From Buchnera aphidicola (Cinara curtihirsuta) (GTDB taxonomy: Bacteria; Pseudomonadota; Gammaproteobacteria; Enterobacterales; Enterobacteriaceae): a stretch of DNA of 64,000 bases. Both the position numbers and the translations under genes were made by a program. Shown here one piece after another: positions 1-64,000 of the stretch; position 1 is the stretch's first letter, and each line of letters starts with the position of its first letter. The DNA lies in the NCBI RefSeq assembly GCF_900698895.1, contig NZ_LR217700.1, positions 369,210 through 433,209 on the forward strand. The letters run 5' to 3'. The notes beneath the pieces were generated by a model. It made no database searches. It saw nothing but the letters and a program-made list of their open reading frames with translations, and was not told where the DNA came from.

Positions 1-62
1 TTTTTATTACAAAATAATTATATCATATATTTTTTTTTAGTATACAAAAATATTTTAATTTT

Positions 63-134
63 TGTCCTCTAGGGGATTTGAACCCCTGTTGCCGCCGTGA
101 AAGGGCGATGTCCTAACCACTAGACGAAGAGGAC
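63..134 (-). tRNA. tRNA-Glu (anticodon TTC)
   Basis: Full cloverleaf on the minus strand. The acceptor arms GTCCTCT and AGAGGAC pair completely, the anticodon loop CTTTCAC gives TTC, and the T loop is TTCAAAT. It closely matches E. coli tRNA-Glu. In Buchnera this gene sits between aroE and the 23S rRNA gene in a 23S-5S operon separate from 16S. Transcription here runs leftwards off the window, so rrl is expected just beyond base 1. Confidence 0.97.
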
Positions 135-164
135 TAAAAAAAATAAAATAATCATTAATTTTTA

Positions 165-192
165 ATGTTACAGAATGAATTAAAAGTGTCAA
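165..192 (-). promoter_or_regulatory. Promoter of the tRNA-Glu (and probably 23S-5S rRNA) operon
   Basis: On the minus strand a perfect -35 box TTGACA (192-187) is followed by a 16-base spacer and a -10-like TAACAT (170-165), about 30 bases before tRNA-Glu. A perfect -35 box is rare in this AT-rich sequence and suits a stable-RNA promoter. Confidence 0.7.
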
Positions 193-310
193 GTGTTTTT
201 TATATTTTTTATAAAAATAAATATAAAAACAAATTTTTTTTAATAATTTATTTAACTATTTCAATAAAAAATATTTTTTTTAAAATTTATTTTTAATATA
301 AATTAAAAAT

Positions 311-1156
311 TTATATAATTAACTTTAAAAGATCAATATTTTTTTTAATATTCGGTAATATTTTAAACCATAAAAAACATGAATAAGCTGCTTGAGCTAC
401 TAGCATGCCCAAACCGTCAGAGTAATATTTACTACCCAAATATTTACATAATGATAAAAAAGGAGTTAACAATCTTTTCTTAGAATAAGAAATATCATAA
501 CATCTTGTATCAGGAAAAATTAATTTTTTAGGAAAAATTGGATATTTATCATCTAACCCGCAAGAAGTAGCATTAATAATAATGTCAAATTTATTTTTAT
601 ATGAATAATCTGAAAAAATAAAAATTTTTCCAAAACATTTAAATCTTTTCACTAATTTAATAGAATTAATAATTGTTCTATTTAACACAAAAATACAACA
701 TTTTTCCTTTAATAAATGATATACAATAGAATAAGCTACACCTCCGGATCCTAATAATAATACTATTGTATTATTTTTTTTTAAATATTTTAAACGCTTT
801 AAATCATATATTAAACCAATTCCATCTGTGTTATCACCTAAAAAATTATTATCCTCAACTTTTACTAAAGTATTTAAAGAACCAGAAATATATGCTTTTT
901 TACTATATTGATTAGGAATTCTAAATGAATCTCTTTTAAACGGCACAGTAATATTACATCCATAACCACCAGAATTAAAAAATTCTACTACATTTTTAAA
1001 AAAATTTGATTTTGTACATAAAAAAGAGCTATAATTATAGTTTATTTTTATATCTCTAGAAAAATTTCTATGAATAACTGGTGATAAAGAATGTTTTACT
1101 GGATTACCAAATAATCCAATATATTTTATTTTTTTTTTTAATTTTTCTTTTTCCAT
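311..1156 (-). CDS. aroE: Shikimate dehydrogenase (NADP+)
   Basis: Cytoplasmic enzyme reducing 3-dehydroshikimate to shikimate on the route to chorismate and aromatic amino acids. In this numbering the N-terminal substrate-binding domain shows S-L-S near residues 23-25 and the NITVPFK motif with catalytic Lys at about 74. GDNTDG follows near 107, and the nucleotide-binding loop GSGGVAYS near 136 is followed by an NRT motif, the pattern of the NADP-specific family. I place the start at the ATG at 1156 because TAGGA lies six bases upstream; an in-frame ATG seven codons earlier has no such site. The length is 281 residues against about 272 in E. coli. A run of 11 A near the N-terminus is in frame. 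It lies just upstream of tRNA-Glu, and aroB and aroK are at about 25 kb. Confidence 0.97.
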   Translation of the reverse strand: MEKEKLKKKIKYIGLFGNPVKHSLSPVIHRNFSRDIKINYNYSSFLCTKSNFFKNVVEFFNSGGYGCNITVPFKRDSFRIPNQYSKKAYISGSLNTLVKVEDNNFLGDNTDGIGLIYDLKRLKYLKKNNTIVLLLGSGGVAYSIVYHLLKEKCCIFVLNRTIINSIKLVKRFKCFGKIFIFSDYSYKNKFDIIINATSCGLDDKYPIFPKKLIFPDTRCYDISYSKKRLLTPFLSLCKYLGSKYYSDGLGMLVAQAAYSCFLWFKILPNIKKNIDLLKLII

Positions 1157-1310
1157 GTTGTTTCCTAAGATTTTCATAATTATTTTTAATAAAAATATAA
1201 ATTATATAAAAAAAAATAAATTTTTATAATTATATAGTTTTACTTATATTTAAAAAATTTCATTATAAAAATTAACAAATACATTTAACTGATATATATA
1301 AATAATATTT

Positions 1311-1760
1311 ATGTCAATACGCAAAATTTTAAAATTTCCAGATTATCGTTTACGGTTAAAATCGAAACCAATCAAAATAATTAACTACAAAATAATAAAA
1401 ATAATACGTGATATGTTTGATACAATGCATGCTAATAATGGAATTGGATTAGCTGCACCACAAATAAATATATTAAAAAAAATTATTGTGATTAGTTCAT
1501 TAGAACCTAATCAGTCAGAATTAATTTTAATTAATCCTATTATTTTAAAAAAAAACAAAAAATATATTCGTACAGAAGAAGGTTGTTTATCAATTCCTAA
1601 AAAAACAGCTGTAATTAATCGATCAAGTTATATAAAAATAAAAGCAATTGATCATCTCGGACAACTGTTTATATTAGAAGCGAGATCATTATTATCTATC
1701 TGTATTCAACATGAAATGGATCATTTAATCGGGAAACTATTTATAGATTATATTAATTAA
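1311..1760 (+). CDS. def: Peptide deformylase
   Basis: Removes the formyl group from the N-terminal methionine of new proteins. All three family motifs are visible: GIGLAAPQ at 44-51, EEGCLS with the metal-ligand Cys92, and QHEMDH with His134, Glu135 and His138. At 149 residues it is shorter than E. coli Def (169); the loss is at the C-terminal end after the HEMDH helix, which should not touch the active site. It is followed 39 bases later by fmt, the usual def-fmt pair. Confidence 0.97.
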   Translation: MSIRKILKFPDYRLRLKSKPIKIINYKIIKIIRDMFDTMHANNGIGLAAPQINILKKIIVISSLEPNQSELILINPIILKKNKKYIRTEEGCLSIPKKTAVINRSSYIKIKAIDHLGQLFILEARSLLSICIQHEMDHLIGKLFIDYIN

Positions 1761-1799
1761 TAATTTATTTTTTATACATTAATCTATTTATATCATAAA

Positions 1800-2756
1800 A
1801 TGTCAAAAAAAATATTAAAAATTATTTTCGCGGGTAGCAATGATTTTTCATTAGCACATCTATACTCATTATTTTATTCAAAATATGTTATATCAGCTGT
1901 AATAACCAAACCAGATAATTTATATTGTAAAAAAAAAGATAATATTTTTTCCTCCATTAAAAAATTTGCAATTAAAAATAATATTAAAATATTACAACCA
2001 ACTAATCTACTAAAAAAAAATTTTTATCAATCTATTTTAGATATAAAAGCAAATATATTAATAGTATCATCTTATGGATCTATTATACCAAAAAAAATTC
2101 TAAAATTATTTCCCTTAGGGGGGATTAATATACATGCATCTTTATTACCAAGATGGCAAGGAGCTGCCCCAGTACAATGGGCAATATTATCAGGAGACAA
2201 GAAAACAGGTATTAGCGTAATAAAAATGAATTCTAATATTGATTCAGGGAAAATAATTTATACTTTGTCCTGTCCTATTAATTCAACCGATACTACTATA
2301 ACATTATGCGCAAAACTAATTCCAATTTCATTACAATGTATGTATCAATCTCTAAATATTATAAATAATCCAAATAGAAAACAATATCTCAAACAAGATA
2401 ACAAGATTAAAACTATTGCTCCAAAAATACAAAAAAAAGATTCTAGAATCTATTGGTCACTTTCTGTAAGAAAAATAGATCGATTAATTAGAGCGTTTAC
2501 CCCTTGGCCTGGTTGTCAATTTTTAATAAATGATTATTTTATAAAAATAAAAAAACATTCAATTATATCATTTAATAAAAATAATTTTAATTGTGGAGAA
2601 ATTATAAAAATAAATAAAAAAGGGGTACAAATAAATACTAAAAAGGGAATATTAAATATAGAAAAAATACAAATACCAGGAAAAAAAACTACACATATTA
2701 GTCAAATTATACATACAAAAAAAAAAATATTTATTAAAAATACAATACTTAAATAA
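1800..2756 (+). CDS. fmt: Methionyl-tRNA formyltransferase
   Basis: Formylates initiator Met-tRNA using 10-formyl-tetrahydrofolate. The catalytic set Asn110, His112 (in the NIHASLLP segment) and Asp148 (in NIDSG) matches the E. coli triad Asn108, His110 and Asp146. The C-terminal tRNA-binding domain from about residue 205 is present, with the PWPG segment near 236. The length of 318 residues is normal (E. coli 315). It probably forms an operon with def and ends at a hairpin shared with the converging rplQ block. Confidence 0.97.
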   Translation: MSKKILKIIFAGSNDFSLAHLYSLFYSKYVISAVITKPDNLYCKKKDNIFSSIKKFAIKNNIKILQPTNLLKKNFYQSILDIKANILIVSSYGSIIPKKILKLFPLGGINIHASLLPRWQGAAPVQWAILSGDKKTGISVIKMNSNIDSGKIIYTLSCPINSTDTTITLCAKLIPISLQCMYQSLNIINNPNRKQYLKQDNKIKTIAPKIQKKDSRIYWSLSVRKIDRLIRAFTPWPGCQFLINDYFIKIKKHSIISFNKNNFNCGEIIKINKKGVQINTKKGILNIEKIQIPGKKTTHISQIIHTKKKIFIKNTILK

Positions 2757-2792
2757 TATTTAATATTTTAAAATATCAAGATTATCAAAAAG

Positions 2793-2812
2793 AACGGCAT
2801 AAATATGCCGTT
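2793..2812. terminator. Bidirectional terminator between fmt and rplQ
   Basis: A perfect 8-bp stem, AACGGCAT with ATGCCGTT, closes a 4-base loop. It is flanked by an A run on the left and a T run on the right, so it can act on both strands. It lies between the converging fmt and rplQ genes and is one of the few GC-containing hairpins in the window. Confidence 0.85.
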
Positions 2813-2862
2813 TTTATTAAACTTATAAATTGAAAAATTAATTAAAATTTGTTTAATAATTT

Positions 2863-3225
2863 TTAAAAATTTCGACCTACTAATTCTATATATGCTATAG
2901 TAGCATTATCACCTTTCCTAAAACCACATTTTAATATACGTAAATAACCACCTGGTCGAGAATAAAAATAAGGTCCTAATTCATGAAATAATTTTTTTAC
3001 TGTAAAAATATTACGAATTCGAGAAAATACTAATCTACGATTAACTATCGTATCATATTTAGATAATGTAATAATTGGTTCAACAAAACGACGCAGTTCC
3101 TTTGCTTTAGGTAAAGTAGTTTTAATATATTCATGTTTAATCAATGAACATGTCATATTTTTTAACATAGATTTTAAATGACTACGCTTTCTATTTAATA
3201 ATCGTCCTGTTTTTCTATGTCTCAT
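2863..3225 (-). CDS. rplQ: 50S ribosomal protein L17
   Basis: Large-subunit protein near the exit-tunnel side. The N-terminus [12 protein letters not shown] and the RPGGYLRI segment near residue 91 are diagnostic for L17. The 120 residues compare with 127 in E. coli; the C-terminal tail is slightly short. It is the last gene of the alpha operon (rpsM, rpsK, rpsD, rpoA, rplQ) and lies 70 bases after rpoA. Confidence 0.98.
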
Positions 3226-3295
3226 AATATTACTATCCCATCAAAAATTGAAAAATTTTTAATATATTTTTAAAAATATTTTATTTAAAAAAAAC

Positions 3296-4285
3296 TTAAT
3301 CTTCTATTAGAATTTTAGGTGGCCAATTATCTAATTTCATTCCTAATGACAAACCTCGAGATGCTAATATATCTTTAATTTCAGTTAATGATTTCTTTCC
3401 TAAATTAGGAGTTTTTAATAATTCTACTTCAGTTCTTTGTACTAAATCACCAATATAATGAATACTTTCAGCTTTTAAACAATTAGCAGATCGTACAGTT
3501 AGCTCTAAATCATCTACAGGACGTAATAAAATAGGTTCAAATTCAGGTTTTTCTTCTTTAATTTCTGGCTCACGAATACCTCTTAAATCTATAAAAGATT
3601 CTAATTGATCAGCTAAAATAGTAGCTGCTTTTTTAATAGCTTCTTCCGGATCAATAGTTCCATTAGTTTCCATATCTATAATTAATTTATCCAAATCAGT
3701 TCTCTGTTTTATTCGAGCAGATTCAACATTATAAATAATGCGTTCTATAGGACTATATGATACATCTAGAAATAATTTACCAATAATTCGATTATTTTTA
3801 TTTAAATCTTTACTAGATTTAGCTGTCATATACCCCCTTCCACGCGCTACTTTCATTCTAATATCAATAGAAACATTAGGACAAGTTAGATTACAAATAA
3901 TATGTTTTAAATTTACAATTTCTATAGAAGAATCATAGTCAATGTCTGAAGCAATAACTGGACCCACACCACTTTTTTTTAAATGTAATATAACTTCATC
4001 TTTTCCAAATAATTTTATTGATAAACCTTTTAGATTTAATAATATATCTAATATATCTTCTTGTACTCCTTCTTTATGCATATACTCATGTAATATACCA
4101 TTTATTTCAACTTCTGTAACAGCACATCCAGACATAGAAGATAATAAAATTCTCCTTAAAGCATTTCCTAATGTATGTCCAAAACCACGCTCTAATGGTT
4201 CTAAAGTAATTTTTGATCGTGTAGTGCTTATCTGTTTAATATCTACTAATCGTGGTTTTAAAAAGTCTTCTACAAAATCCTGCAT
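3296..4285 (-). CDS. rpoA: RNA polymerase alpha subunit
   Basis: Scaffold for assembly of the RNA polymerase core. The N-terminal domain carries [18 protein letters not shown] (about 28-45), which forms the dimer contact. The C-terminal domain starts near residue 250 and keeps the helix-hairpin-helix region [16 protein letters not shown] used to contact UP elements and activators. Both domains are complete: 329 residues, the same as E. coli. Two open frames on the opposite strand inside this gene are shadows. The match of polymerase to long A tracts matters here because several genes in the window break at such tracts. Confidence 0.99.
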
Positions 4286-4316
4286 TATTCTGCTCTCTAA
4301 ATATAAGTTATTTATA

Positions 4317-4937
4317 TTACTTAGAATATAATTCTACAATTAAATGTTCATTAATATCAGAGGATAAATCATCACGTTCTATAGCGCGTAATAAAATTCC
4401 TTCCATTTTTTTATAATTTATATCTAACCAAGAAGATTTTTCACGCTGATTCATAATTTCTAAAGAAGCTTTAATTCTTAATTGATTTTGAGATTTTTTA
4501 AAAATAGATATTCTATCATTTATAGAAACTTGAAAAGAAGGAATATTTACAATTTTATCATTAACGCAAATAGATTTATGACTAATTAATTGACGTGATT
4601 CAGCGCGAGTAGCACCAAAACCCATACGATATACAATATTATCAAGACGTTTTTCTAATAAAAACAATAAATTCTGTCCAGTATTTCCTTTTAATTTAGA
4701 AGCTTTTTTATAATAATTATGAAATTGTCGTTCTAATATTCCATATAAACGACGTAATTTTTGTTTTTCTCTTAATTGTTTTGCATATTCAGATAATCGT
4801 AATTTTCGAGATCCATGTTGACCGGGAAATTGATCGATATTACATTTAGATTCAATAGATCGAACACCAGATTTTAAAAATAAATCTGAACTTTCTCGTC
4901 GACTTAATTTTAATTTAGGACCTAAATATCTTGCCAT
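4317..4937 (-). CDS. rpsD: 30S ribosomal protein S4
   Basis: Primary 16S rRNA-binding protein that nucleates the 5' domain of the small subunit; in E. coli it also represses the alpha operon. The start [14 protein letters not shown] and the S4 domain from about residue 95 ([11 protein letters not shown], then SHKSICVN) are clear. The length of 206 residues equals E. coli. Neighbours are rpoA, 31 bases downstream, and rpsK upstream. Confidence 0.99.
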
Positions 4938-4969
4938 ATTTATATTTCTCTTTTTTATTTTAAATAAAA

Positions 4970-5362
4970 CTACACTCTACGTTTTTTAGGTGGTCGACAT
5001 CCATTATGAGGAATAGGAGTAACATCCTTAATGTTAGTAATACGAAAACCTGAAGCATTTAAAGCTCGAATTGTTGACTCTCGACCAGGTCCTGGACCTT
5101 TAACCATTATTTCTAAATTTTTTATTCCATAATCTTTTACACGATCTGCACATTTTTCTGCTGCTATTTGTGCTGCAAATGGAGTTGATTTTCTTGAACC
5201 TCTAAATCCAGAACCTCCAGAAGTTGCCCAACCTAATGTATTACCTTTACGGTCAGTAATAGTAATAATTGTATTATTAAAAGAAGCATGAATATATGCA
5301 ATACCATCTAAAATTTGTTTTTTTATATTTTTTTTAGAATTACTTACCATTTTTTTTGACAT
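4970..5362 (-). CDS. rpsK: 30S ribosomal protein S11
   Basis: Small-subunit platform protein at the mRNA exit. Diagnostic segments are [18 protein letters not shown] (about 20-37) and the C-terminal [17 protein letters not shown]. It has 130 residues, one more than E. coli. It lies in the alpha operon between rpsM (18 bases upstream) and rpsD. Confidence 0.99.
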
Positions 5363-5379
5363 AATAAATTATTTTCCTA

Positions 5380-5739
5380 TTATCTACTTTTTATTAATTT
5401 TCTAGGACCTTTACATGTACGAGCATTTGTTTTTGTTCTTTGCCCTCTAACAGGAAGATGTTTACGATGACGAAATCCTCTATAACAACCAATATCCATT
5501 AATCTTTTTATATTAATAGTTTTTTCTCTTCGTAAATCACCTTCAATAAGAAATTTAGATATTATTGAACGTAATATTTCAATTTGATTTTCTTTTAATT
5601 CGCTAACTTTTATATTATACGGAATACCAGATTCACAACAAATTTTTTTAGATAATGATATACCGATTCCATAAATTCCAGTTAATGCTATTAATATATG
5701 TTTGTAATCCGGAATATTTATTCCTGCAATTCTTGCCAT
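5380..5739 (-). CDS. rpsM: 30S ribosomal protein S13
   Basis: Small-subunit head protein that touches the P-site tRNA and forms a bridge to the 50S. The start [13 protein letters not shown] and the C-terminal [17 protein letters not shown], whose basic tail reaches the tRNA, identify it. It has 119 residues, one more than E. coli. It is the first gene of the alpha operon and is preceded by rpmJ with a 111-base gap. Confidence 0.99.
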
Positions 5740-5850
5740 AAATATTTTTCCTTATAAATATAAATTAATAATAAAATATTTTTTACTATTAAATATACCA
5801 ACTAAATAAATCAATAATTTATTTTTTAAAAATATGTAGAATTATTTTAA

Positions 5851-5967
5851 TTAACCTTGTCTTTGTTTATGTTTAGGATCATTACTACAAATAACACGAA
5901 TTATATTTTTTCTACGTATAATTTTACAACTTCGACAAATTTTTTTAACAGATGCACGTACTTTCAT
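5851..5967 (-). CDS. rpmJ: 50S ribosomal protein L36
   Basis: A 38-residue protein found by reading the gap between secY and rpsM. It starts [14 protein letters not shown] and ends KHKQRQG. Cys11, Cys14, Cys27 and His33 form the zinc-binding set of the Zn-type L36. The length is the same as in E. coli and the position after secY at the end of the spc operon is ancestral. The start ATG is at 5967 with TGGAGAAA just upstream. Confidence 0.97.
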
Positions 5968-6002
5968 TATTTCTCCAAAAATAAATATTAATTGATAATA
6001 TT

Positions 6003-7298
6003 TTAATTTTTTAAATATAAATTTGCTTTCTTAAGTATTCTTTTATATTTAGTAGACATCATTAATGTTTGTATTTGTATAATAAATTCCATTAATACAA
6101 CAACTACAATTAATAATGAAGTACCACCAAAATAAAAAGGAACTTTCAAATATATTTGCATAATATCTGGAATTAAACATATAAATATTGTATAAATAGA
6201 ACCTATTGTTGTTAATTTAAAAACAATTTTTTTAATAAATTGTGATGTACGTATACCCGGACGAATCCCAGGAATAAAAGCACCTGATTTTTTTAAATTC
6301 ATTGCTGTATCTCGAACATCAAAGATTATACTAGTATAAAAAAAACAAAAAAAAACTATTAATACAGTATTTATTAATAAATAAATACTATGATTAAATT
6401 TAAAATAATTAAAAAATTGTATTAAATAAAAATAATCATGAAACATATAACGAAAATAAGTAATAATAATAGATGGAAATACAATTAGACTAGAAGAAAA
6501 AATTACAGGTACTACACCAGCCATATTTAATTTTATAGGTAAATAACTATTATGTGCAGAATACATACGCTGACCTTGTTGACGACGAGCATAGCATACA
6601 GTAATTTTACGTTGACTTTTCTCAATAAATACTACTGTAAAAATTACAGAAATAATTATAACGGCAATTAATAATATATATAAAAAATTAAAATGATTAA
6701 TTTTCATAACTTTTAATGTCTGTATAGCAGAAACAGGTAAACTAGAAACTATTCCTGAAAAAATAATTAAAGAAACACCGTTACCTAAACCTTTTTCAGT
6801 AATAAACTCTCCAAGCCACATTAAAAACATTGTTCCTGTAACTAAACTTACAATAGAAATAAAATAAAAATAACGATCTGTACAAATTACAAGATTATTC
6901 ATACCTGGGAGAAAAGGTAATCCAGATACTACACTAATAGATTGAATAATTGATAATAATAAAGTTAAATATTTAGTATATTGATTAATTTTTTTTTTCC
7001 CTATTTCTCCTTCTTTTTTTAAATTAATTAGATAAGGAATAATAAAAGTTAATAACTGAATTATTATAGAAGAAGAAATATAAGGCATAACGCCTAATGC
7101 AAATATCGACGCTCTATTTAAAGATCCCCCAGAAAACATATTAAATATTGTTAATAAAGAACTATTTTTATGAAAAAAAAATTGTTCTAAAATCTTTATA
7201 TCTATACCAGGAATAGGAATAAAAGAACCAATACGAAATATTATAATTGCTATAAAAACAAGTAGAATTCTTTTTTTTAAATTGTATAATGTAGACAT
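6003..7298 (-). CDS. secY: Protein translocase subunit SecY
   Basis: Channel-forming inner-membrane subunit of the Sec translocon. The sequence has ten strongly hydrophobic segments and the family signatures IPIPGID (about 27-33), [19 protein letters not shown] in helix 2 and [11 protein letters not shown] in the cytoplasmic loop near 337. It has 431 residues against 443 in E. coli; the missing part is the short N-terminal extension. It lies in the spc operon between rplO and rpmJ. YfgM, an ancillary partner of SecYEG, is encoded at the right edge. Confidence 0.99.
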
Positions 7299-7347
7299 AA
7301 TTGATTTTATATTAATAAAAAATAGTTTAATAATATCATTATTATAT

Positions 7348-7785
7348 TTAATTATTAATTGTTCCTCCTGCTAATTCAATACATAAACGAGCTCCTTTAG
7401 TAACAGATAAACCAGAAACAATTATCGGTCTTTTAATATTTCCTACTTTAATAATTTTAACATATTTAATATTTTTTTTAATTAAATTTATTTTTTTTAA
7501 AATAGATAAATTTATAGTAGATATACTAGATAAGTTATTTAATTCAAATAATCTAATTTCATCAACAAATACTTTTTTTTTAGAAACAAAACCAAATTTT
7601 GGAAGTCTTCTATATAAAGGTGTTTGACCTCCTTCAAATCCCTTGCGAATTTTTCTTCCAGATCTAGATTTTTGACCTTTATGTCCTCTTCCTCCAGTTT
7701 TTCCAAAACCTGAACCTATTCCTCTACATATACGTTTTCTTTTTTTATTCTTATATACAGAATTTGATATTGTATTTAAATACAT
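7348..7785 (-). CDS. rplO: 50S ribosomal protein L15
   Basis: Large-subunit protein needed late in 50S assembly. The glycine-rich start region [21 protein letters not shown] (about 20-40) and [14 protein letters not shown] are diagnostic. It has 145 residues, one more than E. coli. Its start overlaps the end of rpmD by 10 bases, which suggests coupled translation. Confidence 0.98.
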
Positions 7786-7970
7786 AATTTATCTCCTTTT
7801 TTTATATCTATCATATAAAAAACCTGTTTTATCATACCTCTAATAGAGGCGGTGTCTTCTCTTTCTACAGTATCACCAATATAACGTAAACCTAATCCTT
7901 TCATAGTTGCTATATGTTTAGGTAAACGACCAATTTGGCTTTTTATTTGTGTTATAAAAATTTTTTTCAT
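7776..7970 (-). CDS. rpmD: 50S ribosomal protein L30
   Basis: Small large-subunit protein. [23 protein letters not shown] is the standard L30 core, followed by the short strand around VERED. It has 64 residues, slightly longer than the 59 of E. coli because of a few extra C-terminal residues. It sits between rpsE and rplO as in the ancestral spc operon. Confidence 0.97.
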
Positions 7971-7992
7971 AAAATATTAATACACCATATAT

Positions 7993-8487
7993 TTAAAAGT
8001 TAGTAATAGATTTACCTAATTTTTTAGCAATCATTTTCGGTGATCTAATTTTTTTCAAACCATCTATAGTTGCTCGAACTACATTAATCGGATTAGTAGA
8101 CCCATATATTTTAGCTAAAATATTATGAATACCAACTACTTCTAATATCGATCTCATTGCACCTCCAGCAATAATACCAGTACCTTCCGATGCTGGTTTC
8201 ATAAATATCTTAGAACCTGTATGTGAACCATATACAGAGTGTTGTATAGTTTTCTGAAATAGTGGAATAATAATCATATTTTTTCGTGCTTTTTCCATAG
8301 CTTTTTGAATAGCTGCCGGCACTTCCTTTGCTTTCCCATATCCAAAGCCGACTTTTCCATTACCATTACCTACTACAGTTAAAGCAGTAAAAGAAAAAAT
8401 TCTACCTCCTTTTACTGTCTTTGAAACTCTATTTACAGAAATTAATTTTTCTTTTAAATCTATAGATAATTTTTTATCAAAATTCAT
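7993..8487 (-). CDS. rpsE: 30S ribosomal protein S5
   Basis: Small-subunit protein of the mRNA entry site and a contributor to decoding accuracy. The S5 domain [23 protein letters not shown] and the glycine-rich [15 protein letters not shown] are complete. The C-terminal domain carries [16 protein letters not shown]. It has 164 residues (E. coli 167). The order rplR, rpsE, rpmD is ancestral. Confidence 0.99.
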
Positions 8488-8505
8488 ATATACTATCCTT
8501 TTTTA

Positions 8506-8874
8506 TTAAAAAACTAAACCGGATATACGTGCAGATTCAGCTAATTCTTTTACTCTACCATGATATTTAAAACCAGAACGATCAAATGAAACTATTTTTA
8601 TACCTTTCTTCAAAGCTCTTTTAGCAATCAACTGTCCTATTAATTTAGCGGATACTTTATTACCTGTATATATATTTTGTATTTTTAATTTTTTAAATTC
8701 TAATGTAGATGCACATACAGAAATAACAGATGTATTATATGAAATAATTTGTGCATAAATATGTCTTGAAGTGCGATGTACTACTAAACGAAAAGAACAA
8801 TTAATTTGTATTTTTTTTCTTATTTTAGTATATCGTCTTATACGAGAATATTTTTTATTTATTTTGCCTTTCAT
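8506..8874 (-). CDS. rplR: 50S ribosomal protein L18
   Basis: Binds 5S rRNA together with L5 and L25. The basic N-terminal tail and the core [17 protein letters not shown] (about 28-44), plus the C-terminal [20 protein letters not shown], identify it. It has 122 residues (E. coli 117). It ends one base after the start side of rplF, so the two genes are essentially contiguous. Confidence 0.98.
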
Positions 8875-8875
8875 T

Positions 8876-9415
8876 TTACTTCTTTTTTGCCTCTTTAATA
8901 CGAATTACTTCATTAAAATAACGAATACCTTTTCCTTTATAAGGCTCAGGGATACGATAAGATCGTATATTAGCTGCTACTTGTCCTACAAGTTGTTTAT
9001 CTATTCCAGATAAAATAATTTCGTTTTGAGGTAATAAAACTGCTTTTATTGAATTTGGAAGTTTATAAAAAACAGGATGTGAAAAGCCTAGATATAATTT
9101 TAAAATATTATTTTCTTTTATTATAACACGATAACCAATACCAAATAAATTTAATTGTTTTTTAAAACCAATGGTAACACCAATAATCATCATATATATT
9201 AAAGAACGACAAGTGCCCGCCTGCATCCAACCATATGATTCAGAAAAGTGATTATGTGAAAAAAATAAATAGTTATCTTTTTTTGTAATTTTTACACAAA
9301 TGTGAATTACACGTTTTAATAAACCTAACGGACCGCTAATTATAACTTCTAAATTGTCTAATTTAATAGTTACATTTTTTGGAATAACTATAGGTGATTT
9401 TGCTACACGAGACAT
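8876..9415 (-). CDS. rplF: 50S ribosomal protein L6
   Basis: Large-subunit protein near the factor-binding centre. It has two repeated L6 domains, and the C-terminal signature [20 protein letters not shown] near residue 155 is intact. It has 179 residues (E. coli 177). A 19-residue middle segment is more diverged than most of the operon. An 80-residue plus-strand frame across the rplR-rplF junction is a shadow. Confidence 0.98.
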
Positions 9416-9450
9416 TATTTAAATTCCTCTATTTATATAAATTAATGATA

Positions 9451-9843
9451 TTAATTTACGTAACATATAATTTCTCCACCTAAACCTTTTTCTCTTGCAA
9501 TACGATTAGTCATAACTCCTCTCGAAGTAGAAAGAATTGCAATGCCTAAATTATTCATTACTACAGGTAAATTATGTTTATTACAATATTTACGTAAACT
9601 TGGACGACTTATTCTAGAAATATGCTCAATAACAGATTTTCCATTATAATATTTTAAAAAAATCTTTAATTCTAAATTATTAACTTTCTTTATTTTATAA
9701 TTATAAATATATCCCTCATATTTTAATACTCTTATAATATTTTCTTTTATTTTAGAAAAAGGCACAGTAACAAAAATTTTGTTTGAATTTTGGCCATTAC
9801 GAATACAAGTTAACATATCAGATATTGGATCTTGCATGCTCAT
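9451..9843 (-). CDS. rpsH: 30S ribosomal protein S8
   Basis: Central-domain 16S rRNA-binding protein; in E. coli it represses the spc operon. The start [18 protein letters not shown] and the C-terminal signature [20 protein letters not shown] are clear. It has 130 residues, as in E. coli. It lies between rpsN and rplF. I could not recognise an S8-binding leader near rplX-rplE, where E. coli has one. Confidence 0.98.
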
Positions 9844-9888
9844 TATAATGCTCCTTATTTAAAGATAAAAAATAATTAATATAATTTT

Positions 9889-10194
9889 TTACCAACTAGC
9901 TTTAGTTAAACCCGGTATTTCCCCTCTCATAGCAGATTCACGTAATTTCATACGACTTAATCCAAATTTTCGCAAAAAAGCATGAGGACGTCCAGTTTGT
10001 CGACAACGATTACGTTGTCGGGAAGGACTAGAATCCCTAGGTAATGTTTGTAATTTTAACATAGCATCCCAACGTTCTTTATCTGAAGAATATTTAGATT
10101 TAATAATATTCTTTAGTTGAGATCGTATAGTATAATATTTTAATGCTAATTTAATTCTTTTAATTTCTCTTGCTTTCATAGATTGTTTAGCCAT
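9889..10194 (-). CDS. rpsN: 30S ribosomal protein S14
   Basis: Small-subunit head protein. This is the zinc-free long form: [13 protein letters not shown] at the start, [24 protein letters not shown] in the centre, and the standard C-terminus PGLTKASW. It has 101 residues, as in E. coli. It lies between rplE and rpsH. Confidence 0.98.
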
Positions 10195-10214
10195 ATAATT
10201 CTACCTTTATAATA

Positions 10215-10754
10215 TTATTTTTGAAAAGGAAAGTTAAAAGCAGAAAGTAAAAATTCACCTTCTAGATTAGATTGAGCATTAGTGGTAATAGTAATATTCA
10301 TACCTCTAATAGAATCAATTTTTTCATAATTAATTTCAGGAAAAATAATTTGTTCTCGAATACCTAAACTATAATTACCTCTACCATCAAATGATTTACG
10401 AGACATTCCTCTAAAATCACGTATTCGTGGTATTGCAATAGTAATTAATTTATCAAAAAAATCCCATTGCCTCTTTCCTCGTAAAGTAACTTTACATCCT
10501 ACCGGGTATCCTTTACGAATTTTAAAGGTTGCAATAGATTTTTTAGCAACTGTAATTACTGGTTTTTGACCAGAAATTTGAGTTAAATCATTTATTGCAT
10601 AATCTAATATTTTTTTATTTGTAATAGACTTTCCTACACCCATGTTTAAAGTAATCTTTTTAATTTTAGGAACTGCCATTATTGTAGAATAATTAAATTT
10701 ATTCATTAATTTTGGAATAACATCAGTAATATAAAAACTTCGTAATCTACACAT
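10215..10754 (-). CDS. rplE: 50S ribosomal protein L5
   Basis: Binds 5S rRNA and contacts the P-site tRNA. The segment [14 protein letters not shown] (about 28-41), the [12 protein letters not shown] loop near 90 and [10 protein letters not shown] near 140 are typical. It has 179 residues, as in E. coli, which supports the chosen start MCRLRSFY although it differs from the usual MAKLHDYY. Confidence 0.98.
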
Positions 10755-10778
10755 AATACATATACCTTTTATATCAAG

Positions 10779-11093
10779 TTAAAATAACTCGTGATTGGAT
10801 TTATATCGACGTATTTTTTTTCCTGAAGTCCAAAAAAATTCTACTTTATCTGCTTTATTAAGTTTTTTATTAAAAATAGATAAATTAGAAATGTGAATAG
10901 GCGCTTCTTGCAAAATAATTCCACCAGTCTGTTTTTTTTCTGGTACAGATTTTTGATGCTTTTTAACTATATTAATTCCACTAACAATAACCATATTATT
11001 ATTACGATAAATTTTTTTAACTAAACCTGTTTTCCCTTTATCTTTACCGGTTAAAACTATAACTAAATCATTAGAGCGAATTTTAGAAGACAT
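10779..11093 (-). CDS. rplX: 50S ribosomal protein L24
   Basis: Assembly-initiating protein at the exit tunnel. The KOW motif KIRSNDLVIVLTGKDKGKTG at 4-23 and GINIVKKHQK near 40 identify it. It has 104 residues, as in E. coli. It lies 13 bases after rplN and 24 bases before rplE. Confidence 0.98.
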   Translation of the reverse strand: MSSKIRSNDLVIVLTGKDKGKTGLVKKIYRNNNMVIVSGINIVKKHQKSVPEKKQTGGIILQEAPIHISNLSIFNKKLNKADKVEFFWTSGKKIRRYKSNHELF

Positions 11094-11106
11094 TATTAAT
11101 TTCCTT

Positions 11107-11478
11107 TTATAAAACCTCTGGTGCTAAAGAAATAATTTTCATAAATGATTCTGTTCTTAATTCTCGTGTTACTGGACCAAATATACGTGTACCAATAGGT
11201 TGTCCTGTAGTATCATTTAAAATAACACATGCATTGCTATCAAAACAAATCATAGACCCGTCTACTCGACGAATTCCCTTTTTAGTACGTACAATTACTG
11301 CCTTCATAACATCACCTTTCTTTACTTTACTACGAGGGATTGCTTCTTTAACAGCCACTTTTATTATGTCACCAATACGAGCATAACGTCGTCGTGAACC
11401 ACCTAAAACTTTTATACACATAACTAAACGAGCGCCAGAATTATCCGCAACATGTAAAATTGTTTGTACTTGTATCAT
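11107..11478 (-). CDS. rplN: 50S ribosomal protein L14
   Basis: Large-subunit protein at the intersubunit bridge. The start [21 protein letters not shown] and the stretch [14 protein letters not shown] are diagnostic. It has 123 residues, as in E. coli. It opens the spc operon; the 146-base spacer before it is the longest inside the ribosomal block apart from tuf-rpsJ and contains a conserved-looking hairpin. Confidence 0.99.
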
Positions 11479-11560
11479 ATTATATAATCCTTAAATTTTA
11501 AATTTATTTAATAATATATTAAAAAAAAATATAATAATATTAATTATCAATAAATTAATA

Positions 11561-11602
11561 GAAGACATGAAACTTAACCATAAATGCAATTATCATGCCT
11601 TC
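11561..11602 (-). promoter_or_regulatory. RNA hairpin in the S10-spc operon junction
   Basis: In the rpsQ-rplN spacer, GAAGGCATGA (11602-11593 on the minus strand) can pair with TCATGTCTTC (11570-11561), a 10-bp stem with one G-U pair and a 22-base loop. The block is visibly richer in G and C than its surroundings, which suggests selection. A T run lies about 30 bases further on the same strand. In E. coli the spc promoter lies in this junction; I cannot tell whether this is a terminator, a leader or part of a promoter. Confidence 0.5.
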
Positions 11603-11624
11603 CGGTTATAAAAATAAAAAATTT

Positions 11625-11879
11625 TTAAATTATAGATTTTTCTAATATTTTTAATAAAATCCAAGATTTTGTTTTAGATATTGGTCGATATTCACAAATC
11701 TCAACCAAATCACCAATATTACAAATATTTTTCTCATCATGTACACATAATTTTGTTCTTTTTTTTATAAATTTTCTATAAATAGAATGTTTAATTCTAC
11801 GAATAACAACAACAATAATAGATTTTTGCATTTTATTACTAATTACACGACCTTGTAAAACATTTTTTTTCTGGCTCAT
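11625..11879 (-). CDS. rpsQ: 30S ribosomal protein S17
   Basis: 16S rRNA-binding protein of the 5' domain. The OB-fold core [18 protein letters not shown] (about 8-25) and the [18 protein letters not shown] segment near 57 are clear. It has 84 residues, as in E. coli. It is the last gene of the S10 operon and overlaps rpmC by 4 bases. Confidence 0.98.
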
Positions 11880-12073
11880 AATGTATTATTTATCCGATCT
11901 GTTAATAAAGTTTTAATACGCGCAATATCTTTTCTAACTTTTCGTATCAAATGTGTCTTTTTTAACTTTCCTGAAGATAATTGTAATCGCATATTAAATT
12001 GTTCTTTTAATAACTCAAATAATTTTTCTTCTAAATCTTTTTGTAAGATATTTTTTTGTATTATCATATTCAT
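11876..12073 (-). CDS. rpmC: 50S ribosomal protein L29
   Basis: Small helical protein beside the exit tunnel. [38 protein letters not shown] matches the two-helix L29 core. It has 65 residues (E. coli 63); a second ATG two codons in is a possible alternative start. It lies between rplP and rpsQ. Confidence 0.96.
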
Positions 12074-12075
12074 AG

Positions 12076-12486
12076 TTACATTACCGTTTTAGATACAAAA
12101 ACAGTTTTAATAGGTAATTTTGATGAAGCAAGTTTAAATGCAAAACGAGATTCTTTTTCTGAAATACCATTAACTTCATATAATATTTTACCCGGTTGTA
12201 CTAAAGCAACCCAATATTCTACATTACCCTTACCTTTTCCCATACGAACTTCTAAAGGTTTTTGTGTAATAGGTTTATCTGGAAAAATACGAATCCACAT
12301 TTTTCCTTGACGTTTTACAGAACGTGTAATAGTTCTACGAGCAGATTCAATTTGTCTAGAAGTTAACCTTCCTCTAGTAAGAGCTTTTAAACCATAAATT
12401 CCAAAACTTATTTTATTATCAATAGATAAACCTCTATTTTTTCCTTTATGCATTTTTCGAAATTTTGTACGTTTTGGTTGCAACAT
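12076..12486 (-). CDS. rplP: 50S ribosomal protein L16
   Basis: Large-subunit protein near the A-site tRNA elbow. The start [19 protein letters not shown] and the motif [19 protein letters not shown] near residue 81 are diagnostic. It has 136 residues, as in E. coli. A plus-strand frame opposite it is a shadow. Confidence 0.98.
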
Positions 12487-12505
12487 ATATATAAACCTCC
12501 ATAAC

Positions 12506-13210
12506 TTATTTTCGATTTCTTCGAGAATTTTTTTTCACTAAACCAAATTTCTTTTTATCTTTTTTTTGAGCAAAAACCATTCCATCTAATATTTCACCTT
12601 TAAAAATCCATACTTTTACTCCAATTATTCCATACGTAGTATGAGCTTCTGAAGTATTATATTCAATATCTGCTCTTAATGTATGTAAAGGAACCCTTCC
12701 TTCTCTATACCATTCTCTACGAGCAATTTCTACCCCCCCTAAACGTCCACTTACTTCTACTTTAATACCCTTTGCTCCTTGACGAATAGCATTTTGAACT
12801 GAGCGTTTCATAGCTCGTCTAAACATAATTCTTCTTTCTAACTGAGATGCAATATTATCTGCTACTAATTTAGCATCCAATTCTGGTTTACGAATTTCAG
12901 AAATATTTATTTGTGCTGGAACATTAGTTAATTTAGAAATTTCTATACGTAATTTTTCAACATCTTCTCCTTTTTTTCCAATTACAATACCCGGTCTTGC
13001 TGTATATATAGTTAATTTAATACTTTTAGAAAGACGCTCAATAACAACTTTAGATATTGAAGCTTTTGTTAGTTTTTTCATTATAAAACTACGAACTTTA
13101 AAATCACTATCTATATAATTTGAAAATTCTTTTTTACCAGCAAACCAAAAAGAATTCCATGATTTAATAACACCTAATCGCATTCCATTAGGATGTACTT
13201 TTTGACCCAT
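12506..13210 (-). CDS. rpsC: 30S ribosomal protein S3
   Basis: Small-subunit head protein at the mRNA entry tunnel with helicase-like function together with S4 and S5. The start [20 protein letters not shown], the KH domain motif [18 protein letters not shown] near 71 and the C-terminal domain with [19 protein letters not shown] near 163 are present. It has 234 residues (E. coli 233). Its start overlaps the rplV stop by one base. Confidence 0.99.
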
Positions 13211-13560
13211 TAGTTTCCCCTTGAATAAATAGAATCAGATAAAATGATCGTAAGATGACTTGTTCTCTTTAAAATTCTATCAGCCCTACCTTTTGCTCTA
13301 GGCATCATACGTTTCATACTACTACCGCTATTAACAAAAATTTTTGAAATAATTAATATTTTTGCATCACAACCATAATTATGTTCAGCATTAGATAAAG
13401 CTGACTTTAATAATTTTTTAACTAAAATAGCTGATTTTTTATTTAAATTTGATAAAACATGTAATGATAATAATGCATTTTTACCGCGAATAATATTTGC
13501 AATTAAACGTATTTTTTGAGCCGAAGAACGAATTTGATTATATTTAGCTAATATATTCAT
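13210..13560 (-). CDS. rplV: 50S ribosomal protein L22
   Basis: Lines the nascent-peptide tunnel. The helical core [22 protein letters not shown] and the C-terminal beta-hairpin region [24 protein letters not shown] (about 83-106) are typical. It has 116 residues (E. coli 110), the extra residues being at the C-terminus. Confidence 0.98.
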
Positions 13561-13582
13561 ATTATTTTCTTTATAGTGTTAT

Positions 13583-13864
13583 TTAAATAGTATTTTTAAT
13601 TTTTTTATCTGCAGTATGTCCTTTATAAGTTCTTGTAATAGAAAATTCTCCTAATTTATGACCAACCATTTCTTCAGTAATAAATACTGGAATATGTTTA
13701 CGACCATTATGTACTAATATTGTCAAACCAATCATATTAGGAAAAATTGTAGAACGTCTAGACCATGTACGAACTGCTTTTTTCTTTTCTTCTTTTAATG
13801 AATTCTGAATCTTTTTTAACAAATGTACATCAATGAAAGGACCCTTTTTAAGAGATCGAGGCAT
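13583..13864 (-). CDS. rpsS: 30S ribosomal protein S19
   Basis: Small-subunit head protein that pairs with S13. It begins [18 protein letters not shown] and has the signature [18 protein letters not shown] near 60. I use the ATG at 13864, because AGGAGA lies just upstream and this start gives 93 residues against 92 in E. coli; an upstream start 14 codons earlier would run into rplB without homology. Confidence 0.98.
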
Positions 13865-13883
13865 ATACTTTTCTCCTATATAA

Positions 13884-14705
13884 TTATTTATTTCTGTGAC
13901 GTACAATGAACTTTTCCGTTCTTTTATTTTTTCTAGTTTTTTTACCTTTTGTTTTCATTCCCCAAGGACTAACAGGATGTTTACCGAAATTTCTACCTTC
14001 ACCACCTCCATGAGGGTGATCTACTGGGTTCATTGCAGTACCACGTACAGTAGGTCTAATTCCATATCGACGAGAAGCACCTGCTTTTCCTAAAACACGT
14101 AACATATGCTCTGCATTACCTACTTCTCCTATAGTTGCGCGACATTCTATGTGAATCTTTCTTAATTCTCCAGAACGTAATCGTATAACCACATATTTAT
14201 TTTCTTTAGAAATTAATTGAGCATAATTTCCAGCAGATCGAGCAATTTGACCTCCTTTACCAGATTTCATTTCAATATTATGTATAATAGTACCAACAGG
14301 AACATTTTTTAACGGTAAAGTATTTCCTATTTTGATCGGTGCTAAATTTCCAGATTCAATAATATCACCAACTTGAATACCCTTAGGTTCTAAAATATAA
14401 CTTCTACTACCATCTTTATATAATACTAAAATAATGTTTGAGGATCTATTAGGATCATATTCAATTCTTTTAACTACACCTTTAATATTGTCTTTATATC
14501 TTTTAAAATCAATACAACGATATAATTGTTTATGCCCACCACCAATATGACGTGTTGTAATACGACCATAATTATTTCTTCCGCCGGTTTTGATCTTTTT
14601 CTGTAATAAAGGTTCGTATGGTCGACCTTTATGTAAATTAGAATGCACTACCTTTATTACATGCCGTCTACCAGGAGATGTTGGTTTACATTTTATAATT
14701 GCCAT
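13884..14705 (-). CDS. rplB: 50S ribosomal protein L2
   Basis: One of the most conserved ribosomal proteins, needed for subunit joining and the peptidyl-transferase centre. The C-terminal signature [18 protein letters not shown] (about 219-236), including the essential His of DHPHGG, is intact. It has 273 residues, as in E. coli. It lies between rplW and rpsS. Confidence 0.99.
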
Positions 14706-14726
14706 ATAACCCCCTTTTAATCATTA

Positions 14727-15029
14727 TTATGCTGAATGACCTAAAAATTCTAAATTTTGACCAGGTTGTAAAATCACATATGCTTTTTTCCAATCATTAG
14801 ATTTACATAGTTTACTTTTCTTACGTTTTCTTTTTCCTTTTACTATCAAAGTATTAATTTTATATACTCGAACTTGAAAAAATTTTTCAATAGCTGATTT
14901 AATCTCAAATTTAGTAGAATTTTTTAATACTTTTAATACTACTGTATTATTTTTTTTCATATTATCCGATGTTTTTTCAGAAACATGAGGTGATAAAAGT
15001 ACTTTTAATAATTTTTCTGTATAAATCAT
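14727..15029 (-). CDS. rplW: 50S ribosomal protein L23
   Basis: Docking site at the tunnel exit for trigger factor and the signal recognition particle. [13 protein letters not shown] near residue 11 and the [22 protein letters not shown] segment near 40 identify it. It has 100 residues, as in E. coli. Its start overlaps the rplD stop by 4 bases. Confidence 0.98.
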
Positions 15030-15631
15030 TGAAACATAACCTCAATTTTTTTAATTGCTGAAACAGTAATTAATACATTTTCATATGATATTAAACTAAC
15101 AGGATTAATTGATTTTACATCCAAAACACATATAGAATATAAATTTCTAGATGCAAATAATAAGTTTTTATTTATATCATCAGTAATAATTAAAGCACGA
15201 ATAAAATTCATTAACTTTAATTTTTTCAATAATATTTTTGTTTTAGGAGATTCAATTGAAAAATTTTTAAATAAAAATAAACGATTTTGTCGAATTAATT
15301 CTGAAAAAATACTTTTTATAGCGCCTTTATACATTTTTTTATTTATTTTTAAAAAATATTTTTTAGGTTTTGCTGCAAAGGTAACTCCTCCTGATCTCCA
15401 GATAGGACTTCTTAAAGATCCTGAACGAGCTCTACCTGTACCTTTTTGTCTCCAAGGTTTTTTACCTGAACCCGATACTTCTGATCTACTTTTCTGAGCT
15501 TTACTTCCTTGTCTTTTACGAGCTAAATATGCAACTACAATTTGATGAACGAGAGACTCGTTAAAAGAAGCATTAAAAATACGTTCAGATAAACAATATG
15601 ATTCATCTGTACCTTGACATATTAAATCCAT
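15026..15631 (-). CDS. rplD: 50S ribosomal protein L4
   Basis: Tunnel-lining protein; in E. coli it also represses the S10 operon by attenuation. The long loop [25 protein letters not shown] (about 58-82) is intact and is the region that contacts the tunnel. It has 201 residues, as in E. coli. If L4 control survives, its target would be the leader between tuf and rpsJ. Confidence 0.98.
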
Positions 15632-15652
15632 CTTTTTTTACCCCCTCTTCCT

Positions 15653-16285
15653 TTATTTATTCTTAATTGCCGGTTTAATTAATATATTACTTCCAATACA
15701 ACCAGGAACAGATCCTTTAATAAATATTATTTTTTTAAGATCATCTATTTTTATAATACATAAATTTTGTATTGTAATACGTTTGTTACCCAAATGACCC
15801 GGCATTTTTTTACCTTTAAATACATGACCAGGTGTTTGATTTTGACCAATAGAACCAGGAACACGATGAGATAAAGAATTCCCGTGAGTAGCATCTTGCA
15901 TACTAAAATTCCAGCGTTTTACTGTACCAGAAAAACCTTTACCTTTAGAAATACCTGTTACATCTACTTTTTTGATATTATTAAATAAATTTATAGTTAT
16001 TTTTTGACCACATTTAAATTTTGATAAATTATTACACCTAAATTCCCATAATCCTCTACCAATAGGTATTTTATATTTCATATAATGACCTAATTCAGGT
16101 TTTAAAACACTATTTTTTTTTTTAATACCTGTAGTTAATTGAATAGATTCATATTTATCATTATTCAATGATTTAATTTGTACAATAGTATTATCAAGTA
16201 CCTCAATTAATGTTACAGGAATAGACGAACTATCATTCATAAAAATTCGTGTTATTCCTAATTTTTTACCAACTAGACCTATCAT
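15653..16285 (-). CDS. rplC: 50S ribosomal protein L3
   Basis: Assembly-initiating 50S protein whose loop reaches the peptidyl-transferase centre. [15 protein letters not shown] at the start, [20 protein letters not shown] near 108 and the segment ending [15 protein letters not shown] near 163 are diagnostic. It has 210 residues (E. coli 209). It lies between rpsJ and rplD. Confidence 0.99.
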
Positions 16286-16335
16286 TGCTGTTTGCCTTTA
16301 TTAATTGAAAATCAATTTTATATAATATTTTTATG

Positions 16336-16647
16336 TTAATCCAAGCTAATTTGTACATCAACTCCCGCAGCAAGATCTAAACGCATCAATGCATCAACAG
16401 TTTTTTCTGTAAGTTGTATAATATCAATTAATCTTTTATGAGTTCTAATTTCATATTGATCACGAGCGTCTTTATTTACATGAGGTGAAACTAAAATAGT
16501 AAATCTCTCTTTTCGAGTAGGTAACGGAATAGGTCCTAATACTTTAGCTCCAGTACGTTTTGCTGTATCTACAATTTCTGCTGTAGATTGATCAATTAAA
16601 CGATAATCAAAAGCTTTTAAACGAATACGAATTCTCTGACCGGGCAT
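16336..16647 (-). CDS. rpsJ: 30S ribosomal protein S10
   Basis: Small-subunit head protein; in free form it also joins transcription antitermination with Nus[19 protein letters not shown] at the start and [35 protein letters not shown] in the middle are near-identical to E. coli. It has 103 residues, as in E. coli. It is the first gene of the S10 operon, 254 bases after tuf. Confidence 0.99.
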
Positions 16648-16826
16648 AAATACAGAACTCCTTATTTAAGTAAATTCTATTTTATCAATTTAATTTAATT
16701 AACAAAATTATATAAATAATAATTTATTTTTCAAAAAAAATAATAAATTAAATATTTTTATATAATAATTTTATAAATAATTATTATTGCTTATTTAAAA
16801 AAATACTGTGTAATATTTATATTAAG

Positions 16827-16869
16827 TGTCAAGAAAAGAGAAATACTCTATTCTTGACAAAAATGTCAA
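16827..16869 (-). promoter_or_regulatory. Competing hairpins and -35-like boxes between tuf and rpsJ
   Basis: Three copies of TTGACA or its complement lie here. In minus-strand order, TTGACA (16869-16864) can pair with TGTCAA (16859-16854) around a TTTT loop. The same TGTCAAGAA can instead pair with TTCTTGACA (16835-16827), giving a 9-bp stem plus an inner AGAG-CTCT stem. The two structures exclude each other. They lie about 180 bases before rpsJ, a distance close to the length of the E. coli S10 leader. The last TTGACA could also serve as a -35 box, but I find no good -10 at 16-18 bases. A tuf terminator, an S10 promoter or an attenuator are all possible. Confidence 0.5.
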
Positions 16870-16901
16870 AATATTGATATATAATAAAATTTATATTAAT
16901 A

Positions 16902-18086
16902 TTATGCAATTACTTTTGCAACTACACCAGCTCCAACTGTTCTACCACCTTCTCGAATCGCAAAACGTAATCCTTCAGCCATAGCAATAGGATGTATTAA
17001 TGTTACTACCATTTTTATATTATCTCCAGGCATGACCATTTCAACATTATCAGGAAGTTCAATAGAACCAGTAACATCGGTTGTTCTAAAATAGAACTGA
17101 GGGCGATAACCTTTAAAGAAAGGAGTGTGTCTTCCACCTTCATCTTTCGATAAAACATAAACTTCAGATTCAAATTTTAAATGAGGATGAATAGTTCCTG
17201 GTTTAGATAAAACCTGACCGCGTTCAATATCATCCCTTTTTGTTCCCCGTAATAAAATACCAACATTTTCTCCTGCGCGACCTTCATCTAGCAATTTACG
17301 AAACATTTCTACACCAGTACATATCGTTTTAGTGGTAGGTTTAATTCCAACAATTTCAATTTCTTCACCAACTTTAATAATTCCACGTTCAATACGACCT
17401 GTTACAACAGTACCACGACCAGAAATAGAAAAAACATCTTCGATTGGTAATAAAAACGGTTCATCAATAGCTCTAACTGGTATAGGAATATATTGATCTA
17501 AGTAATTTGCTAACTCAATAATTTTATCTTCCCAAACTTTATCTCCTTCTAATGCTTTTAAAGCTGAACCGCGTATGATAGGAATATCATCTCCTGGAAA
17601 ATCATATTGCGTTAATAAATCACGAACCTCCATTTCAACTAATTCTAATAATTCTTCATCATTAACCATGTCACATTTATTTAAAAAAACAACAATATGC
17701 GGAACTCCTACTTGTCTTCCTAATAAAATATGTTCTCTAGTTTGAGGCATAGGACCATCAGTAGCTGCTACTACTAAAATTGCTCCATCCATTTGAGCTG
17801 CACCAGTAATCATATTTTTTATATAATCAGCATGTCCAGGACAATCAACATGAGCATAGTGACGAACTTCTGTATCGTATTCAACATGTGAAGTATTAAT
17901 TGTAATACCTCTAGCTTTTTCTTCTGGAGCATTATCAATTTGTTCAAAAGCGCAGGCCTTACCACCAAATCTTTTTGATAAAACAGTAGTTATAGCTGCT
18001 GTTAAAGTAGTTTTTCCATGATCTACGTGACCAATAGTTCCAACATTAATATGAGGTTTGGAACGATTAAATTTTTCTTTAGACAT
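16902..18086 (-). CDS. tuf: Elongation factor Tu
   Basis: GTPase that brings aminoacyl-tRNA to the ribosome. The G motifs GHVDHGKT (19-26), DCPGHADY near 81 and NKCDMVN near 136 are intact, and domains 2 and 3 are complete. It has 394 residues, as in E. coli. Only one tuf copy is in this window, in the ancestral str operon position after fusA. The base composition is less AT-biased than its neighbours, as expected for a highly expressed gene. Confidence 0.99.
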
Positions 18087-18147
18087 TATTTTTTCCTTTA
18101 TTAATAAACTTATTCTTTAAAAAATAAAAATATATAAAAAAATATTA

Positions 18148-20259
18148 TTAACATTTTCTCTTAGAGATAATAGTATCACAAATTGAACTAGGAGCTTCTG
18201 TATACTTGATAAATTCCATAGAATAAGAGGCTCTTCCTTGAGTTTGAGACCTTAAATCAGTAGCGTACCCAAACATTTCTGATAAAGGAACATATGCTTT
18301 AATATTTTTTCCGCCTATTAAATCATCAACCATACCTTCAATAATTCCTCGGCGACGATTAATATCACCAATTACATCACCCATATATTCTTCAGGTGTC
18401 TCTACTTCAACTTGCATAATAGGTTCTAATAAAATTGGATTTGCTTGTTTAAATGCCGATTTAAATGCATATGAAGCAGCTAATTTAAAAGCAAGTTCTG
18501 AAGAATCAACATCATGATATGACCCATCATGTAGTCGTATTCCAATATCAACAACAGGATATCCAGCTAAAGGACCTGATTTTAATTGCTCCTGAATACC
18601 TTTATCAATAGAAGAAATATATTCCCCTGGTATAACTCCACCTTTAATGTCATTAATAAAAGAATAACCTGATTCATCTGGTTTCAAAGGAAAAATATCA
18701 ATTACAACATGCCCATATTGTCCTCTACCTCCAGATTGTTTAATATGTTTACCTTCAATATCTATTACCTTATTTAAAATCGTCTCACGATAAGCAACTT
18801 GTGGTTTACCTATATTAGCATCAACATTAAATTCACGCTTCATTCGGTCAACAATAATTTCCAAATGTAACTCTCCCATACCAGCTATAATTGTTTGATT
18901 AGATTCATTATCCGTCCATACTTTAAATGAAGGATCTTCTTTAGCTAATCTATTTAAAGCTAAACCCATTTTTTCCTGATCAGCTTTGGTTTTAGGTTCA
19001 ACAGCAATAGAAATAACTGGTTCGGGAAAATCCATTTTTTCTAGAACAATTGGGTGATTTACATCACATAATGTATCACCAGTAGTAACATTTTTTAAAC
19101 CAATTGCAGCAGCAATATCTCCAGCTCTAACTTCTTTTATTTCTTCACGTTTATTCGCATGCATTTGCACAATTCTACCAAATCTTTCAGTATGTGATTT
19201 TACAGAATTTAGTACTACATCCCCCGACCGAACAACACCTGAATAAACACGAAAAAAAGTTAAGTTTCCAACAAAAGCATCAGATGCAATTTTAAATGCA
19301 AGAGCAGAAAAAGGTTGTTTATCATCAGAACTTCTAAATAAAGTAGTATTTTTTTTATCTTTTATAAAATTTTTAGTTTCATCAATATCTTTAGGAGAAG
19401 GTAAATATTCAATGATAGCATCTAATAAAGCTTGTACACCCTTATTTTTAAATGCAGATCCACAAGTTATCAAAGTAATTTCATTGTTTAATGCTCTTTT
19501 TCTCAATCCTATTTTAATATCTTGTTCTTTTAAATCTTCATCTTGCAAATATTTTTCCATTAAATCATCATCTGCTTCAGCTGCAATTTCTACTAAATTT
19601 ATATGCCATTTTTTAGAAATAGGTAATAACTCTTTTGGAATCTCATAATATTTAAATGTTATACCCTGATCTTTTTGAGACCATTTTATTGCTTTCATTT
19701 TTACTAAATCAACAATACCTAAAAAATTTTCTTCAGAACCAATAGATAACTGGATTGGGACAGCTATAGTATGTAAACGTGTATGAATTTGATTAACAAC
19801 TTTAAAAAAATCCGCTCCCATTCTATCCATTTTATTTATAAAAGCAATTCTTGGTACTTTATATTTATTTGCCTGTCTCCATACCGTCTCTGATTGGGGT
19901 TGAACCCCTCCAACAGCGCAGTAAATCATTACTACTCCATCTAATATTCTCATTGATCTTTCTACTTCAATTGTAAAATCAACATGACCTGGGGTATCAA
20001 TAATATTAATTCGATGTGGTAAAAATTGATTAGCCATTCCTGACCAAAAAGTAGTCGTTGCTGCGGAAGTTATTGTAATCCCTCTTTCTTGCTCTTGAAC
20101 CATCCAGTCCATAGTAGCTGCGCCATCATGAACTTCTCCAATTTTATGATTAATGCCAGTATAAAACAATATACGTTCAGTCGTAGTTGTTTTACCTGCA
20201 TCAATATGTGCACTAATACCAATATTTCGATATTGAGTAACAGGTGTTATACGTACCAT
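18148..20259 (-). CDS. fusA: Elongation factor G
   Basis: GTPase that drives ribosomal translocation and, with RRF, recycling. The G motifs [15 protein letters not shown] (about 17-31), DTPGHVDF near 89 and NKMDRMGAD near 143 are present, and domains II to V follow, ending with the domain V segment [20 protein letters not shown]. It has 703 residues (E. coli 704). It lies in the str operon between rpsG and tuf. Confidence 0.99.
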
Positions 20260-20340
20260 AAAAATCCTCTTATTAATATAAGATCTATAATAAAATAATT
20301 TTACATATTTATATATATAAAAATATTTTTATAAATAAAA

Positions 20341-20811
20341 TTACCAACGATAATGTGCAAATGCTTTATTTGCATCAGCCATTTTATGAACCTCTTCACG
20401 TTTACGTACAGCTGAACCTTTATTTTCTATAGCATCTGCTAATTCATTAGTTAATCGTATTGACATAGACTTATCTGTACGTTTACGAGCAGCTTCTACA
20501 ATCCATCTCATTGCTAAAGCATTCCTTCTTACTGGACGAACTTCTACTGGAACCTGATAAGTAGACCCTCCAACACGACGTGATTTTACTTCTACAAGTG
20601 GCTTTACATTATCTAATGCTGATATAAAAATATCTAATTCTTTTTTATTCATTTTTTTAGATAAAGTTGATAGTGCTGAATAAACAATTTCTTCAGCAAT
20701 AGACTTTTTACCATTAACCATTAATATATTAATAAATTTAGCTAATAAATCTGAAGAAAATTTAGGATCTGGTAAAATTTTACGCTGTCCTATTATGTGA
20801 CGACGTGGCAT
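20341..20811 (-). CDS. rpsG: 30S ribosomal protein S7
   Basis: Head-assembly protein that contacts E-site tRNA; in E. coli it represses the str operon. [18 protein letters not shown] at the start and [24 protein letters not shown] near 81 are diagnostic. It has 156 residues, the short form of S7. It lies 22 bases after rpsL. Confidence 0.99.
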
Positions 20812-20832
20812 ATATACACTCCTTTAAAATAT

Positions 20833-21207
20833 CTATGTTTTTAATTTTTTAACACCATATTTAGATCTACCTTTTTTTCGATCCTTAACACCCGAACAAT
20901 CTAACGAACCTCTAACTACATGATATCGTACACCAGGTAAATCTTTTACTCGTCCTCCACGTATTAAAATAACTGAATGTTCCTGTAAATTATGACCTTC
21001 TCCTCCAATATAAGCTGTTACTTCATAACCATTAGTTAATCGAACACGACAAACTTTTCTCAATGCAGAATTTGGTTTTTTAGGTGTTGTAGTATATACT
21101 CTGGTACATACTCCTCTTTTTTGAGGACAACCAGATAAAGCAGGAACATTACTTTTTACTAATTTTCGTACTCTTGGAGTACGTACTAGTTGATTAATAG
21201 TAGACAT
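20833..21207 (-). CDS. rpsL: 30S ribosomal protein S12
   Basis: Decoding-centre protein. The start [15 protein letters not shown] and the motifs [12 protein letters not shown] (about 39-50) and [12 protein letters not shown] (about 85-96) are intact, including the Lys43 and Lys88 positions tied to streptomycin response. It has 124 residues, as in E. coli. It opens the str operon. Confidence 0.99.
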
Positions 21208-21254
21208 ATATTCTCCTTAATACTCTATTTTTATATATTAAAATTATTAAAAAT

Positions 21255-21260
21255 ATTATA
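21255..21260 (-). promoter_or_regulatory. Candidate -10 box of the str operon
   Basis: A perfect TATAAT on the minus strand lies 48 bases before the rpsL start in a 118-base gap after tusB. I find no convincing -35 hexamer at 16-18 bases upstream, so in such an AT-rich gap this could be chance. Confidence 0.3.
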
Positions 21261-21325
21261 CCGAATAAAGTAGTATAATAAAAATCATTCAATATATATT
21301 GTATTAATTTTACCTTTTAAAATAA

Positions 21326-21616
21326 TTACCAAGTCATGTTTCTATTATGACTTAATGTTAATAATACAAAACTACAATAGTTAATCATAATTAATTGATT
21401 TTTTTTAGCTAATTTTAAAAAACCTCTAGCGGATAAATCATTTTCTAAAAAATAAATTAAATTAAAATTTTTATAAAATTTTTCTAAAAAAATATTATCT
21501 ATAACTCCTAATATTACGCCATCCTGAAGACAAATTAAATCATCACACGCAGAACTAAATGAAAACAAAGATGACATAGATATATCATACGGAGAATTTA
21601 ATAAAATATGTAACAT
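21326..21616 (-). CDS. tusB: Sulfur relay protein TusB
   Basis: Part of the TusBCD complex that passes sulfur from TusA to TusE for 2-thiolation of the wobble uridine in tRNA by MnmA. The sequence starts MLHILLNSP and contains LICLQDGVILGV, NDLSARG and the C-terminal MTW end typical of TusB (DsrH family). I choose the ATG at 21616, which gives 96 residues against 95 in E. coli; an upstream start 12 codons earlier lies inside the reconstructed tusC end. Order tusD, tusC, tusB, rpsL is as in E. coli. Confidence 0.9.
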   Translation of the reverse strand: MLHILLNSPYDISMSSLFSFSSACDDLICLQDGVILGVIDNIFLEKFYKNFNLIYFLENDLSARGFLKLAKKNQLIMINYCSFVLLTLSHNRNMTW

Positions 21617-21629
21617 AAATTTTTTATTA

Positions 21630-21988
21630 TCACCACTTAAAAATAAAATCAAATTTATTAATTTTTTTTTGAATATAAAAACTATTTAAAAATTTTACTG
21701 GTAATAAAAATTTATCATTATCTTTTAAACCTCTCTGATAAGCAGAATTTTTACAAAAAAAAAATCTTTTATATCATATAATGATAAAATTTTAAAAGAA
21801 AGAGAATAATTATGTAATTTAATTAAACTTGGTTTTTGATGTAACATTAATTGAAATACACCATCATCAATAAAAAATAAAGAAATTTTGTTACTAAATA
21901 AGGAAAAGGATAAAATAAAATCTAATCCTTCTCTACTAATACTATTTCCATGCGGGGCTTTAGAAAAAACAAAAGCAATAGATTTCAT
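21630..21988 (-). CDS. tusC: Sulfur relay protein TusC, frame broken at an A10 tract
   Basis: Second subunit of the TusBCD sulfur relay. MKSIAFVFSKAPHGNSISREGLD and DDGVFQLMLHQKP match the family. The reading frame as given stops after 87 residues. Just before that stop is a run of 10 A on the plus strand (21755-21764). With 11 A the frame continues as FFFCKNSAYQRGL, aligning with the E. coli ...VCAASLRERGL region, and ends at a TGA at 21630-21632. The restored product is exactly 119 residues, the same as E. coli TusC. Downstream codons show no further damage. Either polymerase slippage restores the product, or the tract length is a sequence error, or this is a young pseudogene. Confidence 0.85.
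21755..21764. other. A10 tract that breaks the tusC frame
   Basis: Ten consecutive A on the plus strand, read as T on the tusC strand. One more base restores the full 119-codon frame. Runs of this length are known slippage sites for RNA polymerase. Confidence 0.85.
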
Positions 21989-22010
21989 TAGATTAAACTT
22001 TTATTTAAAA

Positions 22011-22397
22011 TTAAAATTGTATAATACGATCACAATTATTTATAGAATAAGATAATTCACTTAAACTAGTTAAGTTAAATGAAGATGAATAAATTTCTTG
22101 AATATATTTAGACTTAATAATAGACTTGTTTAATAATATTCCTCGTCTATATGCAGAACTAGGACAAATACATAATTTTAAATTATATTTTTCTTTTAGA
22201 TTTATCCATCCTTTTAATATATTAAACTCATTTATAGGAGGAGAAATCATAATGTTAGCGTTATACACACCTGAAGAATAAAAAAAAATTTTTTTTATAT
22301 GGTGATTTAAAAAAAGAATAGATTTAACAAATAAAAAAGCAGTTATAGAGTTCTGAGTTCCATAAGGTGGGCCAGTTACAAAAAGAATAAAGTTCAT
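22011..22397 (-). CDS. tusD: Sulfur relay protein TusD
   Basis: Catalytic subunit of the TusBCD relay. The start MNFILFVTGPPYGTQ, the SSGVYNAN segment (41-48) and the end CDRIIQF match TusD. Cys78 in LCIC lines up with the persulfide-bearing Cys78 of E. coli. It has 128 residues, as in E. coli, and lies 22 bases before tusC. An intact TusD beside an apparently broken tusC argues that the complex is still in use. Confidence 0.93.
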   Translation of the reverse strand: MNFILFVTGPPYGTQNSITAFLFVKSILFLNHHIKKIFFYSSGVYNANIMISPPINEFNILKGWINLKEKYNLKLCICPSSAYRRGILLNKSIIKSKYIQEIYSSSFNLTSLSELSYSINNCDRIIQF

Positions 22398-22597
22398 ATT
22401 AATACCATTATTAATCGGATTTATATAAAAAAATAAAACATATTATACATATAACTATAAACATTTAATTTTTAATAATTAATTAAAATTAATGATATAA
22501 ATATACATTTATAAAAACAATGAAATTATATTTAAAAAATATAAATTTTTTTTATTTAAAAAAAATTACTATTTTTTTTAAAGTATTATTTTATTAA

Positions 22598-23614
22598 TTA
22601 TATTAAATTTAATACACTAAAAATTTTCTTTAAATTATTTTTACTATAATTCAATGCAGTCTTTTTTCCAAACTTTAAAATATCAATTAAATAATCTTCA
22701 TTTTTTCTAAAATAAAAATATGATTTCTGTATCTTAAAAATTGTATCACAAATAACATCTGATAATATTTTTTTAAAGCTAGAATATTGATAAAATTTAA
22801 ATCTCTTTTCTAGAATAGAAATATTAGTATCTGTTAAAGATGAAAAAATTGATAACAAATTAGAAATACCTGGTTTTTTTTCAGGATCAAATATAATTTG
22901 AGATGGGTTATCAGAATCCGTTAATGATTGTTTTATTTTTAAATATATAACATCTATTTTATCTAATAAAAAAATTGTATTATTTACATTTATATCTGAT
23001 TTAGACATTTTTTTTTTAGGATTTTGTAAAGCCATAATTTTAGATCCTATTGATTCTATTAAAATATCTGGTATAATAAAAATATTATCATATATAGAAT
23101 TAAAACGAAGAGCAATTTTTCTTACTAGTTCTATATGTTGTTTTTGATCCAAACCAACAGAAACAAAATTAGTATTATATAATAAAATATCAGCAGCCAT
23201 TAAAACAGGATAAGAAAATAAAGACAAATTAATTTGTGTATTATTATATAATAATCTTTTCTTAAATTGTGTCATACGAGATAATTCACCAAAATAAACA
23301 AAATTACTCAAAATCCAATATAATTGACTATGTGTATATACATGAGATTGTAAAAAAATTACACTATTATTAGGATCTACACCACATGATAAATATAAAG
23401 CTACCATATCCAAAATATTACTAGAAAAAAAATCTTTTGTATTATCTTGTTTAAGAGTAGTTAATGAATGTAAATCAGCAATACAAAAAAAGCATTGATA
23501 ATCTTTCTGAATATTTTTCCATCTATACATAGTTCCGCAATAATTACCTAAAGTAGGTAAACCAGTTGGTTGAATACCTGTAAACATAATGTCTTTTTTT
23601 TTAAAATCTAACAT
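22598..23614 (-). CDS. trpS: Tryptophanyl-tRNA synthetase
   Basis: Class I synthetase charging tRNA-Trp, whose gene is also in this window (57371-57444). The HIGH-like region reads TGLPTLGNYCG and the second motif is KKMSKSD; GELSRMTQFK and YPVLMAADILLY are typical of TrpS. I choose the ATG at 23614 because AAGGA lies upstream at a normal distance, giving 338 residues against 334 in E. coli; the longer frame adds 15 residues without homology. The order trpS, rpe, aroB, aroK follows E. coli with gph, dam and damX removed. Confidence 0.97.
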   Translation of the reverse strand: MLDFKKKDIMFTGIQPTGLPTLGNYCGTMYRWKNIQKDYQCFFCIADLHSLTTLKQDNTKDFFSSNILDMVALYLSCGVDPNNSVIFLQSHVYTHSQLYWILSNFVYFGELSRMTQFKKRLLYNNTQINLSLFSYPVLMAADILLYNTNFVSVGLDQKQHIELVRKIALRFNSIYDNIFIIPDILIESIGSKIMALQNPKKKMSKSDINVNNTIFLLDKIDVIYLKIKQSLTDSDNPSQIIFDPEKKPGISNLLSIFSSLTDTNISILEKRFKFYQYSSFKKILSDVICDTIFKIQKSYFYFRKNEDYLIDILKFGKKTALNYSKNNLKKIFSVLNLI

Positions 23615-23682
23615 ATATAAAAAAATCCTTAAAAAATATTTTTTAAAAATGTATAGCATACATATTTATATAAACTATAAAA

Positions 23683-24345
23683 TCAAATTAAAATATTTTT
23701 AAAATCTTCTATAGCTTGTACACAATCATTAGAATGAAAAATAGCTGATCCAATTACTAAAATATCAGCACCTGAATGTATAACGCTTGAAAAATTTGAT
23801 AAATTAATCCCTCCATCTACCGATAATAAAATATTTCTTTTTTTTTTATTAATTAAATAACGTATATATTTAATTTTTTTTAAAATATGTTTTAAAAAAC
23901 ACTGTCCTCCAAAACCAGGATTAACCGCCATTACTAATATTAAATCTAATTCATCAATTACATAATCTAAAAAATTTAAAGAAGTCGCAGGATTTAAAGC
24001 AATTCCAACTCCACAACCAATATTTTTAATGATTCGTATAGTTTTATCTAAATGATTAGTAGTTTCAGGGTGAATAGTAATAAATTTTACATTTAAATTA
24101 TAGAATAAGGAAATTAAAGAATCTACCGGAGAAGCCATTAAATGCACGTCAATTTGAACTGGAATTTTATTATTTTTTATAGACTGTAATATTATAGGAC
24201 CCATAGTAAGATTAGGAACATAATGATTATCCATAACATCAAAATGAATAAGATTACAACCAGCATGTAAAACTTTTCGTATATCATTTTCTAAATTACA
24301 AAAATTTGCAGATAAAATTGACGGAACAATTAAAAAATTTTTCAT
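23683..24345 (-). CDS. rpe: Ribulose-phosphate 3-epimerase
   Basis: Interconverts ribulose 5-phosphate and xylulose 5-phosphate in the pentose phosphate pathway, feeding ribose and erythrose 4-phosphate for the shikimate route. The TIM-barrel motifs PSILSANFCNLE, HFDVMDNHYVPNLT with the metal-binding His and Asp, MAVNPGFGGQ and VDGGI with the catalytic Asp are complete. It has 220 residues (E. coli 225). Confidence 0.97.
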   Translation of the reverse strand: MKNFLIVPSILSANFCNLENDIRKVLHAGCNLIHFDVMDNHYVPNLTMGPIILQSIKNNKIPVQIDVHLMASPVDSLISLFYNLNVKFITIHPETTNHLDKTIRIIKNIGCGVGIALNPATSLNFLDYVIDELDLILVMAVNPGFGGQCFLKHILKKIKYIRYLINKKKRNILLSVDGGINLSNFSSVIHSGADILVIGSAIFHSNDCVQAIEDFKNILI

Positions 24346-24452
24346 ACATTTCCTATATTATAACAGTTAATATATAATTTTTAATGAAAAATATTTATAA
24401 AAATAAAATTATAAATAATTATAAATATACAATAAATAACTTAATTAAATTT

Positions 24453-25556
24453 TTAAAAAATATATTTTTTTTGAAATTTTTTAATAGACTTTAAAAGAAA
24501 GTTTTGATCTATAGAAGAAAAAATTTTTACTTTACCTATAGTAACAGGTAAAATTAAACGAATAATTCCATTTAATACTTTTTTATCTCGCAACATTAAA
24601 AAAAGATAGTCATTTGGTTTCATATTTTTAGGTCCTATTATTGGTAAACCAATGTTATGAAAAATTTTTATTATTCTAAATAAATCATCTTCTTTTAAAA
24701 TATTTAACTGAAAAGATAAGTATGATGCCATTATAATACCAACTGAAACAGCATCACCATGTAACCATTTTCCATAACCTGTATAAGTTTCAATAGCGTG
24801 AGCAAAACTATGTCCTAAATTCAAAAAAGCTCGTGAACTATTTTCTTTTTCATCATTTTCAACAATTCGTACTTTTAATTCACAACATTTTTTTATACAA
24901 AATAAAAGTTCATTTTCATATAAATTTAATATTTTTAATAAATTTTTTTCTAACCATATAAAAAAATTATAATCAAAAATAATTGCATATTTAATAATTT
25001 CAGCTATACCTGAAATAATATGTTTTTTAGGTAAAGTTAAAAGAAAATCAATATCAATTAATACACCTTTAGGTTGCCAAAATGAACCAATCATATTCTT
25101 TCCTAAAGAATGATTAATACCAGTTTTTCCTCCTATAGAAGCATCAACTTGAGCTAATAAAGTAGTGGGAATCTGAAAAAAATTAACTCCTCTTTGATAT
25201 ATTGATGCAACAAAACCTGTAATATCACCAACAACTCCACCACCTAAAGCTATTAATGATAAATTACGACCATATGATTTTTTTAATAAAAAGGATATTA
25301 TTTTTTCAACAGTTTTAAAATTTTTAAAATTCTCCCCATCTTTAATTAAAAAAAATTTTATATCTTTAATATAATTATAAAAATTAGTTTTTAATTTATT
25401 TTTTAAAATAATATTATATACATTTTCATTTATAATTATGACACTATTTTTATTACTTAAAAAAAAAGATGATATAGATTCATCTTTTAACAATTGACTA
25501 CCAATATATATATCATAACTATTAAAATTTAAATTTACATGTACTTTATCTATCAT
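24453..25556 (-). CDS. aroB: 3-dehydroquinate synthase
   Basis: Second enzyme of the shikimate pathway, closing DAHP into 3-dehydroquinate with NAD and a divalent metal. The NAD-binding GGGVVGD motif (about 104-110), DASIGGKTGINH near 138, and the metal ligands Glu in the AEIIKYA region, His in LNLGHSFAHAIE and His in LHGDAVS are present. It has 367 residues (E. coli 362). It pairs with aroK, 43 bases upstream, as in E. coli. Confidence 0.97.
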   Translation of the reverse strand: MIDKVHVNLNFNSYDIYIGSQLLKDESISSFFLSNKNSVIIINENVYNIILKNKLKTNFYNYIKDIKFFLIKDGENFKNFKTVEKIISFLLKKSYGRNLSLIALGGGVVGDITGFVASIYQRGVNFFQIPTTLLAQVDASIGGKTGINHSLGKNMIGSFWQPKGVLIDIDFLLTLPKKHIISGIAEIIKYAIIFDYNFFIWLEKNLLKILNLYENELLFCIKKCCELKVRIVENDEKENSSRAFLNLGHSFAHAIETYTGYGKWLHGDAVSVGIIMASYLSFQLNILKEDDLFRIIKIFHNIGLPIIGPKNMKPNDYLFLMLRDKKVLNGIIRLILPVTIGKVKIFSSIDQNFLLKSIKKFQKKYIF

Positions 25557-25599
25557 AATATAAACTCTTATTTAATTTAAAAAAATTAAAATCATTAAA

Positions 25600-26142
25600 T
25601 TAATTTAACAAATTACTCGTGCGTATATAATATATAATATCAGATATAATTGATTTTACTTTTTTATTATAAGTATCAATAATAATATGAGAAATATTTT
25701 TGTATAAAGGATCACGTATTTGAAACAAATCATGTAATATTTTTTTATTTTTATTATTATTGTTAGACAACAAAGGTCTTTTTTTATCAATTTTAGTTCT
25801 ATTGAATTGTTCATTAACAGTTGCTCGTAAATATACAACAGTACCTCTAGAAAATAAAAAATCCCTTGATTTAGATGATAATATTGACCCCCCTCCTGTA
25901 GCTAATATTATACCTTTTTTATTAGTTAATTCATTAATAATTTTTTCTTCACGTATACGAAATTCTGATTCACCTTCTACCTCAAAAACCCAATCTATAT
26001 CTGCACCAGTTCTTTTTTCGATTTCAATATCAGAATCATAAAATTGCATATTTAACAATTTAGATAAACCACGACCGATAGTACTTTTTCCAGCTCCCAT
26101 TGGACCAACTAAAAAAATATTTTTTTTTTTATCTTTATTCAT
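25600..26142 (-). CDS. aroK: Shikimate kinase I
   Basis: Phosphorylates shikimate at the 3-hydroxyl using ATP. The P-loop GPMGAGKSTIGR (13-24), Asp pair near 37-39 (DSDIEIEKRTG), Arg of FRIREE, and GGGS near 84 are the substrate and nucleotide sites. It has 180 residues (E. coli 173). Together with aroB and aroE it shows that the chorismate route is retained for amino-acid supply to the host. Two overlapping short frames are shadows. Confidence 0.97.
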   Translation of the reverse strand: MNKDKKKNIFLVGPMGAGKSTIGRGLSKLLNMQFYDSDIEIEKRTGADIDWVFEVEGESEFRIREEKIINELTNKKGIILATGGGSILSSKSRDFLFSRGTVVYLRATVNEQFNRTKIDKKRPLLSNNNNKNKKILHDLFQIRDPLYKNISHIIIDTYNKKVKSIISDIIYYIRTSNLLN

Positions 26143-26284
26143 ACATACCTTCTAAAATTATTAATAACTATTAAATATAATTATATTTTTACTAAAAAAG
26201 TAAAATTTTAATAACTAAAATAAAAATTTAAAAAAATAAAATATAAAAATTATCAATATAAAATTATATAATATAATAAAAAAC

Positions 26285-26313
26285 TTGATTTTAAAAACAC
26301 TTTTTAATATGAT
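26285..26313 (+). promoter_or_regulatory. Promoter of tRNA-Ser
   Basis: TTGATT (26285-26290), a 17-base spacer and TATGAT (26308-26313) lie 24 bases before the tRNA. Spacing and both boxes fit sigma-70. Confidence 0.65.
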
Positions 26314-26337
26314 AAATAATTAATATTATATTATACA

Positions 26338-26424
26338 GGTGAGATGTCTGAGAGGTTTAAGGAGCATGCCTGGAAAGCGTGTATATTTTAAAAAGTATCA
26401 AGGGTTCGAATCCCTTTCTCACCA
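26338..26424 (+). tRNA. tRNA-Ser (anticodon GGA)
   Basis: Class II tRNA with a long variable arm. The acceptor arms GGTGAGA and TCTCACC pair, the anticodon loop CTGGAAA gives GGA, and the T loop is TTCGAAT. It closely follows E. coli tRNA-Ser(GGA). The discriminator base reads A rather than the usual G of serine tRNAs. Confidence 0.96.
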
Positions 26425-26495
26425 AAAAAAATCAATATAATAATATCAATGTAATTATTATTTCATTCATTAAATTTATTTATTTTTATTAATAA

Positions 26496-27077
26496 TTAAT
26501 AATATGAATGTTTACCAGAAACATGATTAGTAATATCACTTACACCAGATATTTCAGGAAAATGTTTAATTAATCTTTTTTCTATTCCTATTTTTAAAGT
26601 TTGATCTATCATAGAACATCCATTACATCCTCCAGAAAATTTTATAATTGCTATACCAGTATTACTAATTCCAATTAAAATAACTGAACCACCATGTAAT
26701 AAAAGCTTTGGATTAATTTTAGTAGATAAAAATCTTTTTACATTAAATTCTAACTGAGAAAATTTTTTTGATTTTTTTAATATTTTTGCATAAGGAGCTT
26801 TTAAAGTAATTTGTGTACCTAAATCATTTTCTATTATATCTATGATAGTATTTTTTAAAAATGGAAGCATAAATTTAGAAATATAAATATTAAATTTACT
26901 AAAAGATATTACTTCATCATTTATATCATCAATATCTTGATGATCGCAATAAGACATGCCACATTCGGCGTACATAGTACCTGGAGAGTTAACAAAAATT
27001 CTAATATTTGTATTACTTTTTTTTTTAGATAATAATTTAACAATATATTTTTCAGCTAAATCAGAAATTGTAATCAC
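26496..27077 (-). CDS. nfuA: Fe-S biogenesis protein NfuA
   Basis: Carrier that accepts Fe-S clusters and passes them to targets. It has a degenerate A-type N-terminal domain and a C-terminal Nfu domain; Cys151 and Cys154 in GGCNGCS form the cluster-binding CxxC. It has 193 residues (E. coli 191). It lies next to bioH as in E. coli, with gntX missing. With no iscA in the isc locus, NfuA may be a main carrier here. Confidence 0.96.
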   Translation of the reverse strand: MITISDLAEKYIVKLLSKKKSNTNIRIFVNSPGTMYAECGMSYCDHQDIDDINDEVISFSKFNIYISKFMLPFLKNTIIDIIENDLGTQITLKAPYAKILKKSKKFSQLEFNVKRFLSTKINPKLLLHGGSVILIGISNTGIAIIKFSGGCNGCSMIDQTLKIGIEKRLIKHFPEISGVSDITNHVSGKHSYY

Positions 27078-27218
27078 AGAATTATCCTTTATAATATGTT
27101 ATTGTATAATAATATAAATAAACATATTTATATTAATACAATCATAATAATATACAAAATTTTTATTAATTAAATTATTGTTAAAAAATTAATTAATAAT
27201 AAAAAATTTATAAATCAA

Positions 27219-27998
27219 ATGAAAAAAAAAATACATTGGTCTATTATAGGAAAAGGGGAAATAAATATAGTTTTTTTTCATGGATGGGGTATACACTCTA
27301 TTGCTTGGAGTAAAATTATTCCAATATTAAAACTATCTTTTACATTACATGTAATTGATTTACCGGGATTTGGAAAAAGCGTTAATTGTTCAGTTATGAA
27401 TTTTAAAGAAATATCTAATTATTTATTAAAAAAAATAAAAAATAAAGTAATATGGTTAGGATGGTCTATGGGGGGACTGATTGCTCATTATATGAGTTTA
27501 AATTATCCCAATTATACTATTGCTATGGTTCATGTAACTTCATCACCTTATTTTATAAAACAAAAAGAATGGTTAGGTGTATCAAAAAATACATTAAAAA
27601 CAATAAAAAAAAATATATTTACTAATTACAATAAATTTTTAAAACAATTCATTATATTACATGTTTTTGATAAAAAAATTAAAAATTTATCAATAAATAA
27701 TTTGTTTTTGAAAAAATATCCTAATCCAAAAAAAAAAGCTATTGAAATAGGATATCAGTGGTTAACAGAAATTGATCAAAGAAATGAAGTGCTCTCAAAT
27801 AGCATTCCAATACTTAAAATATATGGTGAATTGGATAAAATTGTACCTCGAGAAATATGTTATAAAATAAATTATATACATAAAAATAGCAATTCTGTTA
27901 TCATTAAAGGAGCTAAACATGCTCCTTTTTTATCACATCCTAATATTTTTTGTAATATTTTAAAAAAATTTATTAAAAATAAAAAAATTGATAATTAA
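27219..27998 (+). CDS. bioH: Pimeloyl-ACP methyl ester carboxylesterase BioH
   Basis: Alpha/beta hydrolase that releases pimeloyl-ACP for biotin synthesis. FHGWGIHSIAW (20-30), the nucleophile elbow GWSMGG with Ser83, Asp206 in GELDKIVP and His234 in GAKHAP form the catalytic triad and match E. coli Ser82, Asp207 and His235. It has 259 residues (E. coli 256). The gene is divergent from nfuA and converges on ssb. An intact triad suggests that biotin synthesis is retained elsewhere in the genome; other bio genes are not in this window. Confidence 0.93.
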   Translation: MKKKIHWSIIGKGEINIVFFHGWGIHSIAWSKIIPILKLSFTLHVIDLPGFGKSVNCSVMNFKEISNYLLKKIKNKVIWLGWSMGGLIAHYMSLNYPNYTIAMVHVTSSPYFIKQKEWLGVSKNTLKTIKKNIFTNYNKFLKQFIILHVFDKKIKNLSINNLFLKKYPNPKKKAIEIGYQWLTEIDQRNEVLSNSIPILKIYGELDKIVPREICYKINYIHKNSNSVIIKGAKHAPFLSHPNIFCNILKKFIKNKKIDN

Positions 27999-28054
27999 AA
28001 TTAAAATATATTTAATAACAACAGTAATATTAATAAAAAAAAATTAATAAATAA

Positions 28055-28585
28055 TTAAAAAGGAATATCTTCATCATCAAAATCAATCTTAGATGTTGTA
28101 TCTACTAAATGAGATTTGTTTTTATATTCTGAAGAAATATCATCATTCGATAATTTATTTGTTCTAATAGATTTATTTTTATTATTTGATATATTCTGAA
28201 TTTTATCAATAGATGTATTCGATACATTATTTGTATTACGTGAACCTAACATTTGCATGGATCCTGTAACACTAACAATAACTTCTGTTGTATATCGATC
28301 TAATCCATTTTGATCTTTCCATTTACGTGTTTGCAAAGATCCTTCAATATAAACTTGAGATCCTTTTTTTAAATATTGACCTGAAATTTCAGCAATTTTT
28401 CCAAATAAAACTACTCTATGCCATTCAGTTTTTTCTTTTGTTTCGCCTGTATTCTTATCTTTCCATATATCAGAAGTAGCAATAGTAATATTGACTACTG
28501 CTCCACCATTAGGCATATAACGTACATCCGGGTCCTGTCCTAAATAACCAATTAAAATAACTTTATTCACACCTCTACTAGCCAT
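28055..28585 (-). CDS. ssb: Single-stranded DNA-binding protein
   Basis: Binds and protects single-stranded DNA and recruits partners. The OB-fold spans about residues 5-110 ([22 protein letters not shown] at its start), a low-complexity Asn/Ser/Lys linker follows, and the acidic partner-binding tail DDEDIPF is kept. It has 176 residues (E. coli 178). Keeping the tail suggests that contacts to replication proteins such as Rep and ExoI, both encoded here, still matter. Confidence 0.98.
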
Positions 28586-28857
28586 AAAATTTAACCTGAA
28601 TGTAATGAATATAAATATATAAATATAAAAAATTATATCATAAAATATAAAAATATTTTATACTTCTAACTATTTTAATTAAATCAAATATATATAGATT
28701 TAATTATCTATTTATATAAAAATATATTATAAAAATAGATATATATAAAAATTATTTAACTCACTATTATATTTTAAAATAAAAGAAAAAAAATACAACT
28801 TTTATATTAAAAAAATATATTATTTAATATTACTATATAAAAAAATCAATATAAAAT

Positions 28858-29859
28858 ATGAAAAATAATTACTCAAATAAATTTTCTGTTGCTCCTATGT
28901 TAAAATATACAGATCCACATTGTCTATTTTTTTATCGACAATTAACAAAAAATACTCTTTTATACACTGAAATGATTACTACACAAAAAATGTTACATTC
29001 AAAAAATTTATTTAAAAAAAAACAAATAAAAAATAATTACCCTATAGCAATACAACTAGCCGGAAATAACCCAAAACATATTGCAAAATGTGCAAAAATA
29101 GCATACAAAATGGGTTTTAATGAAATAAATTTAAATATTGGATGTCCTTCTAAACATGCTCAACTAGGTAATTTTGGTGTATGTTTAATGCATAAACCTA
29201 TTTTAGTATATGAATTAATTAAATCCATATATTTTACAGTACCTATTCCAATAAGTGTTAAAATTAGAATAGGAACTAATAAAAAAAATGATTATCAATC
29301 TCTTAAAAATTTTATTAAAAAGGTATCAAAAAATAAATATTGTATTAAATTTATTATTCATGCTAGGATTGCTGATTTAAAAATACAAAGCCCTAAAAAA
29401 AATCGCAGAATACCTTTATTAAATTATAATTATGTATATAAAATTAAAAAAGATCTGCCACATTTGATAATTATTATTAATGGAGGAATAAAATCTATTT
29501 TAGAAATAAAACAACATTTACAAAATGTAGATGGAGTTATGATGGGAAGAGAAATATATAAAAATCCATTATTACTTTATAAAATTGAAACAGAAATTTT
29601 TTCTTATAAAAAAAATATTAATTTAAAAAAATGTTTTAAAAAAATGTTAATTTATATTAATCAGGAAGAAAAAAATGGAAATAAAATTATTCATATAATG
29701 AAACATATGTTAAATATTTTTTATAATCATCCACAAGCAAAAAAATGGAAATTATATATTTTATATTGTATACATAATAAAAAAAATATATTTAATTTAT
29801 TTAAAAAAATAAATAAAATTTTTGATAAAAAAAATAAAAATTTTTTTCATAAATACTAA
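28858..29859 (+). CDS. dusA: tRNA-dihydrouridine synthase A
   Basis: FMN enzyme that reduces uridines 20 and 20a in tRNA D-loops. The start KFSVAPMLKYTDPHCLFFYR, NTLLYTEMITT, the catalytic region LNIGCPSKHAQ with its Cys near 98, and NGGIKS with GVMMGREIYKNP are DusA signatures. It has 333 residues, near the E. coli length. Its region faces ssb across a 272-base spacer in which I see no gene. Confidence 0.95.
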   Translation: MKNNYSNKFSVAPMLKYTDPHCLFFYRQLTKNTLLYTEMITTQKMLHSKNLFKKKQIKNNYPIAIQLAGNNPKHIAKCAKIAYKMGFNEINLNIGCPSKHAQLGNFGVCLMHKPILVYELIKSIYFTVPIPISVKIRIGTNKKNDYQSLKNFIKKVSKNKYCIKFIIHARIADLKIQSPKKNRRIPLLNYNYVYKIKKDLPHLIIIINGGIKSILEIKQHLQNVDGVMMGREIYKNPLLLYKIETEIFSYKKNINLKKCFKKMLIYINQEEKNGNKIIHIMKHMLNIFYNHPQAKKWKLYILYCIHNKKNIFNLFKKINKIFDKKNKNFFHKY

Positions 29860-29937
29860 TATTAAATATTAAAAATATTATTTATACAATAATGTAAAAT
29901 TTATATTTAAACATTTATATAAGAGAAACGGTTGTTT

Positions 29938-31311
29938 ATGATAGATTTAAAAAAAAAAATAAATAAACTAAAAATTCCACCTCATTCATTAGAAGCAGAA
30001 CAATCAGTTCTAGGTGGTTTAATGCTAGATAATCAACAATGGGATATAATTTCAGAAAATATTGTTGCTGAAGATTTTTATAATAGACAACATCAATTAA
30101 TTTTCTATGAAATGAAAAGTCTAATTGAAAAAGGTTCTCCAATAGATTTAATTACATTATCAGAATCCTTAGAACAAAAAGGAGAACTAAATAATGTAGG
30201 AAGATTTTCTTACTTAGCAGAAATCTCTAAAAATACACCTAGTATTACTAACATTATTGCATATGCTGAAATAATCAGAGAAAGAGCAATTATACGTGAA
30301 ATTATTTTAACAGCACACAATATTGCATATTCTGGATATCACCCAAAAGGAAGAAAAAGCACAGAATTATTAGATTACGCTGAATCTAGTATATTTAAAA
30401 TATCTGAAACGCGTAAAAAAAATAACACAGGTCCAAAAAATATAGAAAAAATTTTAGATAAAACAATACAATCAATTGAAAAACTTTTAAAACAACCTAA
30501 TAATGGTATTACTGGATTAAATACCGGATATCATGATTTAAATAAAAAAACATTTGGTTTACAACAATCAGACTTAATTATTATTGCCGCTCGACCATCA
30601 ATGGGTAAAACAACATTTGCTATGAATTTATGTGAAAACACAGCAATGTTATATGAAAAACCAATTTTAATTTTTAGCTTAGAAATGCCTGGAGAACAAA
30701 TTATGATTCGTATGTTAGCTTCATTATCAAGAGTAAATCAATCAAATATTAGAACTGGAAAATTAAATGATGAAGAATGGAGTAGAATATCTAGTACTAT
30801 TAATATTTTATTAAAAAAAAAAAATATATATATTGATGATTCATCAGGTCTAACACCTAATGAAGTACGCTCACGCTCAAGAAAAATATATAGAGAAAAT
30901 AACGGATTAAGCTTAATTATGATTGATTATTTACAATTAATAAAAATACCATCATTATCGGGAAATAGAACATTAGAAATAGCTGAAATTTCAAGAACAT
31001 TAAAATCACTAGCAAAAGAACTCAATATTCCTATTATAGCTTTATCACAATTAAATCGATCACTAGAACAAAGATCTGATAAAAGACCGGTAAATTCAGA
31101 TTTAAGAGAATCTGGTTCTTTAGAACAAGATGCTGACTTAATTTTATTTATTTATAGAGACGAATTATATCATGAAAACAGTGAATTAAAAGGAATAGCA
31201 GAAATTATCATAGGCAAACAAAGAAATGGTCCCACAGGAACAATCCGATTAACATTTAATGGACAATGGTCAAGATTTGATAACTATTATAATCAAGAAC
31301 ATAGATTCTAA
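29938..31311 (+). CDS. dnaB: Replicative DNA helicase
   Basis: Hexameric 5'-3' helicase at the replication fork. The N-terminal domain starts PPHSLEAEQSVLGGLML; the RecA-like domain has Walker A RPSMGKTT near 220, Walker B IMIDYLQLI and the ALSQLNRSLEQR motif. I use the ATG at 29938; a TTG two codons upstream is also possible. About 457 residues against 471 in E. coli. A run of 12 A (30813-30824) lies inside the gene and is in frame. Confidence 0.97.
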   Translation: MIDLKKKINKLKIPPHSLEAEQSVLGGLMLDNQQWDIISENIVAEDFYNRQHQLIFYEMKSLIEKGSPIDLITLSESLEQKGELNNVGRFSYLAEISKNTPSITNIIAYAEIIRERAIIREIILTAHNIAYSGYHPKGRKSTELLDYAESSIFKISETRKKNNTGPKNIEKILDKTIQSIEKLLKQPNNGITGLNTGYHDLNKKTFGLQQSDLIIIAARPSMGKTTFAMNLCENTAMLYEKPILIFSLEMPGEQIMIRMLASLSRVNQSNIRTGKLNDEEWSRISSTINILLKKKNIYIDDSSGLTPNEVRSRSRKIYRENNGLSLIMIDYLQLIKIPSLSGNRTLEIAEISRTLKSLAKELNIPIIALSQLNRSLEQRSDKRPVNSDLRESGSLEQDADLILFIYRDELYHENSELKGIAEIIIGKQRNGPTGTIRLTFNGQWSRFDNYYNQEHRF

Positions 31312-31575
31312 ATCTTAAATAAAACAAAAAAATATATTTAAATTTCATATATAAAAATATATTAAAAAAAAATTTATATAAAAAATTATTTATCTGATAT
31401 AAATAAATAATTTATTTTATAAAAATAATTATATTATCAGATTAAATTAGATTATATTTTTATAAATATAGAAAATTTTTTATATTTATGATATATATAT
31501 TATATAAAAAAATAATTTTATATATTTGAATAAATAAAAATATAATAAATACTTACAAAATATCTAATTATTAAT

Positions 31576-31980
31576 ATGATTATATTATCTTTTGATTATG
31601 GTATAAAAATTATTGGTGTAGCTGTATCTGAAACTAAATTAAATTATTCTGTTCCTATAAAGTCTATTATAAATAATAAAAAAAATATTCTTTGGGAAAA
31701 AATTAATAATATAATAAAATATTGGAATCCTAAATACATTATTATAGGTTATCCATACAGAATTAAAAAAAATATTAATAAAAAAATAAAAAATTTTAGT
31801 AAACAAATAAAAATACGATTTAAAAAAAATATTTATTTACATGATGAAAATTATTCAACAACAGAAGCTAAATTATTATTAAAAAAAAATTTTAAAAAAA
31901 AAAAATTATATTGCATACATTCTATTTCAGCAAAAATAATTCTTGATAGTTGGCTAGAAACTAATAAACTAACTTATTGA
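31576..31980 (+). CDS. ruvX: Pre-16S rRNA nuclease / Holliday junction resolvase-like YqgF
   Basis: RNase H-fold nuclease linked to 16S rRNA 5'-end processing. LSFDYGIKIIGVAVSE at the start matches the family DFGxKxIGVA motif with the metal-binding Asp, and HDENYSTTEA near 90 is the second acidic site. It has 134 residues (E. coli 138). In E. coli gshB and yqgE precede it; here a 264-base spacer with only a weak 8-bp hairpin (31392-31442) separates it from dnaB. Confidence 0.92.
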   Translation: MIILSFDYGIKIIGVAVSETKLNYSVPIKSIINNKKNILWEKINNIIKYWNPKYIIIGYPYRIKKNINKKIKNFSKQIKIRFKKNIYLHDENYSTTEAKLLLKKNFKKKKLYCIHSISAKIILDSWLETNKLTY

Positions 31981-32078
31981 AAATAATAAAATTATATTTT
32001 TATTTATAAAAATATAATTTTTTATACAAAAAAATATTACTGTTTTTATTAAATAATTTAATTTATAATTAAAAAATT

Positions 32079-33230
32079 ATGTATAAAAAAAAAATATATA
32101 TTTTACCACCAATTAGTTTATATATTCATATACCTTGGTGTATAAAAAAATGCCCATATTGTGATTTCCATTCATATAAAAATTCTAAAAAAATTTCAGA
32201 AGAAAAATATATAAACCACATAATAAAAGATCTAAAAAAAGACAAAAAAATAATTTCAAATAGATCAATTAAGTCAATTTTTATTGGAGGAGGGACGCCA
32301 AGTTTATTAAAAAGCAAAACAATTAAATTGTTAATTCAAAAAATAAAAAAAACTATGTCTATTTCTAAAAAAATAGAAATTTCTATAGAAATTAACCCAG
32401 ATAAATATCAAAAAAAAAAAATAATAGAATATTATAAAGCTGGAATTAATAGATTCTCTATTGGAGTGCAAACATTTAAAAATAACTTACTTAAAAAAAT
32501 TGAAAGAACATATAAAAAAAAATCAGTAATTAATCTTATTAAATCCACTAAAAATATAGTAAATAGAAATTTAAATATAGATATTATCTATGGACTACCT
32601 CATCAATCTGTTAAAGAAGCTCTTAATGACTTAACACAAACAATAAAATTAAAACCAGAACATATTTCATGGTATCAACTAGATATTGAACCAAATACTA
32701 AATTTTATACACAAGATATTGTGTTACCTTCTCTATTAAATATAAAAAAAATCAGTTCAGAAGGAAAAAAAATACTGATAAAATCAGGATATAAACAATA
32801 TGAAATATCTGCCTTTGCAAAAAAAAAAAAATATCAATGCGTACATAATCTTAATTATTGGAATTTTGGTGATTATATAGGAATAGGATGTGGTGCACAT
32901 GGTAAAATTACACAATTAAATAAAAAAATTATTCGTACTGTAAAAACTAAAAGTGATGAAATATATATAAAAAAAAAGTATACAGAAAAAAAATATATTG
33001 TATCTAAAAAAGATATTCCATTTGAATTTTTTTTAAATAAATTCAGGTTATTAAAACCTATTTCTTATTCAAGCTTCGAAAAAGGTACTAATTTGAATAT
33101 AAAAATAATTCAAAAGAAAATTTTTATAGCTAAAAAAAAAGGATATTTAATAGATAAAAATTATCATTGGATTATAACGAAACGCGGAAAAAAACATTTA
33201 AATTCTCTCTTATCAATATTTTTAAAATAA
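32079..33230 (+). CDS. hemW: Radical SAM heme chaperone HemW-like protein
   Basis: Radical SAM protein of the coproporphyrinogen III oxidase-like family, in E. coli a heme chaperone. YIHIPWCIKKCPYCDF gives the cluster triad Cys21, Cys25 and Cys28, and FIGGGTPSLL near 69 is the SAM region. The Phe after the third Cys and the missing extra N-terminal motif fit HemW rather than HemN. It has 383 residues (E. coli 378). An in-frame run of 13 A lies at 32819-32831. It converges on trmB with a 21-base gap. Confidence 0.93.
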   Translation: MYKKKIYILPPISLYIHIPWCIKKCPYCDFHSYKNSKKISEEKYINHIIKDLKKDKKIISNRSIKSIFIGGGTPSLLKSKTIKLLIQKIKKTMSISKKIEISIEINPDKYQKKKIIEYYKAGINRFSIGVQTFKNNLLKKIERTYKKKSVINLIKSTKNIVNRNLNIDIIYGLPHQSVKEALNDLTQTIKLKPEHISWYQLDIEPNTKFYTQDIVLPSLLNIKKISSEGKKILIKSGYKQYEISAFAKKKKYQCVHNLNYWNFGDYIGIGCGAHGKITQLNKKIIRTVKTKSDEIYIKKKYTEKKYIVSKKDIPFEFFLNKFRLLKPISYSSFEKGTNLNIKIIQKKIFIAKKKGYLIDKNYHWIITKRGKKHLNSLLSIFLK

Positions 33231-33251
33231 AATTAAAAAAATATTTATAAA

Positions 33252-33971
33252 TTACTTAAAATATAATTGATATTTATAATCAAAAATATCACGATTTAAT
33301 AATATAGCTTTTTTTTCAAATTTAGTTTTCATAAATATATTATGTAATGGAAAGAAAAATCTTTTCAAAAAAATACGTTTAAAAATAGAATGTTGTGATA
33401 TTAAAAAAGATATACTATTTGAGTATAAACGACAATCAGTTACGATATGTATATAACCTTTATAAACTATTTTTTTTTTTATTAAGTGAATAAAATTATT
33501 ATTTATTAATCGTCTTTTATGATGTTTTAATTTAAACCAAGGATCAGGAAAAAAAATTTGAAAAATAAATACCGAATAATTTGGAATCATATACATTAAA
33601 ACTTCAACAGCATCATGAAATATTATTTTTAAATTATTTACTTTATATAAACAAGCGTACTTAATAACTGAATAAATACTTAACGGATATACTTCAATTC
33701 CAATAAAATTTATATGGGGATTATTTAAAACTTTTTGTACAAATAAATATCCATCACCGAAACCAATTTCCACAATAATTTTTTGATTTAAAAAAAATAA
33801 TAATGAAAAATTTAACTGAGTATAACAAAAATCAATTCCGTAATTTTTCCAATTTGATATTATAAATTGTTTTTTTTTTTCATTCATATGTCTTTTTCTA
33901 ATCACATAACTTTTAACTGGATATAAAGACTTATTATTTTTTTTATAAATACAATAATTAATAGAAAACAT
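33252..33971 (-). CDS. trmB: tRNA (guanine-N7-)-methyltransferase
   Basis: Methylates G46 in the variable loop of tRNA. The SAM-binding EIGFGDGYLFV motif near 91 and the TrmB signature FFPDPWFKLKHHKRRLI near 150 are intact. It has 239 residues, as in E. coli. It is divergent from mutY, as in E. coli, with a 128-base promoter region between them. Confidence 0.95.
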   Translation of the reverse strand: MFSINYCIYKKNNKSLYPVKSYVIRKRHMNEKKKQFIISNWKNYGIDFCYTQLNFSLLFFLNQKIIVEIGFGDGYLFVQKVLNNPHINFIGIEVYPLSIYSVIKYACLYKVNNLKIIFHDAVEVLMYMIPNYSVFIFQIFFPDPWFKLKHHKRRLINNNFIHLIKKKIVYKGYIHIVTDCRLYSNSISFLISQHSIFKRIFLKRFFFPLHNIFMKTKFEKKAILLNRDIFDYKYQLYFK

Positions 33972-34099
33972 TAGTATTCACCAATATAAAAAATATTTAT
34001 TTAAGTTTAAAAAAATTTTTTATTAATAATAAAAAATATTAATTTTTAACAAATAAAATAAATTATACATTTAAATTCATTAATAATATTAGGATAAAT

Positions 34100-35389
34100 A
34101 TGTTATTTGCACAAAAAATACTTAATTGGTTTCATTATCACGGAAGAAAAAATCTACCATGGCAAAAAAAAAATATTTATCTTATTTGGATATCTGAAAT
34201 TATGTTACAACAAACACAAGTTAATACAGTCATTCCATATTTTAATAAATTTAAAAAAAAATTTCCTACTATGAAATCACTAATAAAAGCAAAAATAAAT
34301 GAAATACTATATTTATGGAGTGGTTTAGGATATTATCAAAGAGCACACAATATATATAAAACGGCTATAATTATAAAAAAAAAATATAATGGACTTTTTC
34401 CAAAAAATATCAATGAAATAAAAAAATTACCAGGTATTGGACAATCAACAGCCGGAGCAATTCTATCTTTTGCATATAATTTTGGATATGCTATTTTAGA
34501 TAGTAACATAAAACGTATCTTAATAAGATTTCACTCAATTAATATAGTTAATAAAAAAAAAAGACAATTAGATATTTTATTATGGAATTTAATTAATAAA
34601 TATCTTCCTATTCATCATGCTAATAAATTTAATCAATCTATGATGGATATAGGTTCATTGATCTGTACAAATAAAAATCCTAAATGTTCTATATGTCCTT
34701 TAAATAATACTTGTAATTACTCTTATAATAAACCTTTTGATATAAAAAAAAAACAAAAAAAAAAAAATAAAATTGGAATTTTATTTTCAATAATGCAATA
34801 TAAAAATTCATTTTTTATAAAAAAACAAAATAGTATTTCTATTTGGAAAGGATTATTTTATTTTCCAATAACCCCTTTTCTAATATCAATAAATGAATGG
34901 AAAAAAATTATACAAAAAAAAAAAAAAAAAAAAAATACAAATATAATACCTTTTACTCACTATGTTAGTAATATGAAATTATATATAATTACTCAATTAA
35001 TTAAAATAAAAAAAAAAAACAAATTAAATAAAAAAGAAAAAATATGGTATAACATATTTTTAAATAAAAAAATTGGCATTCCTTCTCCAGTAAAAAAAAT
35101 ATTTATAATTTTAAAAAAAAAAATAAAGGAAAAAAATATGAAAAAAAAAAATAAACGTATAATTTTTTGTTCATTTTTTAAAAAAAATGCAGAAGGATTG
35201 GATTATCCTTTTTTTACAGGAACAATCGGACAAAAAATTTATCAAGAAATTTCTAAAAAAGCATGGACATTCTGGTTAAAAAAACAAACAAAAATAATCA
35301 ATGAAAAAAAACTAAATATGTTTATTGATAAAGATCGTGAATATTTAGAAAGAAAAATGAAAAAATTTTTATTTTCCAAAAATAATTAA
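34100..35389 (+). CDS. mutY: Adenine DNA glycosylase MutY, fused in frame to YggX
   Basis: Removes A mispaired with 8-oxoguanine. The catalytic Glu33 (ISEIMLQQTQ), helix-hairpin-helix LPGIGQSTAGA (110-120), Asp134 and the cluster ligands Cys189, Cys196, Cys199 and Cys205 are intact. The C-terminal domain ends around residue 340 with GIPSPVKKIF, matching the end of E. coli MutY. The frame then runs without a stop into a complete YggX. The junction is an A11 run at 35113-35123; with 10 A it would read AAA TAA and stop mutY directly before the yggX ribosome site. A run of 22 A at 34914-34935 codes six Lys in frame. The open frame has 429 codons, mutY alone about 341 (E. coli 350). Confidence 0.95.
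   Translation: MLFAQKILNWFHYHGRKNLPWQKKNIYLIWISEIMLQQTQVNTVIPYFNKFKKKFPTMKSLIKAKINEILYLWSGLGYYQRAHNIYKTAIIIKKKYNGLFPKNINEIKKLPGIGQSTAGAILSFAYNFGYAILDSNIKRILIRFHSINIVNKKKRQLDILLWNLINKYLPIHHANKFNQSMMDIGSLICTNKNPKCSICPLNNTCNYSYNKPFDIKKKQKKKNKIGILFSIMQYKNSFFIKKQNSISIWKGLFYFPITPFLISINEWKKIIQKKKKKKNTNIIPFTHYVSNMKLYIITQLIKIKKKNKLNKKEKIWYNIFLNKKIGIPSPVKKIFIILKKKIKEKNMKKKNKRIIFCSFFKKNAEGLDYPFFTGTIGQKIYQEISKKAWTFWLKKQTKIINEKKLNMFIDKDREYLERKMKKFLFSKNN
34914..34935. repeat. A22 homopolymer inside mutY
   Basis: Twenty-two consecutive A, the longest homopolymer I see in the window. It codes part of Gln, six Lys and part of Asn between the Fe-S cluster region and the C-terminal recognition domain. The frame is kept as written. 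Confidence 0.9.
35138..35389 (+). CDS. yggX: Fe(2+)-trafficking protein YggX, in frame with upstream mutY
   Basis: Small protein linked to iron handling and protection of Fe-S clusters from oxidation. The segment RIIFCSFFKKNAEG, QKIYQEISKKAW and the INEKKLNM motif match E. coli YggX closely. Counted from the internal ATG at 35138 it has 83 residues (E. coli 91, C-terminus short). AAAGGA lies 8 bases before this ATG, so it can still be translated as a separate protein although the mutY frame runs into it. In E. coli yggX directly follows mutY. Confidence 0.9.
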   Translation: MKKKNKRIIFCSFFKKNAEGLDYPFFTGTIGQKIYQEISKKAWTFWLKKQTKIINEKKLNMFIDKDREYLERKMKKFLFSKNN

Positions 35390-35399
35390 AAATACATTT

Positions 35400-36851
35400 T
35401 TATTTAATTAAATTATTAATTTTATATATAATTTTATTTACATAATCAATTAATTTTTCTAACAAAATATAGTTACTATGTTTAGCATCATATTTTAATT
35501 GTAATAAACGAATATTTTCAATATATGTATTAACAAATTTAGAATTTATTTTTTTTTGACAATAAGATTTCCATATTTTTATTTCAGATAAACTTAATAA
35601 ATTTATAAAATTACGTGCTTTTAATCGAAAAAATATTTCCTTAATTCTGTCATCAATAAATTTGGGATGCCAATTAACCCAAGAAGAAGGAGGATTAAAA
35701 TGAATAAAAGAAAATGATAATTTATCTTGATAAGTAAAAAAATTTTTATATAGAAGTAAATCTACATCTTTAATAATTTTATCTTTATTCCTATTTGAAA
35801 AAAATGAAATAATCCAATTTTTAATCTGTATATTATCTTTTAATAAAAAGAAATTTTTCTGACAACGCAAATAATTAATATTTAATCTTTTACAATCTTT
35901 ATCAGAAAGAGAGTTATAAGAAAATAATAACGGAGCTTTATTAATATTAATAACTTGAATTCCACAATAAAATAATTTTTTAATTTTTAATATTTTATTT
36001 GTAGAATTATAATATAAATTAAATAAATTTTTTATATTTATTGATAAATCAATAACAATAATGTTATTCTTATAAACAGGATGAAAATCTAAAATCATTA
36101 CACAACCAAAATTATTATTTTTAGAACCAAAATAACTAGATAAGTAAAAAAAAGGTTTTTTATAATGTTTATATATAAAAGATAATATATTTTTTTTATG
36201 AGATATTTTAAACAAAAATAAAAAAAATTTTTTATTTCGAGAATATAAATACCGAGTTATTAAAACAGTAGCTGTTACATCAGAAAAAGCATCATGAATA
36301 TTAGTATGTTCAATTTTGTTAATTAAAGTAACATCAGATAGTTTAAAACTGACAGTTCCATCAACTTTATGAAACCATAACATAACTTCGGGATGAAATA
36401 TATAAAAAGAGCGCAAAATATTTAAAATATCCCAACTAAAATTATTATTTTTCCAACACCATTCATAAGGATCAAATAAATTTCTATAAAAAAGATTACG
36501 TGTAATTAAATTATCAAAATTAATGTTATTATATCCTATTATACATATATTTTTTTTAGAAAAAATATCATATATTTTTTTAGTAAAAAAATATTCATTT
36601 AATCCGTGTATTTTAGTGTATTGAGGTAATATTTTAGTAATTAAAACAGATTCTGGATTAGGTAAATAATCTAAAGGAGGATAACAAAATAAAACTATTT
36701 TTTTACGAATTACATTAAATGAATTATCTGTTTCTATACTACAAAATTGAGATACCTTATCTAAAGATACATCTGTACCAAAAGTTTCATAATCATAAAA
36801 AACAAAAGAATTTTTTTTAGAAAAATTAATACTATACTTTTTATTTAACAT
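35400..36851 (-). CDS. sbcB: Exodeoxyribonuclease I
   Basis: 3'-5' single-strand DNA exonuclease. The DEDD motif region starts at FVFYDYETFGTD (about 17-28), followed by GYNNINFDN near 105 and the HDAFSDVTAT segment near 185 with the last acidic and His residues. It has 483 residues (E. coli 475). Its end is only 10 bases from the mutY-yggX end, with no terminator between these converging genes. In E. coli ExoI is stimulated by the SSB tail, which is retained here. Confidence 0.95.
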   Translation of the reverse strand: MLNKKYSINFSKKNSFVFYDYETFGTDVSLDKVSQFCSIETDNSFNVIRKKIVLFCYPPLDYLPNPESVLITKILPQYTKIHGLNEYFFTKKIYDIFSKKNICIIGYNNINFDNLITRNLFYRNLFDPYEWCWKNNNFSWDILNILRSFYIFHPEVMLWFHKVDGTVSFKLSDVTLINKIEHTNIHDAFSDVTATVLITRYLYSRNKKFFLFLFKISHKKNILSFIYKHYKKPFFYLSSYFGSKNNNFGCVMILDFHPVYKNNIIVIDLSINIKNLFNLYYNSTNKILKIKKLFYCGIQVININKAPLLFSYNSLSDKDCKRLNINYLRCQKNFFLLKDNIQIKNWIISFFSNRNKDKIIKDVDLLLYKNFFTYQDKLSFSFIHFNPPSSWVNWHPKFIDDRIKEIFFRLKARNFINLLSLSEIKIWKSYCQKKINSKFVNTYIENIRLLQLKYDAKHSNYILLEKLIDYVNKIIYKINNLIK

Positions 36852-36932
36852 AAATTTAAATATTATTTAATTATTTAATTGATAAAATATTTCAATATTT
36901 TATTTACACATTATTATAAATAATAAAAAATT

Positions 36933-37005
36933 CTCCCCTGACTGGACTCGAACCAGTGACATACGGATTAACAGTCCGCCGTTCTACCAACTGAACTACA
37001 GAGGA
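36933..37005 (-). tRNA. tRNA-Asn (anticodon GTT)
   Basis: Cloverleaf with acceptor arms TCCTCTG and CAGGGGA (one G-T pair), anticodon loop CTGTTAA giving GTT and T loop TTCGAGT. Nearly identical to E. coli tRNA-Asn, including the discriminator G. Confidence 0.97.
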
Positions 37006-37138
37006 ATATAAAATATATATCATAAGGATAATATGATGTCAATTTATAATTAAAAATATTTTTTGTATTATTGAAAATTTTAAAAATAATTATTAATTAT
37101 AAAATAAAAAAAATATAGATTAGTATTTCAATTTGTTC

Positions 37139-37144
37139 TATAAT
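37139..37144 (+). promoter_or_regulatory. Candidate -10 box of tRNA-Ile(CAT)
   Basis: A perfect TATAAT 38 bases before the tRNA. The hexamers at 16-18 bases upstream are poor, so the promoter is uncertain. Confidence 0.35.
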
Positions 37145-37182
37145 ATGTTATTAATAATTAAAATGTATTAATGTATTAATAA

Positions 37183-37255
37183 GGCCCTTTAGCTCAGTGG
37201 TTAGAGCACACGACTCATAATCGTTTGGTCGCTGGTTCAAATCCAGCAAGGGCCA
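37183..37255 (+). tRNA. tRNA-Ile2 (anticodon CAT, lysidine type)
   Basis: Acceptor arms GGCCCTT and AAGGGCC pair; the anticodon loop CTCATAA gives CAT. By anticodon alone it looks like tRNA-Met, but the body (AGCTCAGTGGTTAGAGCA, CGACTCATAATCG, TTGGTCGCTGGTTCAA) follows E. coli ileX, the tRNA whose C34 is changed to lysidine by TilS to read ATA. ATA codons are very common in this AT-rich window, so this tRNA should be essential. Confidence 0.88.
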
Positions 37256-37313
37256 TAATATGTCGAATAAACAATATAAAAATATTTAAACTTATAACTA
37301 AATAATTGAATTT

Positions 37314-37723
37314 TTATACATATAAAAATTTAATTTTTCTATTAGTAATAATTATTAATTTAGCAATTTTTTCACCGGGGTACACACAAAAAATTTTTTT
37401 ACTACAATTCCATATAGATATTTTCAATTCATTGTTATAAAAAAAATTCTTTAGAATAAATGGATTTCCTATAATTATTTTATATTTTCCCTTTACTTTA
37501 TTTAAAGATTCAATAAGAATATCTAAATTTTTATTAAAAGTATTAATTAATATTCCTGTAGAAATTAATGTTGTTTTTTCAGGTAAAATACATATTTTTT
37601 TTTTAATACAAGCTCTTAAATAAAATCCAAATAATCCGCCGTGTAAATATTCAGGAAAAAAAAAACAGTTCCAATACGAGAATCAAGAATTTTTATATTT
37701 AATTCTAATGTATCTAAACACAT
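37314..37723 (-). pseudogene. dut: Decayed deoxyuridine triphosphatase gene
   Basis: Remnant of dUTPase. The start MCLDTLELNIKILDSRIG aligns with the E. coli N-terminus, then the frame breaks at a run of 10 A on the plus strand (37666-37675). With one more base the rest is open to a stop at 37314, giving 136 residues against 151. Recognisable segments are FYLRACI, TTLISTGILI, ELKISIWN and YPGEKIAKLII. However, catalytic and binding motifs are gone: GLDLRA reads GFYLRA, PRSGL reads ESLNK, and IDSDYQG reads KNFFYNN. The C-terminal glycine-rich motif is also missing. An AGGA site precedes the ATG. I regard it as a non-functional gene with a surprisingly open frame. Confidence 0.8.
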
Positions 37724-37748
37724 AAAAAAATCCTATTTTAATACATTT

Positions 37749-38198
37749 TTATTTTGATAAAATAACTACTTTAAATATAGTCGAAATGTTTTTATATGGA
37801 GCAAATATAACTTCATGAATTCCTAAATAACGTAATAAACCTTGAGGTAATTTAATTTCATTTTTTTGAACAAAAATACCAATTAAAGATAATTGTTTAA
37901 CAATATCTTTCACTCCAATAGAACCGAAAATTTTTTTCTTCTCACTTGATTTCATAAAAAAAATAACTGCCCCTATTAAATTTATAGAATTGATTTTTTT
38001 TGTTGCTTTTTTTATTTTTTCAGATTCTTCTTTTTCTTCTAAAATTCTATTTTGTTCAAAAATTTTAATATTACTTAATGTTGCTAATAATACTTTATTA
38101 TTAGGTATCAAATAATTTCTAGCATATCCATTTTTTACAAAAATTATTTGTCCTTTTTTTCCTAATTTTTCTATTGTATTTAATAAAATAACTTTCAT
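37749..38198 (-). CDS. rplI: 50S ribosomal protein L9
   Basis: Two-domain protein spanning from the 50S base to neighbouring ribosomes. The N-terminal rRNA-binding domain has MKVILLNTIEKLGKKGQIIFVKNGYARNYLIP, then the long connecting helix and a C-terminal domain with GSIGVKDI. It has 149 residues, as in E. coli. It follows rpsR in the rpsF-rpsR-rplI operon; priB is missing. Confidence 0.97.
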   Translation of the reverse strand: MKVILLNTIEKLGKKGQIIFVKNGYARNYLIPNNKVLLATLSNIKIFEQNRILEEKEESEKIKKATKKINSINLIGAVIFFMKSSEKKKIFGSIGVKDIVKQLSLIGIFVQKNEIKLPQGLLRYLGIHEVIFAPYKNISTIFKVVILSK

Positions 38199-38256
38199 TT
38201 AATATAAACACCTTAAAAATATTACTTTTAATATTATAAAAAAAATAATTATTTTT

Positions 38257-38484
38257 TTATTTATGTTGATCAGTATACGGAATTAAACTGATAAAACGAG
38301 CTATTTTAATAGCGCGAGATAATTTCCTTTGATATTTTGCTTTTGTTCCAGTAATACGACTAGGAACTATTTTTCCACTTTCAGTAATATAATTTTTTAA
38401 CATAATAATATCTTTATAATCTATATATTTAGTTCCTTCTGCTGTAAATCTACAAAATTTTCTACGACGAAAATAACGCACCAT
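38257..38484 (-). CDS. rpsR: 30S ribosomal protein S18
   Basis: Small-subunit platform protein that binds with S6. The start [13 protein letters not shown] and the signature [35 protein letters not shown] are diagnostic. It has 75 residues, as in E. coli. The 68-base gap to rpsF is where E. coli has priB; nothing of priB is left. Confidence 0.98.
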
Positions 38485-38552
38485 AATTAAATCCTTAATC
38501 TTTAATTAATATTAAATATTATATTAAAATCAAACACTAATATTCTTTTAAT

Positions 38553-38936
38553 TTAATATTTCTTTATATTTTTATGTATTTTCTTTTTAGAAGAAATTAA
38601 TTCTTTTTTATTATTTTCTTGAATTTGTAATATAGGAGACATTTTTTTAAATGCTTCTGTACACAAAAGAATAAGATGACGAATTATATTTATATTAAAT
38701 TTAAAATCATTTTCTAAATATTTCAAACATTCAATTGATACTTCTATATTAATTAAAATATAATGAGCTTTTTGTAATTTCTTTATTGGATATGATAATA
38801 TACGCTGTCCCCAATCTTCTAAACGATGAATTATTCCTTTTTTAGAAATTATTATATTTGAATAATATTCAATAATTTGTGAAATTTTTTCACTTTTATC
38901 TGGATGAATCATTAAGACTATTTCATAGTGACGCAC
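38553..38936 (-). CDS. rpsF: 30S ribosomal protein S6
   Basis: Partner of S18 on the platform. MRHYEIVLMIHPDKSEKI at the start and RLEDWGQRILSYPIKKLQKAHYILI near 42 identify it. It has 127 residues; the C-terminal acidic glutamate tail modified by RimK in E. coli is replaced by a Lys-rich end. Confidence 0.97.
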   Translation of the reverse strand: MRHYEIVLMIHPDKSEKISQIIEYYSNIIISKKGIIHRLEDWGQRILSYPIKKLQKAHYILINIEVSIECLKYLENDFKFNINIIRHLILLCTEAFKKMSPILQIQENNKKELISSKKKIHKNIKKY

Positions 38937-39339
38937 AAATACAACTCCTTTAAAATATATAAAATATAATTTTTAAATTATTTATTAAAATATAAAGTTA
39001 AATAAAAAAATTTAATATATATAAAATTAAAAAATAATTTTAAAAATTTAATTATTTTTAAATTCAAAAACATTCCATTATATTAGCATAATTATATTCA
39101 TGAAAAAAAATAGTTTTAATAAAAATATTTATTATTAAAAAATTACATAAATTTTATTTTTTAAAAAATAAAAAATAATTAAATTGTATATATTAAAATA
39201 GAAAAAATTTTATAAAAAAATAAAATATACTATATCATTTTTAATAAATAAAAACTCTATATTTACTTATATAAATAAAAAAATTAAAAACTTATATATA
39301 TAAATTTTTTTTAAAAAAAAATGCACAATTAATTAAAAA
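38937..39339. other. 403-base gap between rpsF and miaA
   Basis: No protein-coding signal on either strand; the longest ATG frame I checked on the plus strand, at 39101, has 12 codons. A TATAAT on the minus strand (39082-39077) preceded by TGCTAA may be the rpsF promoter, with only a poor -35. In E. coli hfq, hflX, hflK and hflC lie downstream of miaA, not here; I cannot say what was lost. Confidence 0.5.
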
Positions 39340-40278
39340 TTATTTATTGAATTCTATTATTTTTTTAATTTTATTTATCAAAATATCTATTTGATTATCA
39401 TTTATTAAAATAATATCTTTCCAGTTATTTAACCAAGTTAATTGATGTTTAACCAATTTACGAGTAGATTTAATTGTATTATCAATCATTTCTTGATATG
39501 TACATTTATTTTTTAAGTAAAACCACATTTGTCTATAACCAATACTATTAATAGACGGGGAAGAAGAATTTAAATACTTAATTTTATATAAATTACGTAC
39601 TTCTTCTTCAAATCCATTATTTAACATGTTATAAAAACGTTTTTCTATTTTATTATATAAAATATCTTTTCTATATGGAATTAATCCAAACTGAAATATT
39701 TTATATGGTAACTTTACATGTGTAGATTTAATTAATTTACTACGTGAAAATCCTCCAGAAACAAAAAATATTTCAACTGCACGTAAAACGCGTTGAATGT
39801 CATTCATATGAATTTTCTTACTAGAAATAGGATCAATTTTTTTTAAAATATCAAATAATTTTTTCTTTTTTTTAGAACATATTTCTTCAAAAATATATTT
39901 TCTAATCAATGGATTAGACGGGGGTAAATAAGCAAATCCATTCAACAATAATTTAAAATAAAACATTGTTCCACCAACTAATAAAGGAATCTTCCCAAAT
40001 TTTAAAATATTTTTTATTTCCTTTATAGAATCTTTATAAAAATCAACAGCTGAATAAATTTCTTCTGGTGATTTAATATCAATTAAACGATGTAAATGTT
40101 CTTTTAAATCTTTTTTATTTGGTTTATCTGTACCAATATCTAAACCTTTATATACTAATTTTGAATCTACACTTAATAATTCTATTTCAGGAAATTTTTT
40201 TTTTATTTTTAATGCTAAAGCACTCTTTCCTATCGCTGTGGGACCCATTAGAAAAAATATAACTGATTTAATATTCAT
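39340..40278 (-). CDS. miaA: tRNA dimethylallyltransferase
   Basis: Adds the isopentenyl group to A37 of tRNAs that read codons starting with U. The P-loop GPTAIGKS (12-19), the substrate region SVDSKLVYKGLDIGTDKP near 36 and LVGGTMFYFKLLLNG near 99 are typical. It has 312 residues (E. coli 316). It stands alone, without its E. coli partner mutL upstream or hfq downstream. Confidence 0.96.
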   Translation of the reverse strand: MNIKSVIFFLMGPTAIGKSALALKIKKKFPEIELLSVDSKLVYKGLDIGTDKPNKKDLKEHLHRLIDIKSPEEIYSAVDFYKDSIKEIKNILKFGKIPLLVGGTMFYFKLLLNGFAYLPPSNPLIRKYIFEEICSKKKKKLFDILKKIDPISSKKIHMNDIQRVLRAVEIFFVSGGFSRSKLIKSTHVKLPYKIFQFGLIPYRKDILYNKIEKRFYNMLNNGFEEEVRNLYKIKYLNSSSPSINSIGYRQMWFYLKNKCTYQEMIDNTIKSTRKLVKHQLTWLNNWKDIILINDNQIDILINKIKKIIEFNK

Positions 40279-40441
40279 TTTTTATTTTTCAAATTTCATT
40301 AAAGATAATTTATATAAATAATTTATAAAAAATTTTCAAAAAATTTAATTAAATAATTTTATTTATATATTTTAAAAATATTTATTAAAGTTTTTTTTTA
40401 ATAATAATACCTTTTAATTTAAAAATTATTATTAATTTATA

Positions 40442-42082
40442 TTAAAAATTATTCCATTTCTTGTACATTTTAAATAATCCAATAGTAGAACTGTCATATT
40501 TTTTCTGAATATTATTACAAAATAAATCGTGATATATATCTTTTGCTACAGATTTTCCTAATTCTACACCCCATTGATCAAAACTAAATATGTTTAAAAT
40601 AATACCTTGAACAAAAATCTTATGTTCATATAATGAAATTAAAGAACCTAAAGAATATGGAGTAATTTTTTTTAAAATAATAGAATTGCTCGGTTTATTA
40701 CCACTACAACATTTATAAAATGTATTTTTATTTTTAATAAAATTGTTTGATATTTTATTTTCATTAATATAAAAATCATTACCAAAAGCTAAAGATTGAG
40801 TCTGCGCTAAAAAATTTGATAATAATTTTTTATGATGATTATTAATAGGATTATGACTAATAGAAGGAATAATAAAATCACACGGTACTAAATTTGTTCC
40901 TTGATGCAATAATTGAAAAAAGGAATGTTGACTATTCGTACCAGATTGACCCCAAATAATTGGACTAGTATTCCAAGTAACTAAATTTCCATTTCGATCT
41001 ATAGATTTACCGTTAGATTCCATAAAACTTTGTTGTAAATAATCAGGAAAAACATGCATATACTCATCATAAGGAAAAATTGCCTCTGTTTCTGTATAAA
41101 AAAAATTTGTGTACCAAATACTTATTAGAGCTAATATCACAGGAATATTAGTAGATAATTTTTCATTCAAGAAATGTTGATCCATGACATATGCGCCATA
41201 TAATAACAATTCAAAATTTTTAAATCCTATTGATAAAGCAATAGATAAACCAGCAGCAGACCATAAAGAATAACGACCCCCAACCCAATCCCAAAATTTA
41301 AAAATATTTTTTTTATAAATACCAAAATTTAATGCAGCATTAGTATTTTCACATAAAGCAAAACAATGCTTAGAAAAATAATTAATAGAATTGGTTTTAA
41401 AAAAAAATTGATCTTTTAAATAATTAGCATTACTAATAGTTTCATCAGTAGAAAATGATTTAGAAGCTATTAAAAAAATAGTTGTTTCTAAATTAACTTT
41501 TTTTAATACTTCAATAATATTAGTTCCATCAATATTAGATACATAATGAATATTTAAATGATTTTTATAAGCTTTCAAAGATTCAGTAACCATATAAGGA
41601 CCTAAGTGTGATCCACCAATACCAATATTTACAATATCTGATATACTTTTTCCAGTATACCCTTTCCAGATACCTTTAATTATTTTATTAGAAAAATTTT
41701 TTATTTTTTTTAATTCTTTTTTTACAGAAAACATAATATCTGAATTATTAACAATAATTTTTTTATTTAATTTATTACGTAGAGCGATATGTAAAACTGA
41801 TCTATTTTCAGTTTTATTAATTAACTTTCCTAAAAACATATTTTTTATAGCCTCACTTAAATCACATTCTTTAGCAAGATCTAATAATAATTGTAAAGTT
41901 TTTTTAGTAATACGATTTTTAGAAAAATCTACTAAAATTTCATTATTAAAAATAATAGAATAATTTGTAAATCTATTTTTATCTAAACTAAATAAATCTT
42001 TAATATGAATATTTTTAATATCAAAAAAATGATTGTGTAATTGTTTCCACGCATTAGTCTTTGTTGGATTAATATTTTTCAT
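40442..42082 (-). CDS. pgi: Glucose-6-phosphate isomerase
   Basis: Interconverts glucose 6-phosphate and fructose 6-phosphate. MKNINPTKTNAWKQLHNHF at the start equals the E. coli N-terminus; GIGGSHLGPYMV near 150, VGGRYSLWSAAGLS near 270, the EWxxG-related FMESNGKS near 345 and GNKPSNSI near 460 are present. I choose the ATG at 42082, which has AAAAGG upstream and gives 546 residues (E. coli 549), over a longer frame starting 12 codons earlier. Confidence 0.97.
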   Translation of the reverse strand: MKNINPTKTNAWKQLHNHFFDIKNIHIKDLFSLDKNRFTNYSIIFNNEILVDFSKNRITKKTLQLLLDLAKECDLSEAIKNMFLGKLINKTENRSVLHIALRNKLNKKIIVNNSDIMFSVKKELKKIKNFSNKIIKGIWKGYTGKSISDIVNIGIGGSHLGPYMVTESLKAYKNHLNIHYVSNIDGTNIIEVLKKVNLETTIFLIASKSFSTDETISNANYLKDQFFFKTNSINYFSKHCFALCENTNAALNFGIYKKNIFKFWDWVGGRYSLWSAAGLSIALSIGFKNFELLLYGAYVMDQHFLNEKLSTNIPVILALISIWYTNFFYTETEAIFPYDEYMHVFPDYLQQSFMESNGKSIDRNGNLVTWNTSPIIWGQSGTNSQHSFFQLLHQGTNLVPCDFIIPSISHNPINNHHKKLLSNFLAQTQSLAFGNDFYINENKISNNFIKNKNTFYKCCSGNKPSNSIILKKITPYSLGSLISLYEHKIFVQGIILNIFSFDQWGVELGKSVAKDIYHDLFCNNIQKKYDSSTIGLFKMYKKWNNF

Positions 42083-42290
42083 ATATAACCTTTTTATTGA
42101 AATAACTTCACAAAACAATGAAAATTCATTACCATATATAAAAATGCATTAAAAAAATATTTCTATTAACTTGAAACAAAATAATAAAATTTTTCACATA
42201 AAAACATATAAATATAATATAATTATAAATTAATAAAAATAATAAATTTCTTTAAAAAAATTTTTATATAAATAATATTTTAAATAATTC

Positions 42291-42319
42291 TTGCAAAAAA
42301 AAAATAATTTTTATATAAT
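42291..42319 (+). promoter_or_regulatory. Promoter of tRNA-Gly
   Basis: TTGCAA (42291-42296), a 17-base spacer and a perfect TATAAT (42314-42319) lie 18 bases before the tRNA. Confidence 0.7.
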
Positions 42320-42337
42320 CAAGAATGATAATTTATC

Positions 42338-42410
42338 GCGGGAATAGCTCAGTCGGTAGAGCACAACCTTGCCAAGGTTGCGGTCACGAGTTCAAATCTC
42401 GTTTCCCGCT
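42338..42410 (+). tRNA. tRNA-Gly (anticodon GCC)
   Basis: Acceptor arms GCGGGAA and TTCCCGC pair; the anticodon stem ACCTT with AAGGT closes a loop TGCCA giving GCC; the T loop is TTCAAAT. Closely similar to E. coli tRNA-Gly(GCC) with its usual discriminator T. Confidence 0.97.
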
Positions 42411-42627
42411 TAAAATTGTTAATTTTAACTATTCTTAAAAATTAAAATAAAAAAATTTTTTTATATTACATTTTTTTAAAATAATTTTATTGTTAATATA
42501 ATCCCTTATTATACAATTTAATTTAATAAAAATTATTATAATTAAAAAATTATAAACAAAATAAATAATACAAAAATATAATTTTTATATTTTAAAAAAA
42601 ATATTATTTTATAAAAAAAATAATCCT

Positions 42628-42840
42628 TTATTTTATTTCCAAAAAATTAAAACGTTTTTGAAATCTTTTTATTCTCCCTTTATTATTTGTGGTTCTCTGT
42701 TTTCCTGTATAAAAAGGATGACACTGTGAACATAAATCAAGCAACATATCACTATTTTTAGTAGAAAAAATAGGAATTTTATATCCACACGAACAGATTG
42801 CAAAAATTTTTTTATATTCTGGATGAATATTTTTTTTCAT
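42628..42840 (-). CDS. rpmE: 50S ribosomal protein L31 (zinc type)
   Basis: Small bridge protein of the 50S. Cys16, Cys18, Cys37 and Cys40 in CSC and CSQCHPFYTGKQ form the zinc site. It has 70 residues, as in E. coli. It is divergent from hslV across a 237-base region. Confidence 0.97.
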   Translation of the reverse strand: MKKNIHPEYKKIFAICSCGYKIPIFSTKNSDMLLDLCSQCHPFYTGKQRTTNNKGRIKRFQKRFNFLEIK

Positions 42841-43077
42841 AATATATTCTCTATATAAAGTATACTAATACCAATAATATTAGAAATAATAATTTCTATT
42901 CTTATACTAAATTTTATTATAATAATTTTTATTTTTAATAAAAACTATACATATAGTATATGTAATATTTTTTAAAATCAATATTTAATTGTACAAAAAT
43001 ATACATACTAAAAATAAAAAATATATTCTTAAAAATTAAGATATATATAATTATTAAAATAAGAGAATCTATTAATT

Positions 43078-43608
43078 ATGACTACTATATTAAGTGTTCG
43101 AGTGCAGGGAAAAGTAGCAATAGGTGGAGATGGACAAGCTACTTTTGGACATACTATTATGAAAAGTAATGTAAAAAAAGTTCGTTTAATTTATAAAAAT
43201 CAAGTAATCGCAGGTTTTGCTGGAGGAACTGCTGATGCTTTTACATTATTTGAATTATTTGAAAAAAAATTAGAAAAATATCAAGGACAATTACAAAGAT
43301 CTGCAGTAGAATTAGCAAAAGATTGGAGAAATAATAGATTACTAAGAAAACTAGAAGCTTTATTAGCAGTAGCAGATAAAAAAAATTCTTTAATTATAAC
43401 AGGAACCGGAGATGTAATACAACCTGAAAATGATATTATAGCAATTGGTTCTGGGGGACCATTTGCTCAATCAGCAGCTTATGCTTTAATTAAAAATACT
43501 AATTTAAATGCAACTACAATAGTTAAAAAATCCTTAAAAATTGCAGCAAATATTTGTATATATACAAATAAATCATTTACTATACATGAAATACACTCAA
43601 AAAAATAA
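43078..43608 (+). CDS. hslV: ATP-dependent protease subunit HslV
   Basis: Peptidase ring of the HslUV protease. After Met removal the catalytic Thr is exposed at the start TTILSVR, and [16 protein letters not shown] and the [13 protein letters not shown] stretch follow as in the family. It has 176 residues, as in E. coli. The stop is 13 bases before hslU, so the pair is an operon. I find no clear sigma-32 promoter upstream. Confidence 0.98.
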
Positions 43609-43621
43609 TAAGGAAACATGA

Positions 43622-44956
43622 ATGTCCGAAATGACTCCTCAAGCCATTGTAGAAGAATTAAATAAATATATAATTGGACAAGATAATGCTAAACGTGCTG
43701 TTGCTATTGCTTTAAGAAATAGATGGAGAAGAATGCAATTAAATTCAGAATTACGTCATGAAATAACACCCAAAAATATTTTAATGATAGGTCCGACCGG
43801 GGTAGGAAAAACAGAAATTGCACGTAGACTATCTAAACTAGCTAATGCGCCTTTTATAAAAGTAGAAGCAACAAAGTTTACTGAAGTAGGTTATGTAGGA
43901 AAAGAGGTTGATTCTATAATTCGTGATTTAACTGATTTAGCAATAAAAATGATTCGCACACAAAATATTGAAAAAAATAAAGAACAAGCAAAAAAACGTG
44001 CGGAAGAAAAAATTTTAAAAATATTAATACCAGTACCAGATAATCAATGGAATAAAGATAATTCAGTAGAAAAACCAGAAAATACAATAAAAATTTTTCG
44101 TAAAAAACTTCGCGAAGGAAAACTTGATAACAAAGAAATTGAAATACAAGTTTCTTCTACACCTATTGGTATAGAAATAATGTCACCTCCAGGAATGGAA
44201 GAACTAACAAATCAATTACAATCTTTATTTCAAAATTTAGGAGGTAAAAAAAAAAATTTACGTAAATTAAAAATTAAAGATGCAATGAAATTAATAATTG
44301 AAGAAGAAGCAACAAAATTATTAAATTTAGAAGAATTAAAAGAACAAGCTATATATTCAGTAGAACAAAATAGTATTGTTTTTATTGATGAGATTGATAA
44401 AATTTGTAGACATCATTCTTCTTCATCAAACTCTGATGTATCTAGAGAGGGCGTACAAAGAGATCTCTTACCTTTAATAGAAGGATGTACCGTATCTACA
44501 AAACACGGGGCTGTAAAAACTGACCATATCTTATTTATTGCATCAGGAGCTTTTCAAACATCCACTCCTTCTGATTTAATACCAGAATTACAAGGAAGAC
44601 TTCCTATACGAGTAGAGTTAAACGCACTAACAATAGATGATTTTGAAAGAATACTTACAGAACCAAATGCATCAATTACAACACAGTACATTGCTTTAAT
44701 AAAAACAGAAGGAGTAGATATTATTTTTACAAAAAAAGGTATTCGTAAAATAGCAGAAGCTTCATGGAAAATAAATGAATCCATGGAAAATATTGGAGCT
44801 CGTAGATTATATACAGTATTAGAAAAATTAATGGAAGAAATTTCATTTCATTCAAGTGAGCAAGCTGGGAAAAAAATCTATATTGATGAAAATTATGTTA
44901 GTCTACATTTAGATAAACTAGTAGAAAATCAAGATTTAAGTAGATTTATTTTATAA
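43622..44956 (+). CDS. hslU: ATP-dependent protease ATPase subunit HslU
   Basis: AAA+ unfoldase of HslUV. The start [20 protein letters not shown], Walker [13 protein letters not shown] (61-72), the inserted I domain (about 110-240), Walker [11 protein letters not shown] and the C-terminal [13 protein letters not shown] are all present. The final residues DLSRFIL match the tail that docks into HslV. It has 444 residues (E. coli 443). Confidence 0.98.
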
Positions 44957-45000
44957 AAAAATTTAAATATATTTAATTTAAAAAAATATTTTTATTAAAA

Positions 45001-45042
45001 TAATTGCCAATCTTAGACATAGCTGTCTAGGTCAGGCAATTA
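45001..45042. terminator. Two-part hairpin between hslU and zapB
   Basis: Outer arms TAATTGCC (45001-45008) and GGCAATTA (45035-45042) form 8 bp; inside, TAGACA (45014-45019) and TGTCTA (45024-45029) form 6 bp around a 4-base loop. It lies between converging genes and is well above local GC content, so a bidirectional terminator is likely, although no long T run follows on either strand. Confidence 0.65.
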
Positions 45043-45079
45043 TTAACTGCTATTTTATTTAAAAATAATTAAAAATTAA

Positions 45080-45322
45080 TCATTCTAAATGATTAATTTT
45101 TTCTAAAAGAGATCTAATTTTATTCTTCCATTTAATTCTTTCTTCTTGTATAAGAAGATTTTTTTTTTCAATACGCTCTTTTAAAGAATAAACATTTTTT
45201 AATTTTTTCTTTAAATTTTTATTTTTTAATTCTAAATCATTAATTTTTAATTTTAATGACGAGATATAATCTACAGATTCCTGTACTTTTACCTCTAAAT
45301 TAGAAAATACTTCTAAAACCAT
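45080..45322 (-). CDS. zapB: Cell division protein ZapB
   Basis: Small coiled-coil protein that helps organise the Z ring through ZapA. VLEVFSNLEVKVQESVDYISSLK matches the E. coli start SLEVFEKLEAKVQQAID; the rest is heptad-rich coiled coil with many Leu, Lys and Glu. From the ATG at 45322 it has 80 residues (E. coli 81). An ATG five codons upstream is also possible; neither has a strong ribosome site. The neighbours hslU and fpr flank it as in E. coli. Confidence 0.9.
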   Translation of the reverse strand: MVLEVFSNLEVKVQESVDYISSLKLKINDLELKNKNLKKKLKNVYSLKERIEKKNLLIQEERIKWKNKIRSLLEKINHLE

Positions 45323-45337
45323 AACGTTACCATTCAA

Positions 45338-45643
45338 ATATAAAATATATATTGATATAATAAAAAGAATAAGTTATATATTTAAAAAAAAATTTTTATC
45401 TTTAAAAAAGATATAAATTTTTTTAAAAAAAATTTTTATATATATATTATGCATAATATATTTATTAAATATATTTATGTTAGTAATTTTTTAAATAAAT
45501 TTTATAAAATATATATAAAAAATAGTATTTTCTTTATAAAAACAAAATTAATCAAAAAAAATAAATATTTTACGTATATTTAATACAATTAATACTCATA
45601 TAAACAAATTTTTATATAAAACATATTATTGGAATGCTATTTT
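45338..45643. other. 306-base divergent spacer between zapB and fpr
   Basis: Almost pure A and T with no coding signal. It must hold the zapB and fpr promoters, but no hexamer pair stands out from the background. Confidence 0.4.
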
Positions 45644-46390
45644 ATGAATCAATGGTTAGAAGTAGAATTAATAAATATAAAAAAATGGAAAAATAATTTA
45701 TTTACATTGATTATAAAAGCTCCTATTAATTCTTTTATAGCTGGTCAATTTACAAAATTGTCATATATAAACTCAAAAAAAAAAAGAATACAAAGAGCTT
45801 ATTCATTTGTTAATAAACCTAATAATAAAAATTTAGAATTTTATATTCTGTTAATTAATAAAGGAAAACTTACTCCAAAATTATATAATATTTATGATAA
45901 TAAAATTTTTATTAAAAAAAATTCATTTGGTTTTTTTACTTTTTCAGAATTACCAAATAAAGAAAATATTTGGATGATTGCTACCGGCACAGCTTTAGGA
46001 CCATATTGTTCTATACTACAACATGAAAATGTGCTAAGTAAATTTAAAAAAATAATTTTAATTTACGCAGTAAAATATAGTGAAGATTTAAATTATTTAG
46101 AATTATTTAAAAAAATAAAAAAAAAATATAAAAAAAAAATAAAAATAAAAATAATATTAAGTCAAGAAAAAAATAAAAAATATCTGTATGGACGTGTAAC
46201 TAATTTAATTTCTTCAGGAGAATTAGAAAAATCTATACAAGAACCACTAAACAAAAAAAAATCACATGTAATGTTATGCGGAAATCCTAATATGATAAAA
46301 GATACACAAAAAATATTATTTTCATTAAAAAAAATGAGAAAACATTTTCGTAGAAAACCAGGACATATAACAAGTGAAAATTATTGGTAA
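45644..46390 (+). CDS. fpr: Ferredoxin/flavodoxin-NADP+ reductase
   Basis: FAD enzyme passing electrons between NADPH and ferredoxin or flavodoxin. QRAYSFVNKPNN near 50 is the FAD site, WMIATGTALGPYCSIL near 110 the NADP site, and the C-terminal HFRRKPGHITSENYW end matches E. coli. I use the ATG at 45644, with GGA 11 bases upstream, giving 248 residues as in E. coli; an in-frame TTG five codons earlier is less likely. It can reduce Fdx encoded at 61651, which links it to Fe-S assembly. Confidence 0.96.
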   Translation: MNQWLEVELINIKKWKNNLFTLIIKAPINSFIAGQFTKLSYINSKKKRIQRAYSFVNKPNNKNLEFYILLINKGKLTPKLYNIYDNKIFIKKNSFGFFTFSELPNKENIWMIATGTALGPYCSILQHENVLSKFKKIILIYAVKYSEDLNYLELFKKIKKKYKKKIKIKIILSQEKNKKYLYGRVTNLISSGELEKSIQEPLNKKKSHVMLCGNPNMIKDTQKILFSLKKMRKHFRRKPGHITSENYW

Positions 46391-46417
46391 TAATTAATTT
46401 TATAAAAAATCATTTAC

Positions 46418-46457
46418 TTTAGAATTGATTCTCATATGAAAAGGAATCAATTCTAAA
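46418..46457. terminator. Bidirectional terminator after fpr
   Basis: A perfect 13-bp stem TTTAGAATTGATT (46418-46430) with AATCAATTCTAAA (46445-46457), extended by a C-G pair, lies between fpr and the converging unknown gene. Confidence 0.75.
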
Positions 46458-46514
46458 TATATGCAAAAATATATAAATTCTATAAAATTAACAAATAATT
46501 AAAATTTAATATAA

Positions 46515-47408
46515 TTATTGCACAAAAAATGAATATTTCATTTTTGGGTTAGAATCTTTAGTAACAATTACAGAAGCTCTAAGAGCATATTGATTTACTT
46601 GATCTATTTTTTCTGAATAAGAAGGTTGTAGATCTGCCATTTTTGTTACTGCTAATTTATACATACCCGGACCAACATTATCAATTTCATAAGCATAATG
46701 AATATTATAAGATTTTCTGTCTTGAACCTCTGGATAACGTAAAGATAAATTTTTCCATGCCACTTCTAATATTTCAGGGTGTAAATATGTAGAAATTAAT
46801 TGTTGTGATTTATAATCTGTAATAGAAGTTTGAAACTCATTAATTATATCAACAGCATCAAAAGAAGGAATCATTTTTCCATTTAAAAAAACCATTTTAT
46901 CATTTATATTTGTTAAAAATTTTTCTTCTAAAACGCCTGTTTTAATTAATTTTCTAAATGATTCTTGTAATTTTTCTGATTCACGAGTAGTTTTATCTGA
47001 AAAATTAGAAGAATTTAATATATTCCATTTAATATTGTCTTTATTAAACACTTTTAAAAAAATATCTTGAATATTATATTTTACATTTCCATTTTGAGAG
47101 ATATTAAAAAAATCAGATTCACTCACTGGATTATCCAAATATTCTTTACTAGATACAGTATTAACAAAATTAGTATTTTTATCCTGCTCTAATGGCTGAG
47201 TAGTATCTTGATTAGAATAAACTATATTTTTCCTATCATATTCACTTTTAGGGATAACATGCGCCATGTATTCTTGATTAGATGTATTAATAATAGAAAC
47301 ATCAACATCTCTTAAACAGTCATTATGTAATATACGAACATTATCAATTTTTTTTATGATTTTTGAGTTAAGATTAAAATTAGATCTTATTAAAGAAACT
47401 GATGACAT
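46515..47408 (-). CDS. Uncharacterised 297-residue protein
   Basis: I do not recognise this protein. It has an AAGGA ribosome site 11 bases before the ATG and a clean terminator after it. Its composition differs from most neighbours: rich in Ser, Asp, Glu and Asn, with few Lys runs, so it seems to be under real protein-level selection. No signal peptide, membrane segment or common motif is visible. The C-terminal third (from about HPEILEVAWKNLSLRYPEVQDR) looks more ordered, with a beta-rich segment MYKLAVTKMADL and RASVIVTKD. It lies between fpr and dapF. Buchnera genomes carry a few lineage-specific yba open reading frames; this may be one, but I cannot confirm it. Confidence 0.85.
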   Translation of the reverse strand: MSSVSLIRSNFNLNSKIIKKIDNVRILHNDCLRDVDVSIINTSNQEYMAHVIPKSEYDRKNIVYSNQDTTQPLEQDKNTNFVNTVSSKEYLDNPVSESDFFNISQNGNVKYNIQDIFLKVFNKDNIKWNILNSSNFSDKTTRESEKLQESFRKLIKTGVLEEKFLTNINDKMVFLNGKMIPSFDAVDIINEFQTSITDYKSQQLISTYLHPEILEVAWKNLSLRYPEVQDRKSYNIHYAYEIDNVGPGMYKLAVTKMADLQPSYSEKIDQVNQYALRASVIVTKDSNPKMKYSFFVQ

Positions 47409-47851
47409 AATATTTCTGTCCTTTTATATGTATTGAATACGAGATATCAATAAAATTAATTTATAAAAATATTTTTTAAAAAAAATAATTAAAATAATTA
47501 AAATATAAAATTTTAATTATAGAAAATATTTTTTTTATATATATTTAATTTTTAATTAAATATGTTTTTAAAAAAATCTATATTTGATTAAGTATATATT
47601 AAAAATTAATATAATTTTTCTAATATAAAAAAATTTTATATATATTTAAAATTAATTTAAATATTAGTTTATATTGCTTATATACTTCACTATATAAAAA
47701 AAGTCAAACAATAAAATTATTATTTTAATAGAAAATAAAAAATAAAATCAATAAAACTATTGTTTTAATTGATATTTTTTTTAAAAAAAATAAATAAAAA
47801 AAATATCTAAATAATAAAAATTTCTTTAAAAAAATATAATATTAAAATAAA
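47409..47851. other. 443-base gap with a probable dapF terminator
   Basis: No gene seen. At 47747-47773 an 11-bp stem (ATCAAT then AAAAC pairing with GTTTT then ATTGAT, one bulged A) closes a TATT loop, and on the minus strand it is followed by a T-rich run, so it may terminate dapF. The remainder is A and T with no coding bias. Confidence 0.5.
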
Positions 47852-48699
47852 TTAATATGTGATAATTCCATCATAAACATGCACAGCTTCCCCTGACATA
47901 TATAATGAATGTTCTAATATTCCATCCCAAAAAATTTTTAATTTACCTTTTAGTAATTTTACAGTTACAGAATTATATAAAATTTTATTATTAATCCCTA
48001 TAGCAACAGCAGCGCAAGCACCGCTACCACAAGCTTGAGTTTCACCAACGTGTCTTTCATATACTCGTAAAAAAATTTTTCTTTTTGAAATTATCTGCAT
48101 AAATCCAACATTAACTCCCTCAGGAAATAAAAAATACTTTGATATTTTTAACCCAATCTCTTGAACAGGAAAACTATGAATATTTTCTACCTGAATAACA
48201 CAATGAGGGTTACCTAAAGATACAACACTGATTAAATATTTTTTTTTATCAATATAAATATTATAATATAATTGTGTATTTTTTTGTAAAAAAGGAATCT
48301 TTTTAGGTGAAAAAATTGGTTCACCCATATTTATTTTAAAAATATTTTTTACGACATGTTCTAAAAACAAATATCTATTTTTAGTACTAACACAAATTTT
48401 TTTTTTACTGATTTTTCTTTTAAGAAATAAGTAATATGCAATACATCTAGCACCATTTCCACATTGCTCAACTTCTATACCATTTGAATTAAAAATTCTA
48501 TAATGAAAATGAGCTTTTTTAGATGCTGATTTTTGAATTATTAATAACTGATCAAATCCAATACCTAAAAATCTATCTGACCATTTTTTTATTAATTTTG
48601 AAGAAAAAAAAAATTATATTTTGTAGAATCAATTAAAACAAAATCATTTCCTAAACCATGCATTTTAGAAAAAAAAATAGTGTTTTTTTTCAATAACAA
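47852..48699 (-). CDS. dapF: Diaminopimelate epimerase, frame broken at an A10 tract
   Basis: Converts LL- to meso-diaminopimelate for lysine and peptidoglycan. As written, only the last 172 codons form one frame. The upstream part reads SKMHGLGNDFVLID, then a run of 10 A on the plus strand (48604-48613) shifts the frame. With one more base it continues through LGIGFDQLLII and the catalytic CGNGARC to the downstream frame, which holds the second catalytic Cys in TQACGSGACAA. The product would be about 282 residues (E. coli 274). The start is probably TTG at 48699 with GGAG seven bases upstream; another TTG is at 48693. Both catalytic Cys and all other motifs are preserved, so I consider the gene functional if the tract is corrected. 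Confidence 0.88.
48604..48613. other. A10 tract that breaks the dapF frame
   Basis: Ten A on the plus strand near codon 30 of dapF. With 10 the frame meets TAA four codons on; with 11 it stays open to the end of the gene. Confidence 0.85.
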
Positions 48700-48786
48700 A
48701 TTAATTCTCCTTATATAAAAAAAATAAATGTTATAATTAAATTTTAAAATAAATTATTCAATAAAATATTTAAAAATAGGATAAAT

Positions 48787-49128
48787 ATGAATATATTATC
48801 ATTTAATAAAAAATTTAAAAAAACACTATTAATTATAGAAAATATAATAAACAAAAATGAAGAAAAAATAGATATAGACTATATATTTTCAGAAAATATG
48901 ATAAATATAACATTTAAAAATAAAAAAAAAATTATTATTAATTCACAAGAATATTTAAAACAATTATGGATTGCTACCTCAAATCAAGGATACCATTTAA
49001 CATTTAATAAAAATACCTGGAAATGCATTCGCACAAAAAAAAAAATAGCAAATATTTTAGAAAAAGAATTTTTAAATCAAACAAAAAATATAATATATTT
49101 TTCATGTTTAAACAATATTAAAAAATAA
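48787..49128 (+). CDS. cyaY: Frataxin-like protein CyaY
   Basis: Iron-binding regulator of IscS in Fe-S assembly. The frataxin core IDIDYIFSENMINITFKNKKKIIINSQEYLKQLWIATSNQGYHL shows the acidic ridge start and the conserved NSQEYLKQLWIA and GYHL motifs. It has 113 residues (E. coli 106). The acidic ridge is thinner than in E. coli because Lys and Asn replace several acidic residues. It is divergent from dapF, as in E. coli. Confidence 0.92.
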   Translation: MNILSFNKKFKKTLLIIENIINKNEEKIDIDYIFSENMINITFKNKKKIIINSQEYLKQLWIATSNQGYHLTFNKNTWKCIRTKKKIANILEKEFLNQTKNIIYFSCLNNIKK

Positions 49129-49151
49129 AAATATAAACAAATTTATTATAA

Positions 49152-49225
49152 TCGGCGAAAGAGGATTTGAACCTCTGACCCACTGGTCCCAAACCAGTTG
49201 CGCTACCAAACTGCGCTATTCGCCG
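49152..49225 (-). tRNA. tRNA-Pro (anticodon TGG)
   Basis: Acceptor arms CGGCGAA and TTCGCCG pair; the anticodon loop TTTGGGA gives TGG; T loop TTCAAAT; discriminator A. Closely follows E. coli proM. It is the last gene of a leftward tRNA cluster Arg, His, Pro. Confidence 0.97.
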
Positions 49226-49311
49226 ATATTATTTTATAAAAATTTTATTTAATTATTTGAAAAAATTTAATTATATTATTTTTTTAAATAAAATTAAAAA
49301 AATATATTTTG

Positions 49312-49385
49312 GGTGGTCAATGGGGTTTGAACCCATGACCGCTGGAATCACAATCCAGAGCTCTACCTGCTGAGCTATGACCACC
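49312..49385 (-). tRNA. tRNA-His (anticodon GTG)
   Basis: The extra 5' G typical of histidine tRNA is encoded and faces C73. The acceptor arms GTGGTCA and TGACCAC pair, the anticodon loop TTGTGAT gives GTG and the T loop is TTCAAAC. Confidence 0.97.
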
Positions 49386-49415
49386 AAAAAAAAAGAAAAA
49401 TATATAAATAAAAAT

Positions 49416-49490
49416 TGCGTCCGACAGGATTTGAACCTGAAACCTTTACTTTCGGAAAGTAATGCTCCATCCAAACTGAGCTACGGACGC
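49416..49490 (-). tRNA. tRNA-Arg (anticodon CCG)
   Basis: Acceptor arms GCGTCCG and CGGACGC pair; the anticodon stem TTACT with AGTAA holds TTCCGAA, giving CCG. It corresponds to E. coli argX, first gene of argX-hisR-leuT-proM. The codon it reads, CGG, is rare in such an AT-rich genome. Confidence 0.95.
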
Positions 49491-49620
49491 AAAAATATTT
49501 GAAATAAATATAATATAAAAAATAATATTTATTATAAAAATAAATTTTTACTATTTATTAAATTATAGTATATATATACTAATAAAAAAAATCTAGTATT
49601 TTATTTTATTTATTAAATAA

Positions 49621-49652
49621 AATATAATTTTTTTATATAAAAAAATTATATT
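49621..49652. terminator. AT-only hairpin after rho
   Basis: Perfect 14-bp arms (49621-49634 and 49639-49652) around ATAT, 70 bases after the rho stop. It contains no G or C, so its stability is modest and chance cannot be excluded. Confidence 0.35.
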
Positions 49653-49725
49653 TAATATAAGTTAACTTTAAATTTAAAAAAAAATTAATTAAATTAAATA
49701 TAAGGAATAATATTTATAAAAAATA

Positions 49726-50988
49726 TTATTTTGATCTTTTCATCATATCAAAAAACTCATTATTTGTTTTTGTCATAGATAGTTTATTAATTAAAAATTC
49801 CATAGCATCTATCTCGCTCATAGGATGAATAATTTTTCGTAAAATCCACATTTTTTGTAGTTCTTCAGGAATAGTTAATAATTCTTCTCTCCTCGTACCT
49901 GAACGATTATAGTCTATAGCTGGAAAAACACGTTTCTCTGCTATTTTTCTAGACAATGGTAATTCCATGTTACCAGTTCCTTTAAATTCTTCATAAATTA
50001 CTTCATCCATTTTAGAACCTGTATCAATTAAAGCTGTAGCAATTATAGTTAAACTACCACCTTCTTGTACATTACGCGCAGCTCCAAAAAATCTCTTAGG
50101 TCTATGTAAAGCATTAGCATCTACACCTCCCGTTAAAACCTTCCCTGAAGCCGGAACAACAGTATTATATGCTCTAGCTAGACGAGTAATTGAATCTAAT
50201 AAGATAACAACATCTTTTTTATGTTCAACTAATCTTTTTGCTCTCTCAATTACCATTTCTGCAACTTGAACATGTCTAGAAGCAGGTTCATCAAAAGTAG
50301 AAGCTACGACTTCTCCTTTTACTAAACGTTGCATTTCTGTTACTTCTTCAGGTCGTTCATCAATTAATAAAACCATCAAAAAGCAGTCAGGATGATTATA
50401 TGCAATACTTTGTGCTATATTTTGTAATAATATCGTTTTTCCAGCTTTAGGAGGCGCTACAATTAAACCTCTTTGACCTCTACCAATTGGAGATGATAAA
50501 TCTAAAACTCTTGAGGTTAAATCTTCTTTGGAACCATTACCTCGTTCCATTTTTAATCTAGAATTAGCATGTAAAGGGGTAAGATTTTCGAATAATATTT
50601 TATTACGTGAATTTTCTGGTTGGTCATAATTTACTGTGTTTACTTTTAATAAAGCAAAATATCGTTCACCTTCTTTAGGAGGTCTAATTTTTCCAGAAAT
50701 TGTATCTCCTGTTCTTAAATTAAAACGACGAATTTGACTGGGAGATACATAAATATCATCAGGACCTGCTAAATAAGAACTATCTGAAGATCTTAGAAAA
50801 CCAAAACCATCTTGTAAAATTTCTAAAACACCATCTCCAAATATATCTTCCCCACTTTTAGAATGTTGTTTAAGTATAGAAAAAATAATATCCTGTTTAC
50901 GTATACGTGCTAAATTTTCAAGACCAATTTTCTCACCTAAAATAATAAGCTGTGATACTGATGTATTTTTTAAAACAGTAAGATTCAT
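49726..50988 (-). CDS. rho: Transcription termination factor Rho
   Basis: Hexameric RNA helicase that ends untranslated transcripts. The N-terminal RNA-binding domain has [17 protein letters not shown] (about 47-63), the ATPase domain has APPKAGKT near 178, [14 protein letters not shown] and the Q-loop and R-loop regions near 285 ([14 protein letters not shown]). It has 420 residues (E. coli 419). It lies after trxA, as in E. coli. Confidence 0.98.
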
Positions 50989-51236
50989 AATAGTGACTTT
51001 CTCAATCTATTTGAAAAAAATCTATAAAATATTTTATATATAAAAAAAATACTATACATAGAATTATTAAATAATTTACATTAAATAAGTTATTTTTTAT
51101 ATAAAAATATAATGATATTATTGTAAATAATAAGGTGATTCTTCAAAATATAAATAAAAAATTAATTTTTCTTTAATAATTATTTATTTTATTATTTTCA
51201 CCCATATAAAAAAATTAAAAAAATAAAACAATTTAT

Positions 51237-51572
51237 TTAATCTAATAATTTTTTATCCAAAAAATCTTTTAAGTCTTTTTTCGATAAAACACCTATCTTA
51301 GTTCCTATAATTTTATTTTTATTAAATAATAATAAAGTAGGAATACCTCGTATAGAATATTTTATAGGAATTTTTTTATTAGTATCAATATTAATTTTTC
51401 CAATAATAATTTTTTTTAAATATTCATTAGCAATTTCTTCCAAAATAGGTGATAATATTTTACAAGGTCCACACCAATCTGCCCAAAAATCTACTAAAAC
51501 ATACTTGGATGCCAAAAAAACTTCTGTTTTAAAATTTTGATCTGTTAATTCAATAATATTGGTTATTTTCAT
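51237..51572 (-). CDS. trxA: Thioredoxin 1
   Basis: General disulfide reductase. The active site WCGPC holds Cys34 and Cys37 in this numbering, and the cis-Pro region RGIPTLLLF follows. I use the ATG at 51572, since GAGGA lies 5 bases before it, giving 111 residues (E. coli 109); an ATG four codons upstream overlaps that site and is less likely. Confidence 0.97.
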   Translation of the reverse strand: MKITNIIELTDQNFKTEVFLASKYVLVDFWADWCGPCKILSPILEEIANEYLKKIIIGKINIDTNKKIPIKYSIRGIPTLLLFNKNKIIGTKIGVLSKKDLKDFLDKKLLD

Positions 51573-51715
51573 AAAAATCCTCATATATTTTTTTTATAAT
51601 AAAAATTATTATTAATAATAATAATTTTATCTATTAAAAATAATTATTTTTAATATAAAATTAATACATTTTATTAAAAATAATATATACAATTTTTTTA
51701 AATAAATTGTTATTT

Positions 51716-53662
51716 TTATTTTATTGTATACTTTATCCAAGAAATTTCTTTTTTTGGTAATTCAAATAAAAAACGACTTGGTTTTAAATCAACAATCATA
51801 CCAAATTTTTTCTTTTTTTTACAAAAACTAAGAAGCAATTGATGTTTTGCTCTCGTAATTCCTACATACATTAAACGACGTTCTTCTGTAATATTACCAT
51901 CCATAATACTTTTATTATGAGGTAAAGTTCCTTCTTCTACACCAATAATACAAACTACTGAAAATTCTAATCCTTTTGATGCGTGTATTGTCATTAATTG
52001 TAATTGATCTAATTTTTTACTTTTATCATCTTGAATAGAATGATTAAAGTCACCACAAAAAAAACGTATTAATACATCTTCTAATTTCATAGGTAAATTA
52101 AAATTATCACCAACTAACATTTTATTTAACTGATTTGAGAAAAAAATTATATTTTGTATTCTTTTATCTGAAATAATTACATCATTATAATAAGATATAA
52201 TCCATGAAAAATAATTTGTATCTTGAAGAATATTTTTTAAAATTTTTTCAGGTGAAAAAGATAAAAAAGAAGAAAGTTTTAAAATCCATAAAGAAAAATT
52301 ATTTAATCTTAATACAACACTTTTCATTAATTTTACTGTAATTCGTTTATCTGTACTAGCAATGAAAAGACTAATGTGGTTGGTCTGAGCGAAATCTTTC
52401 AATTTTTTAAGTGTAACTGATCCTATTCTTCGATTAGGAGTGTTAATAATACGCAAAAAAGCTAGATCATCATTATGATTTATAATTAATCGTAAATATG
52501 CTAATAAATCTTTTATTTCTAGTGAATCAAAAAAAGACCGACCTGAATGAAGATAATAAGGAATATCTTGACAGATTAATTCTGATTCTACTACACGAGC
52601 TTGATAATTACTACGATACAAAATCGCATAATCCTTGTATTTTTTATTATTTTTTATTTTATGTTTTTTAATAAATTTAATTATTCTTTGAGCTTCATTA
52701 ATTTCATTAATTGACATAATTATATAAATTTTATTACCATAATCTAACTTAGAAAATAATTTTTTATTAAAAAAATTAGTATTATTTGAAATTAAAATAT
52801 TAGCAGCATGTAATATACAACCTGAAGAACGATAATTTTGTTCCATTTTAATAATATTTAAGTTTGAAAAGTCATATTTCAATAAATAAAATATTTTTTG
52901 CTGAGCCCCTCTCCAAGAATAAATAGATTGATCATTATCACCTACTACAGTAAAATTAGAATTATAACCGCATAACAATTTAATTAGTTCATATTGACTA
53001 ATATTAATATCTTGATATTCATCAACTAATAAATATTGAATTTTTTTTTGCCAACGCAATCTAACATTAATATTATTTTTTAATAAAATAGTTGGTAAAA
53101 AAATTAAATCATTAAAATCTAATATATTATGCTGTTTAAGAAAACAATCATATTGTTCATAAAAAAAAATACATTTCTTTTCTAAAGAAGAATTAATATA
53201 TTTACGAGCTAAATTTGGATTTAATAAATTGTTTTTCCAGCAAGAAATTTGATAAAGCAATTTTTTTAAAAAAAAAACATTACTATTATCCGTATTATAT
53301 ATTATATTTTTTAAAAGACGTAATTGTTCACTTTCATCAAATAAAGTAAAATTTGATTTTAAACCTAATAATTTATATTCATTTCGAATAATTTTTAATC
53401 CAAGCGAATGAAATGTAGATATTGTTATATCCTGAATTTGATTAATAGTTAACTTTTCAAATAAACGTAATTCAATTTCTTTAGCTGCTTTATTAGTAAA
53501 TGTAAGCGCAAAAATTTTTTTAGGATCATATTGATATACTTTAATTAATGCTATTATTTTATTAATTATAACACTAGTTTTTCCCGAACCAGCTCCAGCT
53601 AAAATTAAACAAGGATTATTAATTATATGAATAGCTTTTTGTTGAATTTTATTCAATATCAT
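51716..53662 (-). CDS. rep: ATP-dependent DNA helicase Rep
   Basis: UvrD-type 3'-5' helicase that helps forks pass protein blocks. Walker A LAGAGSGKTSVI (19-30), FTNKAAKEIELRL, DEYQDIN with the Walker B acid pair, GDNDQSIYSWRGA and the C-terminal motif VI region RRLMYVGITRAKHQL are present. The length of 648 residues (E. coli 673) and its place between trxA/rho and ilvC fit Rep rather than UvrD. The C-terminal tail that binds DnaB in E. coli is shortened. Confidence 0.95.
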   Translation of the reverse strand: MILNKIQQKAIHIINNPCLILAGAGSGKTSVIINKIIALIKVYQYDPKKIFALTFTNKAAKEIELRLFEKLTINQIQDITISTFHSLGLKIIRNEYKLLGLKSNFTLFDESEQLRLLKNIIYNTDNSNVFFLKKLLYQISCWKNNLLNPNLARKYINSSLEKKCIFFYEQYDCFLKQHNILDFNDLIFLPTILLKNNINVRLRWQKKIQYLLVDEYQDINISQYELIKLLCGYNSNFTVVGDNDQSIYSWRGAQQKIFYLLKYDFSNLNIIKMEQNYRSSGCILHAANILISNNTNFFNKKLFSKLDYGNKIYIIMSINEINEAQRIIKFIKKHKIKNNKKYKDYAILYRSNYQARVVESELICQDIPYYLHSGRSFFDSLEIKDLLAYLRLIINHNDDLAFLRIINTPNRRIGSVTLKKLKDFAQTNHISLFIASTDKRITVKLMKSVVLRLNNFSLWILKLSSFLSFSPEKILKNILQDTNYFSWIISYYNDVIISDKRIQNIIFFSNQLNKMLVGDNFNLPMKLEDVLIRFFCGDFNHSIQDDKSKKLDQLQLMTIHASKGLEFSVVCIIGVEEGTLPHNKSIMDGNITEERRLMYVGITRAKHQLLLSFCKKKKKFGMIVDLKPSRFLFELPKKEISWIKYTIK

Positions 53663-53761
53663 AAACGTAATACTATAAAAATAATTTTAAATTAATATTT
53701 TTTATTTAAAAAAATAAAAAAATATTTGTACAAAAATACTTTTATACATAATTATATTAAA

Positions 53762-55246
53762 TTAGTTTTTATCATTATATGCTTTAGATTTCATAATTTT
53801 CATATATAAACGTAATTTTTCTCCAATTTTTTCAATAGGATGTTTATCAACTAAATTATTTAAATTTAATAATTGAACATTACTAATACAAGACTCTTTA
53901 ATTGATTCTCCTAAATCATCACTATTAATTGAAGTTAAAAATTTTTTTAATAAAGGAAGCGCTCGTTTGGAGAATAAATAACTACCATACTCAGCTGTAT
54001 CTGATATCACTAAATTCATTTCATATAATCTTTTTCTAGAAATAGTATTTGTTATTAAAGGTAGTTCATGTAGTGATTCATAATATGCTGACTCAGGTGT
54101 AATTCCTGTATCAATCATAGTTTCAAAAGATAACTCCACTCCTGCTTTTAACATAGCAACCATTAAAGAACATTTATCAAAGTATTCATAATCCAAAATT
54201 TTTCTATTATTATACAAACTCGCATTCTCAAAACTAGATTTTCTTAAACTTTTTCTCCATTTAATTAATTGTTTATCTCCACACTTCCAATCAGAAATCA
54301 TTTTTTTAGAAAAAACACCAGAAATAATATCATCCATATGTAAACAAAACAACGGCTTTAATAAACTTTTTAATTGAATAGATAATTCATGTACACGAAT
54401 TCTAGAAACACTCGATAAACGAGATAATAATAATTTTATTCCACCTTCTTTCATACATTCTGCTAATTTTTCCCATCCAAATTGCAATAATGTAGCAGAA
54501 TAATCAGAACTATATCCTTTTTTTATAAGATGTTCATAACATGATAATGAGCAAGCCTGTAACATTCCACATAAAATAGTTTGCTCTCCCATTAAATCAG
54601 ATTTAACTTCAGCAATAAAAGATGACTGTAGAACTCCAGCTTTATGAGAACCTAATCCATAAGCCCATGATTTAGCAATATTTAATCCTTTTAAATAAGG
54701 ATCATTTTTTTTATGAACGGCAATTAAAGTAGGTACCCCAAAACCCATTAAAAATTCTTTTCGTACTTCAGTTCCTGGGCACTTAGGAGCAACCATAATA
54801 ACTGTAATATCTGAACGAATTTTTTCTCCTTCTTCAACAATATTAAAACCATGAGAATAACCTAAAACAGAATCTTTTTTCATTAATTTTTGTAACTTTT
54901 TTACCACTTTTGAATGTTGTTTATCTGGTGTTAGATTAATAACTAAATCAGCATCAGGAATTAATTTTTCATATATATCTACATAAAAATTTTCTTTTGT
55001 AACATTTCTCCAAGAAATAGATTTATTTTTTATAGAACTTTTAGGAAGAACGAAAGAAACATTAAAACCAGAATCTCTTAAATTTAATCCTTGATTTAAT
55101 CCTTGAGCACCACACCCTACTATAACAATTTTTTTATCTTTTAGTGTTTCTTGAGAATTTAAAAAATCATTTTTTTTCATCAAAAAACCAGTTTTTAACT
55201 CAATTAATTGTTCTCTAAAAGAGAGAGAATTAAAAAAATTTTTCAT
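53762..55246 (-). CDS. ilvC: Ketol-acid reductoisomerase (class II)
   Basis: Isomerises and reduces acetolactate with NADPH in isoleucine and valine synthesis. The Rossmann motif [13 protein letters not shown] (43-55), [11 protein letters not shown] near 105 and the duplicated knotted domain with [12 protein letters not shown] near 216 and [17 protein letters not shown] near 390 are complete. It has 494 residues, the long enterobacterial class II form (E. coli 491). It lies 38 bases after ilvD. Confidence 0.98.
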
Positions 55247-55284
55247 ATTCTTATTCCTATTTATTATAAATAATAATTAAAAAA

Positions 55285-57135
55285 TTAAAGACATATTTTC
55301 CTTAAATCTCTAACAGCTCCTTTATCTGCGCTAGTAGCAAAAATACTATACATTTTCAAAGAATTAGATATTTTTCGTAAACGATTTTTTGGTGTATATG
55401 CTTTTTTTCCTCTTTTTTCTTCTGTTTTTCTGCGTATATTCTCTTCTTCTGAAGAAATATGTAACTTAATACTACGCTTAATAATATTAATACTAATTAA
55501 ATCACCATCATATATCAATGCAATTAATCCTTTATTTGCAGCTTCAGGAGAAATATGTCCAACAGAAATACCAGATGTTCCACCAGAAAATCGACCGTCT
55601 GTTATTAGAGCACATTTTTTATTTAAACCAATCGATTTTAGATATGTAGTAGGATACAACATTTCTTGCATTCCGGGTCCGCCACAAGGTCCTTCATATC
55701 GAATTACTATTACATCTCCAGATTTAACTTTTTTATTTAAAATAGCATATACAGCATCATCCTGACTTTCATATACTTTAGCTGGTCCTGAAAAAATCAT
55801 ATTATCTTGATCAATAGCAGCGGTTTTTATTATACTTCCTTTTTTTGCTAAATTACCTTTTAATATAGCTAATCCACCATCTTTACTATATGCATATTTT
55901 TCAGAACGAATACAACCATTTATACGATCTTTATCTAATTTATTCCATCTAAATGACTGTGAAAAAGGAATGATAGTTTTTATTCCTCCTGGTCCTGATG
56001 TATAAAAAGAAAAGTTCTTTTTATTTTTTTTATTAAAAATATCATATTTTTTAATTGTATCTTTTAACGTCAATCTAAGTATATTATGTACCGAAGTATC
56101 TAATAAATTAATCTTATTTAATTCAGATAAAATACCAAATATACCTCCTGAACGATGTAAGTCTTCCATATGATATAATGATGTACTAGGTGATATTTTA
56201 CATAAATGAGGAACTTTTCTAGACAAATAATCAATATCTGCCATACGAAAATTAATATCAGCTTCATAAGCCATAGCAAGAAGATGAAGAACAGTATTCG
56301 TTGATCCTCCCATTGCAATGTCTAAAATCATAGCATTTTTTAAAGTTGATTTTGTTACAATGCTCTTTGGTAGTACATTAATATTATTATTTTCGTAATA
56401 ATCTTTCGTATTTTTTACAATAACTTTACCAGCTTTTAAAAATAATTTCTTTCTATCAATATGAGTAGCTAATATTGTACCGTTACCCGGTAACGCAAGT
56501 CCAATAGCTTCAGTTAAACAATTCATTGAATTAGCAGTAAACATACCTGAACATGAACCACAAGTTGGACAAGCAGAATTTTCAATATTAGATAAAATTT
56601 TATTTGAAGTATTTTTATTAGCTCCGTGTACTATAGCATCAACTAAATCAATTTTAATTATATTATCATTTAATACAATTTTACCTGATTCCATAGGTCC
56701 TCCAGAAACAAAAACAGATGGAATATTTAATCTTAACGAAGCTAATAACATACCAGGTGTAATTTTATCACAATTAGAAATACAAACCATAGCATCTACA
56801 CAGTGTGCATTTATCATATATTCAATAGAATCTGCAATTAACTCTCGTGATGGTAAAGAATATAACATACCGGAATGACCCATAGCAATGCCATCATCAA
56901 TAGCAATTGTATTAAATTCCTTTGAAATTCCTCCAGATTTAATAATTTCTTGAGAAACTAATTTTCCTAAATCACGTAAATGTATGTGTCCGGGGACAAA
57001 TTCTGTAAAAGAATTTACAACAGCAATAATTGGTTTTCCAAAATCCGCATCCTTTACACCTGTTGCACGCCATAACGCTCTTGCTCCGGACATGTTTCTT
57101 CCATTAATAGTTGTAGATGAACGATATATTGGCAT
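55285..57135 (-). CDS. ilvD: Dihydroxy-acid dehydratase
   Basis: Fe-S enzyme forming the 2-oxo acids of valine and isoleucine. Cluster-ligand Cys in [11 protein letters not shown] near 122 and in [20 protein letters not shown] near 193 are intact, and the C-terminal [20 protein letters not shown] motif is complete. It has 616 residues, as in E. coli. With ilvC it supplies branched-chain precursors; both depend on the isc genes and Fpr for cluster supply. Confidence 0.98.
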
Positions 57136-57370
57136 TTATTTTGCTCTTTTCATATAAAATTCAAAAAAATTTTTATTTAGATAAAATTTTATAAAAATTT
57201 ATATTTCATATAAAATTATAATTACATATAAATCATAATAATTATTATAAATATCTATTTTTTATAAATAAATAATTATTAATAATAATATATAAATTAT
57301 TTTATAAATTAAATTATTTATTGTAAAAAATTTTAGGATAAGAAAATAAAATATATATTTTATTTTTTAA

Positions 57371-57444
57371 CAGGGGCGGAGGGAATCGAACCCCCAACCT
57401 TCGGTTTTGGAGACCGATGCTCTACCATATTAAACTACGCCCCT
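57371..57444 (-). tRNA. tRNA-Trp (anticodon CCA)
   Basis: Acceptor arms AGGGGCG and CGCCCCT pair, the anticodon loop CTCCAAA gives CCA, the T loop is TTCGATT and the discriminator is G. Nearly identical to E. coli tRNA-Trp. Confidence 0.97.
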
Positions 57445-57719
57445 AAAAAAATAAAAATTTGTAGAATGTAGAAAATAAATGAATATAAATATATTAATTA
57501 AAAACTATTATACATGAGAGAAAAAAAAACACAACTGCATATAATTTATAATAAATCATCTTTATAAATTTTTAAAAAAAACTACTTAATTGAATTTTTA
57601 ATCAAATCTTTTAAATAATATATTTATACAGAAAAAAAAAAAAAATATATAATAATTTGTAAACATTTATATTATAATAAATTAATCATATATATTTAAC
57701 TAAATAAGGTCATATAAAA

Positions 57720-58928
57720 ATGAAATTTCCTATTTATTTAGATTATGCAGCTACAACTCCAGTAGACCCTCAAGTGAAAAAAAAAATGAATAAATATTTT
57801 TCAATAAATGATACTTTTGGGAATGCAGCATCTAGATCTCATAAATTTGGATGGGAAGCTGAAGAATCAGTAGATATTGCGAGAAATGAAATTGCTAAAT
57901 TAATTAATTCAGATTCTCGAGAAATAATTTTTACTTCAGGTGCTACAGAATCAAATAATTTAGCTATTAAAGGAATTTATGAGTTTCATAAAAATAAAAA
58001 TACACATATTATCACTAGTAAAATAGAACATAAATCTGTTTTAGATTGTTGTCGATATTTAGAAAACAACGGATGTGATGTAACATATTTAACACCTAAT
58101 AAATATGGTATTATAGATATATATAAAATTAAAAAAAAAGTCAAAAAAAACACAATATTAGTTTCTATTATGCACGTTAATAATGAAATTGGATCAATTC
58201 AAGATATTAAAAAAATTGGTAAATTTTGTAAAAAAAAAGGAATATTTTTTCATGTAGATGCTACACAAAGCATTGGAAAAATAAAAATAGATATAAAAAA
58301 AATACATATTGATCTTTTATCTTTTTCTGCTCATAAAATATATGGACCAAAAGGAATAGGAGCATTATATGTTCGTCGAAAACCGCGTGTAAGATTATCA
58401 CCACAAATACATGGCGGAGGACATGAAAGAGGATTTCGTTCTGGGACATTACCTGTTCATCAAATTGTTGGATTTGGCGAAGCTTGTAAAATATTAAAAA
58501 AAAAAATGAATCAGGATATTTTGCATACTGAATGTTTACGCAATATGTTATGGAAAGGTTTGTATAAAGTTGAAGAAATTTATTTAAATAGTAATTTTAA
58601 CTATGTTACTAAACATATACTTAATATAAGTTTTAATTTTATTGAAGGTGAATCATTATTAATGGCTTTAAAAAATTTAGCAGTTTCCTCTGGATCAGCA
58701 TGCACATCAGCAAGTCTAGAACCTTCATATGTTTTACGAGCAATCGGGGTAAAAGATGAATTAGCGCATAGTTCAATTAGATTTTCTTTTGGTCGTTTTA
58801 CAACGTCAGAAGAAATTAAGTATGCTATAATAGAGATTAAAAATGCAATTAATAAATTAAGAAAAATGTCTCCTCTTTGGGAAATGTTTCAATCAGGAAT
58901 TAATATGAAAAAAATTTTTTGGAATTAA
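57720..58928 (+). CDS. iscS: Cysteine desulfurase IscS
   Basis: PLP enzyme that takes sulfur from cysteine for Fe-S clusters, tRNA thiolation (through TusA and TusBCD) and other uses. The PLP Lys206 in [12 protein letters not shown] and the sulfur-carrying Cys328 in SSGSACTS are at the E. coli positions. It has 402 residues (E. coli 404). It is the first gene of the isc cluster here; iscR, its usual upstream regulator gene, is absent. The spacer before it includes a run of 14 A (57632-57645). Confidence 0.98.
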
Positions 58929-58955
58929 TACTTTTTATATAGGAAATTTAAAATT

Positions 58956-59354
58956 ATGACATATAGTAAGAAAGTATTAGACCATTATGAAAATCCAAGA
59001 AATGTTGGTTCTTTTTCCGAAAAAGAAAAAAATGTTGGAACAAGTTTAGTTGGAGCTCCTGCTTGTGGAGATGTGATGAAACTACAAATAAAAGTAAATA
59101 ATAAAGGAATTATAGAAGATGCTTGTTTTAAGACATACGGATGTGGATCTGCTATAGCCTCAAGTTCTTTAATGACTGAATGGGTAAAAGGAAAAACTCT
59201 AAACGAAGCTAAAAAAATAAAAAATACAGAAATAGCAAAAGAACTAGAATTACCTCCTGTAAAAATTCATTGTTCTATTTTAGCTGAAGATGCTATTAAA
59301 GAAGCAATTGCAAATTATAATAAAAAAATAAAACGAGTAAAAATAAAAAATTAG
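58956..59354 (+). CDS. iscU: Fe-S cluster scaffold IscU
   Basis: Scaffold on which clusters form. The ligand residues Cys37 (GAPACGD), Cys63 (YGCGSA) and Cys106 (KIHCS) are intact, and the HscA-recognition motif LPPVK is at 99-103. It has 132 residues (E. coli 128), the extra at the C-terminus being Lys-rich. It lies 27 bases after iscS. Confidence 0.98.
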   Translation: MTYSKKVLDHYENPRNVGSFSEKEKNVGTSLVGAPACGDVMKLQIKVNNKGIIEDACFKTYGCGSAIASSSLMTEWVKGKTLNEAKKIKNTEIAKELELPPVKIHCSILAEDAIKEAIANYNKKIKRVKIKN

Positions 59355-59368
59355 TATATTATACTATC

Positions 59369-59402
59369 AGTGCTGAAATTAAATAAATTTTTATTCAGCA
59401 CT
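59369..59402 (+). terminator. Hairpin between iscU and hscB
   Basis: AGTGCTGAA (59369-59377) pairs with TTCAGCACT (59394-59402), 9 bp, with an AT-rich loop that can add pairs. It lies 15 bases after iscU, where E. coli has iscA. No strong T run follows, so attenuation or mRNA stabilisation between iscSU and hscBA-fdx is also possible. Confidence 0.5.
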
Positions 59403-59503
59403 AATTATATTAAAAATATATTGATTTATGTTTTATATTTTTTAATTTTTTTTCTAAAAAAATATTTTTTTAGAAATAAAAATCTATTTTTATAGGCATA
59501 AAA

Positions 59504-60034
59504 ATGAATTATTTTCATTTGTTCCAACTACCTCAACAATTTAAAATAGATAAAAAAGTATTAATTAATACATTTTACAAATTACAGAAAAAATATCATC
59601 CAGATATGTGTAATAAAAAAATTCTTAATAAAAAAAATCAATTATCTATGGCAATTAAAATTAATCAAGGTTTTAATATATTAAATAATAAATTTACTAG
59701 AGCAAGTTATCTATTAAAATTGCATAAAAAAAATTTTTCTTTTAAAAAAAATTATACTATTAATAAAAAAGAAATACTTTTAGAAAAATTTAAACTATAT
59801 GAAAAAATACAAAAAATAAAAGACAAACCAGTTTCATATAAACAAATAAATTCTTTTATTAAGAAAATTAAAAATAAATTATCATTTAATTTTAAAAGTT
59901 TTAGTGAAAATATTAAAAAAAAAAAAATTTATTCTGCCAACAAAATATTTTTTCATATATCTTTTATCTATAAAATTTTAGAAAAATTAAAAAAAATAAA
60001 AAAAAAACATATAAAAAAAAAGGAAAAAAAATGA
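59504..60034 (+). CDS. hscB: Fe-S co-chaperone HscB
   Basis: J-domain protein that delivers IscU to HscA. MNYFHLFQLPQQFKID starts the J domain and the HPD motif is in KYHPDMCN (about 36-38). The C-terminal helical domain that binds IscU is present but Lys-rich. It has 176 residues (E. coli 171). Its TGA stop overlaps the ATG of hscA as ATGA, so translation is probably coupled. Confidence 0.95.
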   Translation: MNYFHLFQLPQQFKIDKKVLINTFYKLQKKYHPDMCNKKILNKKNQLSMAIKINQGFNILNNKFTRASYLLKLHKKNFSFKKNYTINKKEILLEKFKLYEKIQKIKDKPVSYKQINSFIKKIKNKLSFNFKSFSENIKKKKIYSANKIFFHISFIYKILEKLKKIKKKHIKKKEKK

Positions 60035-61535
60035 AAGAAAAAAAAAAATTGCTATAGGGATCGATTTCGGAACTACCTATTGTTTAATATCTATAGTAAA
60101 AAAAAACAAAATTAAAATTATTAAAGAATTTAGTAAAAAAAAGTTTTTTCCAACAATTATAAATTTTAATGAAAAAAAAATTTCTATAGGATGGAAAGCA
60201 AAAAAATTTTTATCTAAAGATATAAAAAATACAATATCATCTATAAAAAGATTTATTGGAATGTCTTATTCTGAAATAAGAAAAAAAAAAATAAATATTC
60301 CATATGATGTTTCAGAAAATGATAAAAAAGAATTAATCTTTCATACTTGTATTGGAGAAATAACTGTTTCTTCTATCATTCAAAAATTCTTCACCTATAT
60401 GAAGAAAAAAATAGAAAAAAAATTTCATAAGTCTATTTATGGTATTGTAATTACAGTTCCAGCATACTTTAATAATATACAAAAAAATATAATAAGAAAA
60501 TCTGTAGAATTAGCTAAATTAAAAATATTACGTTTACTTAATGAACCTACTGCTGCAGCTATAGCATATGGGTTAGAAAAAAAAAGAAAAGGGATTATTT
60601 GTATATATGATTTAGGAGGAGGAACATTTGATGTATCTATTTTAAAAATATCACAAGGAGTATTTGAAGTTCTTGCTACTAATGGCAATCCTAAATTAGG
60701 TGGCGATGATTTTGATTATTTATTAGCTCACTTTTTATATTCAAAAATAAAAAATAAATTAAAATTAAATTATAAAATTTTTAAATATTTACTTATTATT
60801 GCTGAAAAAGTTAAAATTAAATTAAGTATACAAGACTCAGTAAAAGTCAAATTTTTAAATTATGAAATTAATTGTACAGTTATAGAATTTAATAAATTAA
60901 TTAATAAATATATTAATAAAACATTGTACATTTTAAAATGCGCTTTAAATGATGCTAAAATAAATAAACGTGATATAAATGATGTAATTTTAGTTGGTGG
61001 TTCTACATATATTCCTTTAATTCGAAATAAAATTTTTTCATTTTTTAAAATCAAACCATTAATTTTAATTAATCCAGCAGAAGTTGTAGCAAAAGGAGCT
61101 GGATTACATGCAAATTTTTTATTTAGTAAAAATAAAAATATAGAAAAATCTATATTATTATTAGATATTATACCAATTTCAATTGGTATAGAATTATTAG
61201 GTGGAATTATGGAAAAAATGATTTTAAAAAATACTAAAATTCCCACTGAAGTTATTAAAGTATTTACAACTGGCAAAGATAATCAAACAGGATTTTGTAT
61301 CAATATTTTTCAAGGAGAGGATAAATATGTCAAAAACTGTAAATTATTATCAAAATTTAAAATTCAAAAATTACCATTGAAACCAGCTGGTAAAATAAAA
61401 ATAATAGTAATATTTCGTGTAGATACAGATAGTTTACTTTCAGTAATTGTTAAAGAAAAAAAATTAAATATTAAACATAGCATTAAAATTGATACAATTT
61501 ATCAAAATAATAGTACTATTAATATAGATATTTAA
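60031..61535 (+). CDS. hscA: Fe-S chaperone HscA, start frame broken at an A11 tract and C-terminus short
   Basis: Hsp70-type chaperone that acts on IscU with HscB. The ATG at 60031 overlaps the hscB stop and follows AGGA. A run of 11 A (60038-60048) then puts the frame into an early TAG. With 12 A it reads on as IAIGIDFGTTYCLIS, the phosphate-1 motif of Hsp70, continuing without a stop. As written, the first ATG in the main frame is at 60261 and would lose that motif. DLGGGTFDVSILK, VLVGGSTYIPL-type and NEPTAAAIAYGL motifs are intact. The restored product has about 501 residues against 616 in E. coli: the alpha-helical lid after the substrate-binding beta domain is missing. Confidence 0.9.
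60038..60048. other. A11 tract that breaks the hscA frame
   Basis: Eleven A directly after ATGAAAG. One more A joins the start codon to the intact Hsp70 frame. Confidence 0.85.
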
Positions 61536-61650
61536 TCTAAATAATATTACAAATATACTTTTTTAAAATTTAAAAATTTTTTTATAAAAAATTCTATTTT
61601 TTTATAAAAAGAACATTTTTTACTAATATTTAATATTTTTGGAAAATTTC

Positions 61651-61983
61651 ATGCCTAAAATAGTATTTTACCCACAAAAATTTATTTTACCTAAAGGTTT
61701 ATCTGTTAAAGGTAAAACAGGAGAAACAATTCTTGATATAGCTTTATCAAATAAAATTAAAATGGAACATGCTTGTGAAAAATCTTGCGCATGCTGTACT
61801 TGTCATTGCATAATAAGAAAAGGATTTTATTCTTTATCAAAATGTGAAGAAAAAGAAGAAGATTTATTAGACAAAGCATGGGGGTTAGAAAAATTTAGTC
61901 GTCTAGGATGTCAAGCGCGTTTAGGAACTAAAGATATTGAAGTTGAAATTCCAATATATAATGTTAATTATGTAAATGAATAA
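61651..61983 (+). CDS. fdx: [2Fe-2S] ferredoxin of the isc cluster
   Basis: Electron donor for cluster assembly. Ligands Cys42, Cys48, Cys51 and Cys87 are at the E. coli positions, in HACEKSCACCTCHC and GCQAR. The ATG at 61651, with GGAAA upstream, gives MPKIVFYPQK and 110 residues (E. coli 111); an in-frame TTG four codons earlier is less likely. Fpr is the probable reductase. It converges on der. Confidence 0.97.
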   Translation: MPKIVFYPQKFILPKGLSVKGKTGETILDIALSNKIKMEHACEKSCACCTCHCIIRKGFYSLSKCEEKEEDLLDKAWGLEKFSRLGCQARLGTKDIEVEIPIYNVNYVNE

Positions 61984-62016
61984 AAAAAATAATATTATGA
62001 ATAAAATTTTAATAAT

Positions 62017-63390
62017 TCAATTTATTGATTTTATATAAGGATTTATACTTTTTTTAAAAAAGAATTGAATGGGTGTATTCGGGATTTGTAATTCTTTTTG
62101 AAAGAAATGCATTAAATATTTTTTATATGTTCTAGATACATATTGTATTTGTGTACCATGAATTATAATAAATAATGGATTTTTTTTACCTAAATGTGCA
62201 TATTTTAATCGTATTACTTTTCCTGTTACACCCGCAGGTAAAGGATGTTGAATTATAGCTTTATTTAATATTTTTGTTAAAAATGAAGAACTAAAAGTTT
62301 TTAATGATTCTTGATAAATAAAATTAATATGATGAATAAATTTTTTTAATCCCTTTTTATGTAGAGCTGACATATAAATTATTTTAATATTCTTTATAAA
62401 TTTTAAACGATTATTAATAATCTTTTTTATTTCATTTTTTTTACTTTTTAATATTAAATCCCATTTATTTACTACTATAAAAAAAGTACAATTTGATTTT
62501 ATAACTAAATTAATTATAGATAAATCCTGTGCATAAATTTCTGTATTAGCATCTAGAACAACAATAGATATATTATTTTTATTTATTATATTTATAGATC
62601 TTTTTTCAGAAACTTTTTCTAGAATTATTTTTCTTTTATTTTTTTTTTTTATACCAGCGGTATCTGTAAAAATATATTCAATATTTTTATTATTTAATGA
62701 AACTTTAATTATATCTCTAGTAGTGCCTGGTATAGAACTTGTAATTATTCTATTATAATTTACCAAACTATTAATAATAGAAGATTTACCTACATTAGGT
62801 TTTCCAATAAAACAAATTCTTATTTTTATACGACAGTTAAATTTATCATATAAAACTGTTTTTATTTCTTTTTCTTTTATTATTTTTTTTGAAGAAATAT
62901 ATATTTCTTTCAATAAATTAGACAAACCTTTTTTATGTGAAACAGAAATTTTATAAATTTTCTTTATACCAAAACGATAAAAATCAATTATTTTTTCTTC
63001 ATTACTAATTCTATCAATTTTATTTATTACAAGTATTATAAATTTATTCTCTTTTCTTATTTTTTTTAAAATATAAAAATCTAATTCTTGAATTCCTTCA
63101 CAAGCATCTACAACAAAAATAACAAAATGTGATTCTTTTATAGAAAATTTTGTCTGATTATAAGATTCTATTTTTATAGAATTTTTTTTTTCTTTTTTTT
63201 TAAAAAAATCAATTCCTGCTGTATCAATAATACAAAATTTTTTTTTTTTTATTATACAAAAACCATAATTTCGATCACGAGTTGTTTTTTTTTTATTACT
63301 TATAAGTGAAGAATTAGTTTTAGTTAATAAATTAAATAAACTAGATTTTCCTACATTAGATCGACCTATTAAAGAAATAATTGGAATCAT
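62017..63390 (-). CDS. der: Ribosome-assembly GTPase Der (EngA)
   Basis: Double GTPase needed for 50S maturation. The first G domain starts IGRSNVGKSSLF (7-18) and has DTAGI near 56; the second has GKPNVGKSSI near 196, SIPGTTRD and DTAGI again. The C-terminal KH-like domain is present from about 345, with QHPLPAGVTGK. It has 457 residues (E. coli 490), the loss being in the acidic linker and C-terminal tail. An in-frame run of 13 A on the coding strand lies near codon 50 (63238-63250). Its ATG overlaps the yfgM stop by one base. Confidence 0.96.
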   Translation of the reverse strand: MIPIISLIGRSNVGKSSLFNLLTKTNSSLISNKKKTTRDRNYGFCIIKKKKFCIIDTAGIDFFKKKEKKNSIKIESYNQTKFSIKESHFVIFVVDACEGIQELDFYILKKIRKENKFIILVINKIDRISNEEKIIDFYRFGIKKIYKISVSHKKGLSNLLKEIYISSKKIIKEKEIKTVLYDKFNCRIKIRICFIGKPNVGKSSIINSLVNYNRIITSSIPGTTRDIIKVSLNNKNIEYIFTDTAGIKKKNKRKIILEKVSEKRSINIINKNNISIVVLDANTEIYAQDLSIINLVIKSNCTFFIVVNKWDLILKSKKNEIKKIINNRLKFIKNIKIIYMSALHKKGLKKFIHHINFIYQESLKTFSSSFLTKILNKAIIQHPLPAGVTGKVIRLKYAHLGKKNPLFIIIHGTQIQYVSRTYKKYLMHFFQKELQIPNTPIQFFFKKSINPYIKSIN

Positions 63391-63893
63391 TACATTTTTT
63401 TCTCTTTACAATAAGAAGGAATATTTTTTTTATTTTTTCTAAATATATTAATCCAAGATTGATCATAAACATTATTAATTATTTTTAAAGCTAAAGGAAA
63501 TTTTTTTTGTTTAATATAAACCTTTACTAAATTTAAATTTATTAAATTTTTTAAATTTTCTTCTTTAGTATACGATAAAATTTCCTTAAATATCAAAATT
63601 GATTCTGTATATTTTTTTTGAAAAAATAATTGTTTTGCCAAATTAATTCCAATAAGTGTTCCATATATATTTTTATTTTTTTTAAAAAAATTTTTTTTAC
63701 ACTCCAGGGAATATTTTTCTTTTTTTTGAAAATCATCTATTATTTTTACAAACTCTTCTATATTTTGATTCAATATTTTTTTTTTATTTATTTTATTCAT
63801 TACAATAGTACAGATTGATAAAGATAAAATTAAAAAAAATAAAATTGAAAAAAAATATTTTTTATACGAGATAAAAAAATTTATATATTTCAT
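63390..63893 (-). CDS. yfgM: Ancillary SecYEG translocon subunit YfgM, shortened
   Basis: Single-pass inner-membrane protein with a periplasmic TPR-like domain. One hydrophobic segment (YFFSILFFLILSLSICTIVM) follows a basic N-terminus, and NKNIYGTLIGINLAKQLFFQKKYTESI plus the LKNLINLNLVKVYIKQKKFPLALKII repeat match E. coli YfgM. From the ATG at 63893 it has 167 residues (E. coli 206); the last TPR-like part is missing. An in-frame TTG twelve codons upstream is the alternative start. In E. coli bamB lies between yfgM and der; it is absent here. Confidence 0.85.
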   Translation of the reverse strand: MKYINFFISYKKYFFSILFFLILSLSICTIVMNKINKKKILNQNIEEFVKIIDDFQKKEKYSLECKKNFFKKNKNIYGTLIGINLAKQLFFQKKYTESILIFKEILSYTKEENLKNLINLNLVKVYIKQKKFPLALKIINNVYDQSWINIFRKNKKNIPSYCKEKKM

Positions 63894-64000
63894 ATATATG
63901 ATCTTTATTTTAAGAGTTAAAATAATCAATTTATTTACTAATTTTTTAAAATATTACCACAATTTATTTTTCATTTCAATTTATTTTTTATATATATATA

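Follow-up and report, generated by a model that had tools for sequence, protein, structure and literature searches.

Four genes in a 64,000-nucleotide stretch of Buchnera DNA (the window), whose closest named relatives come from Cinara aphids, change reading frame at long A/T runs, which raises the question of whether and how tusC, dut, dapF and hscA are still decoded. We consider it probable (roughly 70%) that replication slippage has produced real indels at such runs, and that alleles one nucleotide short persist in needed genes through base insertion by RNA polymerase. The off-frame genes would then probably be read correctly solely by means of slipping of the copying machinery at the runs.

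Positions of the genes and nucleotide runs discussed, numbered from the first nucleotide of the window.
Feature	Position	Strand	Description
tusC	21633..21988	-	Two frames; Pfam DsrE profile positions 1-72 match one piece (E 2.9e-16) and 73-111 the other (E 0.012, under the curated threshold)
tusC tract	21755..21764	-	Sense T10; 87-aa ORF ends early, tail in other frame; 7/16 genomes are off-frame here, at T10
mutY-yggX	34100..35389	+	Joined ORF, 429 aa; HhH-GPD residues 31-165, Iron_traffic 353-428
Run at yggX start	35141..35151	+	A11; within joined frame, outside the off-frame set
dut	37314..37723	-	Two frames; start inferred from G007 alignment; Pfam dUTPase on downstream piece
dut tract	37656..37665	-	Sense T10 near 5′ end; off-frame in own genome only; G003 has a different double shift
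dapF	47852..48699	-	Two frames: likely TTG start after AAGGAG, ~30 codons, tract, then ~250 codons in other frame
dapF tract	48604..48613	-	Sense T10; off-frame in 12/16 genomes
hscA	60031..61535	+	One open frame except first codons; PF00012 HSP70 (E 4.2e-131) on that frame
hscA tract	60038..60048	+	Sense A11 directly past ATG; off-frame relative to that ATG

An initial annotation of the window held that poly(A) tracts of 10 or 11 break these four genes while longer tracts leave the frame intact. All four genes are indeed off-frame at their runs, every one of which is one nucleotide short modulo 3. The identity ascribed to the tracts was wrong for three of them, since tusC, dut and dapF are minus-strand genes with sense T10 (U10 in the mRNA); only hscA has a sense poly(A) run. 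The runs in aroE, dnaB, hemW, der and mutY are in frame as had been described, each within a single open frame to which relatives align, and all five are sense poly(A). The length rule itself fails: lipB, which lies outside the window in the same genome, is off-frame at A12, and hscA is off-frame near codon 88 at A13 in three relatives. Run length was thus rejected as the deciding variable, being both confounded with coding strand and contradicted by lipB and the relatives. The further suggestion that mutY-yggX needs one fewer A found no support, and a slip at this site was rejected in favor of a fusion because the two genes share a conserved joined frame in 12 of 16 genomes; the run at the yggX start varies from A13 to under A8 among the 16.

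Comparisons cover up to 16 genomes. Genome G009, with 28 shifts of mixed sign among 68 genes (six of these shifts at runs of at least 9), was judged error-prone and kept out of the sign and locus counts, which refer to 15 genomes. Alignment references were ORFs from six genomes, and a gene that is off-frame in all six escapes unless spotted by hand, as dapF was. ORF clusters 9, 47, 61 and 65 were left out of the alignment as spurious, references 54, 81 and 119, whose N-termini are over-extended, contributed to neither run nor shift counts, and shifts at most 12 residues from a reference end were excluded. The hscA start, missed by the aligner, was read separately and added to the counts.

The most widespread break is that of dapF, whose downstream piece matches PF01678 with an E value of 1.3e-40 and whose upstream piece gives a weak match below cut-off (E 0.0079). 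Among the 16 genomes the tract is T10 in 12, T11 in three and lost in one, with no instance of T9 or T12, whereas runs of 9, 10, 11 and 12 outside aligned genes number 145, 50, 10 and 11. All 12 off-frame copies carry one shift each and no stop. The dN/dS ratio past the break is 0.11-0.24 in five pairs, compared with gene medians of 0.10-0.16, and the gene remains under purifying selection downstream of the break. These low values nevertheless fall mostly in the upper half of genes (rank 34-60 of 73), which counts against the slippage reading. The T10:T11 ratio of 12:2, with G009 set aside, is close to that of runs outside aligned genes (50:10, p 1.0), in a sample of genomes that share ancestry and are not independent draws. 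A gene with domain PF02784, which we take to be lysA, is open in 16 of 16 genomes, and thus the dapF pathway seems to be in use.

Programmed -1 ribosomal frameshifting of the dnaX type employs a slippery homopolymer, and dapF resembles it in this respect and in the direction of the shift. Ribosomal slipping at U UUU UUU or A AAA AAA could bridge the one-short runs on transcripts of normal length, and runs of 10 contain such heptamers, if trivially. Among 23 windows of the gene, the 75 nucleotides after the dapF tract show the minimum mean folding z (-1.13 in 11 genomes; -1.25 with dinucleotide shuffles in 14 genomes), which suggests a weak hairpin. However, the predicted hairpin lacks covariation support, with both-sided changes at one of 11 pairs and a covariation term of -0.01, and a Shine-Dalgarno-like tetramer within 25 nucleotides upstream occurs in none of 14 dapF and one of 14 tusC sequences. 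In having neither an upstream site of this kind nor a covarying hairpin, dapF differs from the dnaX type. Such a tetramer precedes the run in six of 12 hscA sequences, but the gene's own ribosome site sits there, and mean folding z is about -0.3 at both tusC and hscA. We regard ribosomal rescue as unlikely, and infer instead that transcripts are of mixed length, with the extra base contributed by RNA polymerase.

In hscA the start tract is one short in eight of 14 genomes and in frame in five, G009 having another offset. From codon 92 to the end, dN/dS is 0.15-0.20 in five pairs (rank 42-57 of 73, again in the upper half of genes), set against the gene medians given above, and hscA remains under purifying selection beyond the break. 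Use of a different start is possible for this gene, as in-frame ATT, ATA and ATC codons follow the run and G013 has an in-frame upstream ATG. The lipB tract is off-frame in six of 13 readable genomes, G009 apart, and the tusC tract shows T10:T11 at 7:5, compared with 50:10 outside aligned genes (p 0.11, among genomes that share ancestry). Off-frame tracts are conserved between species for dapF, tusC, the hscA start and lipB, but not for dut.

Early decay into ordinary pseudogenes would account most readily for dut, whose dN/dS is 0.48-0.57 (rank 71-73 of 73) in every one of the five pairs, including pairs with two open copies. With no more than weak matches elsewhere in G001 and G008, and with the double shift in G003, dut may be eroding; selection on it is relaxed in all five pairs. 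The 37-codon tail of tusC likewise seems relaxed in two off-frame pairs, where nonsynonymous and synonymous changes stand at 9.5:1.5 and 8:1, compared with 1:2 in a third. In the window's own genome, tusC, dut and dapF each carry one shift in an A/T run and are otherwise open, as is hscA apart from its start. The single shift and open frames of the 12 dapF copies, the low dN/dS of dapF and hscA, and the intact lysA-family gene make decay quite improbable as a general explanation. The initial annotation leaned towards real indels tolerated by slippage. That view is the one we favor for dapF and hscA and a likely one for tusC and lipB, genes for which we infer rescue. It stands on comparative grounds and not by the length argument: other species of the genus are off-frame at the same tracts, almost always in the same direction, and constraint persists beyond the break in dapF and hscA. 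By contrast, dut may be a decaying gene, and mutY-yggX lies outside the pattern.

Mixed symbiont populations, in which the assembled length reflects the majority and in-frame genomes coexist with it, might be expected where close relatives differ at a tract, as they do for lipB (off-frame in G000, in frame in G007) and likewise for dut. Domains MutS_V and DNA_mis_repair were detected in none of the 16 genomes, compared with 11 of 14 controls including E. coli, and this apparent lack of MutS and MutL would favor such mixtures. A mixed population nevertheless fails to account for the T10 length assembled in 12 of 16 dapF copies, and we consider it very unlikely.

Runs of at least 9 account for 28 shift calls in the 15 genomes, two of them at the mutY-yggX gene boundary; the other 26 lie within genes and comprise 24 of -1, one of +1 and one of -2, a sign for which deletion-biased mutation could be another source. 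Among coding-strand runs of at least 10 in the window, three of four T runs are off-frame versus one of 45 A runs (Fisher p 0.0009, with the hscA start added from its separate reading). When distinct loci are counted across the 15 genomes the T bias is modest, at 3/19 T loci versus 4/171 A loci (about p 0.03 after adding the hscA start). Under-counting of long runs in sequencing or assembly would yield the one-short sign, but is highly improbable: across the 15 genomes, 20 of 50 T10 runs are off-frame versus 1 of 116 T9 and 2 of 280 A10 runs, with 19 of the 20 at two loci; such recurrence of the same tract across related genomes argues against sequencing error, dispersed errors instead giving the picture seen in G009; and the nine Cinara Buchnera genomes of PMC6908640, not necessarily including the present one, are described in the available portion of that paper as based on 251-base HiSeq reads at 179-6410x.

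The explanation we prefer is insertion by RNA polymerase. Replication slippage in A/T runs would generate indels in a genome with no detected MutS/MutL domains, and the one-short allele would persist in needed genes, namely dapF, hscA and probably tusC and lipB. RNA polymerase would insert one extra base at the runs in a fraction of transcripts, most easily in poly(U), and some full-length protein would then be made from the off-frame gene. The accessible text of PMC5574713 places 151 of 157 Buchnera transcription insertions within homopolymer runs, rising exponentially with run length, although its authors also report having detected no transcription error that put a gene back in frame, which counts against rescue. 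E. coli RNA polymerase slips more readily on poly(T), with insertions threefold deletions in four active runs, according to the part of PMC6260861 at hand, and this fits the excess of off-frame T runs. The same excerpt gives about equal overall insertion and deletion frequencies for the host polymerase and insertions below 1% at T6-T7, so that strong rescue at T10 is an extrapolation. For long poly(A) runs, the excerpted text of PMC5009743 cites corrected transcripts of 12-50% in earlier endosymbiont work.

A bolder and rather doubtful extension is that dapF and hscA are off-frame as a rule in the genus and have long been so, frames 0 and -1 being nearly equal to selection and the third frame not. 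If so, the genus would carry genes that always need a one-base slip to be decoded, possibly setting low expression.

Rescue by transcriptional slippage in Buchnera and Blochmannia is already known, and the present loci would be additional cases. Tamas et al. 2008 reportedly described it at poly(A) tracts in both genera, and our cases are similar in involving an AT-rich endosymbiont, one indel within a long A/T tract of an otherwise open gene and, for dapF and hscA, retained constraint. They differ in that other genes are involved, sense poly(T) makes up three of the four cases in the window, one off-frame tract is shared by most of the genus, and the evidence is genomic. Wernegreen, Kauppinen and Degnan 2010 are said to have found, in Blochmannia, old frameshifts maintained by selection, with off-frame tracts likewise conserved between species; here the lineage and genes are different, and 16 genomes reveal repeated switching between off-frame and in-frame states at one site.

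Slippage rescue at poly(A) tracts of these endosymbionts is also treated in the available parts of PMC5009743 and PMC3017870. In the accessible sections of PMC3164680, homopolymeric frameshifts affect 1-18 genes per genome in eight tabulated Buchnera genomes, with murF hit repeatedly, and are considered there as inactivations that arose convergently or as a possible means of regulation, whereas here one identical tract recurs and constraint is retained. Literature searches on Buchnera dapF or hscA frameshifts and tusC pseudogenes yielded no title or abstract opening on these loci, and the visible text of PMC5664097 mentions dapF in other insect systems. One published Buchnera pipeline discarded coding sequences with frameshifts, as stated in the available extract of PMC9116674. 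Genes of this kind are readily annotated as pseudogenes, and thus capacity of these symbionts for lysine, Fe-S, lipoate and tRNA thiolation could be under-reported. With its predictions about sign and strand, the gene set also makes it possible to test in nature how far a genome that lacks detectable mismatch repair can depend on transcription errors.

Scanning the window plus ten other stretches of its own genome gave 69 junctions, mostly chance by eye; outside the window, only lipB was taken further. When the ten stretches were compared with G007 and G015, lipB was the sole own-genome shift. A scan of genome contigs returned one Helicobacter locus, which was uninformative. An apparent split of rplB in five relatives, seen in an ATG-only ORF table, was rejected, as a single stop-free frame spans this gene in all 16 genomes.

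The off-frame tracts, A or T runs whose length breaks the reading frame of a gene, are real and recurrent; tracts of this type have been described before in insect endosymbionts. Earlier reports on Blochmannia and Buchnera describe frameshifted tracts with slippage rescue, as well as frameshifts conserved between species (PMC3017870, PMC3164680, PMC4389277). A literature search on frameshifts in Buchnera dapF or hscA and on a tusC pseudogene found no report of these loci.

The genome under study comprises 442,248 bases in three contigs, with the window (C1:369210-433209) at its end. Among Buchnera leuABCD plasmids, to which its 6.2-kb plasmid is similar, the best matches (about 79-81%) are from Cinara aphids, in a comparison from which very near records were possibly left out. 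Within the window, every run of at least eight was listed and the genes were laid out, frame status being assessed over 73 aligned genes; the genus comparison covered 16 genomes. Gene names beyond the Pfam scan are presumed from the protein sequences.

Features with coordinates; L-numbers are stretches of genus genomes, and G000 is the genome under study
Feature	Coordinates	Remark
Presumed ruvX	31576-31980	in window
mutY and yggX	34100-35389	in window
dut	37314-37723	in window
lipB	G000:C1:204833-205446 (L067:14833-15446)	outside window; off-frame at A12 in G000
Split gene of G007	L166:2274-2299	

All four genes that the initial annotation had listed as broken (tusC, dut, dapF and the start of hscA) are off-frame in the window. 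The first three lie on the minus strand, and their tracts are therefore T10 in the sense strand. The tracts of aroE, dnaB, hemW, der and mutY, correctly held to be in frame, are sense poly(A) within open frames. Among coding-strand runs of at least 10 in the window, three of four T runs are off-frame versus one of 45 A runs (Fisher p 0.0009). As judged from sequence, the proposal of real indels tolerated by slippage would largely stand for dapF and hscA, but its argument from tract length does not.

Run lengths were also counted in 14 relatives, with genome G009 left out and with alleles related by descent. Off-frame T runs numbered 1/109 at T9, 17/46 at T10 and 0/10 at T11; the corresponding A runs numbered 1/376 (A9), 2/260 (A10), 0/129 (A11), 1/58 (A12), 3/30 (A13), 0/25 (A14-15) and 2/7 (longer). 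Counted by distinct locus, off-frame T runs are 3/19 versus 4/171 for A, one of the four A loci being the boundary of mutY with yggX, and adding the hscA start gives a p of about 0.03.

That boundary had been read as a slipped tract. Instead, mutY and yggX share a conserved single frame in 12 of 16 genomes (they are separate in G001, G008, G010 and G011), irrespective of run length at the start of yggX (A13, A11, A9, A8 or shorter). An ATG is present at the yggX start in all 16, and the joined frame perhaps contains an internal start.

Recurrence was assessed by frameshift-aware alignment to the 16 genomes and by direct reading of the sites. The dapF tract is an off-frame T10 in 12 of 16 genomes, an in-frame T11 in three, and lost with the frame intact in one; for tusC, seven genomes carry an off-frame T10, six an in-frame T11 and three a substituted, in-frame T10. 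The run at the hscA start is one base short in eight of 14 genomes, one of which (G013) has an in-frame ATG upstream, and in frame in five, G009 having another offset. Near hscA codon 88, A13 is off-frame in G002, G004 and G014, the same three having an in-frame start run. Excluding G009, where the frame also changes but at a short run, lipB is off-frame in six of the 13 genomes readable at the site; G001 and G008 were unreadable with the motif used. The off-frame T10 of dut occurs in the genome under study only. Parsimony on the protein tree requires at least four changes for dapF, four for tusC, three for the hscA start, one for hscA codon 88 and five for lipB, with an ambiguous root state for dapF. 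Among the best 30 dapF loci, 24 come from other genera; none of the 19 of these that are readable (five are not) has a T run longer than 9 at the site, and all 19 keep the frame throughout the stretch displayed.

Shift calls in the 15 genomes other than G009 number 33, 28 of them at runs of at least 9. Two of these are the normal mutY-yggX boundary and were set aside, leaving 26 within genes: 24 are one base short, one is +1 and one is -2 (dut in G003). The +1 shift, the sole one at such runs outside G009, lies at A18 in the G002 ortholog of the gene we take to be ruvX. The eight hscA-start and six lipB cases, read separately, are one short as well.

Neither the MutS_V nor the DNA_mis_repair family turned up in any of the 16 genus genomes, whereas 11 of the 14 controls had them; run lengths should therefore be free to change. 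In a Buchnera transcription study, 151 of 157 insertions fell in homopolymer runs and rose exponentially with length, compared with 16 of 57 deletions in such runs (PMC5574713). An E. coli polymerase study reports likelier slipping on poly(T) and, for four active runs, insertions at threefold the deletions, with insertions about as frequent as deletions overall (PMC6260861). The one-short sign and T preference of the alleles match this behaviour. Counting against rescue by slippage, transcription errors that put a gene back in frame went undetected according to the same Buchnera study (PMC5574713). Ribosomal -1 slipping is a less likely possibility: the runs themselves are slippery, but the dapF tract has no Shine-Dalgarno-like site upstream and its hairpin is weak and without covariation. 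Implausible is sequencing under-counting of T11, which would have to strike dapF and tusC yet hardly any T10, A10 or A11 elsewhere; G009 (L096-L099), with 28 shifts in 68 genes, of mixed sign and mostly at short runs (six at runs of at least 9), has the look of dispersed sequencing errors, unlike the other 15 genomes, with one to four calls apiece, mostly at the same few loci.

For the reading of real indels with polymerase rescue, constraint differs by gene. In the sequence that follows the break, dapF has a dN/dS of 0.11-0.24 and hscA one of 0.15-0.20 (gene medians 0.10-0.16), both for the most part ranking in the higher half of genes. At the dapF 5′ end, AAGGAG and TTG are followed by about 30 codons and then the tract, and the off-frame reading stops a few codons on. 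For dut, dN/dS is 0.48-0.57 in all five pairs, including those with both copies open, so this gene is relaxed in general. It evolves fast across the genus, with no more than weak matches elsewhere in G001 and G008 and a double shift in G003. The 37-codon tusC tail argues against straightforward rescue of this gene: N:S there is 1:2, 9.5:1.5 and 8:1 for the off-frame pairs, compared with 4:3 and 9:6 for those in frame. A PF02784 gene, presumably lysA, is open in all 16 genomes. A gene of G007 is split at A9/A11 runs, its counterpart in the genome under study being an open frame of 893 amino acids.
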